A stretch of DNA of 64,000 nucleotides, from NCBI RefSeq assembly GCF_900105625.1, contig NZ_FNSD01000001.1:806001-870000 (forward strand), written 5' to 3'. The DNA is from Terriglobus roseus. GTDB taxonomy: Bacteria; Acidobacteriota; Terriglobia; Terriglobales; Acidobacteriaceae. This document shows, in pieces, positions 1 to 64,000 of the stretch; position 1 is the first letter of the stretch, and the number at the start of each line of letters is the position of its first letter. Under the pieces are notes generated by a model, which searched no databases, was not told the origin of the DNA, and saw nothing but the letters and a program-made list of their open reading frames with translations. A program made the position numbers and the translations under genes.

Positions 1-923
1 TCCATAGCCTTCGCATTGGCAGCGGATGGCTCAGCCAGCAGTGCGTTGGAGCGAATGTGTGCGTTGTCCTTCGACGAGAAGAGCACGATGCCCACCGGGT
101 TTGTCCCGAGCGCCGCGCGCATCATCAGCTCGCCAAGGACCCCGGGAGCACGCAGGTCTGTGCCTGTTGCGGCAGACCAGCGTTTGGCTATGTCTTCTGA
201 AGCGAGATATCGCTCCAGCCGGCGGCGGTTGCCTGCCAGCGACCGATGGTGAATCTTGAATGTGTCGATATCCTCCACGCCATCGAACACGGACCACTCA
301 CGCTGAACGACACGCGCGTATGCGGGCGACTCCGCAAGGATCGCACTGGCATGTCCACGGTCTGTACCCACGCCGAACGCGCCAATACTTCCCTTCTGCT
401 TTGCGTTCTCCAGGAACCCAAGCAGCGGCGAGTCTCGGACTTCACCAGCAGTCGCATCGTGCAACAGAAAGAGATCGATCCGATCGACGCGAAGGTTGCG
501 CAGGCTGCTTTCAAGCGATGCCTGCGCCTTTTGGATGGAAAGGTCGCGCTTTGCTGGAACAGCCGCGACCACCGACGCTGCGCGCTGCGCTTTCGCCTTA
601 AGAGCCGGAATGGCTTTGATCAAAGGTCGCGCCAGGTTGCGTGCAATACCGATGAGCCCTGGATTTTTCGCGGGCGCTATGCCGAATTTCGTTGTTACTG
701 TGACTTCTTCGCGATGTTGCGACAGGAATTCCCCGAGGCACCCCTCTGCTTCTCCGTAGCCATAGGCGGGCGCGACATCGAAGTGCCGCACACCGGCGTC
801 AAAAGCCCATTGGAGCGTTTGAAGCGACTCACGCCGGCCCATGGAACCCATGATGCTGGAGCAGCCGAAGCCAAGGCGCGTGGTGCGGCGGCCAGTATCT
901 GCGAAATCGATCGTCGGCATCAT
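1..923 (-). CDS. aldo/keto reductase, C-terminus outside window
   Basis: Partial NADPH-dependent oxidoreductase of the aldo/keto reductase superfamily. About 307 codons are open to the window edge, so the stop lies outside. The translation shows the family's TIM-barrel landmarks: LGFGCSSIMG near the N-terminus, DVAPAYGYGEAE with the catalytic Asp and Tyr, VTVTTKFG with the catalytic Lys, and DLFLLHD on the next catalytic strand. The start is ATG-ATG; I see no good Shine-Dalgarno, which fits translation coupled to the gene 23 bases upstream. It is the last visible member of an operon with a GMC oxidoreductase and a glycosyltransferase, so a role in sugar or glycan modification is inferred. The substrate is unknown. 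Confidence 0.88.
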   Translation of the reverse strand, partial: MMPTIDFADTGRRTTRLGFGCSSIMGSMGRRESLQTLQWAFDAGVRHFDVAPAYGYGEAEGCLGEFLSQHREEVTVTTKFGIAPAKNPGLIGIARNLARPLIKAIPALKAKAQRAASVVAAVPAKRDLSIQKAQASLESSLRNLRVDRIDLFLLHDATAGEVRDSPLLGFLENAKQKGSIGAFGVGTDRGHASAILAESPAYARVVQREWSVFDGVEDIDTFKIHHRSLAGNRRRLERYLASEDIAKRWSAATGTDLRAPGVLGELMMRAALGTNPVGIVLFSSKDNAHIRSNALLAEPSAANAKAM

Positions 924-946
924 CGGAGGATTCTTTCAGTGAGCAA

Positions 947-2524
947 TTAGACTGCGGCAGTCTGCCGCGCCAGTCGTCTGGCAAGCCGGACCGCTAGTGC
1001 AAGCACGGTGTGGGTCGGGTTGGAGTAGCCGCCCGTCGGGAAGACGGAGGCACTGCAAAGAGAGAGATTGGGTATGCCGTGCAATCGCAGGTCGACGTCC
1101 ACGACACCGTCCGTGGGTATCGCTGACATTCTCGTACCGCCGATATGGTGCAGCCCGTCATCACAGCGTTCGCGTAGAGCTGCATCATCCCGCAGGTCAA
1201 TGGTCGGCACAAGCTCCGCGATTTTCTGCTCCTTCAGGTTACGCCCTGCCACATCGAGAAACGTGCGAATGGTGTCCAGTTCCGTCAACGAGATTCGCCA
1301 GTCGAGCCGCGCACGGCGCATCCCCAGAGCGTCGCGCTCGTCAGCCAGCGTGACGCGGCTGGCGCCATCCGGTTCCTGCTCGCAGTGGACACGCAATGAC
1401 AGGGCTGCATCTGGGCTGTTGTAGACGCGATGGTTCACCTTATACGACCAGGCTTGTCGGAGCAGCATTGGGAAGTTAGCCAGCAGATGTACCACCTGTG
1501 CCCCATCCATCTCGCCCCACGCCCCGCGCAGCAAGCGTCGTCCTGTTGACTTGATCGCCCCGGCGATTTCATCCGAGCTATCGCGAAAGGCGAAGGTGCC
1601 GGCGACATTCAGGACACGATATTCGCTCTGTGCCAGAGACGAGAGCCGAAACTTCGGATGGTACTTGTAGCCGCCGAGAAGAACATTGGTGAAACTGCCA
1701 AGGAAACGTTCGCGGTCCAGCGGACGTACGTTAACGACGTCACAATCGACGTGATCCTGGAAGCCGGTACCAACCAGTCCATTTGGGTTCCAGCGTTCGT
1801 CATGCGATTCCTGCAAATGCAATAGCAGCCGCGACGTTTCGATGGCGCCGATGGCGAGGACAAATTCCCGGGCACGCACCGTGGCCTGATTACCGTTGAG
1901 ACTGCGGAAGACTGCCTTCCGCACGTGCACACCGTCATCCTCAAGCACGACGTCCATGAGATTCGCATGGACCACGGAAGAGACACGCGATGAGGCAGCC
2001 ATCTCAGCACCATGCAACCGGGCGAAATTTGGCTGCGGGCACCAGCGTGTGAAGTAGGGCTCCAGTTCGCTGCCAAGATCTGGAAGCTCTTCCCCGACCG
2101 CCCTCCACACCTCTTCATCATGATGAAGCGAAGCAATTAGCCCTTCGAATTCGAACGCAGTCGCATAGAAAGGGAATAAATCGTCTTTAGTAATTGGCCA
2201 GCCACTATGAGCGACCCAGTCCCGATGTGCAAAATCAATGGGTTCAAGCTCCAGGATCTGGCCACCCCATCGGATGGTCGTACCACCCCACGCGCGGAAG
2301 CGGCCTTTGTGCACGCCGGTGTGCGGCTGACCAATGACATCCGTGTCATAAAGCTTCTGCGATGGTTCCTCCAGGGTGGGTCCACCGCTCTCCATCAGGA
2401 TCACCCTGCGACCAGCGCGTGACAGTTCTAAAGCCAGCACGGTTCCCGCAGCGCCAGCGCCGACGATACAGACATCAAACAATTCATCTGGAGCGAACGC
2501 CCCGTCCGCAAGATCGTGCCTCAT
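947..2524 (-). CDS. GMC-family FAD-dependent oxidoreductase
   Basis: Flavoprotein of 525 aa in the glucose-methanol-choline oxidoreductase superfamily, which oxidises alcohol groups of sugars, polyols or lipids. The N-terminal Rossmann motif GAGAAG (residues 22-27) is followed by an Glu-containing strand end (ILMESGG) for FAD ribose binding. The C-terminal part has the GMC catalytic region, with HHIGGTRMS and later GGYSNPTHTVLALA supplying the usual His and Asn/His pair. Length is typical of the bacterial short form. The ATG overlaps the stop of the upstream glycosyltransferase by four bases (ATGA), so they are translationally coupled. Substrate not predictable; context suggests a glycan or sugar alcohol. 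Confidence 0.88.
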   Translation of the reverse strand: MRHDLADGAFAPDELFDVCIVGAGAAGTVLALELSRAGRRVILMESGGPTLEEPSQKLYDTDVIGQPHTGVHKGRFRAWGGTTIRWGGQILELEPIDFAHRDWVAHSGWPITKDDLFPFYATAFEFEGLIASLHHDEEVWRAVGEELPDLGSELEPYFTRWCPQPNFARLHGAEMAASSRVSSVVHANLMDVVLEDDGVHVRKAVFRSLNGNQATVRAREFVLAIGAIETSRLLLHLQESHDERWNPNGLVGTGFQDHVDCDVVNVRPLDRERFLGSFTNVLLGGYKYHPKFRLSSLAQSEYRVLNVAGTFAFRDSSDEIAGAIKSTGRRLLRGAWGEMDGAQVVHLLANFPMLLRQAWSYKVNHRVYNSPDAALSLRVHCEQEPDGASRVTLADERDALGMRRARLDWRISLTELDTIRTFLDVAGRNLKEQKIAELVPTIDLRDDAALRERCDDGLHHIGGTRMSAIPTDGVVDVDLRLHGIPNLSLCSASVFPTGGYSNPTHTVLALAVRLARRLARQTAAV

Positions 2525-3591
2525 TCGGCTTTACCCGTTCCCGCCCGAGAGGGGCGACTTGCAATGAGGGTGCGGACGCGCTCGATGATCTGCCGAATCT
2601 GTGTGTCGTTGTCGTAACCCGAAGTGGTTGCGCGTCTCTGACCAGCCGCAGCGATGGATGCCCTTCCACCCTCATCCTTAAGGTACTGACGAATTTTGGC
2701 CGCGCATTCGTCAAGCCCTTCAAAGAAGACTGCTTCCACATCCTCTTCAAAACGAAGCTTGTGACCGGCGGAGCGCTCCGCCAGGAGGAAGCCTCCGCAA
2801 GCAGCAATCTCAAAGCTCTTATGTACGAACTCGTCCTGATTGGAGTGCGTCAGGAAAGACAGATTGATACGGGAACGCCAGATGCCCTCACGGTAGTCGG
2901 CATTGCGCAATTCCCCGGAGCCGTTATAGATCTGCTGTCCGCCGACCGCTGCCAACGCGGGTTTCCAGATCACGCTGCCGTTCACCTGCACCGCGAAACC
3001 GCATTCGCGCCACAGTTGAGTCAAGAAGGTCGGTCGTTGGTCGTACGGTGTACCGATGAACGACACGTCGCGATTTCGGTCCTCGTCGCTCCATAAAGCC
3101 GGTGGAGGAAAGTGAACGGTTGGTTCATAAGCCGTCTGGATCTTGATGACATTCCGTGCGCCGGCGGCCATGTAGTCGCGCATATTCACATCGCGCTGCG
3201 TGCAATGCAGATCGTAGTCAGGAATCGTCTTCGCATACAGTCGCCAGCCGGGGTCGCGGCGTGGTCCGAAGAAGTTATCGATCATGTACGAGACCGTCAC
3301 GATCCCCCACGAACGAAGCGTCTGCAGCGTCTGCGGACGCATACCGAGAACCTTGTCCGCCCACACAATGTCCGGCTGCAGCTGCTTCGCCATGGCCAGA
3401 ATGTCTTTGTTCAGCCGCGATATGCCGGGGCCCATCACGGCTCGAAATTCCAACTTCTGCATGAGCGCGTTGCTGTTCAGGTAGTCCAGCGTGTTGACCG
3501 TCGTTACGTCGTGTCCCTCTCGGCGCAATGCCATGGCACGGAAAAGCGCGGAATCGAAGGGCGCTAGCTGCGCGACATACAGAATCCGCAT
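2521..3591 (-). CDS. CgeB-like glycosyltransferase
   Basis: Protein of 356 aa resembling the CgeB/DUF3880 group of GT-B glycosyltransferases. The N-terminal half begins MRILYVAQLAPFDS and carries an Asp-rich nucleotide-fold region (IPDYDLHCTQRD). The C-terminal half has the family's acceptor/donor segment, with FEIAACGGFLLAERS followed by the EEDVEAVFF region. It probably transfers a sugar in the cytoplasm during surface glycan or glycoprotein synthesis. It starts five bases after the MgtE_N/CBS gene and overlaps the GMC oxidoreductase gene by four bases, so all are likely one transcript. Donor and acceptor are unknown. Confidence 0.8.
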   Translation of the reverse strand: MRILYVAQLAPFDSALFRAMALRREGHDVTTVNTLDYLNSNALMQKLEFRAVMGPGISRLNKDILAMAKQLQPDIVWADKVLGMRPQTLQTLRSWGIVTVSYMIDNFFGPRRDPGWRLYAKTIPDYDLHCTQRDVNMRDYMAAGARNVIKIQTAYEPTVHFPPPALWSDEDRNRDVSFIGTPYDQRPTFLTQLWRECGFAVQVNGSVIWKPALAAVGGQQIYNGSGELRNADYREGIWRSRINLSFLTHSNQDEFVHKSFEIAACGGFLLAERSAGHKLRFEEDVEAVFFEGLDECAAKIRQYLKDEGGRASIAAAGQRRATTSGYDNDTQIRQIIERVRTLIASRPSRAGTGKAE

Positions 3592-3595
3592 CGTG

Positions 3596-4867
3596 TCAGC
3601 GCCCCGCCCGCAACAGCGCGATCACGTGTTCTGGATAGATCACGCCGGCGAGCTGGCGGTCGTGCTCCAGCACGGCAAGCGAGCGCAGGTTGTATTTGTC
3701 GAACTGCTCTGCGATTTCGCGGCTGCCTGCGTCGATGGAGCAGGTATGCATGCGCGGTTCGCGAATGGCCTTTAGCGGTGTCGAGCGCTCGGCGAGCATC
3801 ATGCGCGCGAGGGTGACAACGCCGGTCAGATGCTGTGATTCGTTCAGCAGAAAGATCTCATTCACCGTCTCCAGGTCGCCTTCAAAGACACGCAGCGCAT
3901 CCACCGCGTGCTGCACATCCGCAGAGTCCGGCAGCGCGACGTAGTCCGTCGTCATGCGGCCCGCGGCCCAGTCTTCCGGGAACTCCAGCAGTTCTTCGAC
4001 GTGTGCGCGCTCCTCGGGCTCCATCTCGTGCAGGATGGCCTCGGAACGCTCTTCCGACAGTTCCGCCAACAGGTCGGCGGCAGCGCCCGGATCCATCTCT
4101 TCCACGATGTCGGCGACGCGGCTGGAGTCCATCCCCTCAAGCAGCGAGCGTTGCAACTTGGGATCGACTTCCTCAAGCGCCTCGGCCGCGATCTCTTCGT
4201 CCAGAGACGTGAAGACGGCTTCGCGTTCCGCCGGTGCAAGCTCTGCAAGGATGTCCGCGATGTCCGACGGGTGCATGTTCGACAGGCGGTCGCCTTCAAT
4301 CTTCAGGCGAACACGACGCGCCGGATCGCGATCGATCAGGTCGACGAACTCCCACGGAATCACGCGCGCCTGGAAGCGATGCGCCAACGCCTCCACCAGC
4401 GACTGCGGCAGGCCTTTCAGCAACCTTCGCACGGCGCCGCGCATGCCCACTTCAACCTCGGCGATGCGCAGCTTACAGACGGAGTCAGCCTCGACCTCCC
4501 ACACCAAATCGACGTCGTTCACGCGTACGACCTTGTGGCCGTGAACGTCAATGATCTGCTGGTCGAGCAGATCGCGCTCAAGCAGCACCGAGGAGGGCGA
4601 GAGCTCCATGATGGTGCGTTCGGTGTCGGCGCGCAGACGGATTTCCCCATGCGCGCTAAAGGTCAGATCTCCGAGCGGCACTGTGTACACCTGCCGGTCC
4701 CGCACCTTGCCAGAGGCGGAGAGCACGAGGCAACTGACGTGCGTGCCAGCGTCTTCCGACTTCAGAAGGAACTCCGCGATGCGTCCGCTGGCGTTGCCGT
4801 CCGCGTCAAGAACTCGAGCGCCCATCATGGAAGACAGGCTGGTGCGACGGATCGTCTGTTCGGTCAT
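3596..4867 (-). CDS. MgtE_N / PRC-barrel / CBS-pair protein without the channel domain
   Basis: Soluble protein of 423 aa combining regulatory modules of magnesium transporters. The N-terminal 150 residues contain PRC-barrel-like segments (for example LLDQQIIDVHGHKVVRVNDVDL). Residues from about 210 form the acidic helical MgtE N-domain (MHPSDIADILAELAPAEREA and following). The C-terminal 130 residues form a CBS pair (MTTDYVALPDSADVQHAV; CSIDAGSREIAEQF). The five-helix MgtE channel domain is absent and no transmembrane segment is visible, so it is a divalent-cation or nucleotide sensor rather than a transporter. In related bacteria such proteins often accompany NRAMP-type transporters, but none is adjacent here. 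ATG start with AAGG upstream. Confidence 0.82.
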   Translation of the reverse strand: MTEQTIRRTSLSSMMGARVLDADGNASGRIAEFLLKSEDAGTHVSCLVLSASGKVRDRQVYTVPLGDLTFSAHGEIRLRADTERTIMELSPSSVLLERDLLDQQIIDVHGHKVVRVNDVDLVWEVEADSVCKLRIAEVEVGMRGAVRRLLKGLPQSLVEALAHRFQARVIPWEFVDLIDRDPARRVRLKIEGDRLSNMHPSDIADILAELAPAEREAVFTSLDEEIAAEALEEVDPKLQRSLLEGMDSSRVADIVEEMDPGAAADLLAELSEERSEAILHEMEPEERAHVEELLEFPEDWAAGRMTTDYVALPDSADVQHAVDALRVFEGDLETVNEIFLLNESQHLTGVVTLARMMLAERSTPLKAIREPRMHTCSIDAGSREIAEQFDKYNLRSLAVLEHDRQLAGVIYPEHVIALLRAGR

Positions 4868-5041
4868 CGACCTTGCCTCCCTGTCCTATCGATTGGGGTT
4901 CCACTTCGCAGTCTACCCAAGCCTTCGCGTCCGGGCGAATACAGAGACCGAATGAGCTGATTGGAAGGAACTTCCGGCCGCGTGGCGGCATCCAAATCGG
5001 GATGTTTTCTTGACATTCCTCGCCGCGGGAAGCACACTTCG

Positions 5042-5524
5042 ATGGAAGACCGGACATTTGCACAGACGCTGCACCGGAGACCGTTGCCCAACACGCCCAC
5101 AACCCGAACCAGCCTTACCCTGGCGTCGACACTGGAAACCGTGGACCGCGTGGAGCACGAAGCAGAAAGCTTCGCTGCCCGCTTCGGCTTCAACGAAGAC
5201 GACGTATCGAGCATCGCCATGGCTGTGCGCGAAGCGACGGTCAATGCGGTCATCCACGGCAATGCCTACAGCCACGACAAGCAGGTCACCGCAAACTTTG
5301 AAGCCACCGAAGACGACCTGGTCTTCCGCATCAGCGACCAGGGTACCGGCTTCAACGAGGAGACCATTCCCGACCCGCTCTCGCCGGAGAACATCCTGCG
5401 AGGATCAGGGCGCGGCGTCTTCCTCATGCGGGCTTTCATGGATGAGGTACACTTTCGCCAGCTATCGCCCGGGACAGAGCTAACGCTGATCAAGCACCGA
5501 ACGCCCGCGGAAAACGCAGCCTGA
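5042..5524 (+). CDS. RsbW-like anti-sigma serine kinase (HATPase_c_2)
   Basis: GHKL ATPase-fold protein of about 160 aa. The N-box is MAVREATVNAVIHGN (Glu and Asn for Mg-ATP), the G1 box is DQGTGF and the G2 box is GRGVFLMRAFMDEV, in the order and spacing of RsbW/SpoIIAB kinases. These phosphorylate a STAS antagonist and sequester a sigma factor. The STAS protein lies 61 bases downstream, so the two form a partner-switching pair. I chose the ATG rather than an upstream in-frame TTG because conservation begins there, although the Shine-Dalgarno (gggaag) is weak and distant. The target sigma factor is not in the window. Confidence 0.85.
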   Translation: MEDRTFAQTLHRRPLPNTPTTRTSLTLASTLETVDRVEHEAESFAARFGFNEDDVSSIAMAVREATVNAVIHGNAYSHDKQVTANFEATEDDLVFRISDQGTGFNEETIPDPLSPENILRGSGRGVFLMRAFMDEVHFRQLSPGTELTLIKHRTPAENAA

Positions 5525-5585
5525 AACTTTTCACTTCAAGCAGCAATGCAACATATTTCGCCGATCCTTTCGGCAGGAGAGCACG

Positions 5586-5933
5586 ATGAGCATGAAGGTA
5601 AGCACGCGCCAGGTTGACGGCGTAACGATTCTGGACCTGAGCGGTCGCATCACCCTGGGCGAAGGCTCCGTTACCCTGCGCGACGCCGTGCGCGACCTCG
5701 TCGCGAAGGGCGACAAGAACATCCTGCTGAACCTGGGTGACGTCAGCTACATCGACAGCTCGGGCATCGGCGAGCTGGTCAGCGCATTCACCAGCGTGAA
5801 GAACTCCGGTGGCGAACTGAAGCTGCTGAACCTGACCAAGAAGGTCCACGACCTGCTCCAGATCACCAAGCTGTATACCGTGTTCGACGTCAAGGATGAC
5901 GAGACCTCGGCTGTGGGTTCGTTCACCCGCTAA
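5586..5933 (+). CDS. STAS-domain anti-anti-sigma factor
   Basis: Single STAS domain of 115 aa. The phosphorylation loop reads YIDSSGIGELV (Ser58/Ser59), as in SpoIIAA/RsbV, followed by the usual helix and the GGELKLLNLTKKVHDLLQIT segment. When unphosphorylated it should bind the upstream RsbW-like kinase and release its sigma factor; phosphorylation on the loop serine reverses this. A clear Shine-Dalgarno (aggagag) sits just before the ATG. The gene is followed by a strong intrinsic terminator, closing a two-gene operon. Confidence 0.92.
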   Translation: MSMKVSTRQVDGVTILDLSGRITLGEGSVTLRDAVRDLVAKGDKNILLNLGDVSYIDSSGIGELVSAFTSVKNSGGELKLLNLTKKVHDLLQITKLYTVFDVKDDETSAVGSFTR

Positions 5934-5954
5934 GCACTTGCTGTTTGCAATCGA

Positions 5955-5990
5955 GAAAGGCCGTCGCTCACGCGACGGCCTTTCTGTTGC
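5955..5990 (+). terminator. intrinsic terminator of the RsbW/STAS operon
   Basis: Perfect 13-bp inverted repeat, GAAAGGCCGTCGC and its complement, around a four-base loop. The 3' arm ends in TTTC followed by TGTTG. It lies 21 bases after the STAS stop codon. Confidence 0.85.
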
Positions 5991-6142
5991 TCCAATACCT
6001 TTGGTGCCCCATCCGCAGCATCCTCGCACCAGCGCGAATCGGGATCCGCTCACCCGTGGAGCGCAGTCCAATTCAGACTTGAGAAAAGCGCTTGATCTTC
6101 GCACGGAGGGCGGCCAGTGCGTGACTCGCCGGGATCGAGCCG

Positions 6143-6829
6143 CTAAGCCCCGCCAGCCGTCGGGCCGACGGTCACGACGGCCTTCTTGCGGCTGAGAACG
6201 CTGGCGCGCTTGCGGCGATTGTGGGCGCTGGCATGGTCGATCTTGCCCCAAAAGCCCACGAAGTAGTCGACCGCGCTGATGATCGATACCGCCGCCATCC
6301 AGTAGATCGCAGTCACCGCGATGACGTGGACCGGCACGAAGAACCAGCCGGTGCCCTGCTGCCATCCGGGACCGATCCACCACGCGTCCCAGCCGTGGTC
6401 GAGGATAGCGGCGACGACCGAGACGATCTGGATCACCGTCTTCAGTTTGCCGATCTCGCTGGCGTCAATGGTGAAGCCCTCGTTTGCCGCGATGGAGCGC
6501 AGGCCGCTGACCAGAAACTCGCGTCCGATGACGAGCACGGCGATCCATGGCGGAACGATGCGGGGATTGAAGCTGATGAGACAGACGTAGCCGGCGGTGA
6601 CGAGCAGCTTGTCCGCCAGCGGGTCCAGCAGCATGCCCATGGTGGTGATCTGTCCGCGGCGGCGCGCCAGGTAGCCGTCCAGCCCGTCCGTAATGGACGC
6701 GGCGATGAACAACGTCGACGCAACGATCTCCTGCTCATGACCATGCGCAGGGAAGCTGCCGGACAGCAGCCAGATGAGCAGCGGCACGCATGCAATGCGG
6801 CTCATCGTCATGGAATTGGGAAGATTCAC
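6143..6829 (-). CDS. pgsA: CDP-diacylglycerol--glycerol-3-phosphate 3-phosphatidyltransferase
   Basis: Membrane enzyme of 228 aa making phosphatidylglycerophosphate, the committed step to phosphatidylglycerol and cardiolipin. The complete CDP-alcohol phosphotransferase signature is visible: Asp48 and Asp51 in TDGLDG, Ala55-Arg56, Gly65, Asp69 and Asp73. Hydrophobic segments follow at about residues 75-110, 130-150 and 170-195. The sequence begins MNLPNSMTMSRIACVP, typical of bacterial PgsA. The C-terminus is extended by a basic tail (RRKRASVLSRKK) compared with the usual length of about 190 aa. PgsA is preferred over phosphatidylserine or cardiolipin synthases because of the short length and the N-terminal pattern. 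Confidence 0.9.
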   Translation of the reverse strand: MNLPNSMTMSRIACVPLLIWLLSGSFPAHGHEQEIVASTLFIAASITDGLDGYLARRRGQITTMGMLLDPLADKLLVTAGYVCLISFNPRIVPPWIAVLVIGREFLVSGLRSIAANEGFTIDASEIGKLKTVIQIVSVVAAILDHGWDAWWIGPGWQQGTGWFFVPVHVIAVTAIYWMAAVSIISAVDYFVGFWGKIDHASAHNRRKRASVLSRKKAVVTVGPTAGGA

Positions 6830-6944
6830 CAGGGCACCTGGCCGCGATCAAGCACCATGCCTGGAGGCGGCGTCACCATGATTCTTGCACAGCTTGGAGA
6901 CGCGCTCACGATTAGCGCACGGGTCTGACCGTCCGAGTCGCGAA

Positions 6945-6989
6945 AGGGATCTGCATTCTGCCGGATGCCCTGACCGTATGCAGATCCCT
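6945..6989 (-). terminator. hairpin after gdhA, probable terminator
   Basis: Perfect 12-bp inverted repeat (AGGGATCTGCAT and complement) around a 21-base loop, lying 22 bases beyond the gdhA stop. On the minus strand the stem is followed by TTTCG, so the U-tract is short. Its arm resembles the GACCTGCATTC core of the intergenic repeat near 28.1 kb, so it may instead be a degenerate copy of that element. Confidence 0.55.
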
Positions 6990-7010
6990 CCCCTTGCCCT
7001 TTCGAGATAC

Positions 7011-8306
<1,296 letters not shown>

Positions 8307-8478
8307 GCTTCCTGCCTTCTCTCTTCTGGCTGCCGCGAGTCTTACTTCCGCCGGTGCAAGCCACGTTTTGTTGGACGCGCCACGCTGGATGTCGATGCGT
8401 GAAAGCTCGGCCAACAAAGCCGGTTTGGCAGCCTGCTGATCGCACAAGATCACTCGCAGCCAGCAACCAAACCGGCCG

Positions 8479-8508
8479 AGTATAGGCTGGTCTGTTTGGC
8501 ATTGGCAA
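8479..8508 (-). promoter_or_regulatory. candidate sigma-70 promoter for gdhA
   Basis: On the minus strand TTGCCA and TATACT are separated by 18 bases, placing transcription about 165 bases upstream of the gdhA start. Spacing and the -10 match are good. There is no independent support. Confidence 0.4.
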
Positions 8509-8894
8509 ACGAATCGAGTCGATTGGGAAACACCGCCGGCAAGGGCAACCCACGGCACACGACATGCCGTGAACACGCATTTTTTTCGGCGAGATCCCGG
8601 TCAAGCGTGTCTGCGCACAAATCCCTTATTATTAACTACTTACAAGATTTCAAGGCAATCAATGAGACGTCTCAGGATTGTGCGGGCAGGTGGAAACCGT
8701 GGCGTTTCCGGGGAAGAAGGAGTCAACGTGTTTAAGGTCTCGATGTCTCTTCCGTAGCCGTTTTAACTGCCGTGGCGCGCCTGGATCAATGGAGGATGGA
8801 CCGCGGCTGTTGACCGTTACTCCACGCTGACAGCAGCAGTTGAACCCTCGAAACAGGGGGAGGTTTTTCCTTTGAAATCTCTTGCAGGAAATCC
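8509..8894 (+). other. non-coding stretch with AT-rich imperfect inverted repeat
   Basis: No convincing gene is present between gdhA and the TonB receptor promoter. The only structure seen is an imperfect inverted repeat (arms near 8611-8624 and 8675-8689, CTGCGCACAA-type) enclosing about 50 bases of unusually AT-rich DNA, plus a perfect 10-bp palindrome GAGACGTCTC at 8664-8673. It might be a regulatory region or a remnant mobile sequence; I cannot assign it. Confidence 0.35.
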
Positions 8895-8925
8895 TTGACA
8901 GTGAATGCCTTCACTCCTATATAGT
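8895..8925 (+). promoter_or_regulatory. strong sigma-70 promoter of the TonB receptor gene
   Basis: Consensus TTGACA is followed after 17 bases by TATATA, which overlaps TATAGT. The segment TATAGTTTGCGCC that follows is shared with the promoters before the cytochrome c and xylB genes. The transcript would have a 5' leader of about 140 bases before the ATG. Confidence 0.75.
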
Positions 8926-9069
8926 TTGCGCCGCGTACAAAAGAGCGATTGACGGGCCGTGAGTAAGTTCAACGAAGCCCGATAACAATCCAGAGGCGAA
9001 TGAAGTGCCGAAGGACGAGACTCTGCTGTTCGCGCATTGCAGTTGGTTTGAAGTTTGTTAGGGGGTCGT

Positions 9070-12000
9070 ATGAAGCGCGAAGTTCTTAGTTGTCTCGTCC
9101 TGTCCTGCGTTAGCGCTGGCATGGCGGCAGGTCAGGCGGTCGATAGTCAGCAGATCAGCGGTACCATCACAGATCCGTCCGGAGCCTCTGTGCCCGGTGC
9201 GACCGTGACCGTGACCAACACCGCCACAGGCGCCACCCGCACTGCCAAGTCCAACGGCGACGGTGTCTACGACGTTCTGAATATTCCGGTGGGTACGTAC
9301 AACATCACCATCGACATGCAGGGTTTCAAGAAGTCCGTGATCAGCGGTGTGAACGTTGATGTTGGCGGCAAGCCCGCCGTGCCCGTCACGCTGAGCCTGG
9401 GCAGCATTGGCGAGACCGTCGAGGTGAGGGCTGACTCGATCATGATCCAGACCACCACGGCTGAGATCGGTGGTGTTGTCACCAGCCAGGAAGCAACGCA
9501 GATCCAGTTGAATGGCCGTAACTACGTCCAGTTGCTCACCCTTCAGCCGGGCGTCTCGCAGACGGTGGCCAGCGGCTTCGCCATCTTCGGCACCTATGGC
9601 GTCAACGGCAATTCGCAGTCCGTCAACGGCATCCGTACCGACTCCGCAAACTTCTTTATTGATGGTGTCGATAACAAGGACAACGGTGGTGGCGGCAATA
9701 ACTTCGTCAACATCTCGCCCGATTCCCTGCAGCAGTTCCGCAACGCGGCCTCAAGCTATGACGCGAGTTATGGCGGCACGTCGGGCGCGACCGTATCCGT
9801 TGCCATCAAGAGTGGTGGGCATGACTACCACGGCAACGTGTATGAGTATCTGCGCAACGATGCCATTCAGGCCTATCCCTACCGTCCCATCGGCGCTGTC
9901 GCGCGTAAGGCACCGCTGCGTTACAACGATTTCGGATGGACGTTCGGCGGTCCGATCTTCATCCCCGGCCACTTCAATCAGAGCCGCGAAAAGCTGTTCT
10001 TCTTTGCCGGTCAGGAGTTCAAGCGTCTCCGCGCATCCACGCTGACAACCACAGCAGTCGTAACACCGGCTGCTCTCACCGCAGCGTTGGCCGGCCCCAC
10101 CACGGCTACCGGCAGGGCCCTCGCCTCGACCCTTATTACCGACCCGACAGGCTCACTCACTTACTTCAGCCTTGGCAATAACAACCAGTCGGAATACCTC
10201 GTGAAGGTGGATTACAACATCAACGAGAAGAACCATATCAGCGGTCACTTCGTGCATGACAACGTTCTGAATATTGGCAATCCAACGAACTATGTCATCT
10301 ATGACCGCACCATTCCCGGACTGACTGCTTCCCTGCAGTGGACGCACACCTTCAACTCCAAGATGGTGAATACGGCAGTGGGTTCCTACTCCGGAAACAT
10401 CATCAACGAGGGTGGCAACATCCGCCCGAATCCGCAGTTCGGGAACAAACCGATTCTTCGATCGAACTACGGTCTGACGTATGCCACGCTCTACAACGCG
10501 TCCAACATCATCCCGCAGGTAAGTGTCACGGGCTTCAGCAATCCTGGTGTGACGCCGCGTCAGTTCGACAACTCGCAACGCATCTACGCACTGAAAGATG
10601 ATCTTTCCGTTGTCCTCGGCAATCATTCGCTCAAGACCGGTGCATACTTCTGGCGTGCGCGTAAGAACCAGACTTCGCCGCCGGCTCTGAACGGTCAGTT
10701 CACCTTCGCCAATCTTGCTTCGCTGGTGCAGGGTAACTTTTCGGCCTACACCGAGGGCAGCAGCATTCCTACGGTGCAGGCACGCTTTCCGCAGTTTGAG
10801 ACCTACGTTCAGGATGACTGGACCCTTAGCCGCCGGTTGACTGTAAACCTTGGCGTTCGGTGGTTGTTCATGCCGCCGATCTCGTCGTGGGCCAACAACT
10901 TCGCCTTCTTCGATCCATCCCTTTACGACCAGTCGAAGGCAGCCGTGGTGAGTCCGACAACGGGTCTGATCACCTCAAATGCATCGCCCTTCAACGGCCT
11001 TGTGCTGCCCGGTACGGGCTTCTCAGACAAGGCCAAGCAGGTGGTCTCGCCAACCGTCTATAACAACCCCCAGGTGCAGGCACTGTTCCGTGGGCGTCCC
11101 GGCGGCATCGTGCAGACGGTCTACAACACTTTCGCGCCCCGGTTGGGATTTGCTTATGACTTGACGGGCCAGCAGACCACCGTGCTGCATGGCGGTTATG
11201 GCATGTCGTACGAGCGCGTGGAAGGCAACTACCTTTACAACGCGGTATCGCAGATTCCGTTTGTGGCGGTGGCATCGCTCGCAAGCGCCGGTAATGCCGA
11301 TGCACTCGGCAGCGTCGGCGTCAGCACCGGAGCTCCGCAGAACATCTCCAACTCCGCGGATCCGGGTCTGGCGCCGCCTCGCATTCACAACTACAGCATG
11401 GGCGTGCAGCACAAGCTGTTCAGCAACACGTCCATCGAAGTGAACTACGTTGGGTCGCGCTCTTCCAATCTCACCTACCGCAAGAACCTGAACCAGGGTG
11501 CAGCGGGCACGATCCAGGCAAATCCGGGAATCGCGGTCAACGCACTTCGGCCATACAGAGGTTATGGCGAGATCTACCAGTACACAAATGGTGCGGTGTC
11601 GAACTATAACTCGCTCCAGGCGCGTATGCAGACCCGCTTCAGCAAGGGCGGCCTTGTAACACTGTCTTACACGTGGTCCAAGGCGCTTACCGACGGTTCG
11701 ACCTTTGACTATCAGCCACAGGACAGCACCAACGTTCACGCGGATTACGGTCCGGCGAACTATAACCAGCCGAAGATCTTCGTCGCCAGTTACGTCTTCC
11801 CCATTCCGTTCTGGCAGCATGAGACGGTCTGGTACAAGCAGGCGCTGGGCGGATGGCAGATCTCTGGCCTGACCCGCATTGCGAATGGCTTACCGCTGAA
11901 TGTAACTCTGCCCAGTGGTGCGGCGACGGCTGCCGGCAGCGGTAACCTTGTTGGAACCAACAGCGTTGCGCAACGTCCGAACCTTGTCGCCGGTGTGAAT

Positions 12001-12309
12001 CGCTATGCCCACCAGGGTAAGCAGTATCTCAACGCTGCGGCGTATGCGACACCGGCACCGGGGACCTATGGCAACCTGAAGTACGACGACACCATGGGAC
12101 CGCTCTTTAACAACTGGGATGCTGCCCTGCAGAAGAACATTCCCATCCACGAATCGATCGGCGCGGAATTCCGGGCAGAGATGTTCAACGTACCGAATCA
12201 TCTCTCCTACTTCACGGTCGCAAGCCAGCTTGGCTCGTCGAACTTTGGCCAGGTGACAGGCACGACGGACCCACGCACCATGGAGTTCGTCCTCCGCATC
12301 CACTTCTAA
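9070..12309 (+). CDS. TonB-dependent receptor, Oar-like, with carboxypeptidase-regulatory domain
   Basis: Outer-membrane receptor of 1079 aa. A signal peptide (MKREVLSCLVLSCVSAGMAAG) precedes a carboxypeptidase-regulatory-like beta-sandwich (residues about 25-110; ISGTITDPSGASVPGATV). A plug domain (about 120-230, with NGRNYVQLLTLQPGV and VNGIRTDSANFFIDGVDNKD) and a long TonB beta-barrel ending in an aromatic residue (LRIHF) follow. This architecture is greatly expanded in Acidobacteria and is usually linked to glycan or oligosaccharide uptake. Its place at the head of a xylose/xylonate block suggests import of pentose-containing oligosaccharides, which is inference. The ATG was preferred over a TTG 15 bases upstream because it opens the signal peptide and follows taggggg. 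Confidence 0.9.
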   Translation: MKREVLSCLVLSCVSAGMAAGQAVDSQQISGTITDPSGASVPGATVTVTNTATGATRTAKSNGDGVYDVLNIPVGTYNITIDMQGFKKSVISGVNVDVGGKPAVPVTLSLGSIGETVEVRADSIMIQTTTAEIGGVVTSQEATQIQLNGRNYVQLLTLQPGVSQTVASGFAIFGTYGVNGNSQSVNGIRTDSANFFIDGVDNKDNGGGGNNFVNISPDSLQQFRNAASSYDASYGGTSGATVSVAIKSGGHDYHGNVYEYLRNDAIQAYPYRPIGAVARKAPLRYNDFGWTFGGPIFIPGHFNQSREKLFFFAGQEFKRLRASTLTTTAVVTPAALTAALAGPTTATGRALASTLITDPTGSLTYFSLGNNNQSEYLVKVDYNINEKNHISGHFVHDNVLNIGNPTNYVIYDRTIPGLTASLQWTHTFNSKMVNTAVGSYSGNIINEGGNIRPNPQFGNKPILRSNYGLTYATLYNASNIIPQVSVTGFSNPGVTPRQFDNSQRIYALKDDLSVVLGNHSLKTGAYFWRARKNQTSPPALNGQFTFANLASLVQGNFSAYTEGSSIPTVQARFPQFETYVQDDWTLSRRLTVNLGVRWLFMPPISSWANNFAFFDPSLYDQSKAAVVSPTTGLITSNASPFNGLVLPGTGFSDKAKQVVSPTVYNNPQVQALFRGRPGGIVQTVYNTFAPRLGFAYDLTGQQTTVLHGGYGMSYERVEGNYLYNAVSQIPFVAVASLASAGNADALGSVGVSTGAPQNISNSADPGLAPPRIHNYSMGVQHKLFSNTSIEVNYVGSRSSNLTYRKNLNQGAAGTIQANPGIAVNALRPYRGYGEIYQYTNGAVSNYNSLQARMQTRFSKGGLVTLSYTWSKALTDGSTFDYQPQDSTNVHADYGPANYNQPKIFVASYVFPIPFWQHETVWYKQALGGWQISGLTRIANGLPLNVTLPSGAATAAGSGNLVGTNSVAQRPNLVAGVNRYAHQGKQYLNAAAYATPAPGTYGNLKYDDTMGPLFNNWDAALQKNIPIHESIGAEFRAEMFNVPNHLSYFTVASQLGSSNFGQVTGTTDPRTMEFVLRIHF

Positions 12310-12324
12310 TCGAATGAAGCACGT

Positions 12325-12366
12325 GAAGGCGGGCCCGGCAGACGTCCGGTCCCGCCTTCTTTTTTT
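12325..12366 (+). terminator. intrinsic terminator after the TonB receptor
   Basis: Stem GAAGGCGGG..CGG pairs with CCG..CCCGCCTTC around a short loop and is followed by seven or more T residues. It lies 15 bases after the receptor stop. Confidence 0.93.
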
Positions 12367-12470
12367 GCCTGTGGTTCGTACCGTGTTTCCACGGCTCACA
12401 TTCCGACGGCAACGTATACGCTTGTAGTCGCCGAACACCTTTGTTCGAGTCTCCGTGAAGAGAGAAGCGA

Positions 12471-14414
12471 GTGACACTGCAGGAACTGATGGACGGTGGT
12501 GAAGACTGGGCGGCTCTCCGCACGCATGATCGCGGGCCGGAGGGCGCGCTGCCGATCACACCGGAGATGCTGATCCAGCAGCCGTCCGGCAACCTGTTCG
12601 GCCTGTCGCAGAATGCCGGGATGGGCTGGGACGTGGCACGTCTGCGCGACCCCGAATATCTCATCCTCAGCACGCATGGCGGCGTTCGCGCCGAAGATGG
12701 AACGCCCATTGCGCTTGGCTTTCACACTGGGCATTGGGAGGTGGGCCTGCTCGTTGCGGAGGCTGCACGCACGCTGCGCAACAGGCACGCGATCCCGTTC
12801 GCCGGCGCTGTGACGGATCCTTGCGATGGACGCACTCAGGGCACGGCAGGCATGCTCGATTCCCTGCCGTATCGCAACGATGCGGCGATGGTGCTGCGCC
12901 GGTTGATGCGGTCGCTGCCGACGCGCAAGGGCGTCATCGGCGTGGCGACGTGCGACAAGGGCTTGCCCGCCATGATGATGGCGCTTGCCTCCTCCGGTTC
13001 TTATCCGAGCATCCTGGTACCCGGCGGCGTCACGCTGCTCCCCGAGGAGGGCGAAGACGCGGGCAAGGTGCAGACCATTGGCGCGCGATTTGCGCAGGGA
13101 CAGATCTCACTGGACTACGCGGCGGAGATGGGCTGCAAGGCCTGCGCATCGCCGGGTGGTGGATGCCAGTTCCTGGGCACCGCTGCCACATCGCAAGTAG
13201 TCGCAGAGGCGCTTGGTATGTCGCTGCCGCATACTGCACTGGCACCTTCGGGCCAGCCTGTGTGGCTGCGCGCCGCGAAGCAATCCGCAATGGCGATGCT
13301 GCGCATGACAGCACTTGGCATGGGAACGCGGGACGTGTTGACCGATGCCGCGATTCGGAATGCGATGGTGGTCTTCGCTGCCTTCGGCGGATCGACAAAT
13401 CTTCTGCTTCACATCCCCGCGGTGGCGCATGCTGCCGGGTTGAAGCGGCCCACGACGCAGGATTGGATTGCGGTGAATCGCGCTGTGCCGCGACTGGTGG
13501 ACGCACTGCCCAACGGCCCGCAAGGCTATGCAACGGTGCAGGTCTTCCTCGCGGGCGCAGTTCCGGAGGTGATGCTGCACCTGCGTCGCGCGGGTCTTCT
13601 CGATACCTCGGTCCGCACGGTTACGGGCGAGACGCTGGATGCCAATCTGGACTGGTGGGAGTCAAGCGAACGCCGCACACAGATGCGCGCACGCCTTCTG
13701 CAACTGGACGGGATCGATGCGAACGATGTCATCTTCTCGCCCGATGGTGCGCGGTTGCGCGGTCTGACACCAACGGTGTGCTTCCCTGTTGGCAACCTCG
13801 CGCCGGATGGCTCGGTGATCAAGAGCACCTCGATTGATCCAACGCTGATCGATGCCGACGGTGTCTATCGCCACACGGGTCCGGCACGCGTCTTCATCAC
13901 GGAGGCCGACGCCATTCATGCGATCAAGGATGGCAAGGTGTCGCACGGCGATGTGATGGTGCTGGTATGCGGCGGCCCCCTTGGCGCGGGCATGCAGGAG
14001 GTCTACCAGATCACCTCTGCCCTGAAGAACCTGCCCTTCTGCAAGCATGTGGCTGTGCTTACGGATGCTCGCTTCAGTGGAGTGTCGACGGGTGCATGCA
14101 TCGGCCACATCTCTCCGGAGGCGCTGGCGGGCGGCCCTATCGGCCGCATTGTGGATGGCGACACCATCAGCATCCTGGTCGATCGCAATAGCCTGCATGC
14201 AACGGTTGACCTGGTTGGGGAAGGCGTGCAGACTTTCCCTGCCGAGGAAGGGTCGAAACGGCTGGCGGCACGCTCGCCGCGCACCGATCTGAAACCACAT
14301 CCGGACATGACCGATGACACACGCCTTTGGGCTGCGCTGGTGCAGGCCAGTGGCGGCGTATGGGGCGGTTGTGTCTATGACGCCAATGCCATCACCGCTC
14401 GACTTCAGATATAG
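12471..14414 (+). CDS. D-xylonate-type dehydratase (IlvD/Edd family, YagF/YjhG subgroup)
   Basis: Fe-S sugar-acid dehydratase of 647 aa. It converts an aldonate such as D-xylonate to the 2-keto-3-deoxy acid. The sequence follows Escherichia coli YagF closely from memory over its whole length (for example [15 protein letters not shown] and [17 protein letters not shown]). The cluster-binding cysteines are in [20 protein letters not shown] and [11 protein letters not shown]. The C-terminal domain has [13 protein letters not shown]-like [17 protein letters not shown]. The YagF/YjhG subgroup is about 650 aa, longer than IlvD. The start is GTG after gagagaagcga. The FAH-family gene starts 10 bases downstream, forming a likely xylonate pathway pair. 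Substrate by homology only. Confidence 0.9.
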
Positions 14415-14424
14415 GAGAACCGAC

Positions 14425-15252
14425 TTGAAACTCTATCGGACGACACAGGGCTTCCTGGTGGAAGCAGACGGCAAGGCGTACCGCATCGCCGCAGAGAGCT
14501 GGGACGAGCTGCTGAACAGTACAGACCTGATGATGCGCGCGGAGGAAGCGACCAAGGGCACGGTTGTGGCTCTGGATGCTTCTACGATCCTGGCGCCCGT
14601 TACTTCACAGGAGGTTTGGGCCTCGGGCGTGACGTACTATCGCAGCCGCGATGCGCGCATGGAAGAGAGCAAGGCCGCAGGCGGTGGCGACTTCTATGAC
14701 CGGGTCTATGTGGCACAGCGTCCGGAGTTGTTCTTCAAAAGCGCCGGCTGGCGTGCTGTGGGGCCGGGTGACGATGTCCGTATTCGCACCGACGCGACGT
14801 GGTCGATCCCGGAACCGGAGCTGGTATTGGTGGCAAATGCGCGCGGTGAGCAGATTGGTCTGACCATCGGCAACGACATGAGTTCGCGTGATATCGAGGG
14901 CGAGAACCCGCTGTACCTGCCGCAGGCCAAGGTCTACAACGGCAGTTGTGCGCTGGGTCCATGCATCCTGTTGACAGCGGGTGCGCCGCTCGATAAGACG
15001 ATGGCAATCGAGCTTGAGATCATTCGAGGCAGCCATGATGTCGTCACCGGCAGCACGACGCTCGCAGAACTGAAACGTGATCCGGAAGAGTTGCTGGAGT
15101 ATCTGTTCCGCGAGCTGAGCTTCCCGTTTGGCGCCCTGCTCTTCACCGGCACCGGCATCGTTCCACCCAACGAATTCACGCTGCAGCCCGGCGATGTGGT
15201 CCGGATCAGCATCGACGGCATTGGCACGCTGGAGAACACGGTCAGCGCGTAA
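14425..15252 (+). CDS. fumarylacetoacetate hydrolase-family protein, probable 2-keto-3-deoxy-pentonate dehydratase
   Basis: Protein of 275 aa with the FAH fold. The metal-binding residues appear in [11 protein letters not shown] (Glu pair) and [13 protein letters not shown], with [17 protein letters not shown] for the substrate loop and [19 protein letters not shown] near the C-terminus. In pentose pathways FAH-family enzymes (XylX-like) dehydrate 2-keto-3-deoxy-xylonate to 2-oxoglutarate semialdehyde. The immediately upstream xylonate-type dehydratase makes that role likely, but hydrolysis of a diketo acid is an alternative. The start is TTG with AGGAG seven bases upstream; a longer reading would overlap the dehydratase gene by 100 bases and adds no similarity. 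Confidence 0.82.
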
Positions 15253-15343
15253 CGTCGCGCTGACCCGGTCGCGGCTCTGTTTATGGGGCAGTGAAATGCG
15301 CGTCACGAACGCGCGCAAGACACACATTCGAGGCGCGCTTTGC

Positions 15344-15373
15344 TTGACAGTGCTTCGAACGGGTACATATAGT
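15344..15373 (+). promoter_or_regulatory. sigma-70 promoter of the cytochrome c / PQQ dehydrogenase operon
   Basis: TTGACA and TATAGT are separated by 18 bases. The downstream sequence TATAGTCTTCGCC matches the promoters at 8.9 kb and 22.9 kb (pattern TATAGTYTKSGCC). It lies about 90 bases before the cytochrome start codon. Confidence 0.72.
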
Positions 15374-15464
15374 CTTCGCCAACAACTAAATCCGATCTTG
15401 CATGAAGTCGCTGCGAAGCTCCAGGTTTTGCGGCAGCAATACGAAGCACAGGAAGTGGACTGTA

Positions 15465-16319
15465 ATGAATCTCTTGTTCAAGACGACGCTGGCCGCGCTG
15501 GCCATCTCCGCGGCGGCCTCGGTGCCCTTCCTGCCTGGTGTTTCGGCTCAGAATGCGACACCGGTACCCGCGGTTCCTGCGCGCGCCCAGGCGACTGTGG
15601 GTTCGCAGGGTCCTCCTCCGGAGCATGCCAAGTTCACCGCAGCGCAGATTGATGCGGGCGGCAGCCTCTTCTTACAGAACTGCGCCTTTTGCCACGGCAA
15701 GGACGCGGGCGGCGGTGAGAGCGGCCCGGACCTGACACGGTCCAAGGTTGTCAGCGGCGATAAGAACGGCGAGGGCATCGGAGCGGTTGTCCGCAACGGC
15801 CGACCCGACAAGGGCATGCCGCGCTTCAGCCTTCCGGACACCGAAATCGTAGAACTGGTGGCCTTCATCCACTCGCAACAGGACAAAGCGATGTCGCAGA
15901 CGGGCGTTCGTAAGGGCGTCGAAGATTCCGATCTGCTGACCGGCAATGTTGCGGCGGGTAAGAAGTACTTTGAGACGACCGGCGGCTGCGTCAGCTGCCA
16001 CTCTGCCACGGGTGACCTGGCGGGCGTGGCGAAAAAGTATACGGGCCTTCGCCTTGAAGAAGAGATGCTCTCGCCCCGCGACGCCAAGACCAAGGTGACG
16101 GTGAAGACGCGCACCGGCGTGACGCTGACCGGCGTAGAGACTTACAAAGATGAGTTTGTCCTCGGTATGACGGACAGCTTCGGCGTGTATCACTCATGGC
16201 CCGTGACGGCTGTGACTTACAAGGAAGACAGCCCGGTCGACGCACATGTCGCGCTCTTCAGTAAGTACACCGACGAAGACATTCACAATCTCTACGCGTA
16301 CATCAACACGCTGAAGTAA
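15465..16319 (+). CDS. dihaem cytochrome c, periplasmic
   Basis: Exported electron carrier of 284 aa. A signal peptide (MNLLFKTTLAALAISAAASV, cleavage probably after VSA) is followed by two c-type haem sites, CAFCH at residues 73-77 and CVSCH at 175-179. Met118 in KGMPRF is a candidate sixth ligand for the first haem. The region after the second site (TKVTVKTRTGVTLTGVETYKDEF) is a small beta domain seen in acidobacterial cytochromes beside PQQ enzymes. The PQQ dehydrogenase begins 17 bases downstream, so this protein is the likely electron acceptor. The ATG follows aggaag; upstream in-frame codons would spoil the signal peptide. Confidence 0.88.
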   Translation: MNLLFKTTLAALAISAAASVPFLPGVSAQNATPVPAVPARAQATVGSQGPPPEHAKFTAAQIDAGGSLFLQNCAFCHGKDAGGGESGPDLTRSKVVSGDKNGEGIGAVVRNGRPDKGMPRFSLPDTEIVELVAFIHSQQDKAMSQTGVRKGVEDSDLLTGNVAAGKKYFETTGGCVSCHSATGDLAGVAKKYTGLRLEEEMLSPRDAKTKVTVKTRTGVTLTGVETYKDEFVLGMTDSFGVYHSWPVTAVTYKEDSPVDAHVALFSKYTDEDIHNLYAYINTLK

Positions 16320-16336
16320 CGGACTTGCTACCACCG

Positions 16337-17938
16337 ATGAAAGCCGGGTTTCCTTCTATGAGTCTCCTGCACACTGTGCGCGCGTTTGCTCTTGCAGCCG
16401 TTGCCGTAACTTCCGTTGGCGCGTCGGCACAAGGCGTAACGGATGCCATCCTGAAGAACCCTCCGCGCGATAGCTGGCCTGGATATCACGGTGACTACAC
16501 CGGCCAGCGTCACAGCCCGCTGACGGAGATCACGCCCGCGAATGTCTCGCAGATGTCGCTCGCCTGGACATTTCAGAGCGGACTGGGTGGCGGCGGCAAT
16601 ACCTTTAAGGCCACGCCGATTCTTGTGGACGGCATTCTGTACTTCACCATGCCCGATCACGTGTGGGCCGTGGATGCACGCACCGGTCATATGATCTGGC
16701 ACTATGCCGCGCCACAGAACAAGGCCTTCCACATTGGGCAGCGCGGCGTCAGCATGTTGAAGGACAAGCTTTATTACATGACCAGCGATGCGCACGTGGA
16801 AGCGCTGGATGCGAAGACCGGGAAGGTGCTTTGGGATGTGATGGTCGCTGATTCGAACAAGGGTCAGTGGTCCACCATGTCGCCACTGATCGTGGGCAAT
16901 CACGTCATGGTGGGCGCGTCGGGTGACTTCGATAATCTGCAAGGGTTTCTCCGCGCGCTTGATCCCGATACGGGCAAGACGCAGTGGCAGTGGGACGCGA
17001 CGCCTCCCGTTGGTACGCCGAAGACCACCAGCGGCGGCAACATCTGGATGACCGGCACTTACGATCCTGAACAGCACCTGATGTTCTGGGGCACGGGTAA
17101 CCCGACGCCGGTGCTGAACGGCACGGTGCGTCCCGGCGACAACCTGTACACGTGCAGCATCGTCGCGCTGGATCCTGAGACGGGCAAGCTGAAGTGGGCC
17201 TTCCAGCCATCGCCTCATGACACGCATGACTGGGATGCTGTCGAGATCCCGGTGCTCGCGGACGTCACCCTCGAGGGCAAACCGCGCAAGGTGCTGATGC
17301 AGGCATCGCGTAACGGCTACTTCTTTGTGATTGATCGGGTGACGGGCAAGAGCATCCTCACGACCAACTTCGGTCCGGTGAACTGGACGCTCGGCGTGGA
17401 CAAGGATGGCCGCCCCATCCCAAATCCGGCGAAGGAGCCTGCGCAGGACGGCCGTCTGATCGCACCGGATGAGAGTGGCATGACCAACTTCCGTTCGCCC
17501 AGTTTCGATCCGAAGACAGGACTGTTCATCGTGAGCGCTTCCCCGAGCTACAGCCTCTACTTCGCCAAGCCCGCCGACGGCACCTACGGCTGGGCAGGCG
17601 CGGATTACAGCCTGTGGAGCAAGGGTGAGCTGGTCGCCATCGACTACCGTACGGGCAAGCCGCGCTGGACGCACCCGCTTGGCCGCCGCGGCGGTTCGGG
17701 CGTGCTGACGACCGCATCCGGCCTCACGTTCTCTGGCGATGCTTCGGGTAACTTCCTCGCGCTGGATACGGCGACTGGTAAGACGTTGTGGCACACCAAC
17801 TCGGGCGGCAACATTGCGTCGTCACCCATCACTTATGAGCTCGATGGTCACCAGGTCGTGCTGTTGAGCAGCGGCAGTGTCATGTATGCCTTTACCCTGC
17901 CGGAGCATCACGCGGCAGCAGCGAAACCAGCGCACTAA
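16337..17938 (+). CDS. PQQ-dependent dehydrogenase (quinoprotein beta-propeller)
   Basis: Periplasmic quinoprotein of about 533 aa from the methanol/ethanol dehydrogenase superfamily. After a signal peptide (VRAFALAAVAVTSVGASAQ), repeated tryptophan-docking blades are visible, such as WPGYHGDYTGQRHSPLTEI, WAVDARTGHMIWHY and ALDPETGKLKWAFQ. Active-site-like segments are HDTHDWDAVEIPVL and NFRSPSFDPKTGLFIVSAS. The vicinal-cysteine disulfide of methanol dehydrogenase is absent, so the substrate class is uncertain. Pairing with a cytochrome c and with xylonate-processing enzymes suggests oxidation of an aldose or alcohol in the periplasm. The start is uncertain between this ATG and one 21 bases later; both keep the signal peptide. 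Confidence 0.87.
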   Translation: MKAGFPSMSLLHTVRAFALAAVAVTSVGASAQGVTDAILKNPPRDSWPGYHGDYTGQRHSPLTEITPANVSQMSLAWTFQSGLGGGGNTFKATPILVDGILYFTMPDHVWAVDARTGHMIWHYAAPQNKAFHIGQRGVSMLKDKLYYMTSDAHVEALDAKTGKVLWDVMVADSNKGQWSTMSPLIVGNHVMVGASGDFDNLQGFLRALDPDTGKTQWQWDATPPVGTPKTTSGGNIWMTGTYDPEQHLMFWGTGNPTPVLNGTVRPGDNLYTCSIVALDPETGKLKWAFQPSPHDTHDWDAVEIPVLADVTLEGKPRKVLMQASRNGYFFVIDRVTGKSILTTNFGPVNWTLGVDKDGRPIPNPAKEPAQDGRLIAPDESGMTNFRSPSFDPKTGLFIVSASPSYSLYFAKPADGTYGWAGADYSLWSKGELVAIDYRTGKPRWTHPLGRRGGSGVLTTASGLTFSGDASGNFLALDTATGKTLWHTNSGGNIASSPITYELDGHQVVLLSSGSVMYAFTLPEHHAAAAKPAH

Positions 17939-17973
17939 TAAGTGAGCGCAGTCAGTGAACCCCGGGGGGATGT

Positions 17974-18981
17974 ATGAAGCGTTTTGCGATAGCGGTGACA
18001 GCCGGCATGTTAGGCCTGCAGGCGGCGAGCGCGTGGGCCGCGCCCCGGGTTCATGTACTCATCCTCGATGGCGAAAGCGCTGCGCCGTATCACAACTGGG
18101 CCGCGATCACGCCCATCCTGAAGAAGGAACTGGACGAGACCGGTCTCTTCGAGACTGAGGTCCTGACCGCTCCGGCCAAGGACGGTGACTTCTCGCAGTT
18201 TCATCCTGCGTGGAGTAAGTACCAGGTCATCGTGTTGAACTACGACGCACCGGATGAACGCTGGAGCGACGACGTCAAGACCAGCTTCGAGACGTACATG
18301 AAGAATGGCGGCGGCCTAGTTAGCGTTCACGCAGCGGACAATGCCTTCCCACACTGGAAGGCATTCAATGAGATGATCGGCGTGGGTGGCTGGCGCGGTC
18401 GCGATGAGAAGTCCGGACCGCACTGGTACTACCAGAACGGCAAACTCGTCTCGGACGACAAGCCTGGCAAGGCCGGCATGCATGGCGCACGTGTTCCCTA
18501 CACGGTCACGGTGCAGGACACGAGCAACCCCATCATGAAGGGTCTGCCGAAGACCTGGATGCACCAGGGCGATGAGCTCTATGCGAATCTGCGTGGGCCC
18601 GGCGGCATGACGGTACTGGCCACGGCATACTCTGATCCCACGAATCACGGCACGGGCTTCGATGAGCCGATGGTGATGGTCTCACAGTTCGGCAAAGGTC
18701 GCGTTGTGCATACGGCCTGGGGACACGACGGCGTCGCACAGAGTTCCGTGGATGCAGTGGTGATCTTTCAGCGTGGCGTCGAGTGGGCTGCAACCGGCAA
18801 AGTGACCCAGCCGGTACCATCGAGCTTCCCGACGGCCAATACGGTCAGCTATCGTGCCGACCTGGAAGCGATGGATCCGAATGCGAAGAAGGGACTGAAT
18901 CCGCTGGACCTTGTGCAGCAGTCGACGCCGGCACGGCTTGCGCCAGCCCCTGTCACACGCTCCAACGGCCCGACGCAGTAA
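17974..18981 (+). CDS. secreted ThuA-domain protein
   Basis: Protein of 335 aa with a signal peptide (MKRFAIAVTAGMLGLQAASAWA) and one ThuA-like domain, a class I glutamine-amidotransferase fold. Recognisable segments are VHVLILDGESAAPYHNW, IVLNYDAPDERWSDD, GGGLVSVHAADNAFPHWKAF, and WMHQGDELYANLRGPGGMTVLATAYSD. ThuA proteins are tied to trehalose or other disaccharide use, probably through 3-keto sugars, and often sit beside Gfo/Idh/MocA oxidoreductases and TIM-barrel isomerases, as here. The catalytic role is not established. ATG follows ggggggatgt. It appears to be co-transcribed with the PQQ dehydrogenase, 35 bases upstream. Confidence 0.86.
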   Translation: MKRFAIAVTAGMLGLQAASAWAAPRVHVLILDGESAAPYHNWAAITPILKKELDETGLFETEVLTAPAKDGDFSQFHPAWSKYQVIVLNYDAPDERWSDDVKTSFETYMKNGGGLVSVHAADNAFPHWKAFNEMIGVGGWRGRDEKSGPHWYYQNGKLVSDDKPGKAGMHGARVPYTVTVQDTSNPIMKGLPKTWMHQGDELYANLRGPGGMTVLATAYSDPTNHGTGFDEPMVMVSQFGKGRVVHTAWGHDGVAQSSVDAVVIFQRGVEWAATGKVTQPVPSSFPTANTVSYRADLEAMDPNAKKGLNPLDLVQQSTPARLAPAPVTRSNGPTQ

Positions 18982-19035
18982 GATGACCCGCGTGCCCTGC
19001 GCACGGACTCCACTCGCAGCAACGCAAGGATTCGC

Positions 19036-20103
19036 ATGAAGACGATCAAGGGACCGGGCATCTTCCTGGCGCAGTTTGCCGGTGATGTTGCGCCATTCAA
19101 TACGCTGGAGAACATCTGCCACTGGGCCGCATCCGTGGGCTTCAAAGGCGTCCAGATTCCAAGCTGGGACAAGCGCCTGATTGACCTGCCGCTGGCCGCT
19201 GAAAGCAAGACATACTGCGACGATCTGCTGGGCACCGTAGCCGCCCACGGACTCACACTGACCGACCTGTCGACGCATCTTCAGGGTCAGTTGGTCGCGG
19301 TGCATCCCGCGTATGATCTGCTCTTCGATAACTTCGCTCCTCCCGCCGTTCACGGCGCGCCGGCGGCCCGCACCGCCTGGGCCGTGGAGCAGTTGCACTT
19401 CGCCGCGCTGGCCTCAAAGAACCTTGGCATCAAGCAGCACGCAACCTTCTCCGGCGCGCTCGCATGGCCCTATCTCTATCCCTGGCCGCAGCGGCCCGAC
19501 GGCCTGGTGGAAACGGCCTTCCGTGAACTGGCCAAGCGCTGGCTGCCGATCCTGGATGTCTTTGACGAGAACGACGTGAACCTCTGCTACGAAGTTCATC
19601 CGGGCGAGGACCTGCACGATGGCGCGTCGTTCGAGATGTTTCTGGACCTGGTCGATGAACACTCGCGCTGCAACCTTCTCTATGACCCGAGCCATTTCGT
19701 ACTGCAGCAACTGGACTACCTGGAGTACATCGACCTCTATCACGACCGCATCAAGATGTTCCACGTCAAGGACGCGGAGTTCCGGCCATCTGGCCGTCAG
19801 GGCGTCTACGGCGGCTTCCAGTCTTGGGTGAACCGCGCCGGTCGCTTCCGTTCGCTGGGCGATGGCCAGGTGGACTTCGGCGCCATCTTCTCGAAGCTCA
19901 CGCAGTACGGCTTTGATGGCTGGGCGACGATGGAGTGGGAGTGCTGCATCAAGAGTTCCGAACAGGGCGCGCGTGAGGGCGCTCCGTTTATCGCGAAGCA
20001 CATCATCCAGACTGCGGACAGGGCCTTCGACGACTTCGCCGATGCCACCACCGATCACAGTGTTCTGCGGCAATTGCTTGGCCTGAAGGGCGACAAGCTA
20101 TGA
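19036..20103 (+). CDS. sugar phosphate isomerase/epimerase-like TIM-barrel protein
   Basis: Protein of 355 aa of the xylose-isomerase-like (AP endonuclease 2) TIM-barrel superfamily. Metal-binding-type residues are in NLCYEVHPGEDLHDG, NLLYDPSHFVLQQLDY, RIKMFHVKDAEF and WATMEWECCIKSSEQG. There is no signal peptide, so it acts in the cytoplasm. Members isomerise or epimerise sugars or process 3-keto sugars. It overlaps the next gene, a Gfo/Idh/MocA oxidoreductase, by four bases, a pairing typical of oxidative sugar-epimerisation routes. Substrate unknown. Confidence 0.85.
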   Translation: MKTIKGPGIFLAQFAGDVAPFNTLENICHWAASVGFKGVQIPSWDKRLIDLPLAAESKTYCDDLLGTVAAHGLTLTDLSTHLQGQLVAVHPAYDLLFDNFAPPAVHGAPAARTAWAVEQLHFAALASKNLGIKQHATFSGALAWPYLYPWPQRPDGLVETAFRELAKRWLPILDVFDENDVNLCYEVHPGEDLHDGASFEMFLDLVDEHSRCNLLYDPSHFVLQQLDYLEYIDLYHDRIKMFHVKDAEFRPSGRQGVYGGFQSWVNRAGRFRSLGDGQVDFGAIFSKLTQYGFDGWATMEWECCIKSSEQGAREGAPFIAKHIIQTADRAFDDFADATTDHSVLRQLLGLKGDKL

Positions 20104-21254
20104 CGACGAAACTCAATCGCCGTCTGCGGCTTGGCATGGTGGGCGGCGGTCCCGGAGCGTTCATCGGTGCGGTACATCGCACGGCTGCGAGGATCGACGA
20201 TCGCTTCGAACTCGTTGCCGCGGTGCTTTCTTCCGATGGAGAGAAGTCCCGCGCGTATGCGGCCGAGCTTCGGATTCCGCGTGCGTATGCGAGCTTCCAG
20301 GAGATGGCGGATGCCGAAGCGAAGCATCCGGAGCCGATCGACGTCGTCGCCATCGTTACGCCGAACCACATGCACCATGCCATCGCGAGGGCCTTCCTTG
20401 CTGCCGGCATTCACGTCATGTGCGACAAGCCGCTGACGACGAACCTCGCAGACGCTGACGATCTAGCAGCAGCCGTTGCAGCTTCCGGCCTGATCTTCGG
20501 TGTGACGCAGAGCTACTCGGGCTATCCGATGGTGCGGCAGATGCGCGAGATCGTGACCTCCGGCGGTATCGGCGCGGTGCGCATGGTACAGGCGGAGTAC
20601 GCGCAGGGGTGGCTGGCAACCAAGCTGGAAGATACCGGCGCGAAGCAGGCTGCATGGCGCACCGATCCTGCGAAGAGCGGACCGGCGGGCTGCCTGGGCG
20701 ACATTGCAACACATGCCTTTCACACGGCATGCTTCGTGACCGGACTGAAGCCGAAGGAAGTTGCTGCTGACCTCTCGACTTTCGTCGCCGGTCGGCGGCT
20801 GGATGACAATGTGCAGGCCATGCTGCATTTTGAAGGCGGCGCAAAGGCGAGCCTGTGGTCGTCTCAGATTGCCATTGGCGAAGAGAACAATCTGAACATC
20901 CGCATCTACGGCGAGACCGGCGCGCTGACGTGGCACCAGGAGAACCCCAACTATGTGCATCACGCCCCGCTGGGAGAACCGACACGCCTGCTGACGCGTG
21001 GTGGCGCCGGTGTCACGGCATCGCCCGCTGCGGGGACAAGGCTGCCAACCGGTCATCCTGAAGGGTACTTCGAGGCGTTCGCGACGCTGTACAGCGATCT
21101 CGCGGAGCAGATCGCGGCGAGGATTGAAGGTCGTGAGGCCAACGCCTCTTCTCTGCTGCTGCCGACGGTTGCGGATGGGGTGGCAGGTGTTCGATTTATC
21201 GAGGCTGTGCTGAAGTCTTCGGCTAACTCTTCTGCGTGGACGCCGCTGACTTGA
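20100..21254 (+). CDS. Gfo/Idh/MocA-family oxidoreductase
   Basis: NAD(P)-dependent sugar or inositol dehydrogenase of 384 aa. The N-terminal Rossmann fold has GMVGGGPGAFIGAVH and later AIVTPNHMHHAIARAFLAAGIHVMCDKPL, containing the catalytic lysine of the EKP-like motif (here DKP). The C-terminal alpha/beta domain has GCLGDIATHAFHTACFVTG with the conserved Gly-Asp-x-x-x-His. Translation is coupled to the upstream isomerase by an ATGA overlap. Together with ThuA this forms a three-gene module probably acting on a keto-sugar intermediate. Specificity cannot be read from sequence. Confidence 0.9.
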   Translation: MTTKLNRRLRLGMVGGGPGAFIGAVHRTAARIDDRFELVAAVLSSDGEKSRAYAAELRIPRAYASFQEMADAEAKHPEPIDVVAIVTPNHMHHAIARAFLAAGIHVMCDKPLTTNLADADDLAAAVAASGLIFGVTQSYSGYPMVRQMREIVTSGGIGAVRMVQAEYAQGWLATKLEDTGAKQAAWRTDPAKSGPAGCLGDIATHAFHTACFVTGLKPKEVAADLSTFVAGRRLDDNVQAMLHFEGGAKASLWSSQIAIGEENNLNIRIYGETGALTWHQENPNYVHHAPLGEPTRLLTRGGAGVTASPAAGTRLPTGHPEGYFEAFATLYSDLAEQIAARIEGREANASSLLLPTVADGVAGVRFIEAVLKSSANSSAWTPLT

Positions 21255-21301
21255 TCGGCCGCACGGAACGGCGGTCCCCTCACATGTTTGCCGCAGCGAG
21301 C

Positions 21302-21356
21302 GGAATGCAGGTCCTTCGACTGCATTTCGCTGCGCTGCGTTTCGCTGAAGATGACA
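21302..21356 (+). repeat. solo arm of an intergenic palindromic repeat
   Basis: GGAATGCAGGTCCTTCGACT, then a degenerate TGCGCTGCG-like middle and ATGACA, repeats one arm of the inverted repeat at 28.1-28.3 kb. It sits in a 320-base gap between two plus-strand genes. The rest of this gap shows no gene; it includes GC-rich direct fragments such as ATGGGGCACCCG and a palindrome ACTCTTATGAGAGT shortly before the ROK gene. Confidence 0.7.
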
Positions 21357-21575
21357 AGATCCTGAAGAGTGTCGAGATTGGGTGCCGCGTACATCGCGCA
21401 CTTTGCGATGTGCGGGATTCGCATTCTGTGGGGGGCACGAACTTCTGGATCCCACACATGCGCGGTAGGGCTGCGCATGGATGGGGCACCCGCTTTGTTG
21501 CTGGATGGGGACGCAACTCTTATGAGAGTCTTTCGCGGCTTCGTTGTCGTACCATTGCGTTAGCCGACGATAACG

Positions 21576-22847
21576 ATGAGTCAACCAACGCACGAGCCAT
21601 CCCGCAACGATCGGACGCGTGGCATTCGCAGGATTGATCTTGCGTCTGTGCAGCCCGTCTCCAGCGACATTGCGCGGGACATCAATCGCGACATCATTCT
21701 CGAACTGATCCGTTTCAACCAGCCGCTGGCGCGGGCAGACCTCTCGCGTCTCTCCGGTCTACGGCCCAGCACTGTGTCCGCCATCGTCGAACAGCTCATT
21801 GAGGAGAACTGGGTGCGCGAGGGCGCGGTGATCAAGGCGGCGCGCGGCCGGCCTTCGACGATGCTCTCCGTCAACAGCGCCATGGTGACGTTTGCTCTGG
21901 ACCTTCGGCCCGACCGCGCGATCCTTGCCGTGGTCGACCTGAGCGGGAGATTCCTTTCGCGCGAGATCATCACCAGCTCCAGCGACCTTCGGCGTACCGT
22001 CGCGCAGATTGGCAAGCGCATGAAGGCGCTGCGTGCGGAACATGCCGGCAAGTCGTTCGAGGGCGTCGGTGTCAGCATTCAGGGACGCGTGCATCCTGTG
22101 ACACAGCGTGTCCTGCTGGCTCCCAATATGAAGTGGCAGGACTTCGACCTGAGAGCCGCGCTGGAGCGCGAATCGGGGTTGCAGGTGGAGCTGGATAACG
22201 ATGCGAATGTTTGCCTGTTGTCAGAGCTTTGGTATGGACGTCTGCAGGGAGCGAAGAATGTTGTACTGGTCGCCGTTGCAGAGGGCGTGGGTACGGCCAT
22301 CCTTGCGGGCGGCGTGATGCAGTCCGGCTACAACGGTCTTGCGGGTGAGTTCGGTCACGTCTCTGTCGACCCTGCGGGACCACTGTGCCAATGCGGCCAG
22401 AAGGGCTGCTGGGAGATGGTCGCTTCATCTCGCGCGCCGATCCGTAGCTTTAACGCTGCGGGCCGACGGAAGGTGCAGGACATCTACGAACTGATGGGCC
22501 TCGCCGAGGACGGCGACGCCACGGCGATTCGCGTCATCACGGAGCAGGCCGTTGCTCTGGGCCGTGGCCTTCGCATGATCACGGCGGCGCTGTCGCCGGA
22601 GCTGATCCTGGTCGTTGGCGATATCACGGCCGCGTGGGAACGCTGCGGCCCGATTGTGTGGAAGGAGCTTGCCTCGTCGATGCTGGCGGGTGAGGCTCCA
22701 CGATTGCACGCGGCAGGCGATGCAGAGCTGGCGCGACTAAGCGGATCGGCCGCTATGCTGATGCAACGCCACGCGAGCTATCACCGCTCCACGCATGACG
22801 AGACGGGTACTCGCCCGTCGCTGGCGATGACCTCTACGGCGTCCTGA
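21576..22847 (+). CDS. ROK-family transcriptional regulator, XylR-like
   Basis: Regulator of 423 aa. Residues about 28-85 form a winged helix-turn-helix (DINRDIILELIRFNQPLARA, then LSGLRPSTVSAIVEQLIEE). Residues 105 onward form a ROK sugar-kinase-like domain with ELDNDANVCLLSELW, GYNGLAGEFGHVSVDP and the zinc site CQCGQKGCWE. Such proteins repress xylose or N-acetylglucosamine genes and are released by the sugar. The xylB-xylA genes follow directly and carry an AGTTTG/AAACTT inverted repeat over the -10 box, which I infer is its operator. It is most likely a repressor without kinase activity. Confidence 0.88.
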   Translation: MSQPTHEPSRNDRTRGIRRIDLASVQPVSSDIARDINRDIILELIRFNQPLARADLSRLSGLRPSTVSAIVEQLIEENWVREGAVIKAARGRPSTMLSVNSAMVTFALDLRPDRAILAVVDLSGRFLSREIITSSSDLRRTVAQIGKRMKALRAEHAGKSFEGVGVSIQGRVHPVTQRVLLAPNMKWQDFDLRAALERESGLQVELDNDANVCLLSELWYGRLQGAKNVVLVAVAEGVGTAILAGGVMQSGYNGLAGEFGHVSVDPAGPLCQCGQKGCWEMVASSRAPIRSFNAAGRRKVQDIYELMGLAEDGDATAIRVITEQAVALGRGLRMITAALSPELILVVGDITAAWERCGPIVWKELASSMLAGEAPRLHAAGDAELARLSGSAAMLMQRHASYHRSTHDETGTRPSLAMTSTAS

Positions 22848-22932
22848 TCTGCCGCTCTCGAAGGGCACCGGAGCGGCACCTCGAGAGGGTATGTTGTATC
22901 TGTCACCACGATCACCGGCCATGCGACTTGCA

Positions 22933-22975
22933 TTGACAGCGGCAGCTCACGGCAATATAGTTTGGGCCATAAACT
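22933..22975 (+). promoter_or_regulatory. xylB promoter with overlapping candidate XylR operator
   Basis: TTGACA and TATAGT are 17 bases apart, an excellent sigma-70 promoter. Overlapping the -10 box is the imperfect palindrome AGTTTG-GGCCAT-AAACTT, which recalls the AGTTTG/CAAACT half-sites bound by XylR of Bacillus. Occupation would block RNA polymerase, consistent with repression by the ROK protein just upstream. Confidence 0.7.
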
Positions 22976-23064
22976 TAATACCGGCGCTGGGTCTCGCGGG
23001 CAGATCGTGTGCTCACCAGCGACGGCACTGAAACGCGATTCGAACGTGAAGGATGGAGCCTGAC

Positions 23065-24561
23065 ATGTACTTGGGAATCGACTGTGGGACCCAGGGTACG
23101 AAGGCTCTCCTGATCTCTGGTGATGGCACGGTCCACGGGCGCGGCTACGCGAAGCACGACCTGATTGAACGGGCGAACGGCGCTCGCGAGCAGCTGCCGC
23201 AGTGGTGGGTCGATGCCCTGCGTAGCACGGTGCTGCAGGCAGCAGGTTCGCATGGTGGTGAGGTGAAGGCGATCTCCGTCTCCGGCCAGCAGCACGGCCT
23301 AGTGGTGCTCGACGAGAACAAGCAGGTCATCCGCGCCGCGAAGCTCTGGAATGACACGGAGACGGCGCCGCAGAACGCAGAGCTTGTAAAGTTAATGGGC
23401 GGCAAGAGCGAGGCGATCCGCCGCTTCGGCATCCTGCCGATGACGGGCTATACCGTCTCAAAACTGCTGTGGCTGCGCGAGATGGAGCCGGATAATTTCG
23501 CACGGATCCGCCACATTCTCCTGCCGCACGAGTACCTGAATTTCTGGCTGACGGGCGAGATCTTCGCGGAGTATGGGGACGCCTCCGGCACGGCCTTCTT
23601 CGATGTGCGTACGCGCGCCTGGATCAGCGAGATTCTTGATCTGATCGACGGTGGCAGCGGCCAGTTGACGGCTGCTCTGCCGCCACTGCTGACTGCGAAT
23701 CAGATCGTGGGTACGGTCAAAGCGGATGTGGCCGCGGAGCTTGGCCTGTCGACGGACTGCATTGTGGCAACAGGCGGCGGCGACAACATGATGGGCGCCA
23801 TCGGCACAGGCAATGTGCGTGAGGGCGTCGTGACATTGAGCCTGGGCACCTCGTCCACGGTGTACTCGTTCCGTGAAGCGCCTCTGCAAAACCCGGACAG
23901 CAGCGTGGCTCCGTTCTGCTCGTCTTCGGGTGGATGGCTACCACTGGTATGCACGATGAACGCGACCAACGTGGTGACGCAGACGCTGCACCTGTTGGGA
24001 TGGACTGTCGAAAATATCGATCCGGTCCTGGAAGGCACGACACCGGGTGCCGAAGGCATCACGTTCCTGCCCTTCCTGAACGGCGAACGCACACCGGATC
24101 TGCCGGGCGCGCGTGGCAGCATCCTGGGATTGAATGCGACAAACTTCTCGCCTGCAAACCTGGTGCGCAGCGCGATTGAGGGCGTCACCTTCGGCATTCT
24201 GAATGGACTCGACCTGATCCTGGAAGGCAAGCCTGCGACGAAGATCCTCGTCATCGGCGGCGGTGCGCGTTCCAGTGGATGGCGCCAGATGCTGGCGGAC
24301 GCCACCGGTGCGCTGATCCAGGTGCCGCTGGAAGAAGAGGCCGGCTGCCTTGGCGCGGCGATCCAGGCGATGTATGCCTTCGGCCAGCACAGCGGTGCAC
24401 CCACAAGCTTTGCGGAACTTACCGAACGTCTCGTCACCGTGGATGAGGGTAAGTCCGCGCACGGCAGGACCGAGTACCTTCCGCTGTACCAGGCAGCTCG
24501 CAAGACTTACAACACCGCACTGATCGAACAATATCCAGAGCTTCGGCAGACCGCGACTTAG
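23065..24561 (+). CDS. xylB: xylulokinase
   Basis: FGGY-family kinase of 498 aa that phosphorylates D-xylulose to xylulose 5-phosphate. The ATP/phosphate motif opens the protein ([17 protein letters not shown]), [12 protein letters not shown] is the xylulose-binding segment, and [20 protein letters not shown] plus [20 protein letters not shown] complete the second domain. Length is standard for XylB. I chose the second ATG because GGAG lies six bases before it; an ATG four codons earlier lacks adequate spacing. It is followed 61 bases later by xylA, giving the isomerase pathway. Confidence 0.95.
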
Positions 24562-24622
24562 GCCCGACGCATCCCCCGCGAACGGCAACAACAACCGACT
24601 TACGCAGAATTGGAGAACCTAC

Positions 24623-25945
24623 TTGTCTGACACTGTTTTCAGTAACTTTCCGGCGGTGAAGTTTGAGGGCGTGGAGAGCACGAACCCGATGGCCTACCAG
24701 TATTACGACGCGGACCGCGTCGTGATGGGCAAGCCGCTTGGCGAGCACCTGCGGTTCGCCGTTGCGTACTGGCACAGCTTTGCCATGAACGGCAGTGATC
24801 CGTTCGGCGGCCCGACGATCAACCGTCCGTGGATGACAGCCGGCGACCCGATCGCACAGGCCAAGGTCAAGGCAGATGCAGCGTTCGATTTCTTCCGCGT
24901 GCTGGGTCTGCCCTTCTTCTGCTTCCATGACGCAGACATCGCGCCTGCCGGTGACACGCTGAAGGAGACACTGGGTAACTTCCACACCATCGTGGACTAC
25001 CTCCAGGAGAAGATGGCGAAGAGCAGCACAAAGCTGCTGTGGGGCACGGCAAACCTGTTCTCGCACCCACGCTTTATGGCTGGTGCTTCGACCAATCCTG
25101 ATCCGGAAGTCTTCGCATGGTGCGCCACGACCGTGAAGCATTGCATGGATGCGACGAAGCAACTTGGCGGTTCGAACTACGTGCTGTGGGGCGGCCGCGA
25201 GGGCTATGAGACGCTGCTGAACACCAACATGAAGCAGGAGCTGGAGCAGATGGGCCGCTTCCTGTCGTTGGTGGTTGAGTACAAGCACAAGATCGGTTTC
25301 GAAGGCCAGATCCTGATTGAGCCGAAGCCCAAGGAGCCTACGGCGCACCAGTACGACTTTGACGCGGCGACGGTCTATGGCTTCCTGAAAAAGTATGGCC
25401 TGGAGAACGAAGTCCGCGTAAACCTGGAAGCAAATCACGCGACGCTTGCGGGCCACAGCTTCGAGCACGAGATTGCAACGGCGGGCGCGCTTGGCATTCT
25501 GGGCTCGCTGGATATCAACCGCGGCGATGCCCTGCTGGGCTGGGACACCGACCAGTTCCCCAATGACCTGTGGACGATGACGATGTCGATGTATCACGTC
25601 ATCAAGGCTGGTGGCCTGGGCAAGGGTGGCTGCAACTTCGACGCAAAGGTTCGTCGTCAGAGCTTCACCGAGGAAGACCTGGTGGCCGCTCACGTGGGCG
25701 GTGTGGACATGTGCGCACGTGCCTTCCTGTCCGCTGCGAAGCTGATTGAAGAGGGTACCTACGACGCCCTTCTGACCGAGCGTTACGCGGGATGGAAGAC
25801 GCCTGAGGCGCAGGCTATGTTGTCCGGCAAGGTCTCGCTGGATGAGATTGCCGCGAAGTCTGAGGCCGCGGCCATCAATCCGCAGCCGCGTTCGGGCAAG
25901 CAGGAGCAGATCGAAAATCTGCTGGCACGCCGGATTTACTCGTAG
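24623..25945 (+). CDS. xylA: xylose isomerase
   Basis: Enzyme of 440 aa converting D-xylose to D-xylulose. Catalytic and metal-binding segments are clear: [10 protein letters not shown] (catalytic His and Asp), [28 protein letters not shown] (metal Glu) and [17 protein letters not shown]. The length and N-terminus fit the longer (class II) xylose isomerases. The start is TTG with GGAG seven bases upstream. It is in an operon with xylB and lies before the symporter gene. Confidence 0.96.
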
Positions 25946-25967
25946 GGCCGAAGTCCTGTACAAAGGG

Positions 25968-25997
25968 GGCGCTGTCTGCAGGGATGCGGACAGCGCC
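25968..25997 (+). terminator. hairpin between xylA and the symporter gene
   Basis: Nine-base perfect inverted repeat GGCGCTGTC/GACAGCGCC with a 12-base loop, 22 bases after xylA. No U-tract follows, so it may attenuate or protect the mRNA rather than terminate fully. Confidence 0.45.
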
Positions 25998-26054
25998 GTG
26001 CTTCACCCATGCCGCTGGCGTCGCAGGCATGCAGATACACCCTGAAGGCCAACC

Positions 26055-27794
26055 ATGCCGCTGCCCTTTCTCCTCTTCGCCCTGCCCGCAAGGGCGTCCC
26101 TGACCCACCTCGCACCGCTCGACATCGTTATTCTCGCGCTTTATTTCTGCGTGGTGGTGTTCATCGGTTTCTATGTGAAGGGTTCGACCAACACCAGCGA
26201 AGAGTTCTTCCTGGCTGGCCGCGAGATGACGGCGTGGATCGCCGGTCTGAGCTTCGTGTCGGCGAATCTTGGCTCGCTGGAACTGATGGGTTGGGCTGGA
26301 TCCGCCTACCAGTACGGCATCCTGGCGATGCATTGGTACTGGGTCGGAGCCATTCCCGCGATGCTCTTCCTCGGCGTTGTGATGATGCCGTTCTATTACA
26401 TCTCCAAGACGCACTCTGTGCCCGGCTACCTGAAGCTGCGTTTCGGTGAGGGTGCGCGCGGTCTGGCCGCAGCAAGCTTTGGATTGATGACCATCCTGAT
26501 GTCGGGCGTGAACATGTACGCGATGGCCGTGGTCATGCGTACCGTGCTCGGCTGGAACATGACGTTCTCCATCTGGGTTGGCGCGGCAACGGTTGCGCTG
26601 TACGTCATGCTGGGCGGTCTGCGTTCCGCCATCATCAACGAGGTGCTGCAGTTTGTGCTGATCTGGGCCGGTGCCGGCCTTATCCCCATCCTCGGCCTGA
26701 TCGAGGCCGGTGGCTGGACCAACCTGAAGGCACAGATCGCACGCAACGTCGGCTCCTCCGATTACACCCATATGTGGTCGACGCTGGGGCACTTCAACAC
26801 CAACCCCATGGGCATCCACTGGACGGGCATCGTCTTCGGCCTGATGGGTGTCATCAGCTTCGGCTACTGGACCACCGATTTCCTCGTCGTCCAGCGCGTG
26901 CTCTCCGCGAAGGATCTGCGCGCTGCCAAAATGGCTCCGGTGATCGGTGCCGCGTTCAAGATGGCCGTGCCGCTGATCGTCATCATCCCCGGCCTGATCG
27001 CGCTGGCTGTGCTGAAGAACTCTGATGGATCGTTGATGCACCTGGTGCCGTCCGACGTGGCGGCCGCCCACCCCGGCATGCATGCCTATGACGAAGTGCT
27101 GCCGCTAATGCTGGTCCGGTACTGCGGACCGGGACTGCTTGGCCTTGGCATCACCGCACTGGTCGCGGGCTTTATGAGCGGCATGGCCGGTAACGTATCC
27201 GCCTTCTCAACCGTGTGGACGTACGACTTGTATGGCGCGTACATGAACAGGAAGGCGACCGACAAGCAACTGGTGACGATGGGCCGTATGTCCACCGTCG
27301 TCGGCATGCTGGTATCGGTAGGGACTGCGTATCTGGTCGCGCATGCGAGTTCCATCATGGACTACGTGCAGGCGCTCTTCAGCTTCTTCATCGCACCGCT
27401 CTTTGGCACGGTCATCCTCGGCATGATGTGGAAGCGCGCAACGGCTGCAGGCGGCTTCTGGGGACTGCTGGCAGGAACGCTCAGCTCCATCGGCATGTTT
27501 GCCTATGTGCAGACAGGCGGTCGTGCGGCGCTGGCCCACATCGCCCTCTCCGCAGACGCACAGCCGATGGCTGAGAACATGTATCGCGCCCTGTGGAGCT
27601 GGCTGATCTGCGTCGCCGTCACGGTCGTCGTCAGCCTGATGACCAGGCCGAAGCCCGAAGCGGAACTGAACGGCCTGGTTTACGGCGCAACCGTCATCCC
27701 GGACGACGGCGCGCGCACGCTTTGGCAGAAGCCTGCGTTCTGGGCCTGCGTCGTGGCCGTTGTGCTGGTCGCGTTCAACATCTACCTGTTCTAA
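26055..27794 (+). CDS. sodium:solute symporter family transporter, probably sugar
   Basis: Inner-membrane protein of 579 aa with about 14 hydrophobic helices, in the SSS (sodium:solute symporter) family. Signature segments include GSTNTSEEFFLAGREMTAWIAG near the N-terminus, the substrate/ion region VSANLGSLELMGW, and GLGITALVAGFMSGMAGNVSAFSTVWTYDLY. Related acidobacterial and Bacteroidetes proteins carry monosaccharides. Directly following xylBA, the probable substrate is D-xylose; this is inference from context. A 76-aa two-helix protein follows 42 bases downstream and may be an accessory subunit. Confidence 0.9.
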   Translation: MPLPFLLFALPARASLTHLAPLDIVILALYFCVVVFIGFYVKGSTNTSEEFFLAGREMTAWIAGLSFVSANLGSLELMGWAGSAYQYGILAMHWYWVGAIPAMLFLGVVMMPFYYISKTHSVPGYLKLRFGEGARGLAAASFGLMTILMSGVNMYAMAVVMRTVLGWNMTFSIWVGAATVALYVMLGGLRSAIINEVLQFVLIWAGAGLIPILGLIEAGGWTNLKAQIARNVGSSDYTHMWSTLGHFNTNPMGIHWTGIVFGLMGVISFGYWTTDFLVVQRVLSAKDLRAAKMAPVIGAAFKMAVPLIVIIPGLIALAVLKNSDGSLMHLVPSDVAAAHPGMHAYDEVLPLMLVRYCGPGLLGLGITALVAGFMSGMAGNVSAFSTVWTYDLYGAYMNRKATDKQLVTMGRMSTVVGMLVSVGTAYLVAHASSIMDYVQALFSFFIAPLFGTVILGMMWKRATAAGGFWGLLAGTLSSIGMFAYVQTGGRAALAHIALSADAQPMAENMYRALWSWLICVAVTVVVSLMTRPKPEAELNGLVYGATVIPDDGARTLWQKPAFWACVVAVVLVAFNIYLF

Positions 27795-27836
27795 GCACGG
27801 CGAACCACCGCAGCACGAGGTCGAAGGAGGCCGCAC

Positions 27837-28067
27837 ATGGCAGAGGGTACAGGCAGGGGCGAGGCACTCAGCATCTGGTTCTTCGTCGGCATCATGACGC
27901 TGGCCTACGGTCTGGCGCTGCTGCCGTACGGCGTGTGGGCGTGGATCACCGGCAACGAAGCGCCGACCGTGTTGCATGAGCTTCACCCCACCGTCTGGTG
28001 GGGCGTGCTGCTGACAGTCTTCGGCGGTTTCTACACGATTCGCTATCGGCCCGGGCCAGGTAAGTAG
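27837..28067 (+). CDS. small two-helix membrane protein, possible symporter accessory subunit
   Basis: Protein of 76 aa with two hydrophobic segments (about residues 12-34, WFFVGIMTLAYGLALLPYGVW, and 52-68, WWGVLLTVFGGFYTI). A strong Shine-Dalgarno (gaaggagg) precedes the ATG, supporting translation. No family recognised. Some SSS transporters have small two-helix partners (for example DUF4212 or YhdT types), so co-transcription with the symporter suggests such a role. The function is inferred. Confidence 0.75.
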   Translation: MAEGTGRGEALSIWFFVGIMTLAYGLALLPYGVWAWITGNEAPTVLHELHPTVWWGVLLTVFGGFYTIRYRPGPGK

Positions 28068-28098
28068 TGCCGAAGCGCAGTCCGCGCCTCCGTAACAC

Positions 28099-28262
28099 TC
28101 TGTCATCCTGAGCGGAGCCCGCAGGGCGCAGTCGAAGGACCTGCATTCTGCAGGCATGCCACAAATATGAGCGCTGCTCGCGAGGCTTCCCAACCACATT
28201 GGTGGGTTGTCGATCGGAATGCAGGTCCTTCGACTACGCTGCGCTCCGCTCAGGATGACAGA
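28099..28262. repeat. intergenic palindromic repeat element
   Basis: Inverted repeat with arms of about 46-50 bases around a 68-base centre. Both arms carry TCTGTCATCCTGAGCGGAGC and GTCGAAGGACCTGCATTC, with a variable middle. It lies between the convergent small membrane protein and rhaI genes, so it could also act as a bidirectional terminator. The core matches sequences I associate with many Acidobacteriaceae intergenic regions. No coding content. Confidence 0.85.
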
Positions 28263-28293
28263 GCCTTTGGTGCACAGTAAGGTGCTGCGGAGA

Positions 28294-29478
28294 TCAGGCG
28301 TAGCTTGAAACGCTACCGGCATTCTTCGCACCGCGAGCTGCTGCTGCCTTCTCCACGTAAGCACTCTCCTTCAACGAAAGCAGCGGATTCGCAGGCAGAC
28401 CACGCTCCTCGCGCCATGCCTTTACGGACGGGCGGACATCCGTCCAGAAGGCATCGCGGAAGCACTCCTCCGCTTCCACGAGAGCGCACTTGTCCTGCAG
28501 AGCTGTGAGCGTTTCACGGTCGACCAGAGCTGCGCGTGCGAAGAGTTCCTGCGCGGTGACGACGCTCTGGACCATTGCCTCCATCTTGCCCTTCAGGTTG
28601 TGGCTCTGATCGATCATGTAGGCCACGCCTTCCGTCTTTGAAGCAGGCGCGCTCAGGATTTCGTGGAAGATGCGGAAGACCTGGTAGGGATCGATGGAGC
28701 CGATGGTCAGATCGTCGTCAGCATACTTGCGGTCGTTGAAGTGGAAGCCGCCGAGGGCATCTACGTGCAGGAGCCATGCGACGATCTGTTCGATGTTGGT
28801 GCCGAGCGCGTGGTGGCCGGTGTCGACGAGCACCTTGGCACGTGGTCCGGCGGTGCGGGCCAGGTGCAGAGCCATACCCCAATCGGCGATGTCCGTGTGA
28901 TAGAAAGCCGGCTCGAACGGCTTGTACTCGATCAGCAGTCGCTGGTCTTCCGTGGTGGCGTTATGGGCTGTGACCAGGATCTCCTCCAGCCACTCAATGC
29001 GACGCTTGATGGATTGCGTGCCGGGGTAATTCGAGCCGTCCGCGTCCCAGATGGAGATGTCGCGCGAGCCGAGTGCCTTGCCGATCTCGATGGACTCCAG
29101 CAGGTGATCGAGCGCGTGGCGGCGGATCGCCGGGTCCGGGTTCGACATGGAGCCGAACTTGTACTCCTGCGCCTGGAAGAGATTGGGATTGATGGACCCG
29201 GCCTTTACGCCATAGCGCTGCTCCAGCTCGCGGATCTTCGGCACGTCCGCAACGCCGTTCGGCATGTCCCACAGGACGTGCAGCGCCACGGTCGGGCTGG
29301 CACCGGTCAACGCGTGGACCTGTCCCGCGTCCGCGAATTTCTCTTCAATGGACGTGGCTGCGGCAGCCTGCGCGAACTTGCCGAAGCGCGTGCCTGTGTT
29401 GGCGAAGCCCCACGAAGGCACCTCAATGCGAAATCCGTCGAGTGCTGCGTTCAGTGCCTGCGATGCCATACTCTTCAC
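28294..29478 (-). CDS. rhaI: L-rhamnose isomerase, Pseudomonas stutzeri RhaI type
   Basis: TIM-barrel isomerase of about 394 aa, converting L-rhamnose to L-rhamnulose. Key segments are GSRDISIWDADGSNYPG, LLIEYKPFEPAFYHTDIADWG (metal-binding Glu), KVLVDTGHHALGTNIEQIVAWL and LGGFHFNDRKYADDDLTIGSIDP. This is the broad-specificity RhaI type rather than the E. coli RhaA type. The start is uncertain among TTG, GTG three bases later (chosen for the spacing to aaggg), and an in-frame ATG nine bases further. It is divergent from rhaT, which supports the assignment. Confidence 0.9.
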   Translation of the reverse strand: MKSMASQALNAALDGFRIEVPSWGFANTGTRFGKFAQAAAATSIEEKFADAGQVHALTGASPTVALHVLWDMPNGVADVPKIRELEQRYGVKAGSINPNLFQAQEYKFGSMSNPDPAIRRHALDHLLESIEIGKALGSRDISIWDADGSNYPGTQSIKRRIEWLEEILVTAHNATTEDQRLLIEYKPFEPAFYHTDIADWGMALHLARTAGPRAKVLVDTGHHALGTNIEQIVAWLLHVDALGGFHFNDRKYADDDLTIGSIDPYQVFRIFHEILSAPASKTEGVAYMIDQSHNLKGKMEAMVQSVVTAQELFARAALVDRETLTALQDKCALVEAEECFRDAFWTDVRPSVKAWREERGLPANPLLSLKESAYVEKAAAARGAKNAGSVSSYA

Positions 29479-29523
29479 CAATTCCCTTCACGCCCAGCTT
29501 CAGCGGCAAAAGCCGCCCCGGTA

Positions 29524-29553
29524 ACTGTATCGGAGCCGAGACATCCAGTTCAA
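29524..29553 (-). promoter_or_regulatory. candidate rhaI promoter
   Basis: On the minus strand TTGAAC and TACAGT are separated by 18 bases, about 45 bases upstream of the rhaI start. Confidence 0.5.
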
Positions 29554-29572
29554 TAGAGAGTTCTTTTCTGCT

Positions 29573-29628
29573 TTGGATTTTTGTTGCTCAAAGCCTGTAA
29601 AGTGGTTCCGCGCGCGAACAGGCTACCG
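29573..29628 (+). promoter_or_regulatory. candidate rhaT promoter with inverted repeat
   Basis: TTGGAT and TGTAAA are 17 bases apart. Overlapping the -10 box is an inverted repeat AGCCTGT/ACAGGCT with 18 bases between arms, a candidate operator for a regulator of the rhamnose genes, such as the IclR/PBP fusion encoded downstream. Confidence 0.45.
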
Positions 29629-29644
29629 CGACACGGCGAGGCAC

Positions 29645-30787
29645 ATGGGCTCCAATCCTTTCATCGGCATTCTCTACCACTGGATCGGCGGCTTTGCGTC
29701 CGCGACCAACTTCATCCCCTTCCGCGGTATCAAGCGCTGGTCGTGGGAGATCTACTGGATCGTTCAGGGTGTCGCCGCGTGGATCCTTGCGCCGCTGGTC
29801 ATCGCTTCCCTCTTCGTGCCGCATTTCTTTGCGATCATCCAAGCCGCGCCGCATCGCTCGATTGGCTTTGCCGTGCTCTTTGGCATGCTTTGGGGCATCG
29901 GCGGTCTGACCTTTGGCCTGTCCATCCGCTATCTCGGCATTGCGCTCGGCTACGCGGTCTCGCTTGGTCTATGCACCGCCTTCGGCACGCTGATTCCGCC
30001 GATCTACGCGGGCGAGATGCACACCATCATGAATGAACGCTCCGGACAGGTGATCCTGCTGGGCATCCTTGTCTGCCTGATCGCCGTGGCCATCAATGGC
30101 GCAGCCGGCTGGTCCAAGGAGAACGAGATCACCGAAGAAGAGAAAGCCGAGGCTGGTGAGACGGACTTCTCGCTTGGCCGGGGTCTGCTGGTTGCCGTCT
30201 TCGCCGGCATCATGAGTTCGTTCTTTGCCTTCGGCCTGGCAGCAGGTGCGCCCATCGCAGCTATTGCGAAGGAGCGCCTTGTCGCCGAGGGTCACCTCGA
30301 TCTCTGGCAGAACCTGCCGGTGCTGGTCGTCGTTCTGTGGGGCGGCTTTGTGACCAACTTTGTGTGGTCCGTGGTTCTGATCCTGCGCAACAAGTCCGCG
30401 CGGCAGTTTGCAGGTGAGCCCGGCATCAATCCGATGCAGGCCGCGCAGCATGCCGGCAGCATTATCGATCCAGAGACGGTCGATGGCCGGCTGAGCGGTT
30501 CGCGACTTTCGAAGAACTACCTGTTCGCTGCGCTTGCGGGCGTGGTCTGGTACTTCCAGTTCTTCTTTTACTCGCTTGGCCAGACGAAGATGGGTAAGTA
30601 CGACTTCTCCTCGTGGACGCTGCACATGGCATCGATCATCATCTTTGCCACGCTGTGGGGCATCTTCCTGAAGGAGTGGACGGGCACGTCACGCCGCACC
30701 AAGACCCTTGTCGCGCTTGGCCTTACCCTGTTGATTGGATCGACGTTGATCGTCGGCTATGGCAATTATCTGAAGTCGATCCAGTAG
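29645..30787 (+). CDS. rhaT: L-rhamnose/H+ symporter
   Basis: Inner-membrane protein of 380 aa with about ten hydrophobic helices. It shows RhaT features throughout, such as GGFASATNFIPFRGIKRWSWEIYW near the N-terminus shortened to ASATNFIPFRGIKRWSWE, GMLWGIGGLTFGLSIRYLG, and WYFQFFFYSLGQTKMGKY near the C-terminus. It imports L-rhamnose with protons. The ATG was chosen with gcgagg upstream; longer readings have no helix or similarity. It is divergent from rhaI and is followed 34 bases later by the regulator. Confidence 0.93.
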   Translation: MGSNPFIGILYHWIGGFASATNFIPFRGIKRWSWEIYWIVQGVAAWILAPLVIASLFVPHFFAIIQAAPHRSIGFAVLFGMLWGIGGLTFGLSIRYLGIALGYAVSLGLCTAFGTLIPPIYAGEMHTIMNERSGQVILLGILVCLIAVAINGAAGWSKENEITEEEKAEAGETDFSLGRGLLVAVFAGIMSSFFAFGLAAGAPIAAIAKERLVAEGHLDLWQNLPVLVVVLWGGFVTNFVWSVVLILRNKSARQFAGEPGINPMQAAQHAGSIIDPETVDGRLSGSRLSKNYLFAALAGVVWYFQFFFYSLGQTKMGKYDFSSWTLHMASIIIFATLWGIFLKEWTGTSRRTKTLVALGLTLLIGSTLIVGYGNYLKSIQ

Positions 30788-30821
30788 CCGCGTATCATCC
30801 GGCTATACCGCGGAGAAATCG

Positions 30822-31922
30822 TTGGCAAAGGCAGTAAAAAATCTTTACCTGATCCCGGTGCTCCTGAAGAGCCTGGACATCCTTGAACTACTGCAGGCGG
30901 AATCGCGCGCCATGACTCTGGAAGAGGTGCGCCGTCGCACTGGCACGTCGAAGGCCACGGTCTACCGCGCGCTGAACACACTGGTTCATCGCGGTTATCT
31001 TGCCAAGACATCGGACGGCGCCTATCGCCACGTGGCGCGGCCCAGCAAGCTGACCTTCGGCTTTGGATCGCAGAGCGAAGACCTGCAGTTCTCGAACGAG
31101 GTAAAGAAGAGTCTGATCGCGGCGGCTTCGGGTGCAGGCGTGAACCTCGTCATCCTGGACAACAAGTACGACGGCGCCACGGCGGTTCATAACGCGGAGA
31201 CCTTCGTAAAGAAGCGCGTGGATCTCGTAATCGAGTTCCAGGTGGAGCACGACGTTGCGGCCATCATCGGCGACAAGATCGCCGCAGCCAACATACCGTT
31301 CATCGCCATCGATATCCCACACCCCAACGCGACGTTCTTCGGCGTGGATAACTACCGTGTCGGCATGGCAGCCGGCGACCTGCTGGTGAATCACGCGAAC
31401 GAGGTGTGGGGCGGCAAGGTGGAGGCGGTGCTTGGGCTCGATCTTCCGGAGGCCGGTCAACTGGTGCAGGGCCGCATCTCCGGCGCGTTTGAGGCCATCC
31501 GCGCCCAGATACCCAACCTGCCGCAAGATGCTTACGCACGCATCGATGGTCGCGGTCTGCGCGAGCGAAGCGATCGGCTGGTGACCGCTTATCTTGAAAA
31601 AAATCCGAAAATACGACACCTGCTGATTGCTGCGGCGACAGACGCCAGCGCGCTCGGCGCAATCGATGCGGCACGCCGCCTCAAACGCGAGCGGCATATC
31701 GCCATTGCCGGACAGGATTGCATTCCGGATGTGGTGACGGAGATGAAGCGGCGGACATCTCCGATGGTGGGCTCCATCTCACATGAACCCGCGAGCTATG
31801 GACCTGCCTTGATCAACCTGGGCATGTCGCTGCTGCGCGGACAGACGGTTGCGCCCTACAACTACGTGAACCACCGCGTGGTGACACGGGCTTCCCTGCT
31901 GGCATCCGCGCTTCGTCCATAA
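30822..31922 (+). CDS. IclR-type HTH fused to periplasmic-binding-protein-like sugar sensor
   Basis: Transcription regulator of 366 aa with an unusual domain pairing. Residues about 10-70 form an IclR-like winged helix (VLLKSLDILELLQAESRAM, RRRTGTSKATVYRALNTLVH, RGYLAKT). Residues about 95-355 form a sugar-binding domain of the ribose-binding type (LVILDNKYDGATAVHNAE, VDLVIEFQVEHDVAAIIGDK, FGVDNYRVGMAAGDLLVN, IAIAGQDCIPDVV) instead of the IclR effector domain. There is no signal peptide, so the sensor acts in the cytoplasm. Position between rhaT and a rhamnosidase suggests it senses L-rhamnose or a derivative. The start is TTG after cggagaaatc. Confidence 0.85.
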   Translation: MAKAVKNLYLIPVLLKSLDILELLQAESRAMTLEEVRRRTGTSKATVYRALNTLVHRGYLAKTSDGAYRHVARPSKLTFGFGSQSEDLQFSNEVKKSLIAAASGAGVNLVILDNKYDGATAVHNAETFVKKRVDLVIEFQVEHDVAAIIGDKIAAANIPFIAIDIPHPNATFFGVDNYRVGMAAGDLLVNHANEVWGGKVEAVLGLDLPEAGQLVQGRISGAFEAIRAQIPNLPQDAYARIDGRGLRERSDRLVTAYLEKNPKIRHLLIAAATDASALGAIDAARRLKRERHIAIAGQDCIPDVVTEMKRRTSPMVGSISHEPASYGPALINLGMSLLRGQTVAPYNYVNHRVVTRASLLASALRP

Positions 31923-32089
31923 AACATTTTGGCGCTGTAGCCCTCTTCCCGCAGACGGATTTCAATACAGATACTTCTTCCCACTTCCAATCTCCGTGCC
32001 GTAGTATGGCGTCGCCATGGCGTAGATCGCTCCACGATTTGTGAAGACATCTGCAGACGGGCGCATTCCGTTCAGGAGTACTACCCGGC

Positions 32090-34990
32090 ATGAGGTCAAC
32101 CGTCGTATCCAACTTGGGCTCCGTCCTTCTTCTCAGCACCGGCAGGCTGCTGGCGCAGAACGCAACCATCGCAACACCGCATCCCGCGTGGACTGCGTTG
32201 AACCCAGTGACGCGACTGACGCAGGAGACCTTCGCCCACCCGCCCGCTGCGGATCGGCCCTGGGTCCGGGTGAACACACCGGCTGACCTGTCTTCCGACG
32301 AATTGCGGACGGAAATCCTCGCGATGAAGCAGGCCGGCATCGGCGGCCTTGAGATCGGGCAGGGCGCATTTCCGAAGACGCCGCAATTGATCGCGATTCT
32401 GCAGGCTGCGAATCAGCAGGGGCTGAAGGTCAGCCTGAGCCACGGGTCAACGACAGCTCCGGACGGTTACAGCTTCGATAAGGACAATGTGCGGAAGACG
32501 CTGGTCTTCACCGCGACGAAGGCTGCTGAAGGAGCGTCCGTCGATCTCGTGCTCAAGGCGCCGTTGCCACAGGCTCCGCGTGGCTTCGGCGGAGGTGGCA
32601 ATGCCGGCCGTCCCCCGGCGCCGCTGCCGCCGCGCCGCAGCACGCTGATTGCGGTACTCGCTTACCGCTGCGCGCAGGCCTCTTGTGAAGCGAATGGTCC
32701 CGTGACGCTCGACGCGGCTTCCATGATCGACGTTACTTCAAAGCTTACAGAGACGGACACGAGCGGCGTCGGCGGCGGCTCGACATCGGGCCATCTGAAG
32801 TGGACGCCGCCATCGGGCGGTCAGTGGCAGGTGATCGCTCTGTGGTCGCAGGGCACTGCCGCGCAACCGGATCTGTTCAGCAAGGAAGGGACGGAGGAGC
32901 TGATCCACGGCATGGAGGCGGACTGGACACCGGAGGTGAAGTCGCTGCTGAAGCAGAATGGCGGCGATGTCTTTTATGACTCGCACTCCGCGGATCGTGG
33001 CAGCCCGACGGAGTTGTGGACGAACAACATGGAGGCGGAATTCAAGGCGCGACGAGGCTATTCGCTGACTGCCAACGCGCCTGCCCTCTTCAGTGCCAGC
33101 TTTACCTTCCGTGACGGCAGCGCGGCGCGCGTGCGCAATGACTTGAACGCTGTGCGGACGGAGCTTTGGATTGAGAAGCACCTGAAGCCCATGGCAGCGT
33201 GGCTGCACACCTTCAACTATCGCCTGCGTCTGCAGCCATACGGAGAGGTCACGAACGCAACGCCGGATGAGATAGCAGCCGCAGCGGTTGTCGACCGGCC
33301 TGAGACCGAGTCGCTCTTCTTCGGGGACGAGATCGACAGCTTTCTGCCGATTGCTTCTGCGAACCACATGACGGGCAATACGTGGTACTCCACCGAGTGC
33401 TGCGCCGCGCTGAACAAGGCTTACGCGCAGACCTTTCAGGATGCGGTGGTCCGCATGCATCGAGAGTATGCCGCGGGCGTGACGAAGCTGGTCTATCACG
33501 TGTATCCCTACCGCGATGCCGCGGACAACAAGTGGCCGGGCTACCACTCATTCGGTCCTGCTGGATTTTCGAACGCCTGGGGACCGCGCAATCCTTTCTG
33601 GGCCGATGCGCCGATCTACAACGACTACCTGGCGCGTACGCAGCAGGTGCTGACGCAGGGCGATGCGAAGGTGGACGTCGCCGTGTACATGCTGAGCTAC
33701 CAGTTCCCGCAGCCCATGCAGGTGAAGGGCGGCTTCCATATCTGGCCCGACCTGAAGCTGCAGGAGGCGGGGTACACGCGCGACTATCTGGATCCCATGT
33801 TGCTCGCTCTGCCGAATGCAACGGTGAGCGGCGGGCGCCTTGCAATGAACAAGGCCGCGTACAAGGCGCTGATCCTTGATAGCGAACAGCAGCCCAACTA
33901 CGACCCTGTGAAGACCTCCATGCCGGTCGACACGGCGCGCAGGATTCTCGCGATGGCCAAGGCCGGGCTCCCCATCGTCATCGTGGGCGCTGCGCCGAAC
34001 ACGACACCCGGTCGCGCGCCGACGGGTGATGCCGATCTGCAAGCCGTGATGGCTGAGATGACAAAGCTGAAGAACGTGCACACCGCGGCCCATGAGGGTG
34101 ATGTCCCCGCACTGCTCCTGTCATTGGGCCTTCATCCTGCCGCGGAACCTGCGGCACCGTCGCCGCTGATCACGCAGCATCGTCACGATGCAGCAAAGGG
34201 CGCGGACTTCTACTTTCTCTACAACCAGGCAATGGTCACGCCGCCGAACGAACCGACCAACCTGTTTGAACCCGCAAGCCCCAAAGCCTTCCATGGTGAC
34301 ATGCATCTGCAAGGCCGCGGCAAGCCATATCGGCTGGATGCCTGGACGGGCACCATCACGCCCATCAAGGACTACACCCCCGGCAAGGATGGCGTGACCA
34401 TTCCGCTGGAACTCGCCGGCGACGATGCGGCCATCATCGCTCTGAGTACAACGCCCATGGCAGGCATTGCTCCAGTGATGACAGCGGCCGGAAAGACGGC
34501 GGGGACGCCGATCGATCTGACAAACCTGAAATGGCATCTGTCGGTGGAAGACTGGAAGCCCGCAAATCCTTATGGTGCCACTGGCGCGCAGGCTGCCGAG
34601 ACCTCGAAGCAGACCGTGCAGCTCGATGTGGATGGACTGAAGCCATGGCCGCAGATTTCGGCGATCAAGGATGTGAGCGGCATCGGCACTTACACGGCCA
34701 GCTTCGATCTGCCGGCAGACTGGAGGCCTGGCTCTGATGCGATGCTTAGCCTTGGAGAGGTCTTGGACTCGTTCACACTGACACTCAACGGGAAGAACAT
34801 CCCGGTCAATCAGATCAGCGCCATTGCCGAAGTCGGACCTTATCTGCATGCCGGCGCGAACCGCATCCAGGTGCGCGTGGCGACGACCTTAAACAACCGG
34901 CTGGCGTCGGTCGAGCCGACCGTGCAAAAGCGCGGACTGGTGCAGGACTACGGGTTGATCGGGCCCGTCGTTCTTACGCCGCATCCGTAG
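32090..34990 (+). CDS. alpha-L-rhamnosidase, GH106-like, secreted
   Basis: Exported glycoside hydrolase of 966 aa. A signal-peptide-like start (SNLGSVLLLSTGRLLAQ) precedes the GH106 opening, where the usual RPW.RWWWP is RPWVRVNTPADLSSDEL, then ILAMKQAGIGGLEIGQG. The central part includes SLFFGDEIDSF, TECCAALNKAYAQTFQDAVVRMHREYAAG and VYMLSYQFPQP. The C-terminus is a jelly-roll sugar-binding module (SFDLPADWRPGSDAMLSLG, LTLNGKNI). GH106 enzymes release L-rhamnose from plant or pectic glycans with a calcium-dependent inverting mechanism. The neighbourhood of rhaI, rhaT and their regulator supports the assignment. The altered aromatic motif leaves some doubt about specificity. AGGAG lies 11 bases before the ATG. 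Confidence 0.85.
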   Translation: MRSTVVSNLGSVLLLSTGRLLAQNATIATPHPAWTALNPVTRLTQETFAHPPAADRPWVRVNTPADLSSDELRTEILAMKQAGIGGLEIGQGAFPKTPQLIAILQAANQQGLKVSLSHGSTTAPDGYSFDKDNVRKTLVFTATKAAEGASVDLVLKAPLPQAPRGFGGGGNAGRPPAPLPPRRSTLIAVLAYRCAQASCEANGPVTLDAASMIDVTSKLTETDTSGVGGGSTSGHLKWTPPSGGQWQVIALWSQGTAAQPDLFSKEGTEELIHGMEADWTPEVKSLLKQNGGDVFYDSHSADRGSPTELWTNNMEAEFKARRGYSLTANAPALFSASFTFRDGSAARVRNDLNAVRTELWIEKHLKPMAAWLHTFNYRLRLQPYGEVTNATPDEIAAAAVVDRPETESLFFGDEIDSFLPIASANHMTGNTWYSTECCAALNKAYAQTFQDAVVRMHREYAAGVTKLVYHVYPYRDAADNKWPGYHSFGPAGFSNAWGPRNPFWADAPIYNDYLARTQQVLTQGDAKVDVAVYMLSYQFPQPMQVKGGFHIWPDLKLQEAGYTRDYLDPMLLALPNATVSGGRLAMNKAAYKALILDSEQQPNYDPVKTSMPVDTARRILAMAKAGLPIVIVGAAPNTTPGRAPTGDADLQAVMAEMTKLKNVHTAAHEGDVPALLLSLGLHPAAEPAAPSPLITQHRHDAAKGADFYFLYNQAMVTPPNEPTNLFEPASPKAFHGDMHLQGRGKPYRLDAWTGTITPIKDYTPGKDGVTIPLELAGDDAAIIALSTTPMAGIAPVMTAAGKTAGTPIDLTNLKWHLSVEDWKPANPYGATGAQAAETSKQTVQLDVDGLKPWPQISAIKDVSGIGTYTASFDLPADWRPGSDAMLSLGEVLDSFTLTLNGKNIPVNQISAIAEVGPYLHAGANRIQVRVATTLNNRLASVEPTVQKRGLVQDYGLIGPVVLTPHP

Positions 34991-35050
34991 CCAGCCTTCC
35001 GAGATATAGCGCTACGATCCTGCTGATTCATCGCGCGAAGACGGCAACGG

Positions 35051-35086
35051 AAGAAGGCCCTGAGAACTGTCAGGGCCTTCTTCTTA
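35051..35086 (+). terminator. bidirectional intrinsic terminator
   Basis: Perfect 13-bp stem AAGAAGGCCCTGA/TCAGGGCCTTCTT with a six-base loop, between the convergent rhamnosidase and aldose dehydrogenase genes. T-rich or A-rich tails flank both sides. Confidence 0.85.
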
Positions 35087-35103
35087 GTGGCAGTGCAAAC
35101 GGA

Positions 35104-36330
35104 TTACTTCGGTGTCACACGATAGACGCCGCCGGGATTGGCGTCTTCCAGGATCCAGAGCGCGCCGTCCGGTGCCTGCTCGATATCGCGAACACGGAGA
35201 GTGCCCGTGTCCCAGCGTTCTGCAGGCTTCGCGCCGCCTTTGCCGTCGAAGACGATGTGGTTGATGGTGTGGCTCGCCATGCCGCCGACGAGTGCGGAAC
35301 CCTTCAGCGCCGGGAACATGTTTCCGGTGTAGAACATGATGTTGCCGGGAGCGATGATCGGCGTCCAGTAGATGACGGGCTTCACCAGGTCGGAACGCGT
35401 ATCCGGGCTGGGAATGGGAACGCCGTTGTAGTTGGTCGCGTAGGAAGCCAGCGGCCAGCCGTAGTTCTTACCGGGCTGGATCAGGTTCAGCTCATCGCCA
35501 CCCTTGGGACCGTGCTCCACCTCCCACAGCTTGCCGTCCGGCGAGAAGGCGAGGCCGTAGGGTGTGCGGTGTCCGCTGCTCCACGTTTCAGACGGCGTCA
35601 GGTTTGCGCCGGGGAACGTGTAAGTGCGCAGAACGGGGGCGGTCTTTGCGGCTTCAGTATCGGCTGGTGGATCGATCACGGGCACAGTGGGTGTGCCCTT
35701 CTTGCCTGCCATCGGATTGCCGGGTGCGGGCTTGCCATCGAGCGTCAGCCGGAGGATCTTGCCCAGCGGCTGATTCGGGTCCTGCGCGGGCGTAAAGCGC
35801 TGACGATCTCCTGAAGTCAGGAACAGGTACTTGCCATCTGGAGAGAATGCGACTGCTGCGCCGAACTGGCCGCCGAGACCACGCTCGCCGTCTCGCCAGA
35901 TGACCTTCAGGTCATCCAGGCTTGCCGTACCACTGCCGAGCGTGAGCTTCGCACGCGCCAGGGCGAGGCTGGAACCACCAGGCTCACCCGGCTCCGAGTA
36001 AGCCAGGTACACAGAGTGGTCGGAAGCGTAATGCGGCGAAAGATAGATACCGAGCATACCGCCCTGGCCCTTCGCAAGGACCGTGGGAACGTTGGCGACG
36101 GGCGTCTTCTCGCCGGTCTGCGTGACGAGCCATACCGGCCCGACCTTTTCGGTGATCAGCATCCGGCCATCCGGCAGAAAGGCGATGCGCCAGGGCAGGT
36201 TCAGCGTGGTGACCTTTGTCAGGTTGAAGGGCGTGCTCGCTTCCGGCTTCTGCTCGCCTGCATTGATCTGCGCGTGTGCCTGGGTTGCAGCCATAGCCAC
36301 AAACAGGCCCGCGATCATCATTTGCTTCAT
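35104..36330 (-). CDS. PQQ-dependent soluble aldose dehydrogenase (glucose/sorbosone dehydrogenase family)
   Basis: Periplasmic six-bladed beta-propeller enzyme of 408 aa. A signal peptide (MKQMMIAGLFVAMAATQAHA) is followed by WRIAFLPDGRMLITEKVGPV, GGMLGIYLSPHYASDHSVYLAYSE shortened here to the GGMLGIYLSP segment, VAFSPDGKYLFLTSGDRQRF, GHRTPYGLAFSPDGKLWEVEHGPKG and DELNLIQPGKNYGWPL. These are the landmarks of the YliI/GSDH family, including the catalytic His in SGHRT-type sequence and the PQQ-binding arginine. It oxidises aldoses to lactones. GGGAGA precedes the ATG. It is in its own transcription unit, opposite the rhamnosidase. Confidence 0.9.
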   Translation of the reverse strand: MKQMMIAGLFVAMAATQAHAQINAGEQKPEASTPFNLTKVTTLNLPWRIAFLPDGRMLITEKVGPVWLVTQTGEKTPVANVPTVLAKGQGGMLGIYLSPHYASDHSVYLAYSEPGEPGGSSLALARAKLTLGSGTASLDDLKVIWRDGERGLGGQFGAAVAFSPDGKYLFLTSGDRQRFTPAQDPNQPLGKILRLTLDGKPAPGNPMAGKKGTPTVPVIDPPADTEAAKTAPVLRTYTFPGANLTPSETWSSGHRTPYGLAFSPDGKLWEVEHGPKGGDELNLIQPGKNYGWPLASYATNYNGVPIPSPDTRSDLVKPVIYWTPIIAPGNIMFYTGNMFPALKGSALVGGMASHTINHIVFDGKGGAKPAERWDTGTLRVRDIEQAPDGALWILEDANPGGVYRVTPK

Positions 36331-36736
36331 CTTGTGTTTCTCCCTTGGTGCTTGCTACTAACGTTATCCCCTGTTTGACTTTGTGCGCGCAGATGCTTCA
36401 CGCCGATATGTGAAATCTCGCGGTATCAACGGGGCATGATGAAAATTGATGCAAAACACCATGGATCGTTCGACGTTCGAGACCGTTCTCATGGCTCCGT
36501 TTCGCAATACTTGCTTGGCAATCTGTGTAGCGCCGCTTCCGGGGGATGGTCTCTTTCGGCGGCAGCTATGCCAAACTGTGCCGTCCCCTAAGACGATGAG
36601 ATGCTGCATCGCTCCCGATGCATACTGTTACAGTCGATGTGACCCGTGCAAGATCCCGTTAAAAGTCAGTTGCTGGCAGCCGGTTGTGCGAACTACCAGT
36701 TATCCCTACTGGTAGCGATGCCGTGCTCGGCGCCGG
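36331..36736 (+). promoter_or_regulatory. non-coding region with inverted repeat upstream of a sigma-54 promoter
   Basis: No convincing gene is visible here. The one clear element is the inverted repeat CTACCAGT-7-ACTGGTAG at 36693-36715, ending 21 bases before the sigma-54-type promoter. Its TACCA core resembles the GGTGGTA/TACCACC repeat near 40.0 kb and the AGGTGGTAA arm near 48.2 kb, so it may bind a shared activator or repressor of the exopolysaccharide locus. Confidence 0.5.
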
Positions 36737-36753
36737 TTGGAAGTATCCTTGCT
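36737..36753 (+). promoter_or_regulatory. sigma-54-type promoter before the FemAB-like gene
   Basis: TTGGAAGTATCCTTGCT fits the -24/-12 pattern TTGG-N8-TTGCW with the required 12-base distance between GG and GC. It lies about 60 bases upstream of the start codon. Confidence 0.65.
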
Positions 36754-36812
36754 CGGTTTACGACGGCTTCCATAAGACGACGCGGCACCGCTGCACGGGC
36801 CGGTCGATAGAC

Positions 36813-37916
36813 ATGCGAACGATGGAGAACATGAGCCGCGAAGCTTCAACGCGAGTGGACGAAACCTGGCGTGCAGTCGAAGCAGACACCCTGTTTGAGG
36901 GAACACTGCTACCGCTGTCGCATCGCGCCGCGTGGGCCCAGACCCAGCCCAAGGGTTCCGTTCTTCATGTCGATGTGCTGGGGCCAGCCGGACGACGGAT
37001 TACATCACTTGTAGTGCAGCGGGATGGCAGCCGCATTCTGCCCGGGCACGTTTTTCTTCGGGTGCAGCGTTTCGGCTATGGCTGGCCTATGCACACCTGG
37101 TCCGCCGCGATCCAGCGGCTCACGGAGATCGCAAAGGCTGACAGCAAGGTATTGCGCCTGAATATCGAGATCTTCCTTCGGGAAGACCGGGAGAAGATGC
37201 ACGAACTGTTGCGTGCGAACGGCTTCACGTCCGTGCCACCGCGAAGCTATCGGCACACGCTGACTCTGCCGGTCGATCAGCCGGATGAGGCTCTGCTCGC
37301 CACTCGGAAATCTCTGAGGAAGCGCCTGCGCGACGCCGAGAAGGCTGGTGCTGTCATCCGCGTCCTCACGGAGCCACAATTTGCCGTGGCGTTGACCGCC
37401 CTGCAGCAGAAGGCTATGGAACGCAGCGGAGGCACCTTCCGCATTCCCGACTGGCCGTCCATCCTGAAGTTCTCCGAAGCAGAACCGGGAATGTCGCGCG
37501 TGGTCGGATTGTTCCCGTCTGCCGATGCAGTCGCACCGGACACCATGCTTGGCTTCGCATGGGGCTGCATGCACGGCGACCATGCGGAGTACCGCGCAGC
37601 CGGATCAGCGGAACTGGGCCCGGAGCACCGCGGAATCTCCATCAGCCATCCCCTGCTTTGGGACCTGGTTCGCTGGACCCGCGAAAACGGTGGGACCTGG
37701 TTCGATATGGGCGGCGTCACGCTGAAGGAAGGCGGCGACGATCCTCTGGCCGGTATCTCCGCCACGAAACGGGTCTTCAGTGAAACCGTGGAAGAGGTGG
37801 GCGAAGAGTGGATGCTGGAGCCGCACCCGTGGAAGAGCCGGCTCGCAAAGGGCCTTGGCAGACTGATCGGGAAGATGGCCACCTTCACGAAGCCATCGGT
37901 GGAGAAGAGCCGATGA
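36813..37916 (+). CDS. FemAB-like acyl/aminoacyltransferase of the PEP-CTERM locus
   Basis: Cytoplasmic protein of about 367 aa with a tandem GNAT fold related to FemAB, which in exosortase loci is a known companion (FemAB-like, PEP-CTERM-associated). Recognisable parts are SLRKRLRDAEKAGAVIRVLTE, ALQQKAMERSGGTFRIPDWPSI, and the C-terminal WFDMGGVTLKEGGDDPLAGISATKRVFS, corresponding to the FemAB end motif. It probably acylates or aminoacylates an exopolysaccharide or lipid-linked sugar. Start uncertain: three in-frame ATGs (this one, +9 and +18) are possible, the last with GGAG close by. It is preceded by a sigma-54-type promoter and overlaps the next gene by four bases. Confidence 0.78.
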   Translation: MRTMENMSREASTRVDETWRAVEADTLFEGTLLPLSHRAAWAQTQPKGSVLHVDVLGPAGRRITSLVVQRDGSRILPGHVFLRVQRFGYGWPMHTWSAAIQRLTEIAKADSKVLRLNIEIFLREDREKMHELLRANGFTSVPPRSYRHTLTLPVDQPDEALLATRKSLRKRLRDAEKAGAVIRVLTEPQFAVALTALQQKAMERSGGTFRIPDWPSILKFSEAEPGMSRVVGLFPSADAVAPDTMLGFAWGCMHGDHAEYRAAGSAELGPEHRGISISHPLLWDLVRWTRENGGTWFDMGGVTLKEGGDDPLAGISATKRVFSETVEEVGEEWMLEPHPWKSRLAKGLGRLIGKMATFTKPSVEKSR

Positions 37917-38977
37917 GCGGCCAACTTGTCAGCGTCCTGGTTCCGACCTACAACCGTGCAGACTGCCTGCTGGAGACGCTCGACTGCGTCCTCGCACAGA
38001 CCCACACAGACTGGGAACTGATCATCGTCGATGATGGTTCGACCGACGGGACGGGCAATCTCGTCGCTGCGCACTTCCAGGGCGACACGAGGCTGCGCTA
38101 CATCTACCAGCAGAACGCGGGCGTCTCGCACGCGCGGAATACGGGGCTTCGAGCAGCCAAGGGCGACTTCATCGCATTTCTGGATTCTGACGATCGCTGG
38201 ATGCCGTGGAAGCTGGCAGCTCAGCTCGCCTGTATGCGAGAGAGGCCCGAGATCGGCATGGTCTGGACGGACATGGAGGCGATCGACCACACGGGCGCAT
38301 TCCTTGAGGCGCGGCACCTGAGGACGATGTACAGCGCCTATCAACACCACCAGATGGACACGCTGTTCTCAGGCAGCATGGCGGCGGAAGCCGTCCGTTC
38401 CATGCCTGCGGAGGCAACCCAGCAGGAGAGCGCGGTGCGCTTCTTCTTCGGCGACATCTTCGCGCCCATGATTCTTGGCAGCCTGGTCCACACCTCGACC
38501 GTGATGCTGCGGCGCGACCGAGCACTACTGGTCGGCGGCTTCGATGAGACGCTCAAGCACTCCGGCGAGGACTATGACTTTCATCTCCGTACATGTAAAG
38601 CCGGCCCTGTTGGCTTGCTGGACGTGTCTGCCATCCAGTATCGAAAGGGCAGGCCGGATCGTCTCACCCGCTATACCGATGCCACGGCCATCAACTTCCT
38701 CGCGACCGTGGAGAAGGCCGTAGCAAACGACACGGAAGGCCGGCTGCGAAAGCAGGACGTGGATCGTGTGCTGGTGGAAGCGAATGAATGGGTGGCGGAA
38801 GAAAAGTTCAAGCTGCGCGATAGCAAGGCCGTCCGGCGGCACGCCCTCCGGTCATTGCGGCGGAAGCCGCGGCAGCGCAGGCTGATCGCACTTTTTGTGA
38901 TGAGCTATCTTCCGATGACCCTGTTGGAACGGGTGATGCGGTTCTATCGTTCCGCGAAGGATCGGCTTCGCCGATAG
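37913..38977 (+). CDS. family 2 glycosyltransferase
   Basis: Cytoplasmic GT-A enzyme of 354 aa. The N-terminus has VSVLVPTYNRADCLLETLDC and WELIIVDDGSTDGT, and the nucleotide-sugar DxD-like motif is AFLDSDDRWMPWKL. HTSTVMLRRDRALLVGGFDE is the acceptor-side segment. The basic C-terminus (RRHALRSLRRKPRQRR) ends in a hydrophobic stretch (LIALFVMSYLPMTLLERV) that may bind the membrane. It adds a sugar to an exopolysaccharide repeat unit. The ATG overlaps the FemAB-like stop (ATGA) and GGAGAAG precedes it. Confidence 0.9.
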   Translation: MSGQLVSVLVPTYNRADCLLETLDCVLAQTHTDWELIIVDDGSTDGTGNLVAAHFQGDTRLRYIYQQNAGVSHARNTGLRAAKGDFIAFLDSDDRWMPWKLAAQLACMRERPEIGMVWTDMEAIDHTGAFLEARHLRTMYSAYQHHQMDTLFSGSMAAEAVRSMPAEATQQESAVRFFFGDIFAPMILGSLVHTSTVMLRRDRALLVGGFDETLKHSGEDYDFHLRTCKAGPVGLLDVSAIQYRKGRPDRLTRYTDATAINFLATVEKAVANDTEGRLRKQDVDRVLVEANEWVAEEKFKLRDSKAVRRHALRSLRRKPRQRRLIALFVMSYLPMTLLERVMRFYRSAKDRLRR

Positions 38978-39043
38978 GGTCATAGCCCGTCGGCGCATTC
39001 TGTCGTATTCTTCAGCAGCAGAGCGAGTTCCTGCAGCTTGACC

Positions 39044-40042
39044 ATGTCCAAACGCCTTTTCCTGTCACGTTTCCTGAAGAGATCGGGTGTGTTCGCACTC
39101 CTCGATGCCCTGCCGTTACGACCTGGGGTGCTGGTGGTAAACCATCACCGCATCGGTGACGCGAGCCAGACACGCTTTGATCGTGGCGTCTTCAGCCAGA
39201 CTGCCGAAGGACTCGACGAGCAGATCCGCTTCCTTCGGAAACGCATGCCCATCGTGGCTGGCGAGGAGTTGGAGGCGCTGCTGACCGGCAAGCAACCGCT
39301 CAAGCGCACGTACGCAGCGATCACCTTTGATGACGGCTACCTCGATAACTACCGGGATGCCTTCCCCGTGCTGCAGAGTCAAGGCGTCCCCGCCATCTTC
39401 TTTCCGGTCATCCAGTACGTTGGCAGCGATGCGGTGCCCTGGTGGGATGAGATTGCCTACCTGGTGAGGAATACCACGCGACCATCTGTCGAGGTGAGTT
39501 ATCCATCGCAGTTGCAGGTCACACTGGGAGACGACCGCGAGGTGGCCATCCGGCAGCTGCTGCGCCACTACAAGAAGCCGGAAAACCGGAACGGCGAGAA
39601 GTTCCTCGAGGGGCTGCGAGCGAGTGCCGGTTGCAACCCACCGGCACCCGGACGGAGGTTTCTGGACTGGGATGAGGCCCGCACGATGGCGAATGCCGGC
39701 ATGGAGTTCGGCTCCCACACCTGTTCCCATACCATCCTGAGCCAGCAATCGCCCGAGGATCAGCGTTGGGAGCTTACAGAATCACGTCGCGTCCTCCAAA
39801 AGGAGCTTGGCAGGCCCATCCACTCCCTTGCGTATCCCGTCGGATCGGCAAGCGCCTTCACACCAGAGACCGAAGAGATAGCTGCCAATGCTGGGTTTTC
39901 GTTGGGTTTTGCCTTCCAGGGAGGCTGGAATCAGCCCGGTGTGGGCCGTGCAACGCATGTGCAGCGGATCTCCCCCGCACCGGAACCGGAACTGTTTCAG
40001 GCTCAGACGTTACAACTCATGAACCCGCTCGCGCGGTGGTAA
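39044..40042 (+). CDS. polysaccharide deacetylase (NodB/CE4)
   Basis: Protein of 332 aa with the NodB homology domain. The first metal/catalytic motif is ITFDDGYLDNYRDAFPVL (residues about 93-110) and the second GSHTCSHTILSQQSPEDQRWE gives the SHxxSH histidines. SLAYPVGSASAFTPETEE corresponds to the motif containing the catalytic base partner. It removes N-acetyl groups from a polysaccharide, and deacetylases of this type are regular members of PEP-CTERM exopolysaccharide loci. No clear signal peptide is seen; the N-terminus is basic and amphipathic, so location is uncertain. Confidence 0.87.
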   Translation: MSKRLFLSRFLKRSGVFALLDALPLRPGVLVVNHHRIGDASQTRFDRGVFSQTAEGLDEQIRFLRKRMPIVAGEELEALLTGKQPLKRTYAAITFDDGYLDNYRDAFPVLQSQGVPAIFFPVIQYVGSDAVPWWDEIAYLVRNTTRPSVEVSYPSQLQVTLGDDREVAIRQLLRHYKKPENRNGEKFLEGLRASAGCNPPAPGRRFLDWDEARTMANAGMEFGSHTCSHTILSQQSPEDQRWELTESRRVLQKELGRPIHSLAYPVGSASAFTPETEEIAANAGFSLGFAFQGGWNQPGVGRATHVQRISPAPEPELFQAQTLQLMNPLARW

Positions 40043-40074
40043 CTACCACCAAAGTGTGGCACAAATTTACCACT
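40035..40074 (+). promoter_or_regulatory. palindrome and half-site overlapping the deacetylase stop codon
   Basis: Perfect inverted repeat GGTGGTA-AC-TACCACC, whose left half includes the deacetylase stop codon, followed 15 bases later by TTTACCACT. They lie directly upstream of the -35 box of the next gene and share the TACCAC core with elements near 36.7 kb and 48.2 kb. A protein-binding role is inferred. Confidence 0.5.
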
Positions 40075-40080
40075 ATGTTC

Positions 40081-40109
40081 TAGACAAGTACCAATGATGA
40101 CCCTAGGAT
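40081..40109 (+). promoter_or_regulatory. candidate sigma-70 promoter of the small secreted protein gene
   Basis: TAGACA and TAGGAT are separated by 17 bases, about 40 bases before the ATG. The adjacent TGGCACAAATTTACCA resembles a sigma-54 site but lacks the essential GC at -12. Confidence 0.45.
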
Positions 40110-40149
40110 CAAGTTATTCCTTGCACGCGAAGGAATACTGAGGTCCTTT

Positions 40150-40551
40150 ATGCGCAATGCTTTGGTACTCGCTGCTACGTTGGTCATCTCCCTCTCTGCG
40201 ATCGCCCAGACGAAGGTTTGCATGGGTGGCAATCTCGATACCATGACGAGCACTGAGAAGCAAACCTGTGAGAACCAGGTCAGCATGGCGCGTACGGCCG
40301 CGGCAAACTCCAACATCTCAGGCGACTGGCACTTCGTCGTGGTCTGCGGCGAAGATGGCTGGAAGGACTACGCGGCCTTCTCGCAGCAGGGTGAGGCTCA
40401 GCTTCGGACCGCAGCAGCGGACACAGACTATGCAAACAAGACCACCTTTCTGCGCGGTACCCGCCTGAACTCTGCGGAAGTTGCAGGCGAGGTTGTGAGG
40501 AACGCTCTCCGCAAGCCCGCAACGGAGGCAATACAGCTCGCACGGAACTAG
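40150..40551 (+). CDS. small secreted protein of unknown function
   Basis: Protein of 133 aa with a signal peptide (MRNALVLAATLVISLSAIAQ). I do not recognise a family. The mature part has cysteines at KVCMGG, KQTCENQ and VVVCGEDGW and looks like a small soluble periplasmic or extracellular domain (FVVVCGEDGWKDYAAFSQQG, RGTRLNSAEVAGEVVRNAL). It has its own promoter region and a strong terminator, so it is a monocistronic gene inside the exopolysaccharide locus. Function unknown. Confidence 0.75.
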   Translation: MRNALVLAATLVISLSAIAQTKVCMGGNLDTMTSTEKQTCENQVSMARTAAANSNISGDWHFVVVCGEDGWKDYAAFSQQGEAQLRTAAADTDYANKTTFLRGTRLNSAEVAGEVVRNALRKPATEAIQLARN

Positions 40552-40571
40552 TTCGGGACGAAGCAAGATTC

Positions 40572-40604
40572 AAGGGCCACCCTGTCACAGGGTGGCCCTT
40601 TCCC
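40572..40604 (+). terminator. bidirectional intrinsic terminator
   Basis: Perfect 13-bp stem AAGGGCCACCCTG/CAGGGTGGCCCTT with a three-base loop, between the convergent small secreted protein and the following minus-strand gene. Confidence 0.88.
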
Positions 40605-40614
40605 TTGCGCGCAT

Positions 40615-41649
40615 CTACTTTAGCTTGGCTTCCGGATCTACCTTGCCGGAGTTCGGCAGGTACTCCAGATCGGCAATGGCGCTCAGGCTGACCACTTCAA
40701 AGTCGTTAAAGGTGATTTTGCCGAGGTTGTGAAGGTCATCATCGTCCCAGCGCACATCGGGTGTGCCGGACAGGTAAAGGGGCGATCCGTTATCCGCGAG
40801 GATGGCTCCGTAGGTCTTGAGTGCGTTCAGAATTGCCTGGTTCTTCGCGGAGAAGCCCGCCGTGTTGAAGCTGGATTTCAGGCGGATTCGCGCGCCCATC
40901 GGCAGCAGCGTGGTGCTGGTGTTGCTGCTGGCGTAATGCCGGGCGGGCCAGACGAAGGCGGCACGGGTCATGGGCAGGGTGAACCGCAGCGCATGGTTGA
41001 TCTGGCCGGAGGCGACTTCGTCATACCGGACGAGGGCCGGCATGATCTCAAGACCGGCAGCGTCGGCGGAATTCAAGCCCATGGGCGAGTTAGCAGGCAG
41101 GGGGCGAAGCTGGTTGCTGGTGAGGTCGACGTAGTTGCCCTCGTAGGCGTGGATGGTGCCATTCGCCTTACGCCCGACCGTGCCTGCGGAGGTGATCGGT
41201 GTGACGTTGTACATCTCATACAGCGCGCACTTCGGTGCGCCGACCACTGTCAGGAAGTGGTGATCGTCGCCGGACTTGGGGTGAGGACCGCCCTCTACCA
41301 GCGCGTTGGCACTGGTGCCCACGGGATAAGGCCCTTTGTCGCTGTCGTCCTTGTCCTCAAAGGTCGTCGTAACCTTGGTCGCGGTGCTGTCTACGACGTT
41401 GATCGGGATGCCGTTCGAGGCGTCGCGGCCGAAGTCCGGGTGCAGCGCGTAGCTCTTGCCAATGGTGTTGATGTACACAGCAGAATCCGGATCGGCGGGA
41501 AGACCGTTGATCGGCGTGTTCCAGATATTGTCCGATGGATAGATGGTGCAGCCGCCCACCATGCGGGCCTGCGCTGGGGTAAGGGTCTGGGCTTGAAGCA
41601 CGCCGGCAGTGGCCAGCGACGCGAGGGCGAGGGCAAGAAGCTGTTTCAA
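40615..41649 (-). CDS. secreted protein of an uncharacterised family, paralogue A
   Basis: Protein of 344 aa with a signal peptide (LKQLLALALASLATAGVLQAQ, TTG start with AGGTGA five bases upstream). It has no family I can name functionally. The mature part has conserved blocks: YPSDNIWNTPINGLP, HPDFGRDASNGIPINVV, DDSDKGPYPV, VEGGPHPKSGDDHHFLTVV, SADAAGLEIMPALVRYDEV, ALRFTLPMTRAAFVWPARHY and SGTPDVRWDDDDLHNL. Nearly the same blocks occur in the gene ending near 46247. His-, Asp- and Trp-rich conserved motifs suggest an enzyme, possibly acting on glycans, but this is speculation. The upstream region diverges from the GT39 gene. Confidence 0.82.
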   Translation of the reverse strand: MKQLLALALASLATAGVLQAQTLTPAQARMVGGCTIYPSDNIWNTPINGLPADPDSAVYINTIGKSYALHPDFGRDASNGIPINVVDSTATKVTTTFEDKDDSDKGPYPVGTSANALVEGGPHPKSGDDHHFLTVVGAPKCALYEMYNVTPITSAGTVGRKANGTIHAYEGNYVDLTSNQLRPLPANSPMGLNSADAAGLEIMPALVRYDEVASGQINHALRFTLPMTRAAFVWPARHYASSNTSTTLLPMGARIRLKSSFNTAGFSAKNQAILNALKTYGAILADNGSPLYLSGTPDVRWDDDDLHNLGKITFNDFEVVSLSAIADLEYLPNSGKVDPEAKLK

Positions 41650-41920
41650 AGGAATCACCTGCGAGAATGGAACGGCCGGGAGAAAGCCGAACTGATTGGG
41701 GATGCAAGAAGATAGCAAGCCGTGATGTGCACGGGTTTGCGGGTTTTCCAGTCCCCCGAAGGTAGATTTTGAGCTTGCTTTCGTCATCCCAATCTGCTGC
41801 TGCGTCACACGCCGGAAGATCCTTCCTACCCCAGGCGGTTGATTCCCGCAGAGCGCGAAATGTCGTACCATCCGACGACGTGACACCGATCCCTGCAACT
41901 CGTTTCATCTGGAGATTTTG

Positions 41921-43426
41921 TTGAATTCTGTCGCAGCACCAACATCAAGTGGAATAAACGGACGGCGAACTGCTTCTCAGTCGCAAAACTGGCGTTGGTT
42001 GTTGCTGGCGGTGGTGACCCTGCTGGTCCAGGTGCTCCCTTATCTGTCCTACCGATGGGTCACCGATGAGAGCTGGTACACGGGACCGGGCTATTCGCTG
42101 GCGCACGGGCATGGCGTGGCAGACCCCGCCATTGGTCCAAACGATATTGAGAACCACTTCGATGCCCGTCCGCCGGGAACGGCAATTGTCATCTCAGGCG
42201 TCTTTCGCATGCTGGGCGTCGGCCAGGTGCAGGCCCGTCTGGGGTCGGTGGTCGCAGCCATCATTGTGCTGCTGGCCGTCTACCGGATCGGGCTGGACGT
42301 CCTTGGAAGGAACGGCGCCATCGTCGCCGTGCTGGTGGCAGCAACCGACAACTTCCTGGTAGCAAGTGCGCGCACCGCCCGGCCTGAAGCGCTGACCACC
42401 ATGGCAGTCATGCTGAGCCTGTGGGCCATGGTGCGCTATGCCAGATCGCCACAAATGCTATGGGCTTTCGCGTCGGGCATCCTGATCGCCCTCGCGGCCA
42501 TGTTCCACATCACGGTGCTCGGCTTTGTGATCTCGTTCGGATTACTTGCGATCGTGATCGATCATCGCGGCGGGCGGTTCCCCCTGCGAGGTGCATTGCT
42601 GTACACCGCTGGTTTCGCGGCCGGACTGGGTCCCTTTGTCGCGTGGATCCTGACGAGTCCCCTGGGCAAGAAGGGCTTCCGAGCAGAGTACCTTGCCCGC
42701 ACGCACGAAGGCCAGATGTTGAAGCTGGCGCACGAGTGCAAGCGCTACGCTGACATGCTCGGCCTGCACCAGCTCCACGGCGGCCTGGAGTGGGTGCCTG
42801 TACGCATCCTGATCCCGGCCTGCTTCCTCGCCGCGACCTTCCTGCTGTGGCGGTATCGCCGCACATGGTTCTGGCTGGAACTGCTGCTCTTCGTCCCGAC
42901 CGTGTTCTGGTTCATCGAAACGGCAAACAAATCTTCGCGCTACTTTGCCCTGACGGCCCCTTTCACGGCACTCGTCATCGGAGCCTGCGTGGCGATTACG
43001 CTTTCACAGCAGCGATGGCGCAAGCCCGTTCTCTACGCCGCGGGCCTGCTGATCGCCATGCAGTTCGGATCAAACCTGCTCTTGCTGCGCGCTGCCAGCC
43101 ACGCCAACTACAACAAGGTGGCCGCGGAGCTCAATAGCGTTGTGCCTGCGGGCGAGCCGGTCTATGGCACCATTACCTTCTGGCTTGCAATGCACGACCA
43201 CACCTACCTGTCGTATGAGCGCACGACACCCCGCATGGCGCAGGAGCAGTTTGGCGTTCACTACTTTGTCCTGGGTGACCGGATGATGACGCAGGGCGAA
43301 CCATGGGATGCCGAATTTTACGAGGACATGAACCAGTACCTCGCAGACCTGGTCCAGCGAAGCACCCTGGTGGGAAATTTTCCGGATCCGTACTACGGCG
43401 ACCTGAAGGTCTACCGCACACAGTAA
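41921..43426 (+). CDS. GT39/ArnT-like membrane glycosyltransferase
   Basis: Protein of 501 aa with about 10-11 hydrophobic helices. Early residues VTDESWYTGPGYSLAHGHG and the loop ENHFDARPPGTAIVISG place the conserved acidic and Pro-rich first periplasmic loop of the GT39/GT83 family, which transfers sugars from polyprenyl phosphate. It likely decorates a lipid-linked or exported glycan. The start is TTG; the second of two adjacent TTG codons fits the GGAG spacing best. Cluster neighbours are a GT4 enzyme and a Wzy-like polymerase. Confidence 0.78.
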   Translation: MNSVAAPTSSGINGRRTASQSQNWRWLLLAVVTLLVQVLPYLSYRWVTDESWYTGPGYSLAHGHGVADPAIGPNDIENHFDARPPGTAIVISGVFRMLGVGQVQARLGSVVAAIIVLLAVYRIGLDVLGRNGAIVAVLVAATDNFLVASARTARPEALTTMAVMLSLWAMVRYARSPQMLWAFASGILIALAAMFHITVLGFVISFGLLAIVIDHRGGRFPLRGALLYTAGFAAGLGPFVAWILTSPLGKKGFRAEYLARTHEGQMLKLAHECKRYADMLGLHQLHGGLEWVPVRILIPACFLAATFLLWRYRRTWFWLELLLFVPTVFWFIETANKSSRYFALTAPFTALVIGACVAITLSQQRWRKPVLYAAGLLIAMQFGSNLLLLRAASHANYNKVAAELNSVVPAGEPVYGTITFWLAMHDHTYLSYERTTPRMAQEQFGVHYFVLGDRMMTQGEPWDAEFYEDMNQYLADLVQRSTLVGNFPDPYYGDLKVYRTQ

Positions 43427-43465
43427 AGATGCAGGCACCGCAGAGATACCCGTAGATGAGGCTGC

Positions 43466-44761
43466 ATGATCGCTAGGCTGAAGATCGAGGCGGAGGACTT
43501 CCTCCGCTACAACCCCACAGTCCGCAATACCCTTGCCCGATACAAGATTCAGCGGGCGGCGAGATCCGAGGCGCCGAACACCAGGGCGGCAATCGCCTCC
43601 CTGCGCGACCTGTGCGCCGCGGCACGACTCGCCAGCGACGGTTCGCTGGTCCTGCAAGCGGAAAGCGCCATCGAGCGCGTTTTGAATCGAATCAATCCTG
43701 CCGAAATTGTCTGGGAGGAACTGCTGCCGGACCCTGCTTCGCGGCGAATCTCAAAAGGCATGATTCTGAAGCCATACGTCAGCGAACGTGAAAAGGGTGT
43801 GGTCTTCGTCTCGTTCGAAAACCAGATGGCCCGACTCGCGAAGGCGACGGATCTTGCGCGCTTTGCCAGCCGGTACACGCTGGTCGTCTCGCCCTCGTGG
43901 TGCCCGCCACACTCGGTGTACACCTACCTGTTCCCGCGGGTTTACCCGGACAAGATCATCACGCTCATCAGCAATACGAAGGATCTGACCTACTTCCCGC
44001 GCATGGACTCGAAGTACAGCATGCTGCCGCTGTATGCCTCCAACTGGGTTGATGACCGCGAATTCCGGCCTGTCCCCAAGACTGAGAAGAACATCGACAT
44101 CTTCATGCTTGCGAACTTCGCGAAGTATAAGCGCCACTACGCATTTTTCCGTGCGTTGCAGGATGTTCCGCGAAGCTTCCGAATCGTGCTGAACGGCCAG
44201 AGCGAACCAGGCCGTTCGCGCGAGACGATCCTGGATGAGGCCGGTGCCTATGGTGTGCGCGATCGCTTCGAGCTGCGCGAAAACGTTACGGACCAGGAAC
44301 TGCATGACAACCTGGTGCATGCGAAGACCAGCGTCATCCTGTCGCTGCGCGAGGGCTCGTGCGTCGCGGTCGTTGAAGCCATGTTCGCGAACACGCCGGT
44401 TGGCATGTTGGAGCATGCAGAAATTGGTTCGCGCGTCTTCATTACGCCGGAAACCGGGCGACTGCTGAAGCCTGCCGCGCTTGGCGCACAGTTAACAGAC
44501 TTCGTGAATACCTCGCACGCCTACGAGCCGAGACGGTGGGTAGAAGAGAACGGTGTCGGCTGCCTGGCAAGCTCTGCTACGCTCAACGACACTCTGAAGC
44601 GCGAGGCGCTGTCCGCAGGCCGCGACTGGACGGAGGACATCGCACCCCTGCGATGGCGTCCCAATCCCCAGTTCTACCGGCCTGAAGATGCAGCTCGCAT
44701 GCAGGAGGCACATGCCGACATCGAGGCATGCGGCCTGTTGATAGGGCCCGCCGCGCAATGA
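43466..44761 (+). CDS. GT4-type glycosyltransferase
   Basis: Cytoplasmic GT-B enzyme of 431 aa. Its C-terminal half has the donor-binding region of the family: LNGQSEPGRSRETILDEAGA, FELRENVTDQELHDNLVHAK and VILSLREGSCVAVVEAMFANTPVGML, where the Glu of the E-x7-E motif lies. The N-terminal half is divergent (ISKGMILKPYVSEREKGVVFVSFE). It probably adds a sugar to the exopolysaccharide repeat. GAGG precedes the ATG by five bases. It starts 39 bases after the GT39 gene, consistent with an operon. Confidence 0.8.
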   Translation: MIARLKIEAEDFLRYNPTVRNTLARYKIQRAARSEAPNTRAAIASLRDLCAAARLASDGSLVLQAESAIERVLNRINPAEIVWEELLPDPASRRISKGMILKPYVSEREKGVVFVSFENQMARLAKATDLARFASRYTLVVSPSWCPPHSVYTYLFPRVYPDKIITLISNTKDLTYFPRMDSKYSMLPLYASNWVDDREFRPVPKTEKNIDIFMLANFAKYKRHYAFFRALQDVPRSFRIVLNGQSEPGRSRETILDEAGAYGVRDRFELRENVTDQELHDNLVHAKTSVILSLREGSCVAVVEAMFANTPVGMLEHAEIGSRVFITPETGRLLKPAALGAQLTDFVNTSHAYEPRRWVEENGVGCLASSATLNDTLKREALSAGRDWTEDIAPLRWRPNPQFYRPEDAARMQEAHADIEACGLLIGPAAQ

Positions 44762-44817
44762 CAGTATTCGCAGCTGCAACGGGTCAATTTGTGAAGTCGA
44801 AAGGGCGGGCCTGAGCC

Positions 44818-46245
44818 GTGGCCTTTTTCTTCACGCTGCTCTACATGCTCACGGCTTTCGTCAGCCCGCCCGTGCTCTTTGGCGATCTGCACGTGTATCA
44901 CGTCGAGATCATCATCTCGCTTCTTGCGATTGTTACTTCGCTGCCTGCCGTGGGGCCGTCACGATTGCTGCAGCGGCCGCAGACCTGGGCGATCTTTACG
45001 CTGTGGATCGTGATCACCATCTCGCTGATGCTGAACACCTCCATGCGCGAAGGCGCTGCAGAGTTCTATGCGTTCCTGCCGGTGGTCTTCGGCTACTTCC
45101 TGACAGCGCTGAACTGCAAGACCAAGCGTCACTTCCAACTGATCATCCTTGCGCTCTTTCTAGGCGCGCTGTACTTCATCGTCCACGGCTACCTGGACCT
45201 GACTGCAAACGTGTCGCCCAGCCTATACCTTTATGGCGAGGGAACTCTCCGGCGTTTGCGCGGACTTGGCCTGGTCAACGACCCCAACGACTTCTCGCAA
45301 GTCGTGGTCAGCCTGATCCCATGCGTGTTTCTGTTCCGGCAACGCAGCACCTTCCTGAACATTTTCACCATCGGACTTCCCGTCGCTTGCCTGCTCACCG
45401 GACTGTTCCTGGCGCACTCTCGTGGCGCGGGCGTGGGCCTGATGGCGATTGTGATCCTGTCGGCGCGCCGGCGAATTGGAACGATTCCCGCCATCATCGT
45501 GGCAGGCACACTCTTTGCGGGTTCGCTGGCGTTCGGCTGGTCGGGCGGTCGAGATGTCTCGGTAGAGGCGGGCGCGGATCGCCTTGACGCCTGGGTGATG
45601 GGCATTGAATTCATCAAGACGCATCCCCTGCTGGGCATTGGGCATGATCGCTTCGGCGAACTGAATTACATCACCGCTCACAACTCCATCATGCAGTGCG
45701 CCGCCGAGGATGGATTCCTTGGCTTCTCGTGCTGGGTGATGTTCCTCTTCGTCAGCATACGGACGACAGTTCGCCTGGGCACAGCAACGCCCGCGACGGA
45801 AGAGTCTGGGCAGCCGATGGCCGCGGCACCAGCTTCACCAAAAGACGCATGGGCGATGATGCTGGCACGGTCAAAACAGACCGAGGCGATTCCCGGCATG
45901 GCCGTACCGTCCGGCCCGGCAGTCATTGTCCCCGGATGGGGAACTGCTGAGCTGGCAGACGGTTCTGCGGGGGGCGCGCCAGAAATCCAGGGGATCGCAA
46001 AGTTGCTCCTGCTGGCCCTGACGGGATTTCTGACGGCGGGATGGTTCCTCTCCCGAGCGCTCTCCCCGTGGATGTTCATGTATGGCGGCATGATCCTTGC
46101 GCTGCAGAACATGGCGGAGAGAAGGAACATCTTCCTGACGAAGGATCCTTTGCCCTTCATTCTGCGATGCTCCATCCTCATCGCACTGGGATTGCTGGCG
46201 CTGGTCTACCTCACTCTGAAGGTCCGATCAAAGATGGGCCAGTAG
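44818..46245 (+). CDS. O-antigen ligase/polymerase-like membrane protein (Wzy_C family)
   Basis: Protein of 475 aa with about 10-11 hydrophobic segments. The long periplasmic loop holds the Wzy_C-type signature GIGHDRFGELNYITAHNSIMQCAAEDG near residues 280-305, with HNS as the expected polymerase/ligase motif. It probably polymerises exopolysaccharide units or ligates glycan to an acceptor. In PEP-CTERM loci such a protein has been proposed as an O-glycosylation ligase. The start is GTG; the Shine-Dalgarno is poor and an ATG nine codons later is possible. It ends one base before the stop of the convergent paralogue B gene. Confidence 0.84.
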   Translation: MAFFFTLLYMLTAFVSPPVLFGDLHVYHVEIIISLLAIVTSLPAVGPSRLLQRPQTWAIFTLWIVITISLMLNTSMREGAAEFYAFLPVVFGYFLTALNCKTKRHFQLIILALFLGALYFIVHGYLDLTANVSPSLYLYGEGTLRRLRGLGLVNDPNDFSQVVVSLIPCVFLFRQRSTFLNIFTIGLPVACLLTGLFLAHSRGAGVGLMAIVILSARRRIGTIPAIIVAGTLFAGSLAFGWSGGRDVSVEAGADRLDAWVMGIEFIKTHPLLGIGHDRFGELNYITAHNSIMQCAAEDGFLGFSCWVMFLFVSIRTTVRLGTATPATEESGQPMAAAPASPKDAWAMMLARSKQTEAIPGMAVPSGPAVIVPGWGTAELADGSAGGAPEIQGIAKLLLLALTGFLTAGWFLSRALSPWMFMYGGMILALQNMAERRNIFLTKDPLPFILRCSILIALGLLALVYLTLKVRSKMGQ

Positions 46246-46246
46246 C

Positions 46247-47299
46247 TTATGGACGCGGGATCGAGAGTGGATCGGCGCGCGCCGAATCGCCCAGCATCTG
46301 CAGACTGGTCTCATCCACCGCCTCGAAGTCTGCGGCCTTGATGTTCGAAAGCTTATGCAGGTCATCGTCATTCCAGCGCTTGTCCGGCACTCCGCTCAGG
46401 TACATATCTCCACCGTTGTCGGCCAGGAGCATGCCGTACTTCTTCAGCGCGGTGATGATTACCTTGTCGGCAGCCGGGTAACCCGAGGCATCAAAGTCCG
46501 CCCGTAGCCGGAAGCGCTCGCCCATGGGCGGGAAGTTCGAGTCACGATGAGGCGAGGCAAAGTGGCGGGCAGGCCAAATGTATGCCGCCTGGGTCCGTGT
46601 TGTGGTGAATCGCAGTGCATGCCGGATCTCTCCGGAGGCCACCTCTTCGTAGCGGACAAGGCCCGGCAGGATGGGCAGGCCTGCGGCGTCTGCGGATGTC
46701 TTGTCCGGCGGACGCAATGCGTTGCTCTCGAGATCCATGCGGATTCCGGATGCGGCCTTCCAGCGACCGTCCGATACCTTTTTCGCGGCGAACAACTCGT
46801 AAAGCATGCAGCGCTGCGCCTCGATCACGATGACGTGGCGATCGCCGTCATCCTTAGGATGAGCGCCACCCTCGATCGGCGCGTCCGGAGGAATCGGGTA
46901 ATTTCCCAGGTCACTATCGTCACGGTATTCGAATTCAATCGGTATCCGGCGTGTACTTGGCGGGGTTACCGTAAATGGAATGCCATAGGCCGGGTCTGTG
47001 CCAAAGTCGGGATGCAGGCGATTGATGGGGCGCATCACCTCGAGGTAGGCGGCCGAGCGGGGATCCTTGGGCAGGCCGTCCACCGGCGTGTTCCACACAT
47101 TGGAAGCCGGGAAGACCGGGCAGTTCGCGATTGTGGGACCGCCCGATTCTTTGGCAGATTGCTTCTGCGCCAGAACGACCGTTCCATGGTCTCCTGCTTC
47201 AAAAGGTGGAAGTTTTCGCTGCAGCAGCGAGTAGATCGCCGCGATGGCCGCAAGGCCGAGGACGGCGGCGCCGGTTGGACTTAGTTTCAAATTCGACAA
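46247..47299 (-). CDS. secreted protein of an uncharacterised family, paralogue B
   Basis: Protein of 350 aa with a membrane anchor or signal segment (SPTGAAVLGLAAIAAIYSLLQ) and the same conserved blocks as the gene at 40.6-41.6 kb: SNVWNTPVDGLP, HPDFGTDPAYGIPF, DDSDLGNYPI, EGGAHPKDDGDRHVIVIE, CMLYELF, SADAAGLPILPGLVRYEEV, WPARHFAS and LSGVPDKRWNDDDLHKL. The family appears in Actinobacteria and fungi as well, from memory, without a known function. The start is TTG preceded by aaggtg. The two copies bracket the GT39, GT4 and polymerase genes, so they may act on the same polymer. Confidence 0.83.
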   Translation of the reverse strand: MSNLKLSPTGAAVLGLAAIAAIYSLLQRKLPPFEAGDHGTVVLAQKQSAKESGGPTIANCPVFPASNVWNTPVDGLPKDPRSAAYLEVMRPINRLHPDFGTDPAYGIPFTVTPPSTRRIPIEFEYRDDSDLGNYPIPPDAPIEGGAHPKDDGDRHVIVIEAQRCMLYELFAAKKVSDGRWKAASGIRMDLESNALRPPDKTSADAAGLPILPGLVRYEEVASGEIRHALRFTTTRTQAAYIWPARHFASPHRDSNFPPMGERFRLRADFDASGYPAADKVIITALKKYGMLLADNGGDMYLSGVPDKRWNDDDLHKLSNIKAADFEAVDETSLQMLGDSARADPLSIPRP

Positions 47300-47403
47300 T
47301 GCTGCACCTTTTCATGCGGATCATTCGTTACGCCTGAGCCATTATTGGATGCATTCCGTCCGCCACCGCCGCGCCGAGAGGCGAGCCCAGCGACACCCTT
47401 CGA

Positions 47404-47420
47404 TTGGCCATCCGATTGCA
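47404..47420 (+). promoter_or_regulatory. sigma-54-type promoter of the PEP-CTERM protein gene
   Basis: TTGGCCATCCGATTGCA matches the -24 (TTGGC) and -12 (TTGCA) elements with the exact 12-base GG-to-GC distance. It is 35 bases upstream of the ATG. Confidence 0.72.
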
Positions 47421-47454
47421 ATCGTATGCTCGTAGTCCTGAACAAGAGGCCTAA

Positions 47455-48213
47455 ATGCGTAACCCCGCCCTGATTACCGCAGTGCTCTTCATAGCCGTGG
47501 GCGGCTGTGCGGAAAGCATTGCCAACTCCCCGGAATGCGAGCGCTGGATCGCTGACTACAGCCACAAGCTCGCGGAATCGCAGCCCGTTCAGGAAATTTC
47601 CCAGAACAAGCACCTGAAGAAGTACGTTCATCGGACGATCGGCACCCCTACGGCCAAGCCGAAACTGGTGCGAACGGCTTCCCCGCAGGATCCGCTCCGT
47701 CCGCGCATGACACCGCAGCAGATGATGAAGAAGTTCCAGGTTCTCTGCGGCGATCTGCCTCCCGTGGAGACGGCGATGACCATTCCGCCAGTCGCGCCGC
47801 CTGCCGGACCGGCGCTGGTTCCGGGCATACCGACCAGTGGTTCGCCTGCAATCACGCCCGCTTTCTCTTCAACGCCGGGCAGCCCGATCATTCCTGGCGG
47901 CCCAGGTGGCTCCAGTCCGGGCACCAGCTTTACGCCCCCAGGATCGCCCACGCCGCCGGGATCTCCAGCGCCTCCGGGTATCCCGACGCCTCCCGGAACC
48001 CCGACGCCTCCCGGAACCCCGACGCCTCCCGGGACTCCCACACCTCCCGGGACTCCGACGCCGCCGACCGGGCCTCCGGATCTGCCGCCAACGACTCCGC
48101 CGGAGGGACCACCTGCTCCACCCGTGCCCGAGCCTTCCACGCTTGTGCTGATGCTTTCAGGAGCGGTGCTTGCAGCTGGCTACACCTTTCGCAGGAAAAC
48201 GGCGTTGATTTAG
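47455..48213 (+). CDS. PEP-CTERM sorted protein with proline-rich repeats
   Basis: Exported protein of 252 aa. The N-terminus (MRNPALITAVLFIAVGGC) is a signal peptide with a lipobox-like VGGC. Residues about 105-222 are a Pro/Gly/Thr-rich linker including tandem GTPTPP-type hexads. The C-terminus (residues 224-252) is a textbook PEP-CTERM sorting signal: VPEPSTLVLMLSGAVLAAGY followed by FRRK. It is therefore a substrate of the exosortase encoded about 6 kb away and a candidate structural or linker protein of the exopolysaccharide matrix. No catalytic domain is seen. A sigma-54-type promoter precedes it. Confidence 0.88.
   Translation: MRNPALITAVLFIAVGGCAESIANSPECERWIADYSHKLAESQPVQEISQNKHLKKYVHRTIGTPTAKPKLVRTASPQDPLRPRMTPQQMMKKFQVLCGDLPPVETAMTIPPVAPPAGPALVPGIPTSGSPAITPAFSSTPGSPIIPGGPGGSSPGTSFTPPGSPTPPGSPAPPGIPTPPGTPTPPGTPTPPGTPTPPGTPTPPTGPPDLPPTTPPEGPPAPPVPEPSTLVLMLSGAVLAAGYTFRRKTALI
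47946..48053 (+). repeat. tandem 18-bp repeats encoding a Pro-rich linker
   Basis: About six units of the form CCCGACGCCTCCCGGAAC, with the first two more diverged. Each encodes a hexad such as GTPTPP. Near-identical units suggest recent expansion and possible length variation between strains. Confidence 0.85.
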
Positions 48214-48223
48214 CGCTCTTCCA

Positions 48224-48273
48224 TAGGTGGTAATGTTTTGCCCTTATTGGGTTTGACATTGCCACCTATTTTA
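48224..48273 (+). terminator. long hairpin after the PEP-CTERM gene, possible terminator or enhancer
   Basis: TAGGTGGTAATG pairs with CATTGCCACCTA (11 of 12) around a 21-base centre with an inner CCC/GGG pairing, followed by TTTTA. It fits a terminator for the PEP-CTERM gene, but its AGGTGGTAA arm resembles elements upstream of other locus genes and lies about 145-190 bases before the next sigma-54-type promoter, a usual activator-site distance. Confidence 0.5.
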
Positions 48274-48411
48274 GGTTGCCAACCAATATCCCTATAGACC
48301 CCGACAAAAATTCCCGATTCGCGTCATTTCTTCCTTGCAGACAATTCGGAAAGAACAACATCTGCAGAGGTTTGCAGAAATTGCAGGTTCCGCACAAGGG
48401 TTCTAGGACCT

Positions 48412-48428
48412 TTGGCTACGCAAGTGCA
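48412..48428 (+). promoter_or_regulatory. sigma-54-type promoter of the 80-aa protein gene
   Basis: TTGGCTACGCAAGTGCA keeps the -24 TTGGC and the -12 GC with the 12-base distance; the -12 box is GTGCA rather than TTGCA. It is 45 bases before the ATG. Confidence 0.55.
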
Positions 48429-48473
48429 ATGACCCATATCGAGTGCTAAGGCCGCGCTCGATGGAGAACGATA

Positions 48474-48716
48474 ATGTTGAACAAATTGATGATTGCCGTA
48501 GCACTTGCAACATGTTCTGCCGCACCCGCTGTAGCTCAGCCGCATGGCCGGCCTGCAGTGACCACTCCTGCTTTTGCAATGCGTTCCGCTGATCGACTGA
48601 CAAGCGTAACCGGATCTGTTATCTCCGGTAACCCCGAATTCGGCATGCTTCTTTGCCTTGGCGCACTCTTTGTAGGATCTGCTGCACTGTTCTCGACCCG
48701 CCGCTCGGAGATGTAG
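48474..48716 (+). CDS. tiny exported protein with variant PEP-CTERM-like tail
   Basis: Protein of 80 aa. A signal peptide (MLNKLMIAVALATCSAAPAVA) is followed by about 30 residues and then a tail (residues 53-80) built like an exosortase signal: NPEFG, a hydrophobic helix (MLLCLGALFVGSAALF) and STRRSEM. The usual PEP is replaced by NPE, so recognition by the exosortase is uncertain. After both cleavages the mature peptide would be only about 30 residues. A sigma-54-type promoter precedes it. Function unknown. Confidence 0.72.
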   Translation: MLNKLMIAVALATCSAAPAVAQPHGRPAVTTPAFAMRSADRLTSVTGSVISGNPEFGMLLCLGALFVGSAALFSTRRSEM

Positions 48717-48744
48717 TTTTACCCCGCGGCTGCAGCCCGCACTG

Positions 48745-50289
48745 TTACGGGAGCTCTTCCGCAATCGTGACCCGGCGCAGCAGCCACGAGTAGGTCATTT
48801 GGACCGGAGCGGCAAGGACGGCAGGACTCGCATCCACCAGAACCTTCAGCCGCTCAAGATCTTCCCCTTCCAACCAACGGAAAAGCCAGGCGCAACCTAA
48901 CAGAAGCGCACCGGCAACCCCTGCACCGGCGATCAGGCCTGGCAGGGGCGAGAGTGTCCGTGCAACCGCATAGGCACAGCCAGCGGCAAACGTGCTTCCA
49001 AGGACGACCTTCCCCAGGAACAGCCACGGCATGCGAATGCGATATTGCCTGATCGCGAGGGTCCACAGGGCCGTGACGGCGATCAACTGCGCCAATCCGC
49101 TGCCAATCGTCGCACCGACTGCGCCATGCTGCGGGATGAGCCACCATGCCACTGCCACGTCGACCACCGAAGCGAAGAGCGTTGCCCAGATGAAGTACTT
49201 CTGCCGTTCCACCGCCTCAAACAGTGTTTGTACAGGCGTCAGGAAAGCCTTCGGCAGGCAGGTGAGCGGAGCCATCGTCGCGACCAGGATCGCGCCCCGG
49301 TACTGGTCGCCGTACATGGCTACCAGCAACGATCCGGCAAGGGCGGTGGTGACGATGTGTAGCGGCAGGGACGTCAGACCAAGATAGCGTGCGGAAGAGG
49401 CCGTCATGGCCGGGATGCGGCTGCGGTCGCGACCATACTGCGCGAAGACTGTCGCACCCGTCGCCGAGGCGAAGACCGTTGGGAAGATCAGCAGCTTCTC
49501 CGCGAGACTGAAGGCTACAGAGTAAAAGGCGATCTGCCGGACATCAGGAGACATGTGCTTCAGAAGGAAGATCTCTGACCGATCCCAGACAATCAGTGTG
49601 AGCATCATGCCCGTAATGCTCTGCCATGCGAAGTGGAACATCCGGGGACGCAGATCCGGCGGTAGCGCGACGTTGTCTGCGGGCCAGTTGCGGACCTTCC
49701 AGATCGTCGGGACGAATCGGACCGCAAAGTCCACGATGCGCATGCCCAGCATGGCGGATGCGATGCCAACCACGCCCCAGTGCAGATACACCGCAAGGAC
49801 CGTAAGGACGAAGAAGGTAGCGGTGCTGGCGGCGGATGCCGGCAGGTTGGACGAAAGCTCCTCAGAGGCCACATTAGCCTGCGCCGAGATTGAGTTCACC
49901 ATCGATGGCCAGACGCCGATCACCAGCAGCAGCGCGGCCAGCCGGAACTCCATTGGCGCATTCCGCAGCACCCAGACGATGGAGACAGCGGTCATGAGCG
50001 TCGCCATGCCGATCTGAATGGAGAGGGTGCGGAAGTAGATGAAACGCGCCGTCGACCACTGGCCCGATCCCAGGTATTCCGCCATGTACTTCCGCGTCGT
50101 GGCCGGGATGCCGATGCTGCCAAAGCTGCTTGCAATGTTCGCCAGCCACATCACATAGATGATGTAGCCCATGCGGGATGGGCCAAGCGCGCGTGCGACA
50201 AGAACGGAAGTGACCAGCGACGCCAGGAAACTGATGAGGTTTTCCAGGCCATACCAGAGCGTGTTCCGGAGGATGGTTTTACTATTCAA
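48745..50289 (-). CDS. Wzx-like flippase (MATE/MOP superfamily)
   Basis: Protein of 514 aa with about 14 hydrophobic helices, typical of oligosaccharide flippases. The N-terminus (NTLWYGLENLISFLASLVTSVLVARALGPSRMGYI) is the classic start of this family, and AISAQANVASEEL-like NSISAQANVASEELSSN lies in a loop. It flips undecaprenyl-linked repeat units to the periplasm for the Wzy-like polymerase. The start is TTG. It begins 42 bases after the TPR gene, so it ends the exosortase operon. Confidence 0.88.
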   Translation of the reverse strand: MNSKTILRNTLWYGLENLISFLASLVTSVLVARALGPSRMGYIIYVMWLANIASSFGSIGIPATTRKYMAEYLGSGQWSTARFIYFRTLSIQIGMATLMTAVSIVWVLRNAPMEFRLAALLLVIGVWPSMVNSISAQANVASEELSSNLPASAASTATFFVLTVLAVYLHWGVVGIASAMLGMRIVDFAVRFVPTIWKVRNWPADNVALPPDLRPRMFHFAWQSITGMMLTLIVWDRSEIFLLKHMSPDVRQIAFYSVAFSLAEKLLIFPTVFASATGATVFAQYGRDRSRIPAMTASSARYLGLTSLPLHIVTTALAGSLLVAMYGDQYRGAILVATMAPLTCLPKAFLTPVQTLFEAVERQKYFIWATLFASVVDVAVAWWLIPQHGAVGATIGSGLAQLIAVTALWTLAIRQYRIRMPWLFLGKVVLGSTFAAGCAYAVARTLSPLPGLIAGAGVAGALLLGCAWLFRWLEGEDLERLKVLVDASPAVLAAPVQMTYSWLLRRVTIAEELP

Positions 50290-50331
50290 CGCGCCTGCAT
50301 CACCTGCGGGAAAAAGCCCATGTCCTTCATG

Positions 50332-52626
50332 TTAGCTGCCATTGCCCGAAAGCTTCGCCAAAGCCTGCTGTGCCTGCGTTGCGAGGGCCGTTCCCGGCGC
50401 CATCGCAGAGGCGCGGTTCAGATGGATGGCAGCTTCAGGCTTCCGGCCAAGCGAACCCAGAACGACTCCCAAGTGGTACTGAACGGAGGCATCCGAATCG
50501 TCCAGAACGGCTGCCTTCTGCAGGGGCTCAATCCCTGAAGCGGGCAGGCCCTTGCGGTAGTAGATCCATCCCAGCGCGTCCGCCGCAGCAACCGAAGCGG
50601 GATGCGCCCGATAGGCAGCTTGCGCCGTCGAGAGAGCCACATCGAGGTTTCCGCCGCCGTCCGCCGAAAGCGCCGCGATGCTGGCGGAGACTTCCGGCTG
50701 GTCTGACTTGATGTTCAAGGAGCGCCGGTAATACTCAAGCGCCGTTTTATTATCGCCCGCGGATTCGAACAACATGCCAAGGGCAGCGGGTGCCTGCGGG
50801 TCAGCAGGGTGCGCCGCAGCCCAGCGATTCCACAGATCTACCGCCGGATCGAGCTGTCCCATGCTGAGACCGATCTTCGTAAAGGTCTGCGCGGCACTGC
50901 GGTTGTTTGCGTCCAGGGTGGTCGCTCGCGTCGCGCTGGCAAGCGCCCCGGCTGCGTCGCCCGCGGCCTGTTGCGCCTGCGCAAGCTGGTCGTAGAGCTC
51001 CGACGACGCCGGCGCACGCTCCAACTGGCGTTGCGCGCGCTGGACGGCGATGGCTGGCTGATGTGCGCGAATGTCCAGATCGTTCAGGCCGGCGATCGCG
51101 GCGGGGTCCGGCGAGAGTTGGAGCGCCTGTTCGAACGCTTCCCTTGCCTTCTGCACGTTGCCCTGCGCGGCCTGCGCCATGCCCAGTTGGACCAACGCAA
51201 AACCATAGGCAGGCCTGCGCCGAAGCGCTTCCTGGATGTCCGCAATTGCGGCCGCGTTTCCGTTGGCCTGCAGGTTCGCAACACCTCTCCAAAGGTAGCC
51301 ATCGGCCAGGGCCGGGTGGAAGAGCAGGATCTGCCGTGCGGCTTCCTTCAGATCGGTAGCGTCGCCGCGGCGATAGGCCAGGTCGGCGAGTCCGGACTGC
51401 GCTTCAAGATTCGAGCGATCGCCCCGCAATACCTTCCGGAAGGTCTCAGCTGCCTTCTGCGGATCACCCGATGCGTCCTGCGCTCTCGCCAGCAAATTCA
51501 ACAGCTGCGCATTGTCAGGGTAGTTCTTCGTTGCGGTCTGCAGCAGTTGCAGCGCTTCGTCGTTTTTTCCGTCATGCATCAACAGATAAGCCTGCAGCAG
51601 GTTCACACCGGGGTCCGTTTCATGGTGCTGCGACAGGTCCTCGATCATCGGCCGCGCTGTGGCGAAGTTTCCTCGAGCAATCAACACGCGCAGGTAGGCG
51701 AGCCTCAGGTCGAGACTGCCGGGATGGCGCTGCACCAGGGCCTCATAGGCCTTCTGCGCCTGGTCCAACGACCCCGTTTCCCCGTAGAAACGCTCCAGCA
51801 GTGGAGCCGCCGCGGGATCGTCGGACAGATCATCGGTTGCCTCCCGGAGCGTCTCCTCTGCCTTCGCGCGGTCACCGGCATGGGTGTAGAGCGCTGCCAG
51901 TCCCGCGCGGGCGGGAATGCTCTGCGGCGCGAGGAGGATTGCTTCCTGCATCTGCTCCTGAGCCCCTTTTAGATCGCCACGCCGCTCTAGGATGCTGGCC
52001 AGCCCGTAACGCGCGCTGACATCTTTGCCGTTGAGCCGGATCGCCGTCTTCAGCTCGGTCACCGCCTCCGGCTGGGTCGCGGCATCGGCCGCGAGCAGTT
52101 GCCCAAGGGCCGTATGGAACTCTGCGCGGCCTGGCACCAAGAGGATGGCGGAGCGGATGGCCTGAATCGCGACGCCCCTGTTCCCGCCTGCTGCGGACGC
52201 AGCGGAGAGGAGTGCCTGGGCATCCGCGTTCGATGGCTGCTTGAAGACGACCCACCGCGCCTGCGCCGCCGCCGGTTCTACCTGTCCTGTCTGCAGAAGG
52301 AGCCTCCCGACATCGACGCGGGCAGCCATATTCTCTGGCGCCAACTGCAACACCTGTCCCAGCTCATAGATCGCAAGCTGGACCGATCCGCTCTGCTGGT
52401 AGGCGCGGGCCAGTTCGTAGTGGCCGTCCACCATGGATGAATCGAGACGCAAGGCGTTCGAGAACTGAATGGCGGCCTCGTGCGGTTTTCCCTCACGCTC
52501 GTACTGCCGGCCGCTCTCCATGTAGGCCCTTCCGCGGCTCTTCGCACTGCGGCAACCTCCCAGCAAAGTGAGCGTGAGCAGCAGCGTAGCAGCGGAATTC
52601 CGGCGGTTTATACGTGCGAGCTGCAG
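50332..52626 (-). CDS. TPR-repeat lipoprotein of the PEP-CTERM locus, probable CTG start
   Basis: Protein of about 764 aa made mostly of tetratricopeptide repeats (roughly 18; for example AAIQFSNALRLDSSMVDGHYELARAYQQSG and ALGWIYYRKGLPASGIEPLQKA), matching the large TPR lipoproteins (PrsT-like) found in exosortase loci. In-frame ATG, GTG or TTG codons give no signal peptide: the first is a TTG inside the hydrophobic core. Reading from CTG, with GAGG seven bases upstream, yields MQLARINRRNSAATLLLTLT followed by LLGGC, a perfect lipoprotein signal. It likely anchors in a membrane and scaffolds exopolysaccharide assembly. An ATG five bases upstream is out of frame and stops after seven codons. 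Confidence 0.83.
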   Translation of the reverse strand: MQLARINRRNSAATLLLTLTLLGGCRSAKSRGRAYMESGRQYEREGKPHEAAIQFSNALRLDSSMVDGHYELARAYQQSGSVQLAIYELGQVLQLAPENMAARVDVGRLLLQTGQVEPAAAQARWVVFKQPSNADAQALLSAASAAGGNRGVAIQAIRSAILLVPGRAEFHTALGQLLAADAATQPEAVTELKTAIRLNGKDVSARYGLASILERRGDLKGAQEQMQEAILLAPQSIPARAGLAALYTHAGDRAKAEETLREATDDLSDDPAAAPLLERFYGETGSLDQAQKAYEALVQRHPGSLDLRLAYLRVLIARGNFATARPMIEDLSQHHETDPGVNLLQAYLLMHDGKNDEALQLLQTATKNYPDNAQLLNLLARAQDASGDPQKAAETFRKVLRGDRSNLEAQSGLADLAYRRGDATDLKEAARQILLFHPALADGYLWRGVANLQANGNAAAIADIQEALRRRPAYGFALVQLGMAQAAQGNVQKAREAFEQALQLSPDPAAIAGLNDLDIRAHQPAIAVQRAQRQLERAPASSELYDQLAQAQQAAGDAAGALASATRATTLDANNRSAAQTFTKIGLSMGQLDPAVDLWNRWAAAHPADPQAPAALGMLFESAGDNKTALEYYRRSLNIKSDQPEVSASIAALSADGGGNLDVALSTAQAAYRAHPASVAAADALGWIYYRKGLPASGIEPLQKAAVLDDSDASVQYHLGVVLGSLGRKPEAAIHLNRASAMAPGTALATQAQQALAKLSGNGS

Positions 52627-52674
52627 GTCATGACCTCAGGTAAAGGGGATGCGAATCCGGCTCCGAAGAGTTTC

Positions 52675-53322
52675 TCAGCCGGGGAGATAAGGCGAAAGCA
52701 GCGGGTCCATGTGAGCCGTGAAATTTACCGCGCGTTCCCGGGCCGCTGTTTGCGACTCGCCCGGTGCGATCGGTGTCATGATCCGTAACAGCGCTCCGTC
52801 CGTCCTCCGGTCCCGGATCGACTGAAGAAGCAGGTGGCCCTTCGCAGCATAATCGTTTGCGATATCGTTTCCCCGGCTCCGATACCAATAGAGCACCTCA
52901 AATTTTGCGGAACCGTTGGTGACAACGTACTCGGCGACGTGATGCGGCTGGCCGGCCGCGTCGGTTAAATCGACGCGGCCTCCTGACTCGAACGTCCAGC
53001 CCGCGCCCGGCAGGCAGTTTTGCGGGGAATGAATGGTCTGCCCGGTGCGTTGGCTCGGGAAATATGCGATGAGCAGGTCGATCGGCGTTGCGCTGCCTGT
53101 GCCTTCCAAACGGCTGTAGCTACGGTCCAGAAACTTGCCATCGCCCAGCACCTCCAGAACGCGCGGCTCCATCGGTACGTCCTCGCCTTGCCACTGGCCG
53201 ATCGTTAGCGGAAGGTCCTGCAGAGGCAAGCTGGGCACAATGAGGTCCCGGTCGCCGCGAATACGCAGGGTCAGATCGGCAGCCGCAAGAAGCAGAACCA
53301 GCACGATTGCCTTGCGATTCAT
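52675..53322 (-). CDS. EpsI-family exosortase-associated protein
   Basis: Protein of 215 aa with an N-terminal signal or anchor (IVLVLLLAAADLTL) and the EpsI domain. The signature TIHSPQNCLPGAGWTF, carrying the conserved His, Cys and Gly-Trp, is intact, with DLTDAAGQ and VLYWYRSRG following. EpsI proteins accompany exosortases, either as a fused C-terminal domain or as a separate gene as here, and are thought to take part in processing or in exopolysaccharide export. The gene overlaps the exosortase stop by four bases, so they are co-translated. Confidence 0.9.
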   Translation of the reverse strand: MNRKAIVLVLLLAAADLTLRIRGDRDLIVPSLPLQDLPLTIGQWQGEDVPMEPRVLEVLGDGKFLDRSYSRLEGTGSATPIDLLIAYFPSQRTGQTIHSPQNCLPGAGWTFESGGRVDLTDAAGQPHHVAEYVVTNGSAKFEVLYWYRSRGNDIANDYAAKGHLLLQSIRDRRTDGALLRIMTPIAPGESQTAARERAVNFTAHMDPLLSPYLPG

Positions 53323-54209
53323 GCGGTGCGTCTCGCATGGGCGTTCATGGCCGCGTGCAGGATCAGCAACAGCACCAGGGAGAAGAGGAACATCAGCAGA
53401 CCGGAGAACTCATGGAAGAAGCCCAGGGCGACCTCGGCTCCGCGTTGCTGGACCAACAAACCGGTCCCCACTATCCGCAGCATATTCGCGCACACGGCCA
53501 CGGGGACGCTGCATGCGATCAGAATCCATCGCCGGGCGTTGCTGCGTTCTGCGAAGTAACCGTAGAGCACCGCCAACGTGAAAAGGCTCATCAGCGAGCG
53601 TATCCCGCTGCAGGCCTCTGCGACCTCCAGCGAGATGGACGGCAGACGGATGATGTTGCCCTCTCGAAAGACCGGTACATGGAAGAGTGGCAGAACAGCA
53701 CTCGCCGCCCATGACGACAGCAGCTGCAGTGGCAGGGCGACCTGGTTGAAGATCACCTGAGGTATGGGGATGGCAAGCAGACAGACTGCCAGGGGAAGGC
53801 GCAGCGCCATAAGCATCCGCCCGCCCGCCAGCAGCCAGATCATGCCGCTGGCAACAAGCAGAAAGGAGAGCCGTGCCAGGAACAACTCTGACCCGAGGAC
53901 CCCCAGCAGCAGGAGCGCAAGGCCGGGCAGCAGCAGCCAGAGGCCAAGCCAGGTGGGGGAAACTGCGATCTCCTGGAGCTTCTTCGACCGCGCCCAGACC
54001 AGGTAACCGACAAAGATCGGAATGAGAAAGCCATGGGAAAAATCCGGAAGTACATACCAGTCGTGTACTAACTTCAGAAGAACGCTGAAATACAGGCTGA
54101 AGACGAGAAAGAGCGTCATCGCGGCCAAGGCGAGATCGTAGGCGGCCATCCCGTCCAAAGCGGCGGCAAGAGACCGCTCATGCGAAAAATATTTACCACT
54201 TTTGAGCAT
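53319..54209 (-). CDS. exosortase
   Basis: Membrane protease/transpeptidase of about 296 aa with eight or so hydrophobic helices. The catalytic triad motifs are visible: VAEACSGIRSLMSL (nucleophile Cys), VCANMLRIVGTG (Arg) and GFFHEFSGLLMF (His). It cleaves PEP-CTERM proteins at the sorting signal and presumably attaches them to a cell-surface glycan. Substrates in the window include the proline-rich protein at 47.5 kb and possibly the 80-aa protein. The chosen ATG gives an N-terminal cytoplasmic extension; an ATG 60 bases further in is possible. It heads an operon with EpsI, the TPR lipoprotein and the flippase. Confidence 0.92.
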   Translation of the reverse strand: MLKSGKYFSHERSLAAALDGMAAYDLALAAMTLFLVFSLYFSVLLKLVHDWYVLPDFSHGFLIPIFVGYLVWARSKKLQEIAVSPTWLGLWLLLPGLALLLLGVLGSELFLARLSFLLVASGMIWLLAGGRMLMALRLPLAVCLLAIPIPQVIFNQVALPLQLLSSWAASAVLPLFHVPVFREGNIIRLPSISLEVAEACSGIRSLMSLFTLAVLYGYFAERSNARRWILIACSVPVAVCANMLRIVGTGLLVQQRGAEVALGFFHEFSGLLMFLFSLVLLLILHAAMNAHARRTA

Positions 54210-54300
54210 CTTCTTATTTAATTGACGCAACAGATAACGTGTAGCGCCAGCACGACTGCAGATTTCCACACATCGCAGATGGGAGGTCTTTATCGCTCCT

Positions 54301-54317
54301 TTGGCACTCGCATTGCT
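54301..54317 (+). promoter_or_regulatory. sigma-54-type promoter of the exopolysaccharide export operon
   Basis: TTGGCACTCGCATTGCT fits the consensus TTGGCAC-N5-TTGCW at every fixed position. It lies 38 bases before the start codon of the export gene, in the divergent space facing the exosortase. Confidence 0.85.
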
Positions 54318-54355
54318 CGCATCAGCCTTGCGATACAAGGAACGCCTAGGATCTC

Positions 54356-54982
54356 ATGAAGTTCTTTTATTCTCTGCCATGCATTTCGCTCTCCATCGCG
54401 GTAGGCCTGGCCACCGCGCAGCAAGTTCAACCCATCGTCCCTTCGCGATCGCACGACGCAGCTCCAACGACCGCTGCGCCCTCGCCAGCAATCGTTCCGG
54501 CCGCTGCGGGGTATCGCATCGGTACGGAGGACGCGTTGCAGGTGAGCGTCTGGAAAGAGCCCACGCTCTCCGGCCCCCTATCCGTACGCCCGGACGGCAT
54601 GATCTCCCTGCCGCTGGTTGGGGATGTGGAGGCAGCCGGCAAGACGCCGCAGGAGCTGTCGGACCTGATCCAGGACCGCCTGAAGAAGTTCATCCAGGAT
54701 CCCCTTGTGACCGTCGTGATCACCGCCGCGAACAGCCAGAAGATCTATGTGCTGGGTGAGGTGCTTCACGTCGGCCAGGTTCCGTTGACCAACGGCCTGT
54801 CCGTCCTGCAGGCGATCTCCGCCTCAGGTGGACTTTCGCCTTATGCGAACGCGAAGAAGATGTACATCCTTCGTGCGGAAGCGGGCAAGCAAATCAAGAT
54901 CCCCTTCGACTACCGGAAGATCCTCAAGGGTGAAGGCACTCCGCCGCAGCTTCTGGCCGGCGACACGATCGTGGTGCCCTAA
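54356..54982 (+). CDS. polysaccharide export protein (Wza/GumB-type) of PEP-CTERM locus
   Basis: Secreted outer-membrane export protein of 208 aa. A signal peptide (MKFFYSLPCISLSIAVGLATA) precedes the Poly_export domain (YRIGTEDALQVSVWKEPTLSG and VRPDGMISLPLVGDVEAAGK) and a SLBB domain (KIYVLGEVLHVGQVPLTNG and LQAISASGGLSPYAN). It forms the periplasmic/outer-membrane channel with the Wzz and kinase proteins. The cysteine at CISL does not form a clear lipobox. It is the first gene of a long plus-strand operon and overlaps the next by one base. Confidence 0.92.
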   Translation: MKFFYSLPCISLSIAVGLATAQQVQPIVPSRSHDAAPTTAAPSPAIVPAAAGYRIGTEDALQVSVWKEPTLSGPLSVRPDGMISLPLVGDVEAAGKTPQELSDLIQDRLKKFIQDPLVTVVITAANSQKIYVLGEVLHVGQVPLTNGLSVLQAISASGGLSPYANAKKMYILRAEAGKQIKIPFDYRKILKGEGTPPQLLAGDTIVVP

Positions 54983-56283
54983 TGAAGAAGACCCTACTGC
55001 TCTTCCCCGCGATGATGTCCGTCTCCTGCCTGAACGCAGCATATGCGCAGGCAGCACCCACCGTTACCGCGACCGTGTCAGCCCCGGGCACCGTACCGGG
55101 ACTCGCTTCTGCTCCGATCGCCGGCGAGTTCACTTACTCGCTTACGGCGTCCGAGTCCTACGTGACGGGCTACCAGGGCACGGACTCCGGCACCTCTACG
55201 AACCTGTCCGGCCAGGCGACATACGTCTCCAACAGCGAAACGCATCCGTTGAGCGTGCTGTACTCCGGCGGGTACTTCTTCGGCAACGGGAGTAACCTCA
55301 ACTCGTCGTCGTATCAGAATCTTGGCGTCTCGCAGATTCTGAACACGCGTCGCTGGCGCCTGGGCATCGCAGACACCATCACCTTTCTTCCGTCGTCGCC
55401 TCTGTATGGCGTCTCCGGCGTTCCCTTCTCGGGAGACATCGGCACAGTTCCCATCACAACAGGCCAGATCCCGACCGAGTCGATCCTGACGAACTACGGC
55501 GAGCAGGTCAGCAACACGGTGGGCGGCAGCGTCTCTCGTGACATTACGGGCAAGACATTTGCCGAGGGCTTTGGCTCTTATACCGTCCAGCGCTTTCTGC
55601 AGACAGGGTTGAACAACGACGATGTGACTGCCTCCGCGTCGCTGGGTCATCGCTTCAGTGCGCGTGATACCGCATCGGCCAGCTACACGTATTCGAACTA
55701 CAGCTTTGCCGGAACAGTCGCGGGCATTAACAACTTCGCCTTCACGGCCCACGGTGTCAGTGCCAGCTACAGCCACTCCTTCAACCGCAAGCTGAGCCTG
55801 CAGGTTTCGGCTGGTCCGGACTGGATCAGCAGCAATACTCCCGCGCTCATCCCGGATCGTGTTCTGTTTGCCAGTGCGGTGTCCCTTGGCTATGCGGGCC
55901 AGCGCACGCACGCGACGATCAGCTACAACCGCTCCCCCAACATCGGTTCCGGCGTATTGCTCGGAGCGCTGTCGGACAACATCAACCTGACGGCTCAGCA
56001 TACGTTTTCGCGTAACTGGAGTGGCGGTATCACGGCGAACTACGGCCGCGCTGCCGGTCTTGCCACCCTGGCGGGCGAAAATGTTCTGACAAACAGCTTC
56101 TACGGCGGCCTGCAGGCGACGCGGCGACTTGGTGAGAATTTCTCAGCCTTCGGCAGTTACAGCGCCGCGACCCAGACGACGGATGGGCTTGCGCTGACAC
56201 AAAACGCGTTCAATGGAACGGCGCACATTGTGACGGTCGGCCTTACCTTCTCTCCGCGATCGAAGCGCTTCGGACGGCCTTAA
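54982..56283 (+). CDS. outer-membrane beta-barrel protein of the exopolysaccharide operon
   Basis: Exported protein of 433 aa: signal peptide MKKTLLLFPAMMSVSCLNAA, then alternating beta strands rich in Ser, Thr, Tyr and Gly (FTYSLTASESYVTGY, YNRSPNIGSGVLLGALSDN). The strand-repeat organisation and the absence of a soluble domain suggest an outer-membrane barrel. Comparable proteins are seen in PEP-CTERM loci (the surface-exposed barrel next to the export protein). I do not recognise a specific function; a channel or secretion gate for exopolysaccharide is plausible. The start overlaps the export gene stop (TAATG). Confidence 0.78.
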   Translation: MKKTLLLFPAMMSVSCLNAAYAQAAPTVTATVSAPGTVPGLASAPIAGEFTYSLTASESYVTGYQGTDSGTSTNLSGQATYVSNSETHPLSVLYSGGYFFGNGSNLNSSSYQNLGVSQILNTRRWRLGIADTITFLPSSPLYGVSGVPFSGDIGTVPITTGQIPTESILTNYGEQVSNTVGGSVSRDITGKTFAEGFGSYTVQRFLQTGLNNDDVTASASLGHRFSARDTASASYTYSNYSFAGTVAGINNFAFTAHGVSASYSHSFNRKLSLQVSAGPDWISSNTPALIPDRVLFASAVSLGYAGQRTHATISYNRSPNIGSGVLLGALSDNINLTAQHTFSRNWSGGITANYGRAAGLATLAGENVLTNSFYGGLQATRRLGENFSAFGSYSAATQTTDGLALTQNAFNGTAHIVTVGLTFSPRSKRFGRP

Positions 56284-56291
56284 GGAAAAAC

Positions 56292-57803
56292 ATGCTTGGA
56301 CATCGTCCCCTGAAGTTGGAAGATTACGTTGCGATTCTGAAGCGGCGCGCGCTGTTCATCGCGGCGCCCGCAGTTCTGTTGCCGATTCTTGCATTGCTGT
56401 TCTCTGCCACAATTCCCCCGCAGTTTGTCTCGCAGACACTTGTGCTCATTGAGCAGCAGAAGGTTCCCGACGAGTATGTGAAGCCGGTGGTCTCGTCTGA
56501 CCTGGACCAGCGGCTTGCTTCCATGAAAGAGCAGATCCTCAGCCGTTCGCGCATCGAGCCAATCATTCAGCGTTTCAACCTGTATCCCGGTGCGTCCGCA
56601 GACGATCGACTTGATCGCGTTCGCAAGAACATTGACATCAAGCCCATTAAGTCAGAGATTGCCGGCGCAGGCGCCCTGCCGGGTTTCTTCATATCGTACC
56701 GCTCGTCCGATCCGCACACGGCACAGCAGGTATGTGGCGAGATCACATCCCTCTTCGTGAACGAAAATCTGCGCGCTCGCGAGCAGTCTGCGCAGGGAAC
56801 GACATCCTTCATTGAAAGCCAGCTTGCCTCGGCCAAGAGCAATCTTGACCAGCAGGATGCCAAGCTGGCCGAGTTCCAGCGCAAGTACATCGGTCGTCTG
56901 CCGGGTGAAGAGTCGACCAACCTGAACATGTTGAATAGCGTGAACTCGCAACTGGAAGCCGCTACGCAGGCGCTTTCCCAGTTGCAGCAGCAGAAGGCGT
57001 ACCAGGAATCGATGCTGACGCAGATGACGCACGAAGCGTCCCTCACGGCGCCCGTTGCGAGCAAGGCAGCCCCCGATGAGCGGCAGACACAGCTTGACGC
57101 TCTGCAGGCACAGGCCAACGAACTGAGCACACGCTACACGCCCGACTATCCCGACCTGATTTCGCTCCGCCGGAAGATCGCCGACCTGCGCCGCGAGATC
57201 AGTCGCTCCCCTTCCGCAGCAGCGGCGGCGGCAGCGCGCACGTCGGACTCCGCCGGCGTGCAGCAGATTCGCGCACAGATACAGGCGACGAACCAGGGCA
57301 TTGCGGCCAAGCAGTCAGAACAGATGCAGTTGCAGAGCGCCATCAACGGCTACCAGGGCCGTCTGCAGGCTTCTCCGCAGGTGGAAGAGCAATACAAGGC
57401 GTTGACGCGCGACTACCAGACTGCTCAGAAGTTCTACGACGAACTGCTGGCCAAGATGAACCAGTCGCAGATGGCAACCGACCTTGAGCATCGTCAGCAG
57501 GGAGAGCAGTTCCGCGTGATGGATGAGCCGAACCTGCCAAACAGCCCGGAATATCCGAAGCGCAGCCGTTTCCTGCTGGGCGGCCTTGCTGCCGGCCTGC
57601 TGCTTGGCCTTGGCGTTTCGGCATTCCTTGAGTACCGCAATACCGCAATTCAGAACGAGGATGACGTCTTCGCATTCACCAAGTTGCCCACGCTTGCCGT
57701 CATTGCGCGCGCCGCAAATGCGTCCGATGAAGAAGAAGTGAAGATACCTGCCTGGAAGTTCTGGCTGAATCAGAACGCCCCGCTGCCCGAGAAGAGGGGC
57801 TAG
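56292..57803 (+). CDS. chain-length determinant protein (Wzz/GumC-type)
   Basis: Inner-membrane polysaccharide co-polymerase of 503 aa. The N-terminal Wzz domain (LEDYVAILKRRALFIAAPAVL, helix 1) has the IEQQKVPDEYVKPVV region, then a long coiled-coil (about residues 170-380; SQLASAKSNLDQQDAKLAEFQRK). The second helix (FLLGGLAAGLLLGLGVSAF) carries the Pro-rich end (NLPNSPEYPKRSR). The kinase domain is absent and is supplied by a separate protein encoded two genes later. It governs polymer length and links the export protein with the kinase. Confidence 0.92.
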   Translation: MLGHRPLKLEDYVAILKRRALFIAAPAVLLPILALLFSATIPPQFVSQTLVLIEQQKVPDEYVKPVVSSDLDQRLASMKEQILSRSRIEPIIQRFNLYPGASADDRLDRVRKNIDIKPIKSEIAGAGALPGFFISYRSSDPHTAQQVCGEITSLFVNENLRAREQSAQGTTSFIESQLASAKSNLDQQDAKLAEFQRKYIGRLPGEESTNLNMLNSVNSQLEAATQALSQLQQQKAYQESMLTQMTHEASLTAPVASKAAPDERQTQLDALQAQANELSTRYTPDYPDLISLRRKIADLRREISRSPSAAAAAAARTSDSAGVQQIRAQIQATNQGIAAKQSEQMQLQSAINGYQGRLQASPQVEEQYKALTRDYQTAQKFYDELLAKMNQSQMATDLEHRQQGEQFRVMDEPNLPNSPEYPKRSRFLLGGLAAGLLLGLGVSAFLEYRNTAIQNEDDVFAFTKLPTLAVIARAANASDEEEVKIPAWKFWLNQNAPLPEKRG

Positions 57804-57806
57804 CGC

Positions 57807-58706
57807 ATGTATCGTGAGTTCTTCCAATTGGAAAAATATCCGTTTAACAACAGCCCTGATCCGGCGTTCCTTTGCATGCTGCCGCATGCACGCGAAGCGC
57901 TGGCGTGCCTCGAGTACGGCATCGCTGCAAGGAAGGGTTTTCTTGTGCTGCTGGGCGAAGTAGGCACTGGAAAGACGACCTTGCTGCGCAGCGCCATCAA
58001 CACACTGCGCGGGACGTCCGTCCATACTTCCTTCATCTTCAATCCGCGGCTTGAGATGCTTGAGTTCCTGGAGTTCATGCTCTCGGACTTTGGCCTGACG
58101 CCCGTCAATAAAACCAAGTCCGGCATGTTGCTGCAGTTGAACCGTTGGCTCGTCGATCGCTTTGCGGCCGGCGACACCTGCGTGCTGATTGTGGATGAGG
58201 CACAGTCTCTTTCCACAGAGCTGCTCGAAGAAATTCGACTGCTGACCAATCTCGAAACGGACACACAGAAGCTGCTCCAGATCGTTCTCTCAGGGCAGCC
58301 TGAGCTCGAGTCGACACTGCGGGATCCCGGACTGCGGCAGCTACGGCAGCGGATTGCGCTATGGTGCAGAACGCAGCCGCTCACGCGGGAGCAGACCGGC
58401 GAGTACATGCAGCAACGATTGACCATTGCCGGCGCGAAGGAAGCGATCTTCCTGCCGGACGCCATCGACACGGTGCATCAGTTCAGCCGCGGCATCCCAC
58501 GGCTGATCAACCTGCTGTGCGAACACTCGATCATCCTTGCGTACGTCGAGCGTCTGAAGCAGATTCCCGGATCGCTTGTATATGCCGTTGCCGCCGATCT
58601 TGATCTGGGCGACGACAGCGCGACATCACTGACCATGACAGGCGGGCCCCGGCGAACCGAACAGATTACCGCGGCTGCACGGCCGGATGAAAAGGAACGC
58701 TTATGA
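57807..58706 (+). CDS. ExeA-like AAA ATPase of the PEP-CTERM locus
   Basis: Cytoplasmic ATPase of 299 aa in the general-secretion ExeA/GspA-like AAA group, recurrent in PEP-CTERM loci. The Walker A motif is GEVGTGKT (residues 50-57), the Walker B is CVLIVDEAQ (125-133) and ARTQPLTREQTGEYMQQRL marks the sensor region. It starts MYREFFQLEKYPFNNSPDPAF, the usual N-terminus. It probably powers assembly or secretion of the exopolysaccharide machine. It begins three bases after the Wzz stop and overlaps the kinase gene by four. Confidence 0.92.
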   Translation: MYREFFQLEKYPFNNSPDPAFLCMLPHAREALACLEYGIAARKGFLVLLGEVGTGKTTLLRSAINTLRGTSVHTSFIFNPRLEMLEFLEFMLSDFGLTPVNKTKSGMLLQLNRWLVDRFAAGDTCVLIVDEAQSLSTELLEEIRLLTNLETDTQKLLQIVLSGQPELESTLRDPGLRQLRQRIALWCRTQPLTREQTGEYMQQRLTIAGAKEAIFLPDAIDTVHQFSRGIPRLINLLCEHSIILAYVERLKQIPGSLVYAVAADLDLGDDSATSLTMTGGPRRTEQITAAARPDEKERL

Positions 58707-59638
58707 GCAAGATCTACGAGGCGTTGCTGCGCGCAGAGTGGGAGCGACTGACTCCCGAGGAACAAAAAGAGTACGACCTCAACCCCGATGCATTCCCAAG
58801 CATTGCATCCATCATGGGTCGCACGGAAACCTCTGCATCGATTGGTTCGATGACAGACGAAGCACAAGCGGTGCTTGAGCACCACCGTGCCTCACGCCCG
58901 CTTGGTAATGTTCGCCGAGCCACCTGGAAGCCCGATCTCGAGAAATTGCCGGCGTTGCAAAGCCGCAGTGCTTTCACGGAACAATTCCGCAGCCTTCGAT
59001 CGCGGCTGTATGAGTACCGCGGCTTTAACAAGCTGAAGACGGTGCTGGTCAGCAGTGGCATGCCGAAGGAAGGCAAAACGTTCGTTGCGGCGAATCTCGC
59101 CCTGAGTCTTGCACGGTATAAGAACAACCGCGTGTTGCTGATTGATGGAGATCTGCGTCGGAACTCTCTGCACACGCTGCTCGGCTGCTCGGCGTCACCT
59201 GGCCTGTCGACCTACCTGAGCGGAGACGCAACCGCGCTTGAGGTCATGCAGCGGTCTGACCTGGAGCCGGAACCGGACTCTGAACATCCGCCGGTGTTGA
59301 GCGCTCTCACTTTCATCGCAGGTGGAGCTGGCGGAGACGCGGCTGCCGATCTCTCCGGCAACTCGCGCTTCGCGGAACTGATTCGCTTCGTGTCGCCACA
59401 CTTCGACTGGATCATCGTGGACTCGTCGCCGGTGAATGTTGTGTCGGACGCTGTGAACCTGGCACCTGCCTGCGACGGAGTGTTGCTGGTGGTACGCGGC
59501 GGACAGACGCCTTACGAAAGCGCGCAGCGTGCGCAGAAAGAATTCGCCACGGCCAATCTTCTCGGCGTTGTGTTGAACGGCGTTGAGAACGTACCTCATC
59601 AGGCCTACTACGGCTACGGAACGGAGCCAGAGAAGTAG
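58703..59638 (+). CDS. tyrosine autokinase (CpsD/CapB-like BY-kinase)
   Basis: Soluble bacterial tyrosine kinase of 311 aa with the deviant Walker A (SGMPKEGKTFVAANLA, residues 118-133), Walker A' (VLLIDGDLRR) and Walker B (FDWIIVDSSPV). The C-terminal tail, VPHQAYYGYGTE, carries three tyrosines in YYGY as autophosphorylation sites. The N-terminal 90 residues (SKIYEALLRAEWERLT) are the locus-specific adaptor seen in XrtA-linked kinases. Phosphorylation controls Wzz assembly and chain length. It overlaps the ATPase gene and directly abuts the sugar transferase gene. Confidence 0.92.
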   Translation: MSKIYEALLRAEWERLTPEEQKEYDLNPDAFPSIASIMGRTETSASIGSMTDEAQAVLEHHRASRPLGNVRRATWKPDLEKLPALQSRSAFTEQFRSLRSRLYEYRGFNKLKTVLVSSGMPKEGKTFVAANLALSLARYKNNRVLLIDGDLRRNSLHTLLGCSASPGLSTYLSGDATALEVMQRSDLEPEPDSEHPPVLSALTFIAGGAGGDAAADLSGNSRFAELIRFVSPHFDWIIVDSSPVNVVSDAVNLAPACDGVLLVVRGGQTPYESAQRAQKEFATANLLGVVLNGVENVPHQAYYGYGTEPEK

Positions 59639-61003
59639 ATGATCCGGTTCCTAAACGTCTATTACCCAACGCGCTCGGTTCTACAACTTCTCTCCGAGGC
59701 CTTCATCATCTGCTGCTGCTACCTTGCAGCGGCTTCGCTGGTGCTGCGTTCCGACACCATCAAGGTACTGACGTACGAACACAACCTGGCCAAGGTCTTC
59801 GCCCTGACGCTCGTGACTGTCGTCATCGCGTACTACTGCGACCTGTATGAGCCCCAACTGATCTCGGGTCCTGGTGAGATCCACCTCCGCATCTTGCTTG
59901 TGCTGGGCCTTGTAAGTTTTCTGGCTTCGGCTGTTCTGTATGTCTTCCCTTCCTTCGGGATTGCGCGCTACATCACGTCTGCGGGCATCATTCTGATCGC
60001 CTTCGCCCTCATTGTCTGGCGGCAGGTGTTTGAGTGGATGCAGGAACGCGAGATGTTTCGGGAGCGCGTCGTCATCTTTGGCAACGGCCCCTACGCCGAA
60101 GGCCTGGCGAGCCTGATCAGCAGCCGCCGCGACGTTGGCATGGAGCTGGTGCAACCCACCGATGCCAACGGCGATCCGGTCACTGCGAACCACATCGTGG
60201 AATGGATCGAGGCTTATCAAAAGCCGATTCATCGCATCGTCGTTGCAATGGAAGACCGCCGCGGCGGGCTTCCGGTCGATGACCTGCTGGCGGTGCGCTT
60301 TCGTGGCATACAGATCGAAGAAGCAAGCGCGCTGTATGAGCGGCTATCCGGCAAGATTGAACTCAGCAGCCTGAGGCCCAGCAGCTTTCTATATGGCGGA
60401 GGATTCCGCATTCAGCCATCGCAACTGGTTACCCGGCGTCTTGCCTCGATCCTTGCGGCAGGCCTTGGACTGCTGATCTTCGCACCGTTCTTCCCGCTGG
60501 TCGTCCTGCTCGTCAAGTTGTCCTCGCCAGGGCCCATCTTCTTCCGACAGGTCCGCGTGGGTGAAGCTGGCCGGAACTTCTATGTGTACAAGTTCCGCAG
60601 CATGCGGACGGATGCAGAGAAGGGCGGCGCACGATGGGCGAGCAAGAACGATCCTCGCGTCACAAAAGTCGGCATGCTCATGCGCAAGACGCGCATCGAT
60701 GAAGTGCCGCAGCTATGGAATGTCCTGCGCGGCGACATGGGTTTCGTTGGTCCCAGGCCGGAGCGTCCCGAGTTTGTGCCATGGCTGGCGGAGCAATTGC
60801 CGTATTACAACCTGCGGCACCTGATTCGTCCGGGACTCACCGGCTGGGCGCAGGTGCGCTACGGTTACGGCGCCACGCTGGAAGAGAGCCGCGAGAAACT
60901 GCAGTATGACCTGTACTACGTAAAGCACTCATCCCTTGGCCTTGATTTGCTGATCATGTTTGAGACGATCAAGATCATCCTTCGCCGCCGGGGCGCGCAG
61001 TGA
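59639..61003 (+). CDS. undecaprenyl-phosphate sugar phosphotransferase (priming enzyme)
   Basis: Polyprenyl glycosylphosphotransferase of 454 aa that starts the repeat unit on undecaprenyl phosphate. The N-terminal half has four hydrophobic helices ([19 protein letters not shown] and others). The C-terminal catalytic domain has a helix, then [58 protein letters not shown] and [25 protein letters not shown], characteristic of the EpsB/WbaP group. The sugar is probably glucose or a galactose-type hexose but cannot be read from sequence. No gap separates it from the kinase gene. Confidence 0.92.
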
Positions 61004-62160
61004 AAGCGCTGTTCTTCGTATCCATCGCGATCGTGCTGTACACCTATGCCGGTTACCCGTTGCTGATGGCGCTGATCGCGTGGCTGCGACCGAAGCCATG
61101 GGTGAACTCCACGGAGCCGCGGTCAGCGAGTGTGATTCTGCCGATCCACAATGGCCACTCGCTGCTGCCGTGGAAGCTTCATAGCCTGCTGGCGATGGAT
61201 CCAGCCGTTGTCAAAGAGATCATCATTGTTCTCGACGGCTGTACGGATGGTTCCGCCGAATGGCTGGCATACATTACCGATCCGCGGCTTCGCACCGTGG
61301 TGATGGAAGAACAGGGTGGCAAGGCGGCTGCGCTGGGCCGCGGCATGTCGCTGGCAACGGCCGAGCTGCTGCTGTTCATCGATATCCGACCTGAGGTCAC
61401 CGAGTCTGCGATTCGGCAATTGACCAGCAATTTCGCGGACCCGACCGTCGGTTGTGCCGTGGGCGAGTTGCGCGTCCGTATCGATTCCGCACATGGCGAA
61501 GGAACATCCGCCATTGGTGGCCTGTACTGGAAGTACGAGCAGTGGATTCGCAACTCAGAAGCCGCGTATGACTCTCCTGTCGGTGTCTACGGCGGCTTCT
61601 ACGCGATTCGTCGAACTCTCGCTTCCAACCCTCCGGAGGGTCTCATCCTCGATGATATGTTCCAGCCGCTGAATGTCATCCGGCAGGGCTATCGTAGCGT
61701 CGTGGATCAGGAGGCGCTGGTGTACGATCGCTGGCCCAGCACGGCTGCTGGAGAGTTCCAGCGCAAGGTGCGCACGCTTGCGGGGAACTTCCAACTGGTG
61801 GCTGAGAATCCGTGGATCCTCTCGACGGAGAACCGCGTGCTCTTCCAGCTCGCCTCTCACAAACTGCTTCGCCTGATTGTTCCCTACTGCCTGACGGCCA
61901 TGTTCGTCAGCGCAGCCTGGCTCGCGCCGCACTCCTCCGCGTGGTTCGGTGTTGCGTGTGTCCAGACCTTGTTGTTGTTGGTGGCGCTGCTCGGCCTGCG
62001 TATGCAGGTGCCGCTCATCGGCAAGGCGGCGTCCGCACTGAGCGCTCTGCTGCTGTTGAATGCCGCGGCTGTCTGGGCACTGTGGACGTTCGCCTTCACG
62101 CCCGGGCCGCTCTGGAAGATCTGGCGACCCACTCCTGTCCAGCAGGAACCCGCAGGTTAG
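61000..62160 (+). CDS. family 2 glycosyltransferase, membrane-associated
   Basis: GT-A enzyme of 386 aa. After an N-terminal helix (FFVSIAIVLYTYAGYPLLMAL) it has VILPIHNGHSLLPWKLHSLLA, KEIIIVLDGCTDGSAEWL and FIDIRPEVTESAI in place of the DxD, then a GGFYAIRRTL acceptor region and three C-terminal hydrophobic helices. The topology resembles GT2 synthases that add a sugar at the membrane surface. GTG start overlaps the phosphotransferase stop by four bases. The convergent GT4 gene overlaps its 3' end by four bases. Confidence 0.85.
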   Translation: MKALFFVSIAIVLYTYAGYPLLMALIAWLRPKPWVNSTEPRSASVILPIHNGHSLLPWKLHSLLAMDPAVVKEIIIVLDGCTDGSAEWLAYITDPRLRTVVMEEQGGKAAALGRGMSLATAELLLFIDIRPEVTESAIRQLTSNFADPTVGCAVGELRVRIDSAHGEGTSAIGGLYWKYEQWIRNSEAAYDSPVGVYGGFYAIRRTLASNPPEGLILDDMFQPLNVIRQGYRSVVDQEALVYDRWPSTAAGEFQRKVRTLAGNFQLVAENPWILSTENRVLFQLASHKLLRLIVPYCLTAMFVSAAWLAPHSSAWFGVACVQTLLLLVALLGLRMQVPLIGKAASALSALLLLNAAAVWALWTFAFTPGPLWKIWRPTPVQQEPAG

Positions 62161-63239
62161 GCTGAAAGAGAGCGCTTGCCGGTGCGGTACAGCCTGGCAT
62201 ATGCGGCTTCCATGCATTCCAGGGTAAATTCACGCTCGTAGGTTTCTCGCGCGTTCCTGCTGAGCTCTTCCCGCAGCGCTGGATCCTGCATGATCCGAAG
62301 AATCGACTCGGCCATGGCCTTCGCATCACCGACAGGCGATATCAGTCCACCGTGTGAAAGAGCAAGAATCTCCTGCATGCCACCCACCGCAGTCACCACC
62401 AAGGGAAGTCCAAGCGACATGCCCTGCAGCAAGGACATGGGAAGCCCTTCCGAAGTGGAGGACATTGCAATGGCATCGGCCGCGCTGAAGAAGCGATCGG
62501 TACCTACCTGCTGCCCCCAGAAGGTGACGACATCAGACAGGTTCAATTCACGAGAGAGAGTCTCCAGAGAGGCACGGACCGGTCCATCCCCGACGATGGA
62601 GAGTCGCAGGCGCGGATCGACCTGATGTGCGAGCGCGACGGCCTTTAGCAGCGTGCCCAGATCCTTGATGGCGGCCACCCTCCCCACGAACAGCAAGCGG
62701 AAGATCCCATCCTGTCGCAGATCGGAAGGAGCATGCTGGACGGCTGAAGCTCCGTTGTAGACACGGACGATTCGATCAACGCGTGCCAGGGGGGTTCCAC
62801 GAAGATTCGTGCAGGTGATGTCGCAGATGCCGACGACCCAATCCAGGCATCTCGAGATGATGTTGAACTTAATCTCAGCCGCAGTGTCATACGGAGGGGA
62901 AACCAGGCTATGCCGCGTGGCCAGAACACATGCCGCTCCGGAAAGCCGGGCGCCCAGGGCAGCCTGAAGCGTCGGCGCGGGATTATGACAGTGAACGACG
63001 TCAGGCCGCATGACACGAAAGAGGCGCAGATAACGCAACACCGTTTTTGCGGGATGCGCCTCGCCCATTACATGAATGTTGATACCTTCCTCAAGAAGTC
63101 TTTCTCCTAGTATTCCCAGCGTGCTGTAGGCGCATACTGTTACATCGTGACCTTTTTTGCGCTGCAAGCGGCTGAGCTGCGCAACCAACATCTCGGCTCC
63201 GCCCATCTCCATGCTGTAAACAACGTGCACGATCTTCAT
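62157..63239 (-). CDS. GT4 glycosyltransferase
   Basis: Cytoplasmic GT-B enzyme of 360 aa. The N-terminal domain (MKIVHVVYSMEMGGAEMLVAQ) contains the Gly-rich acceptor loop, and the C-terminal donor domain has LLFVGRVAAIKDLGTLLKAV, VVTFWGQQVGTDRFFSAADAIA and SSTSEGLPMSLLQGMSLGLPLVVT, giving the E-x7-E motif. It probably adds a sugar of the exopolysaccharide repeat. It reads opposite to the operon, overlapping the plus-strand GT2 gene at their 3' ends by four bases, so transcriptional interference is possible. Confidence 0.9.
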   Translation of the reverse strand: MKIVHVVYSMEMGGAEMLVAQLSRLQRKKGHDVTVCAYSTLGILGERLLEEGINIHVMGEAHPAKTVLRYLRLFRVMRPDVVHCHNPAPTLQAALGARLSGAACVLATRHSLVSPPYDTAAEIKFNIISRCLDWVVGICDITCTNLRGTPLARVDRIVRVYNGASAVQHAPSDLRQDGIFRLLFVGRVAAIKDLGTLLKAVALAHQVDPRLRLSIVGDGPVRASLETLSRELNLSDVVTFWGQQVGTDRFFSAADAIAMSSTSEGLPMSLLQGMSLGLPLVVTAVGGMQEILALSHGGLISPVGDAKAMAESILRIMQDPALREELSRNARETYEREFTLECMEAAYARLYRTGKRSLSA

Positions 63240-63285
63240 CCGTAATCAAACGATACGCGATGGAGACGATGCCACTGGATAAGCG

Positions 63286-64000
63286 ATGAATCTTCCTAGA
63301 CACGCCGAGCTGTGGCTTGCGCCATACCTCAAGAACCGGCTTGAACACGCTCTGAACCGCACTCCCCCCAAGCGGTTGTGGGTGTCCCTGACAGACCACT
63401 GGGAGCCGTGGGGAGGAAACGCGAGCGAAGAGACGGCTACTGCGCGCGTCAAAGCATGGACCGATCACTGGCCCAAGATCGCATGGGACGCACCGCCCGA
63501 CGCAACGGGCCGGCCCCCTTGCTACACCTTCTTCTATCCGCAGGAGGAGTACCACGCGAAGACGCTGAGTGCCCTGGAGCCGATGGTGGCGGACGGCGTC
63601 GGCGATGTGGAAGTCCACATTCACCACAAAGACGACACAGCGGAAACTTTCTCGGAAAAGATTCGGCACTTCTGTCAGCAGCTTCGGTACGACCACAACA
63701 TGCTGCGCGAGCGTGACGGCCAGATCATCTTTGGGTTCATTCACGGGAACTGGGCGCTGGACAACTCCTACCCCGACGGACGCCTGTGCGGTGTGAACGG
63801 TGAGATCTCCGTGCTGTCGAAGCTTGGCTGTTATGCGGACTTCACCATGCCTTCCCTGCCCTCGGTGACGCAGGGTCGCGTCGTGAACCAGGTCTATTGG
63901 GCGACTGGATCGCCTGACCGCAGCAAGAGCTACGATCGCGGCGTACAAGCGACAGTAGGCGGCGGGCGTCAGGGCGAGTTGTTGCTGATTACAGGCCCGC
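63286..64000 (+). CDS. unrecognised protein, cut by the window edge
   Basis: Open frame of 238 codons to the edge, start ATG with GGAT seven bases upstream. It has no signal peptide. I do not recognise the family. Notable features are a HIHHKDDTAETFSEKIRHFC stretch rich in His and Asp, and IFGFIHGNWALDNSYPDG followed by CYADFTMPSLPSVTQGR, which recall metal-dependent hydrolases or deacetylases but do not match the NodB motifs. It is divergent from the GT4 gene by 46 bases and probably belongs to the same exopolysaccharide locus. Confidence 0.78.
   Translation, partial: MNLPRHAELWLAPYLKNRLEHALNRTPPKRLWVSLTDHWEPWGGNASEETATARVKAWTDHWPKIAWDAPPDATGRPPCYTFFYPQEEYHAKTLSALEPMVADGVGDVEVHIHHKDDTAETFSEKIRHFCQQLRYDHNMLRERDGQIIFGFIHGNWALDNSYPDGRLCGVNGEISVLSKLGCYADFTMPSLPSVTQGRVVNQVYWATGSPDRSKSYDRGVQATVGGGRQGELLLITGP

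Follow-up and report, generated by a model that had tools for sequence, protein, structure and literature searches.

Three -24/-12-type elements at an exosortase and exopolysaccharide (EPS) locus of a soil acidobacterium are very likely sigma-54 promoters, judging from their conservation and from their placement in relatives. They lie in the window, the whole 64,000-nt stretch of DNA that was analysed. We consider it probable that RpoN transcribes the export operon together with the genes for a PEP-CTERM protein, an NPEF protein and EBP365, with EBP485 activating through an upstream palindrome and EBP365 dampening the response. The initial annotation had proposed a common RpoN regulon for four elements. 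Conservation and placement uphold this for 47404, 48412 and 54301, and an element before EBP365, outside the window, can be added, while 36737 drops out because it is not conserved.

Elements and genes of the exosortase/EPS locus

A pattern search of the window found TTGG-N9-TGC elements at 36737, 47404, 48412 and 54301, all with a GG-to-GC distance of 12. The element TTGGCACTCGCATTGCT (54301..54317, + strand) precedes the EPS export operon (54356 to about 61003), TTGGCTACGCAAGTGCA (48412..48428, +) the gene for an 80-aa NPEF protein, and TTGGCCATCCGATTGCA (47404..47420, +) a PEP-CTERM protein gene, while TTGGAAGTATCCTTGC (36737..36752, +), a probable chance match, precedes a FemAB-like gene. 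From the element's end to the start codon there are 39, 46 and 35 bases at the first three, and about 60 at 36737, taking 36813 as the start of the FemAB-like gene. The annotation's description of four elements with spacing 12, placed 35-60 bases before a gene, is thus borne out. Site 54301, which it called essentially perfect, has the top window score with a hand-made sigma-54 matrix (15.8 of a maximum 16.5). The scores of the others, 12.5 (36737), 12.4 (47404) and 11.6 (48412), are inside that matrix's noise. With 54301 alone standing out, the window matrix scan was rejected as a discriminator.

The PEP-CTERM protein (252 aa; 47455..48213, +) is a predicted exosortase substrate, over cut-off for both PF07589 (29.4 bits) and TIGR02595 (22.7 bits). 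The 80-aa protein (48474..48716, +) has a signal-peptide-like start, the NPEF motif, a hydrophobic stretch and a basic end; its tail looks PEP-CTERM-like by eye, and the profile search gave no family match. On the minus strand lie a TPR protein resembling PrsT (50332..52566; TIGR02917 241 bits, below the cut-off of 312), an EpsI-type exosortase partner (52675..53322; TIGR02914 125.6 bits, cut-off 42.8) and an XrtA/XrtW-like exosortase (53319..54338; TIGR02602 194 bits, cut-off 105.55; XrtA 197, below 208), whose true start is probably near 54116, judging from the alignment of relatives. The locus therefore has what defines an exosortase/EpsI system: TIGR02602 and TIGR02914 matches over cut-off and a PEP-CTERM substrate. 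The first gene of the operon encodes a polysaccharide export protein (54356..54982, +; PF02563 90 bits, over cut-off; TIGR03027 142, below 180). Further on come a chain-length protein, a PEP-CTERM-type ATPase, a tyrosine kinase and an EpsB-type sugar transferase (56292..61003, +), with TIGR01007 and TIGR03013 over cut-off and TIGR03007, TIGR03015 and TIGR03018 below it.

Chance, conservation and placement in relatives

We consider it very improbable that all four elements match a loose pattern merely by chance within 64 kb, even though simple counts lean that way. The initial annotation expected the motif about once per 65 kb per strand, which was too generous, as TTGG-N9-TGC occurs 13 times in the window (7 on +, 6 on -). 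Its TTGC form occurs five times on + and once on -, and the copy at 48247 is inside a terminator-like hairpin. Genome-wide, TTGGC-N8-TGCW was found at 96 places, against 79 for the reversed pattern. A one-mismatch consensus gave no excess (469 matches vs 471 for the reversed control), so match counting cannot decide the matter. Five of 24 intergenic-looking exact sites fall within 28.8 kb at the EPS locus (94 of the 96 genome sites evaluated, two on contig C2 being left out), a count made with a pattern settled after three of the five had been seen and with an 'intergenic' cut tightened between two counts from 0.10 (41 sites) to 0 (24 sites). Clustering of all 94 sites at the locus was not significant (P 0.18), and a combined gene-start rule passed 13 sites, only two of the five clustered ones among them.

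What argues against chance is that three sites are conserved, that placement in relatives beats controls, and that such elements also precede PEP-CTERM genes elsewhere. At 54301, 16 of 17 letters are the same in the T. roseus comparison genome, a degree of conservation that no other 17-mer of the gap (175, overlapping) reaches. Identity is 0.82 at 47404 against a gap mean of 0.40 (0/87 other 17-mers equally conserved), and 0.88 at 48412 against a mean of 0.56 (5.2% of 153 equally conserved). At all three the -24/-12 letters are kept and the flanks have drifted. The same letters are kept in the EBP365 element (C1:875156-875172, minus strand), where 16% of the gap is at least as conserved. The 36737 site has no in-place counterpart in the comparison genome, where the upstream DNA differs, so it is probably a chance match. 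A CTGG-N9-TGC occurs elsewhere upstream of the FemAB-like gene in that genome. One further candidate element was noted beyond the window, at L015:12144.

Across 29 sources, the window and T. roseus included, TTGGC-N8-TGCW gave 39 matches, 21 of them before a gene (48412 is not among these, the NPEF gene being outside the ORF set), compared with 8-16 matches and 0-2 placed for five control patterns. Equivalents of the 54301 element precede the export operon in L087, L088, L091, L095, L127 and L128. In relatives, TTGG-N9-TGCW stands upstream of 6/13 PEP-CTERM genes; seven controls, among them spacers 8 and 10, gave 0/13 each. These 13 are what remained of 16 ORFs after three spurious-looking ones were dropped, and the search behind them was insensitive, overlooking the PEP-CTERM proteins encoded in the window and in T. 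roseus. Of the six sites, that in L214 overlaps with the annotated start. The pattern also precedes 22 of 27 EBP365 orthologs. Exosortase-export gaps could be drawn from 35 of 47 loci (nine had no export match, one was same-strand and two had gaps over 1500 bp), and TTGG-N9-TGCW was not seen in 18 of these 35. A matrix scan upstream of export gave a weak signal, with a mean best score of 11.5 (n = 26) vs 10.9 for random stretches, and scores above 14 in 3/26 vs 1.7% of random stretches.

The activator pair and its candidate enhancer

The initial annotation had proposed looking for a sigma-54 activator gene elsewhere; such genes were found, as was rpoN. The window genome (G000) carries rpoN, as do 116/120 family genomes and 88/88 good ones. 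Among its 13 EBP (activator) genes is a divergent EBP485/EBP365 pair, 4-7 kb beyond the window end, that is associated with exosortase loci in the family. EBP485 (C1:875477-876934) has the makings of a sigma-54 EBP: an AAA+ domain (PF00158, 227.8 bits) with Walker A GESGTGKE, an intact GAFTGA loop and Walker B FLDEIGE, and a Fis-type HTH (PF02954, 35.7 bits). EBP365 has no GAFTGA loop and has lost the Walker B Glu (LLDGIHE) in both the window genome and T. roseus; among the EBP365 rows of relatives, GAFTGA is mostly kept (L190, L140 and L141 being among rows left out). EBP485, EBP365 and EBP3 have a common HTH, very similar and Fis-type in the first two, and the EBP3 gene sits between exosortase and export in 24/35 gaps. 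Another 3.4 kb on there is a GGDEF gene.

The EBP485 receiver lacks the phospho-Asp. This Asp is kept in 14/14 cases with a kinase and lost in 10/13 without one, counting 27 of 31 rows (left out were L094 as a paralog, two EBP365 matches, namely L146 and row 1644 of L183, and L134, the same genome as L185). On the tree the kinase state is a single split, so the tie counts as one or two events, and we rejected it as a set of many independent cases.

Within 120 family genomes, EBP485 matches occur in 41 of the 47 with a strong exosortase (six have none) vs 23 of the 73 others, and 17 of these 23 have no exosortase match at all. Sorting was by hand, an exosortase counting as strong from about 140 bits and EBP485 as present from 380 bits, with some EBP485 matches partial. 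The two are on separate contigs in 25/42 genomes. On one contig they are less than 26 kb apart in 16 of 17 genomes, the exception being G064 (241 kb); the 17 include G076, whose EBP485 match is partial and below the 380-bit limit.

The sigma-54 promoters could be real and yet answer to another of the 13 EBPs, for example C1:494992, with the neighbouring pair controlling something else. C1:494992 is the best match to the PrsR model (408 bits vs 307 for EBP485) and also has GAFTGA, and the EBP485 genomes without a strong exosortase fit this as well. We nonetheless judge it unlikely: EBP485 is close to the exosortase/EPS locus in the window genome and T. roseus and, as above, in nearly all same-contig genomes; its HTH is the same as that of EBP3, found in most exosortase-export gaps; and no EBP, C1:494992 included, reaches the PrsR cut-off.

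A palindrome GGNAA-N3..5-TTNCC is likely to be the enhancer, to which EBP485, our favoured activator, would bind. It is present in 23/35 exosortase-export gaps, compared with 1-2/35 for five permuted half-sites, and its strict form was not found in the other 12. In 10 of the 13 gaps having both, its distance upstream from the -24 is 118-188 bp (37, 267 and 342 bp in the other three). It could instead serve the divergent exosortase gene as an operator and have nothing to do with sigma-54, given that in these gaps it stands between two divergent genes. This seems improbable to us, since in 12/27 loci a like palindrome occurs at a similar distance (131-166 bp) upstream of EBP365's -24, with no exosortase gene opposite.

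Within the window, the candidate enhancer palindrome is GCGAAAAATATTTACC (54182..54197; GGTAAATATTTGCC in T. roseus), about 117 bp upstream of the 54301 -24, which matches the looser GNAAA-TTTNC form only and not the strict one. No enhancer palindrome was found within 220 bp of 47404. The sequence GGTAATGTTTTGCC (48229..48242), 183 bp upstream of the 48412 -24, fits the palindrome and is inside a terminator-like hairpin (48225-48267) also present in T. roseus, and so can be read as terminator or as enhancer match. A second candidate regulator site consists of overlapping TGCA-N6-TGCA and TGCA-N5-TGCA (48363..48385), starting 49 and 39 bp upstream of the 48412 -24. Both Terriglobus genomes have TGCA-N6-TGCA between EBP365 and EBP485 too. 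Present at 6/23 promoters, it had at first been read as the enhancer; it was demoted to second candidate because the family shows the GGNAA palindrome much more often.

Proposed circuit and comparison with known systems

In the proposed circuit, RpoN polymerase would transcribe the export operon (from 54301), the PEP-CTERM gene (47404), the NPEF gene (48412) and the EBP365 gene. EBP485, the most likely activator, would bind the GGNAA-N4-TTNCC palindrome some 120-190 bp upstream and touch sigma-54 through its intact GAFTGA loop. EBP365, with no GAFTGA and no Walker B Glu but with its HTH kept, would probably compete for the same DNA and so dampen the circuit. Polysaccharide export and exosortase-sorted proteins would then be switched on and off jointly. 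If true, strict joint control of sorted surface proteins and polysaccharide export has been kept, or has been reached more than once; the proposal yields a named candidate regulator, sites and a predicted regulon, and would exemplify a two-component-type activator that has neither its kinase nor its phosphorylation site.

More tentatively, and with rather less confidence than in the circuit itself, Acidobacteriaceae may have a sigma-54 circuit of their own, with up to three paralogous activators sharing one DNA-reading head. Active EBP485 and the mute, GAFTGA-less EBP3 (many genera) or EBP365 (Terriglobus) would compete for a single palindromic enhancer. In the Terriglobus clade the histidine kinase would be gone and the receiver phospho-Asp subsequently lost, with the input now other than phosphorylation, perhaps a ligand such as c-di-GMP. 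FleQ/VpsR-type activators are AAA+ EBPs tied to EPS whose receivers are not phosphorylatable. EBP485 resembles them in its AAA+ domain, its receiver without phospho-Asp and its link to EPS.

We found no account of the acidobacterial circuit in the PMC open literature, which leaves out most subscription journals and preprints. As the initial annotation rightly said, no prsK or prsR is visible: nothing in the genome passes the PrsR (TIGR02915; 502.6 bits, best 408.3 at C1:494992) or PrsK (TIGR02916; 300 bits, best 106.8, over positions 463-679 only) cut-off. Membership in the PrsK-PrsR system was rejected for that reason. TTTACA, the end of its motif 1, is absent within 220 bp upstream of all four sites, a comparison that covered this hexamer and not the full 17-nt motif. 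Motif 2, the -24/-12 element before PEP-CTERM genes, is present at 47404 and in the relatives counted above.

In Aquincola tertiaricarbonis, one report (PMC9850573) describes the PEP-CTERM gene pepA with a mapped start, -24/-12 elements TGGCAC and CTGCTT, and RpoN dependence. That organism is a proteobacterium with PrsK/PrsR genes, whereas the acidobacterial promoters are predicted from sequence. For Desulfovibrio vulgaris, another (PMC3333781) has DVUA0057, an EPS-operon response regulator, enriching predicted PEP-CTERM targets in a DNA-affinity chip; this is another phylum and an assayed binding, whereas EBP485 binding is predicted.

The available portion of Haft et al. 2006 (PMC1569441) describes PrsK-PrsR at PEP-CTERM/EpsH loci together with two motifs, motif 1 for the activator and motif 2 for sigma-54; among the phyla it looked at it reports those motifs in Proteobacteria only, and it does not name Acidobacteria. 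In both systems -24/-12 promoters serve PEP-CTERM genes and an EPS locus, an element lies further upstream, the activator is NtrC-like, and a PrsT-like TPR protein is found near the exosortase. The predicted circuit is an acidobacterial variant of sigma-54 PEP-CTERM control, with a putative activator and enhancer other than those of Proteobacteria. Compared with what that source gives for PrsK-PrsR (PMC1569441), the acidobacterial palindrome is unlike the 17-nt motif ending in TTTACA, the upstream distance is 118-188 bp in 10/13 gaps rather than a mean of 62.8, and the export operon itself is also a predicted target.

Conservation and placement of the elements

The source genome (4.81 Mb, two contigs) has Terriglobus roseus DSM 18391 (Acidobacteriaceae; T. 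roseus below) as the closest named relative found, with 83% identity in the export protein, and window positions 44360-64000 are collinear with its locus at 75.6% DNA identity. Profile searches placed the exosortase at 53319-54338, EpsI as a separate gene at 52675-53322, a polysaccharide export operon of the XrtA type from 54356 and, in the exosortase locus, a PEP-CTERM protein; a PrsT-like TPR protein there scores below its own cut-off. The PEP-CTERM protein carries a proline-rich repeat (PPGTPTPPGTPTPP, 47930-48110).

The initial annotation had described four sigma-54-type elements, at 36737 (FemAB-like gene), 47404 (PEP-CTERM), 48412 (NPEF) and 54301 (export), and all four are present in the window at the spacing it gave. 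Its argument that four copies exceed chance was too strong, given that TTGG-N9-TGC occurs 13 times in the window on both strands. Across the genome, TTGGC-N8-TGCW was counted at 96 places, compared with 79 for the pattern read backwards, and a hand-made sigma-54 consensus matrix singled out only 54301 in the window. Conservation against T. roseus was the deciding evidence. At 54301, 48412 and 47404, GG and GC are retained with unchanged spacing, and 94%, 88% and 82% of the element letters are identical, against means of 47%, 56% and 40% for other 17-mers in the same gaps. Among these mutually overlapping 17-mers, 0 of 175, 5.2% of 153 and 0 of 87, respectively, were equally conserved. For the 36737 element, T. 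roseus shows no equivalent: its DNA ahead of the gene is different, and a CTGG-N9-TGC at another upstream position there was counted as weak. Three members of the proposed set are supported, and the fourth is probably a chance match. A terminator-like hairpin 3' of the PEP-CTERM gene (48225-48267), also found in T. roseus, contains a TTGG-N8-TTGC match (48247) whose role as a promoter is improbable.

Placement was evaluated in 29 sequence sources, comprising the window, its flanks, T. roseus and relatives. TTGGC-N8-TGCW matched 39 times, and 21 of these matches fall near the start of a gene without lying in another ORF, while five controls (one reversed, two permuted and two wrongly spaced patterns) each matched 8-16 times and were so placed 0-2 times. 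The 21 precede export genes (7), EBP3, an activator-like gene ahead of export (3), EBP365 orthologs (5), PEP-CTERM genes (3) and other genes (3). TTGG-N9-TGCW lies upstream of 6 of the 13 credible PEP-CTERM genes in relatives; for the seven controls, which included spacers 8 and 10, the count was 0/13 each. A fifth clustered exact site, TTGGCCAGCAAGCTGCA (L015:12144-12160, in the stretch past the window end), lies 15 bp upstream of a 183-aa ORF.

Sigma factor and activators

We found rpoN, whose absence had been named as refuting the proposal, at C1:780153-781667, ~25 kb ahead of the window; since it occurs in 116/120 family genomes (88/88 good ones), its presence does not discriminate. The activator sought elsewhere in the genome has 13 candidates with strong sigma-54 activator domains, five of them with the exact GAFTGA letters. 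Two of the 13, EBP365 (C1:874093-875190, minus strand) and EBP485 (C1:875477-876934, plus strand), form a divergent pair 4-7 kb beyond the window end. In EBP485 both Walker motifs (A and B) and GAFTGA are intact, but its receiver has FAWE in place of the phospho-Asp. In both the window genome and T. roseus, EBP365 lacks the GAFTGA loop and its Walker B reads LLDGIHE. A GGDEF diguanylate cyclase gene 3.4 kb beyond EBP485 (L015:10339-11562, 10-12 kb past the window end) is a possible source of c-di-GMP input.

With an EBP485 match counted at 380 bits or more in 120 family genomes, 41/47 genomes with a strong exosortase match had one, against 23/73 others, six of which carry a weak exosortase match. 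Distance was readable in the 17 of 42 genomes with both genes on one contig (one EBP485 match partial; the other 25 have them on different contigs), and was within 26 kb in 16 and 241 kb in one. In the two same-genus genomes without exosortase (G031, G095), EBP485 matches >380 bits were absent, as were EBP365 matches at the cut-off applied. The pair is therefore tied to exosortase/EPS loci, but it also occurs without them.

The EBP365 gene is probably under sigma-54 control as well. Its start was set at MTLLNPAK from T. roseus, where the frame opens just upstream, which puts the start Met 26 bp downstream of TTGGCTGTTGGTGTGCA in the window genome. The -24 TGGC and -12 TGC are retained in T. 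roseus, although 16% of the gap is at least equally conserved as the element overall, and TTGG-N9-TGCW occurs at this position in 22 of the 27 loci with the pair. Upstream of EBP485, the TTGG form was not seen and the CTGG form appeared once, in one genome.

A soluble histidine kinase gene separates the pair in 14/27 loci, where a promoter directly ahead of EBP485 would not be expected; it was not found in the other 13, both Terriglobus included. The receiver Asp is retained in 14/14 kinase loci and lost in 10/13 without the kinase. Kinase state falls on a single branch, and the Asp/kinase tie therefore represents one or two events. Our reading is that the Terriglobus clade probably lost its control by phosphorylation, a direction that rests on an unrooted tree. 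In one relative (L180), the EBP485 receiver has Glu at the phospho-Asp position (LEWE), which could mimic phosphorylation.

A candidate enhancer and related activators

GGNAA-N3..5-TTNCC was found in 23/35 gaps from exosortase to export or EBP3 (spacer 4 in 21), compared with 1-2/35 for five palindromes of permuted half-sites. TTGG-N9-TGCW was present in 17 of these 35 gaps. The two motifs co-occur in 13 gaps; in 10 of them the palindrome precedes the -24 by 118-188 bp, and in the remaining three the distance is 37, 267 and 342 bp. One locus (L130) carries a further copy, at 98 bp. The same type of palindrome lies 131-166 bp upstream of the EBP365 -24 in 12/27 loci. In the EBP365 gaps, four G-starting half-sites, which overlap one and the same element, gave 10-13/27, and 16 other permutations 0-4/27. 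The window copy, GCGAAAAATATTTACC (54182-54197), is a looser match, with GGTAAATATTTGCC as its T. roseus equivalent. A palindrome or TGCA repeat lies upstream of 3/5 locus sites versus 0/19 others, among 24 intergenic-looking exact sites drawn from 94 of the 96 and defined by a cut set after a first evaluation.

EBP3 lies between exosortase and export in 24/35 gaps, and 0/26 EBP3 rows match a GAFTGA-like motif. A similar HTH with ISY-x-x-LLYK is common to EBP3, EBP365, EBP485 and a further activator near C1:4102468-4103412, which also lacks GAFTGA and adjoins a second export gene. All four may bind the same DNA, and the mute forms without GAFTGA may repress. The further activator lies in a second polysaccharide region (C1:4062317-4106000) with a glycosyltransferase, a DUF3473-type deacetylase, an export protein and two activator genes. 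This region may be under sigma-54 too, as suggested by exact TTGGC-N8-TGCW elements at 4063517 (followed 38 bp on by a glycosyltransferase ORF), 4066255 and 4074769.

Comparison with known systems

In the passages covered, Haft et al. (PMC1569441) report a sigma-54 element (motif 2) and a further motif of 17 nt (motif 1) ahead of PEP-CTERM genes, together with PrsK/PrsR/PrsT; they give these for Proteobacteria alone and do not name Acidobacteria. RpoN dependence was measured for one Aquincola PEP-CTERM gene (PMC9850573). In Desulfovibrio, a regulator was found to bind its predicted PEP-CTERM targets (PMC3333781), and a sigma-54 survey links this factor to EPS and the exterior of the cell (PMC3162934); the terms Acidobacter, exosort and PEP-CTERM are absent from the survey's main text. 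Our search of the open-access literature found no account of an acidobacterial circuit of this type. The initial annotation had noted that neither prsR nor prsK is visible in the window. In the whole genome, 0/13 activators exceed the PrsR cut-off (best 408 vs 502.6 bits), and no kinase exceeds that for PrsK. In its mode of action the putative acidobacterial circuit would resemble PrsK/PrsR control, yet by the tests made it does not belong to that system, and we file it as a new form of PrsK/PrsR-like control.
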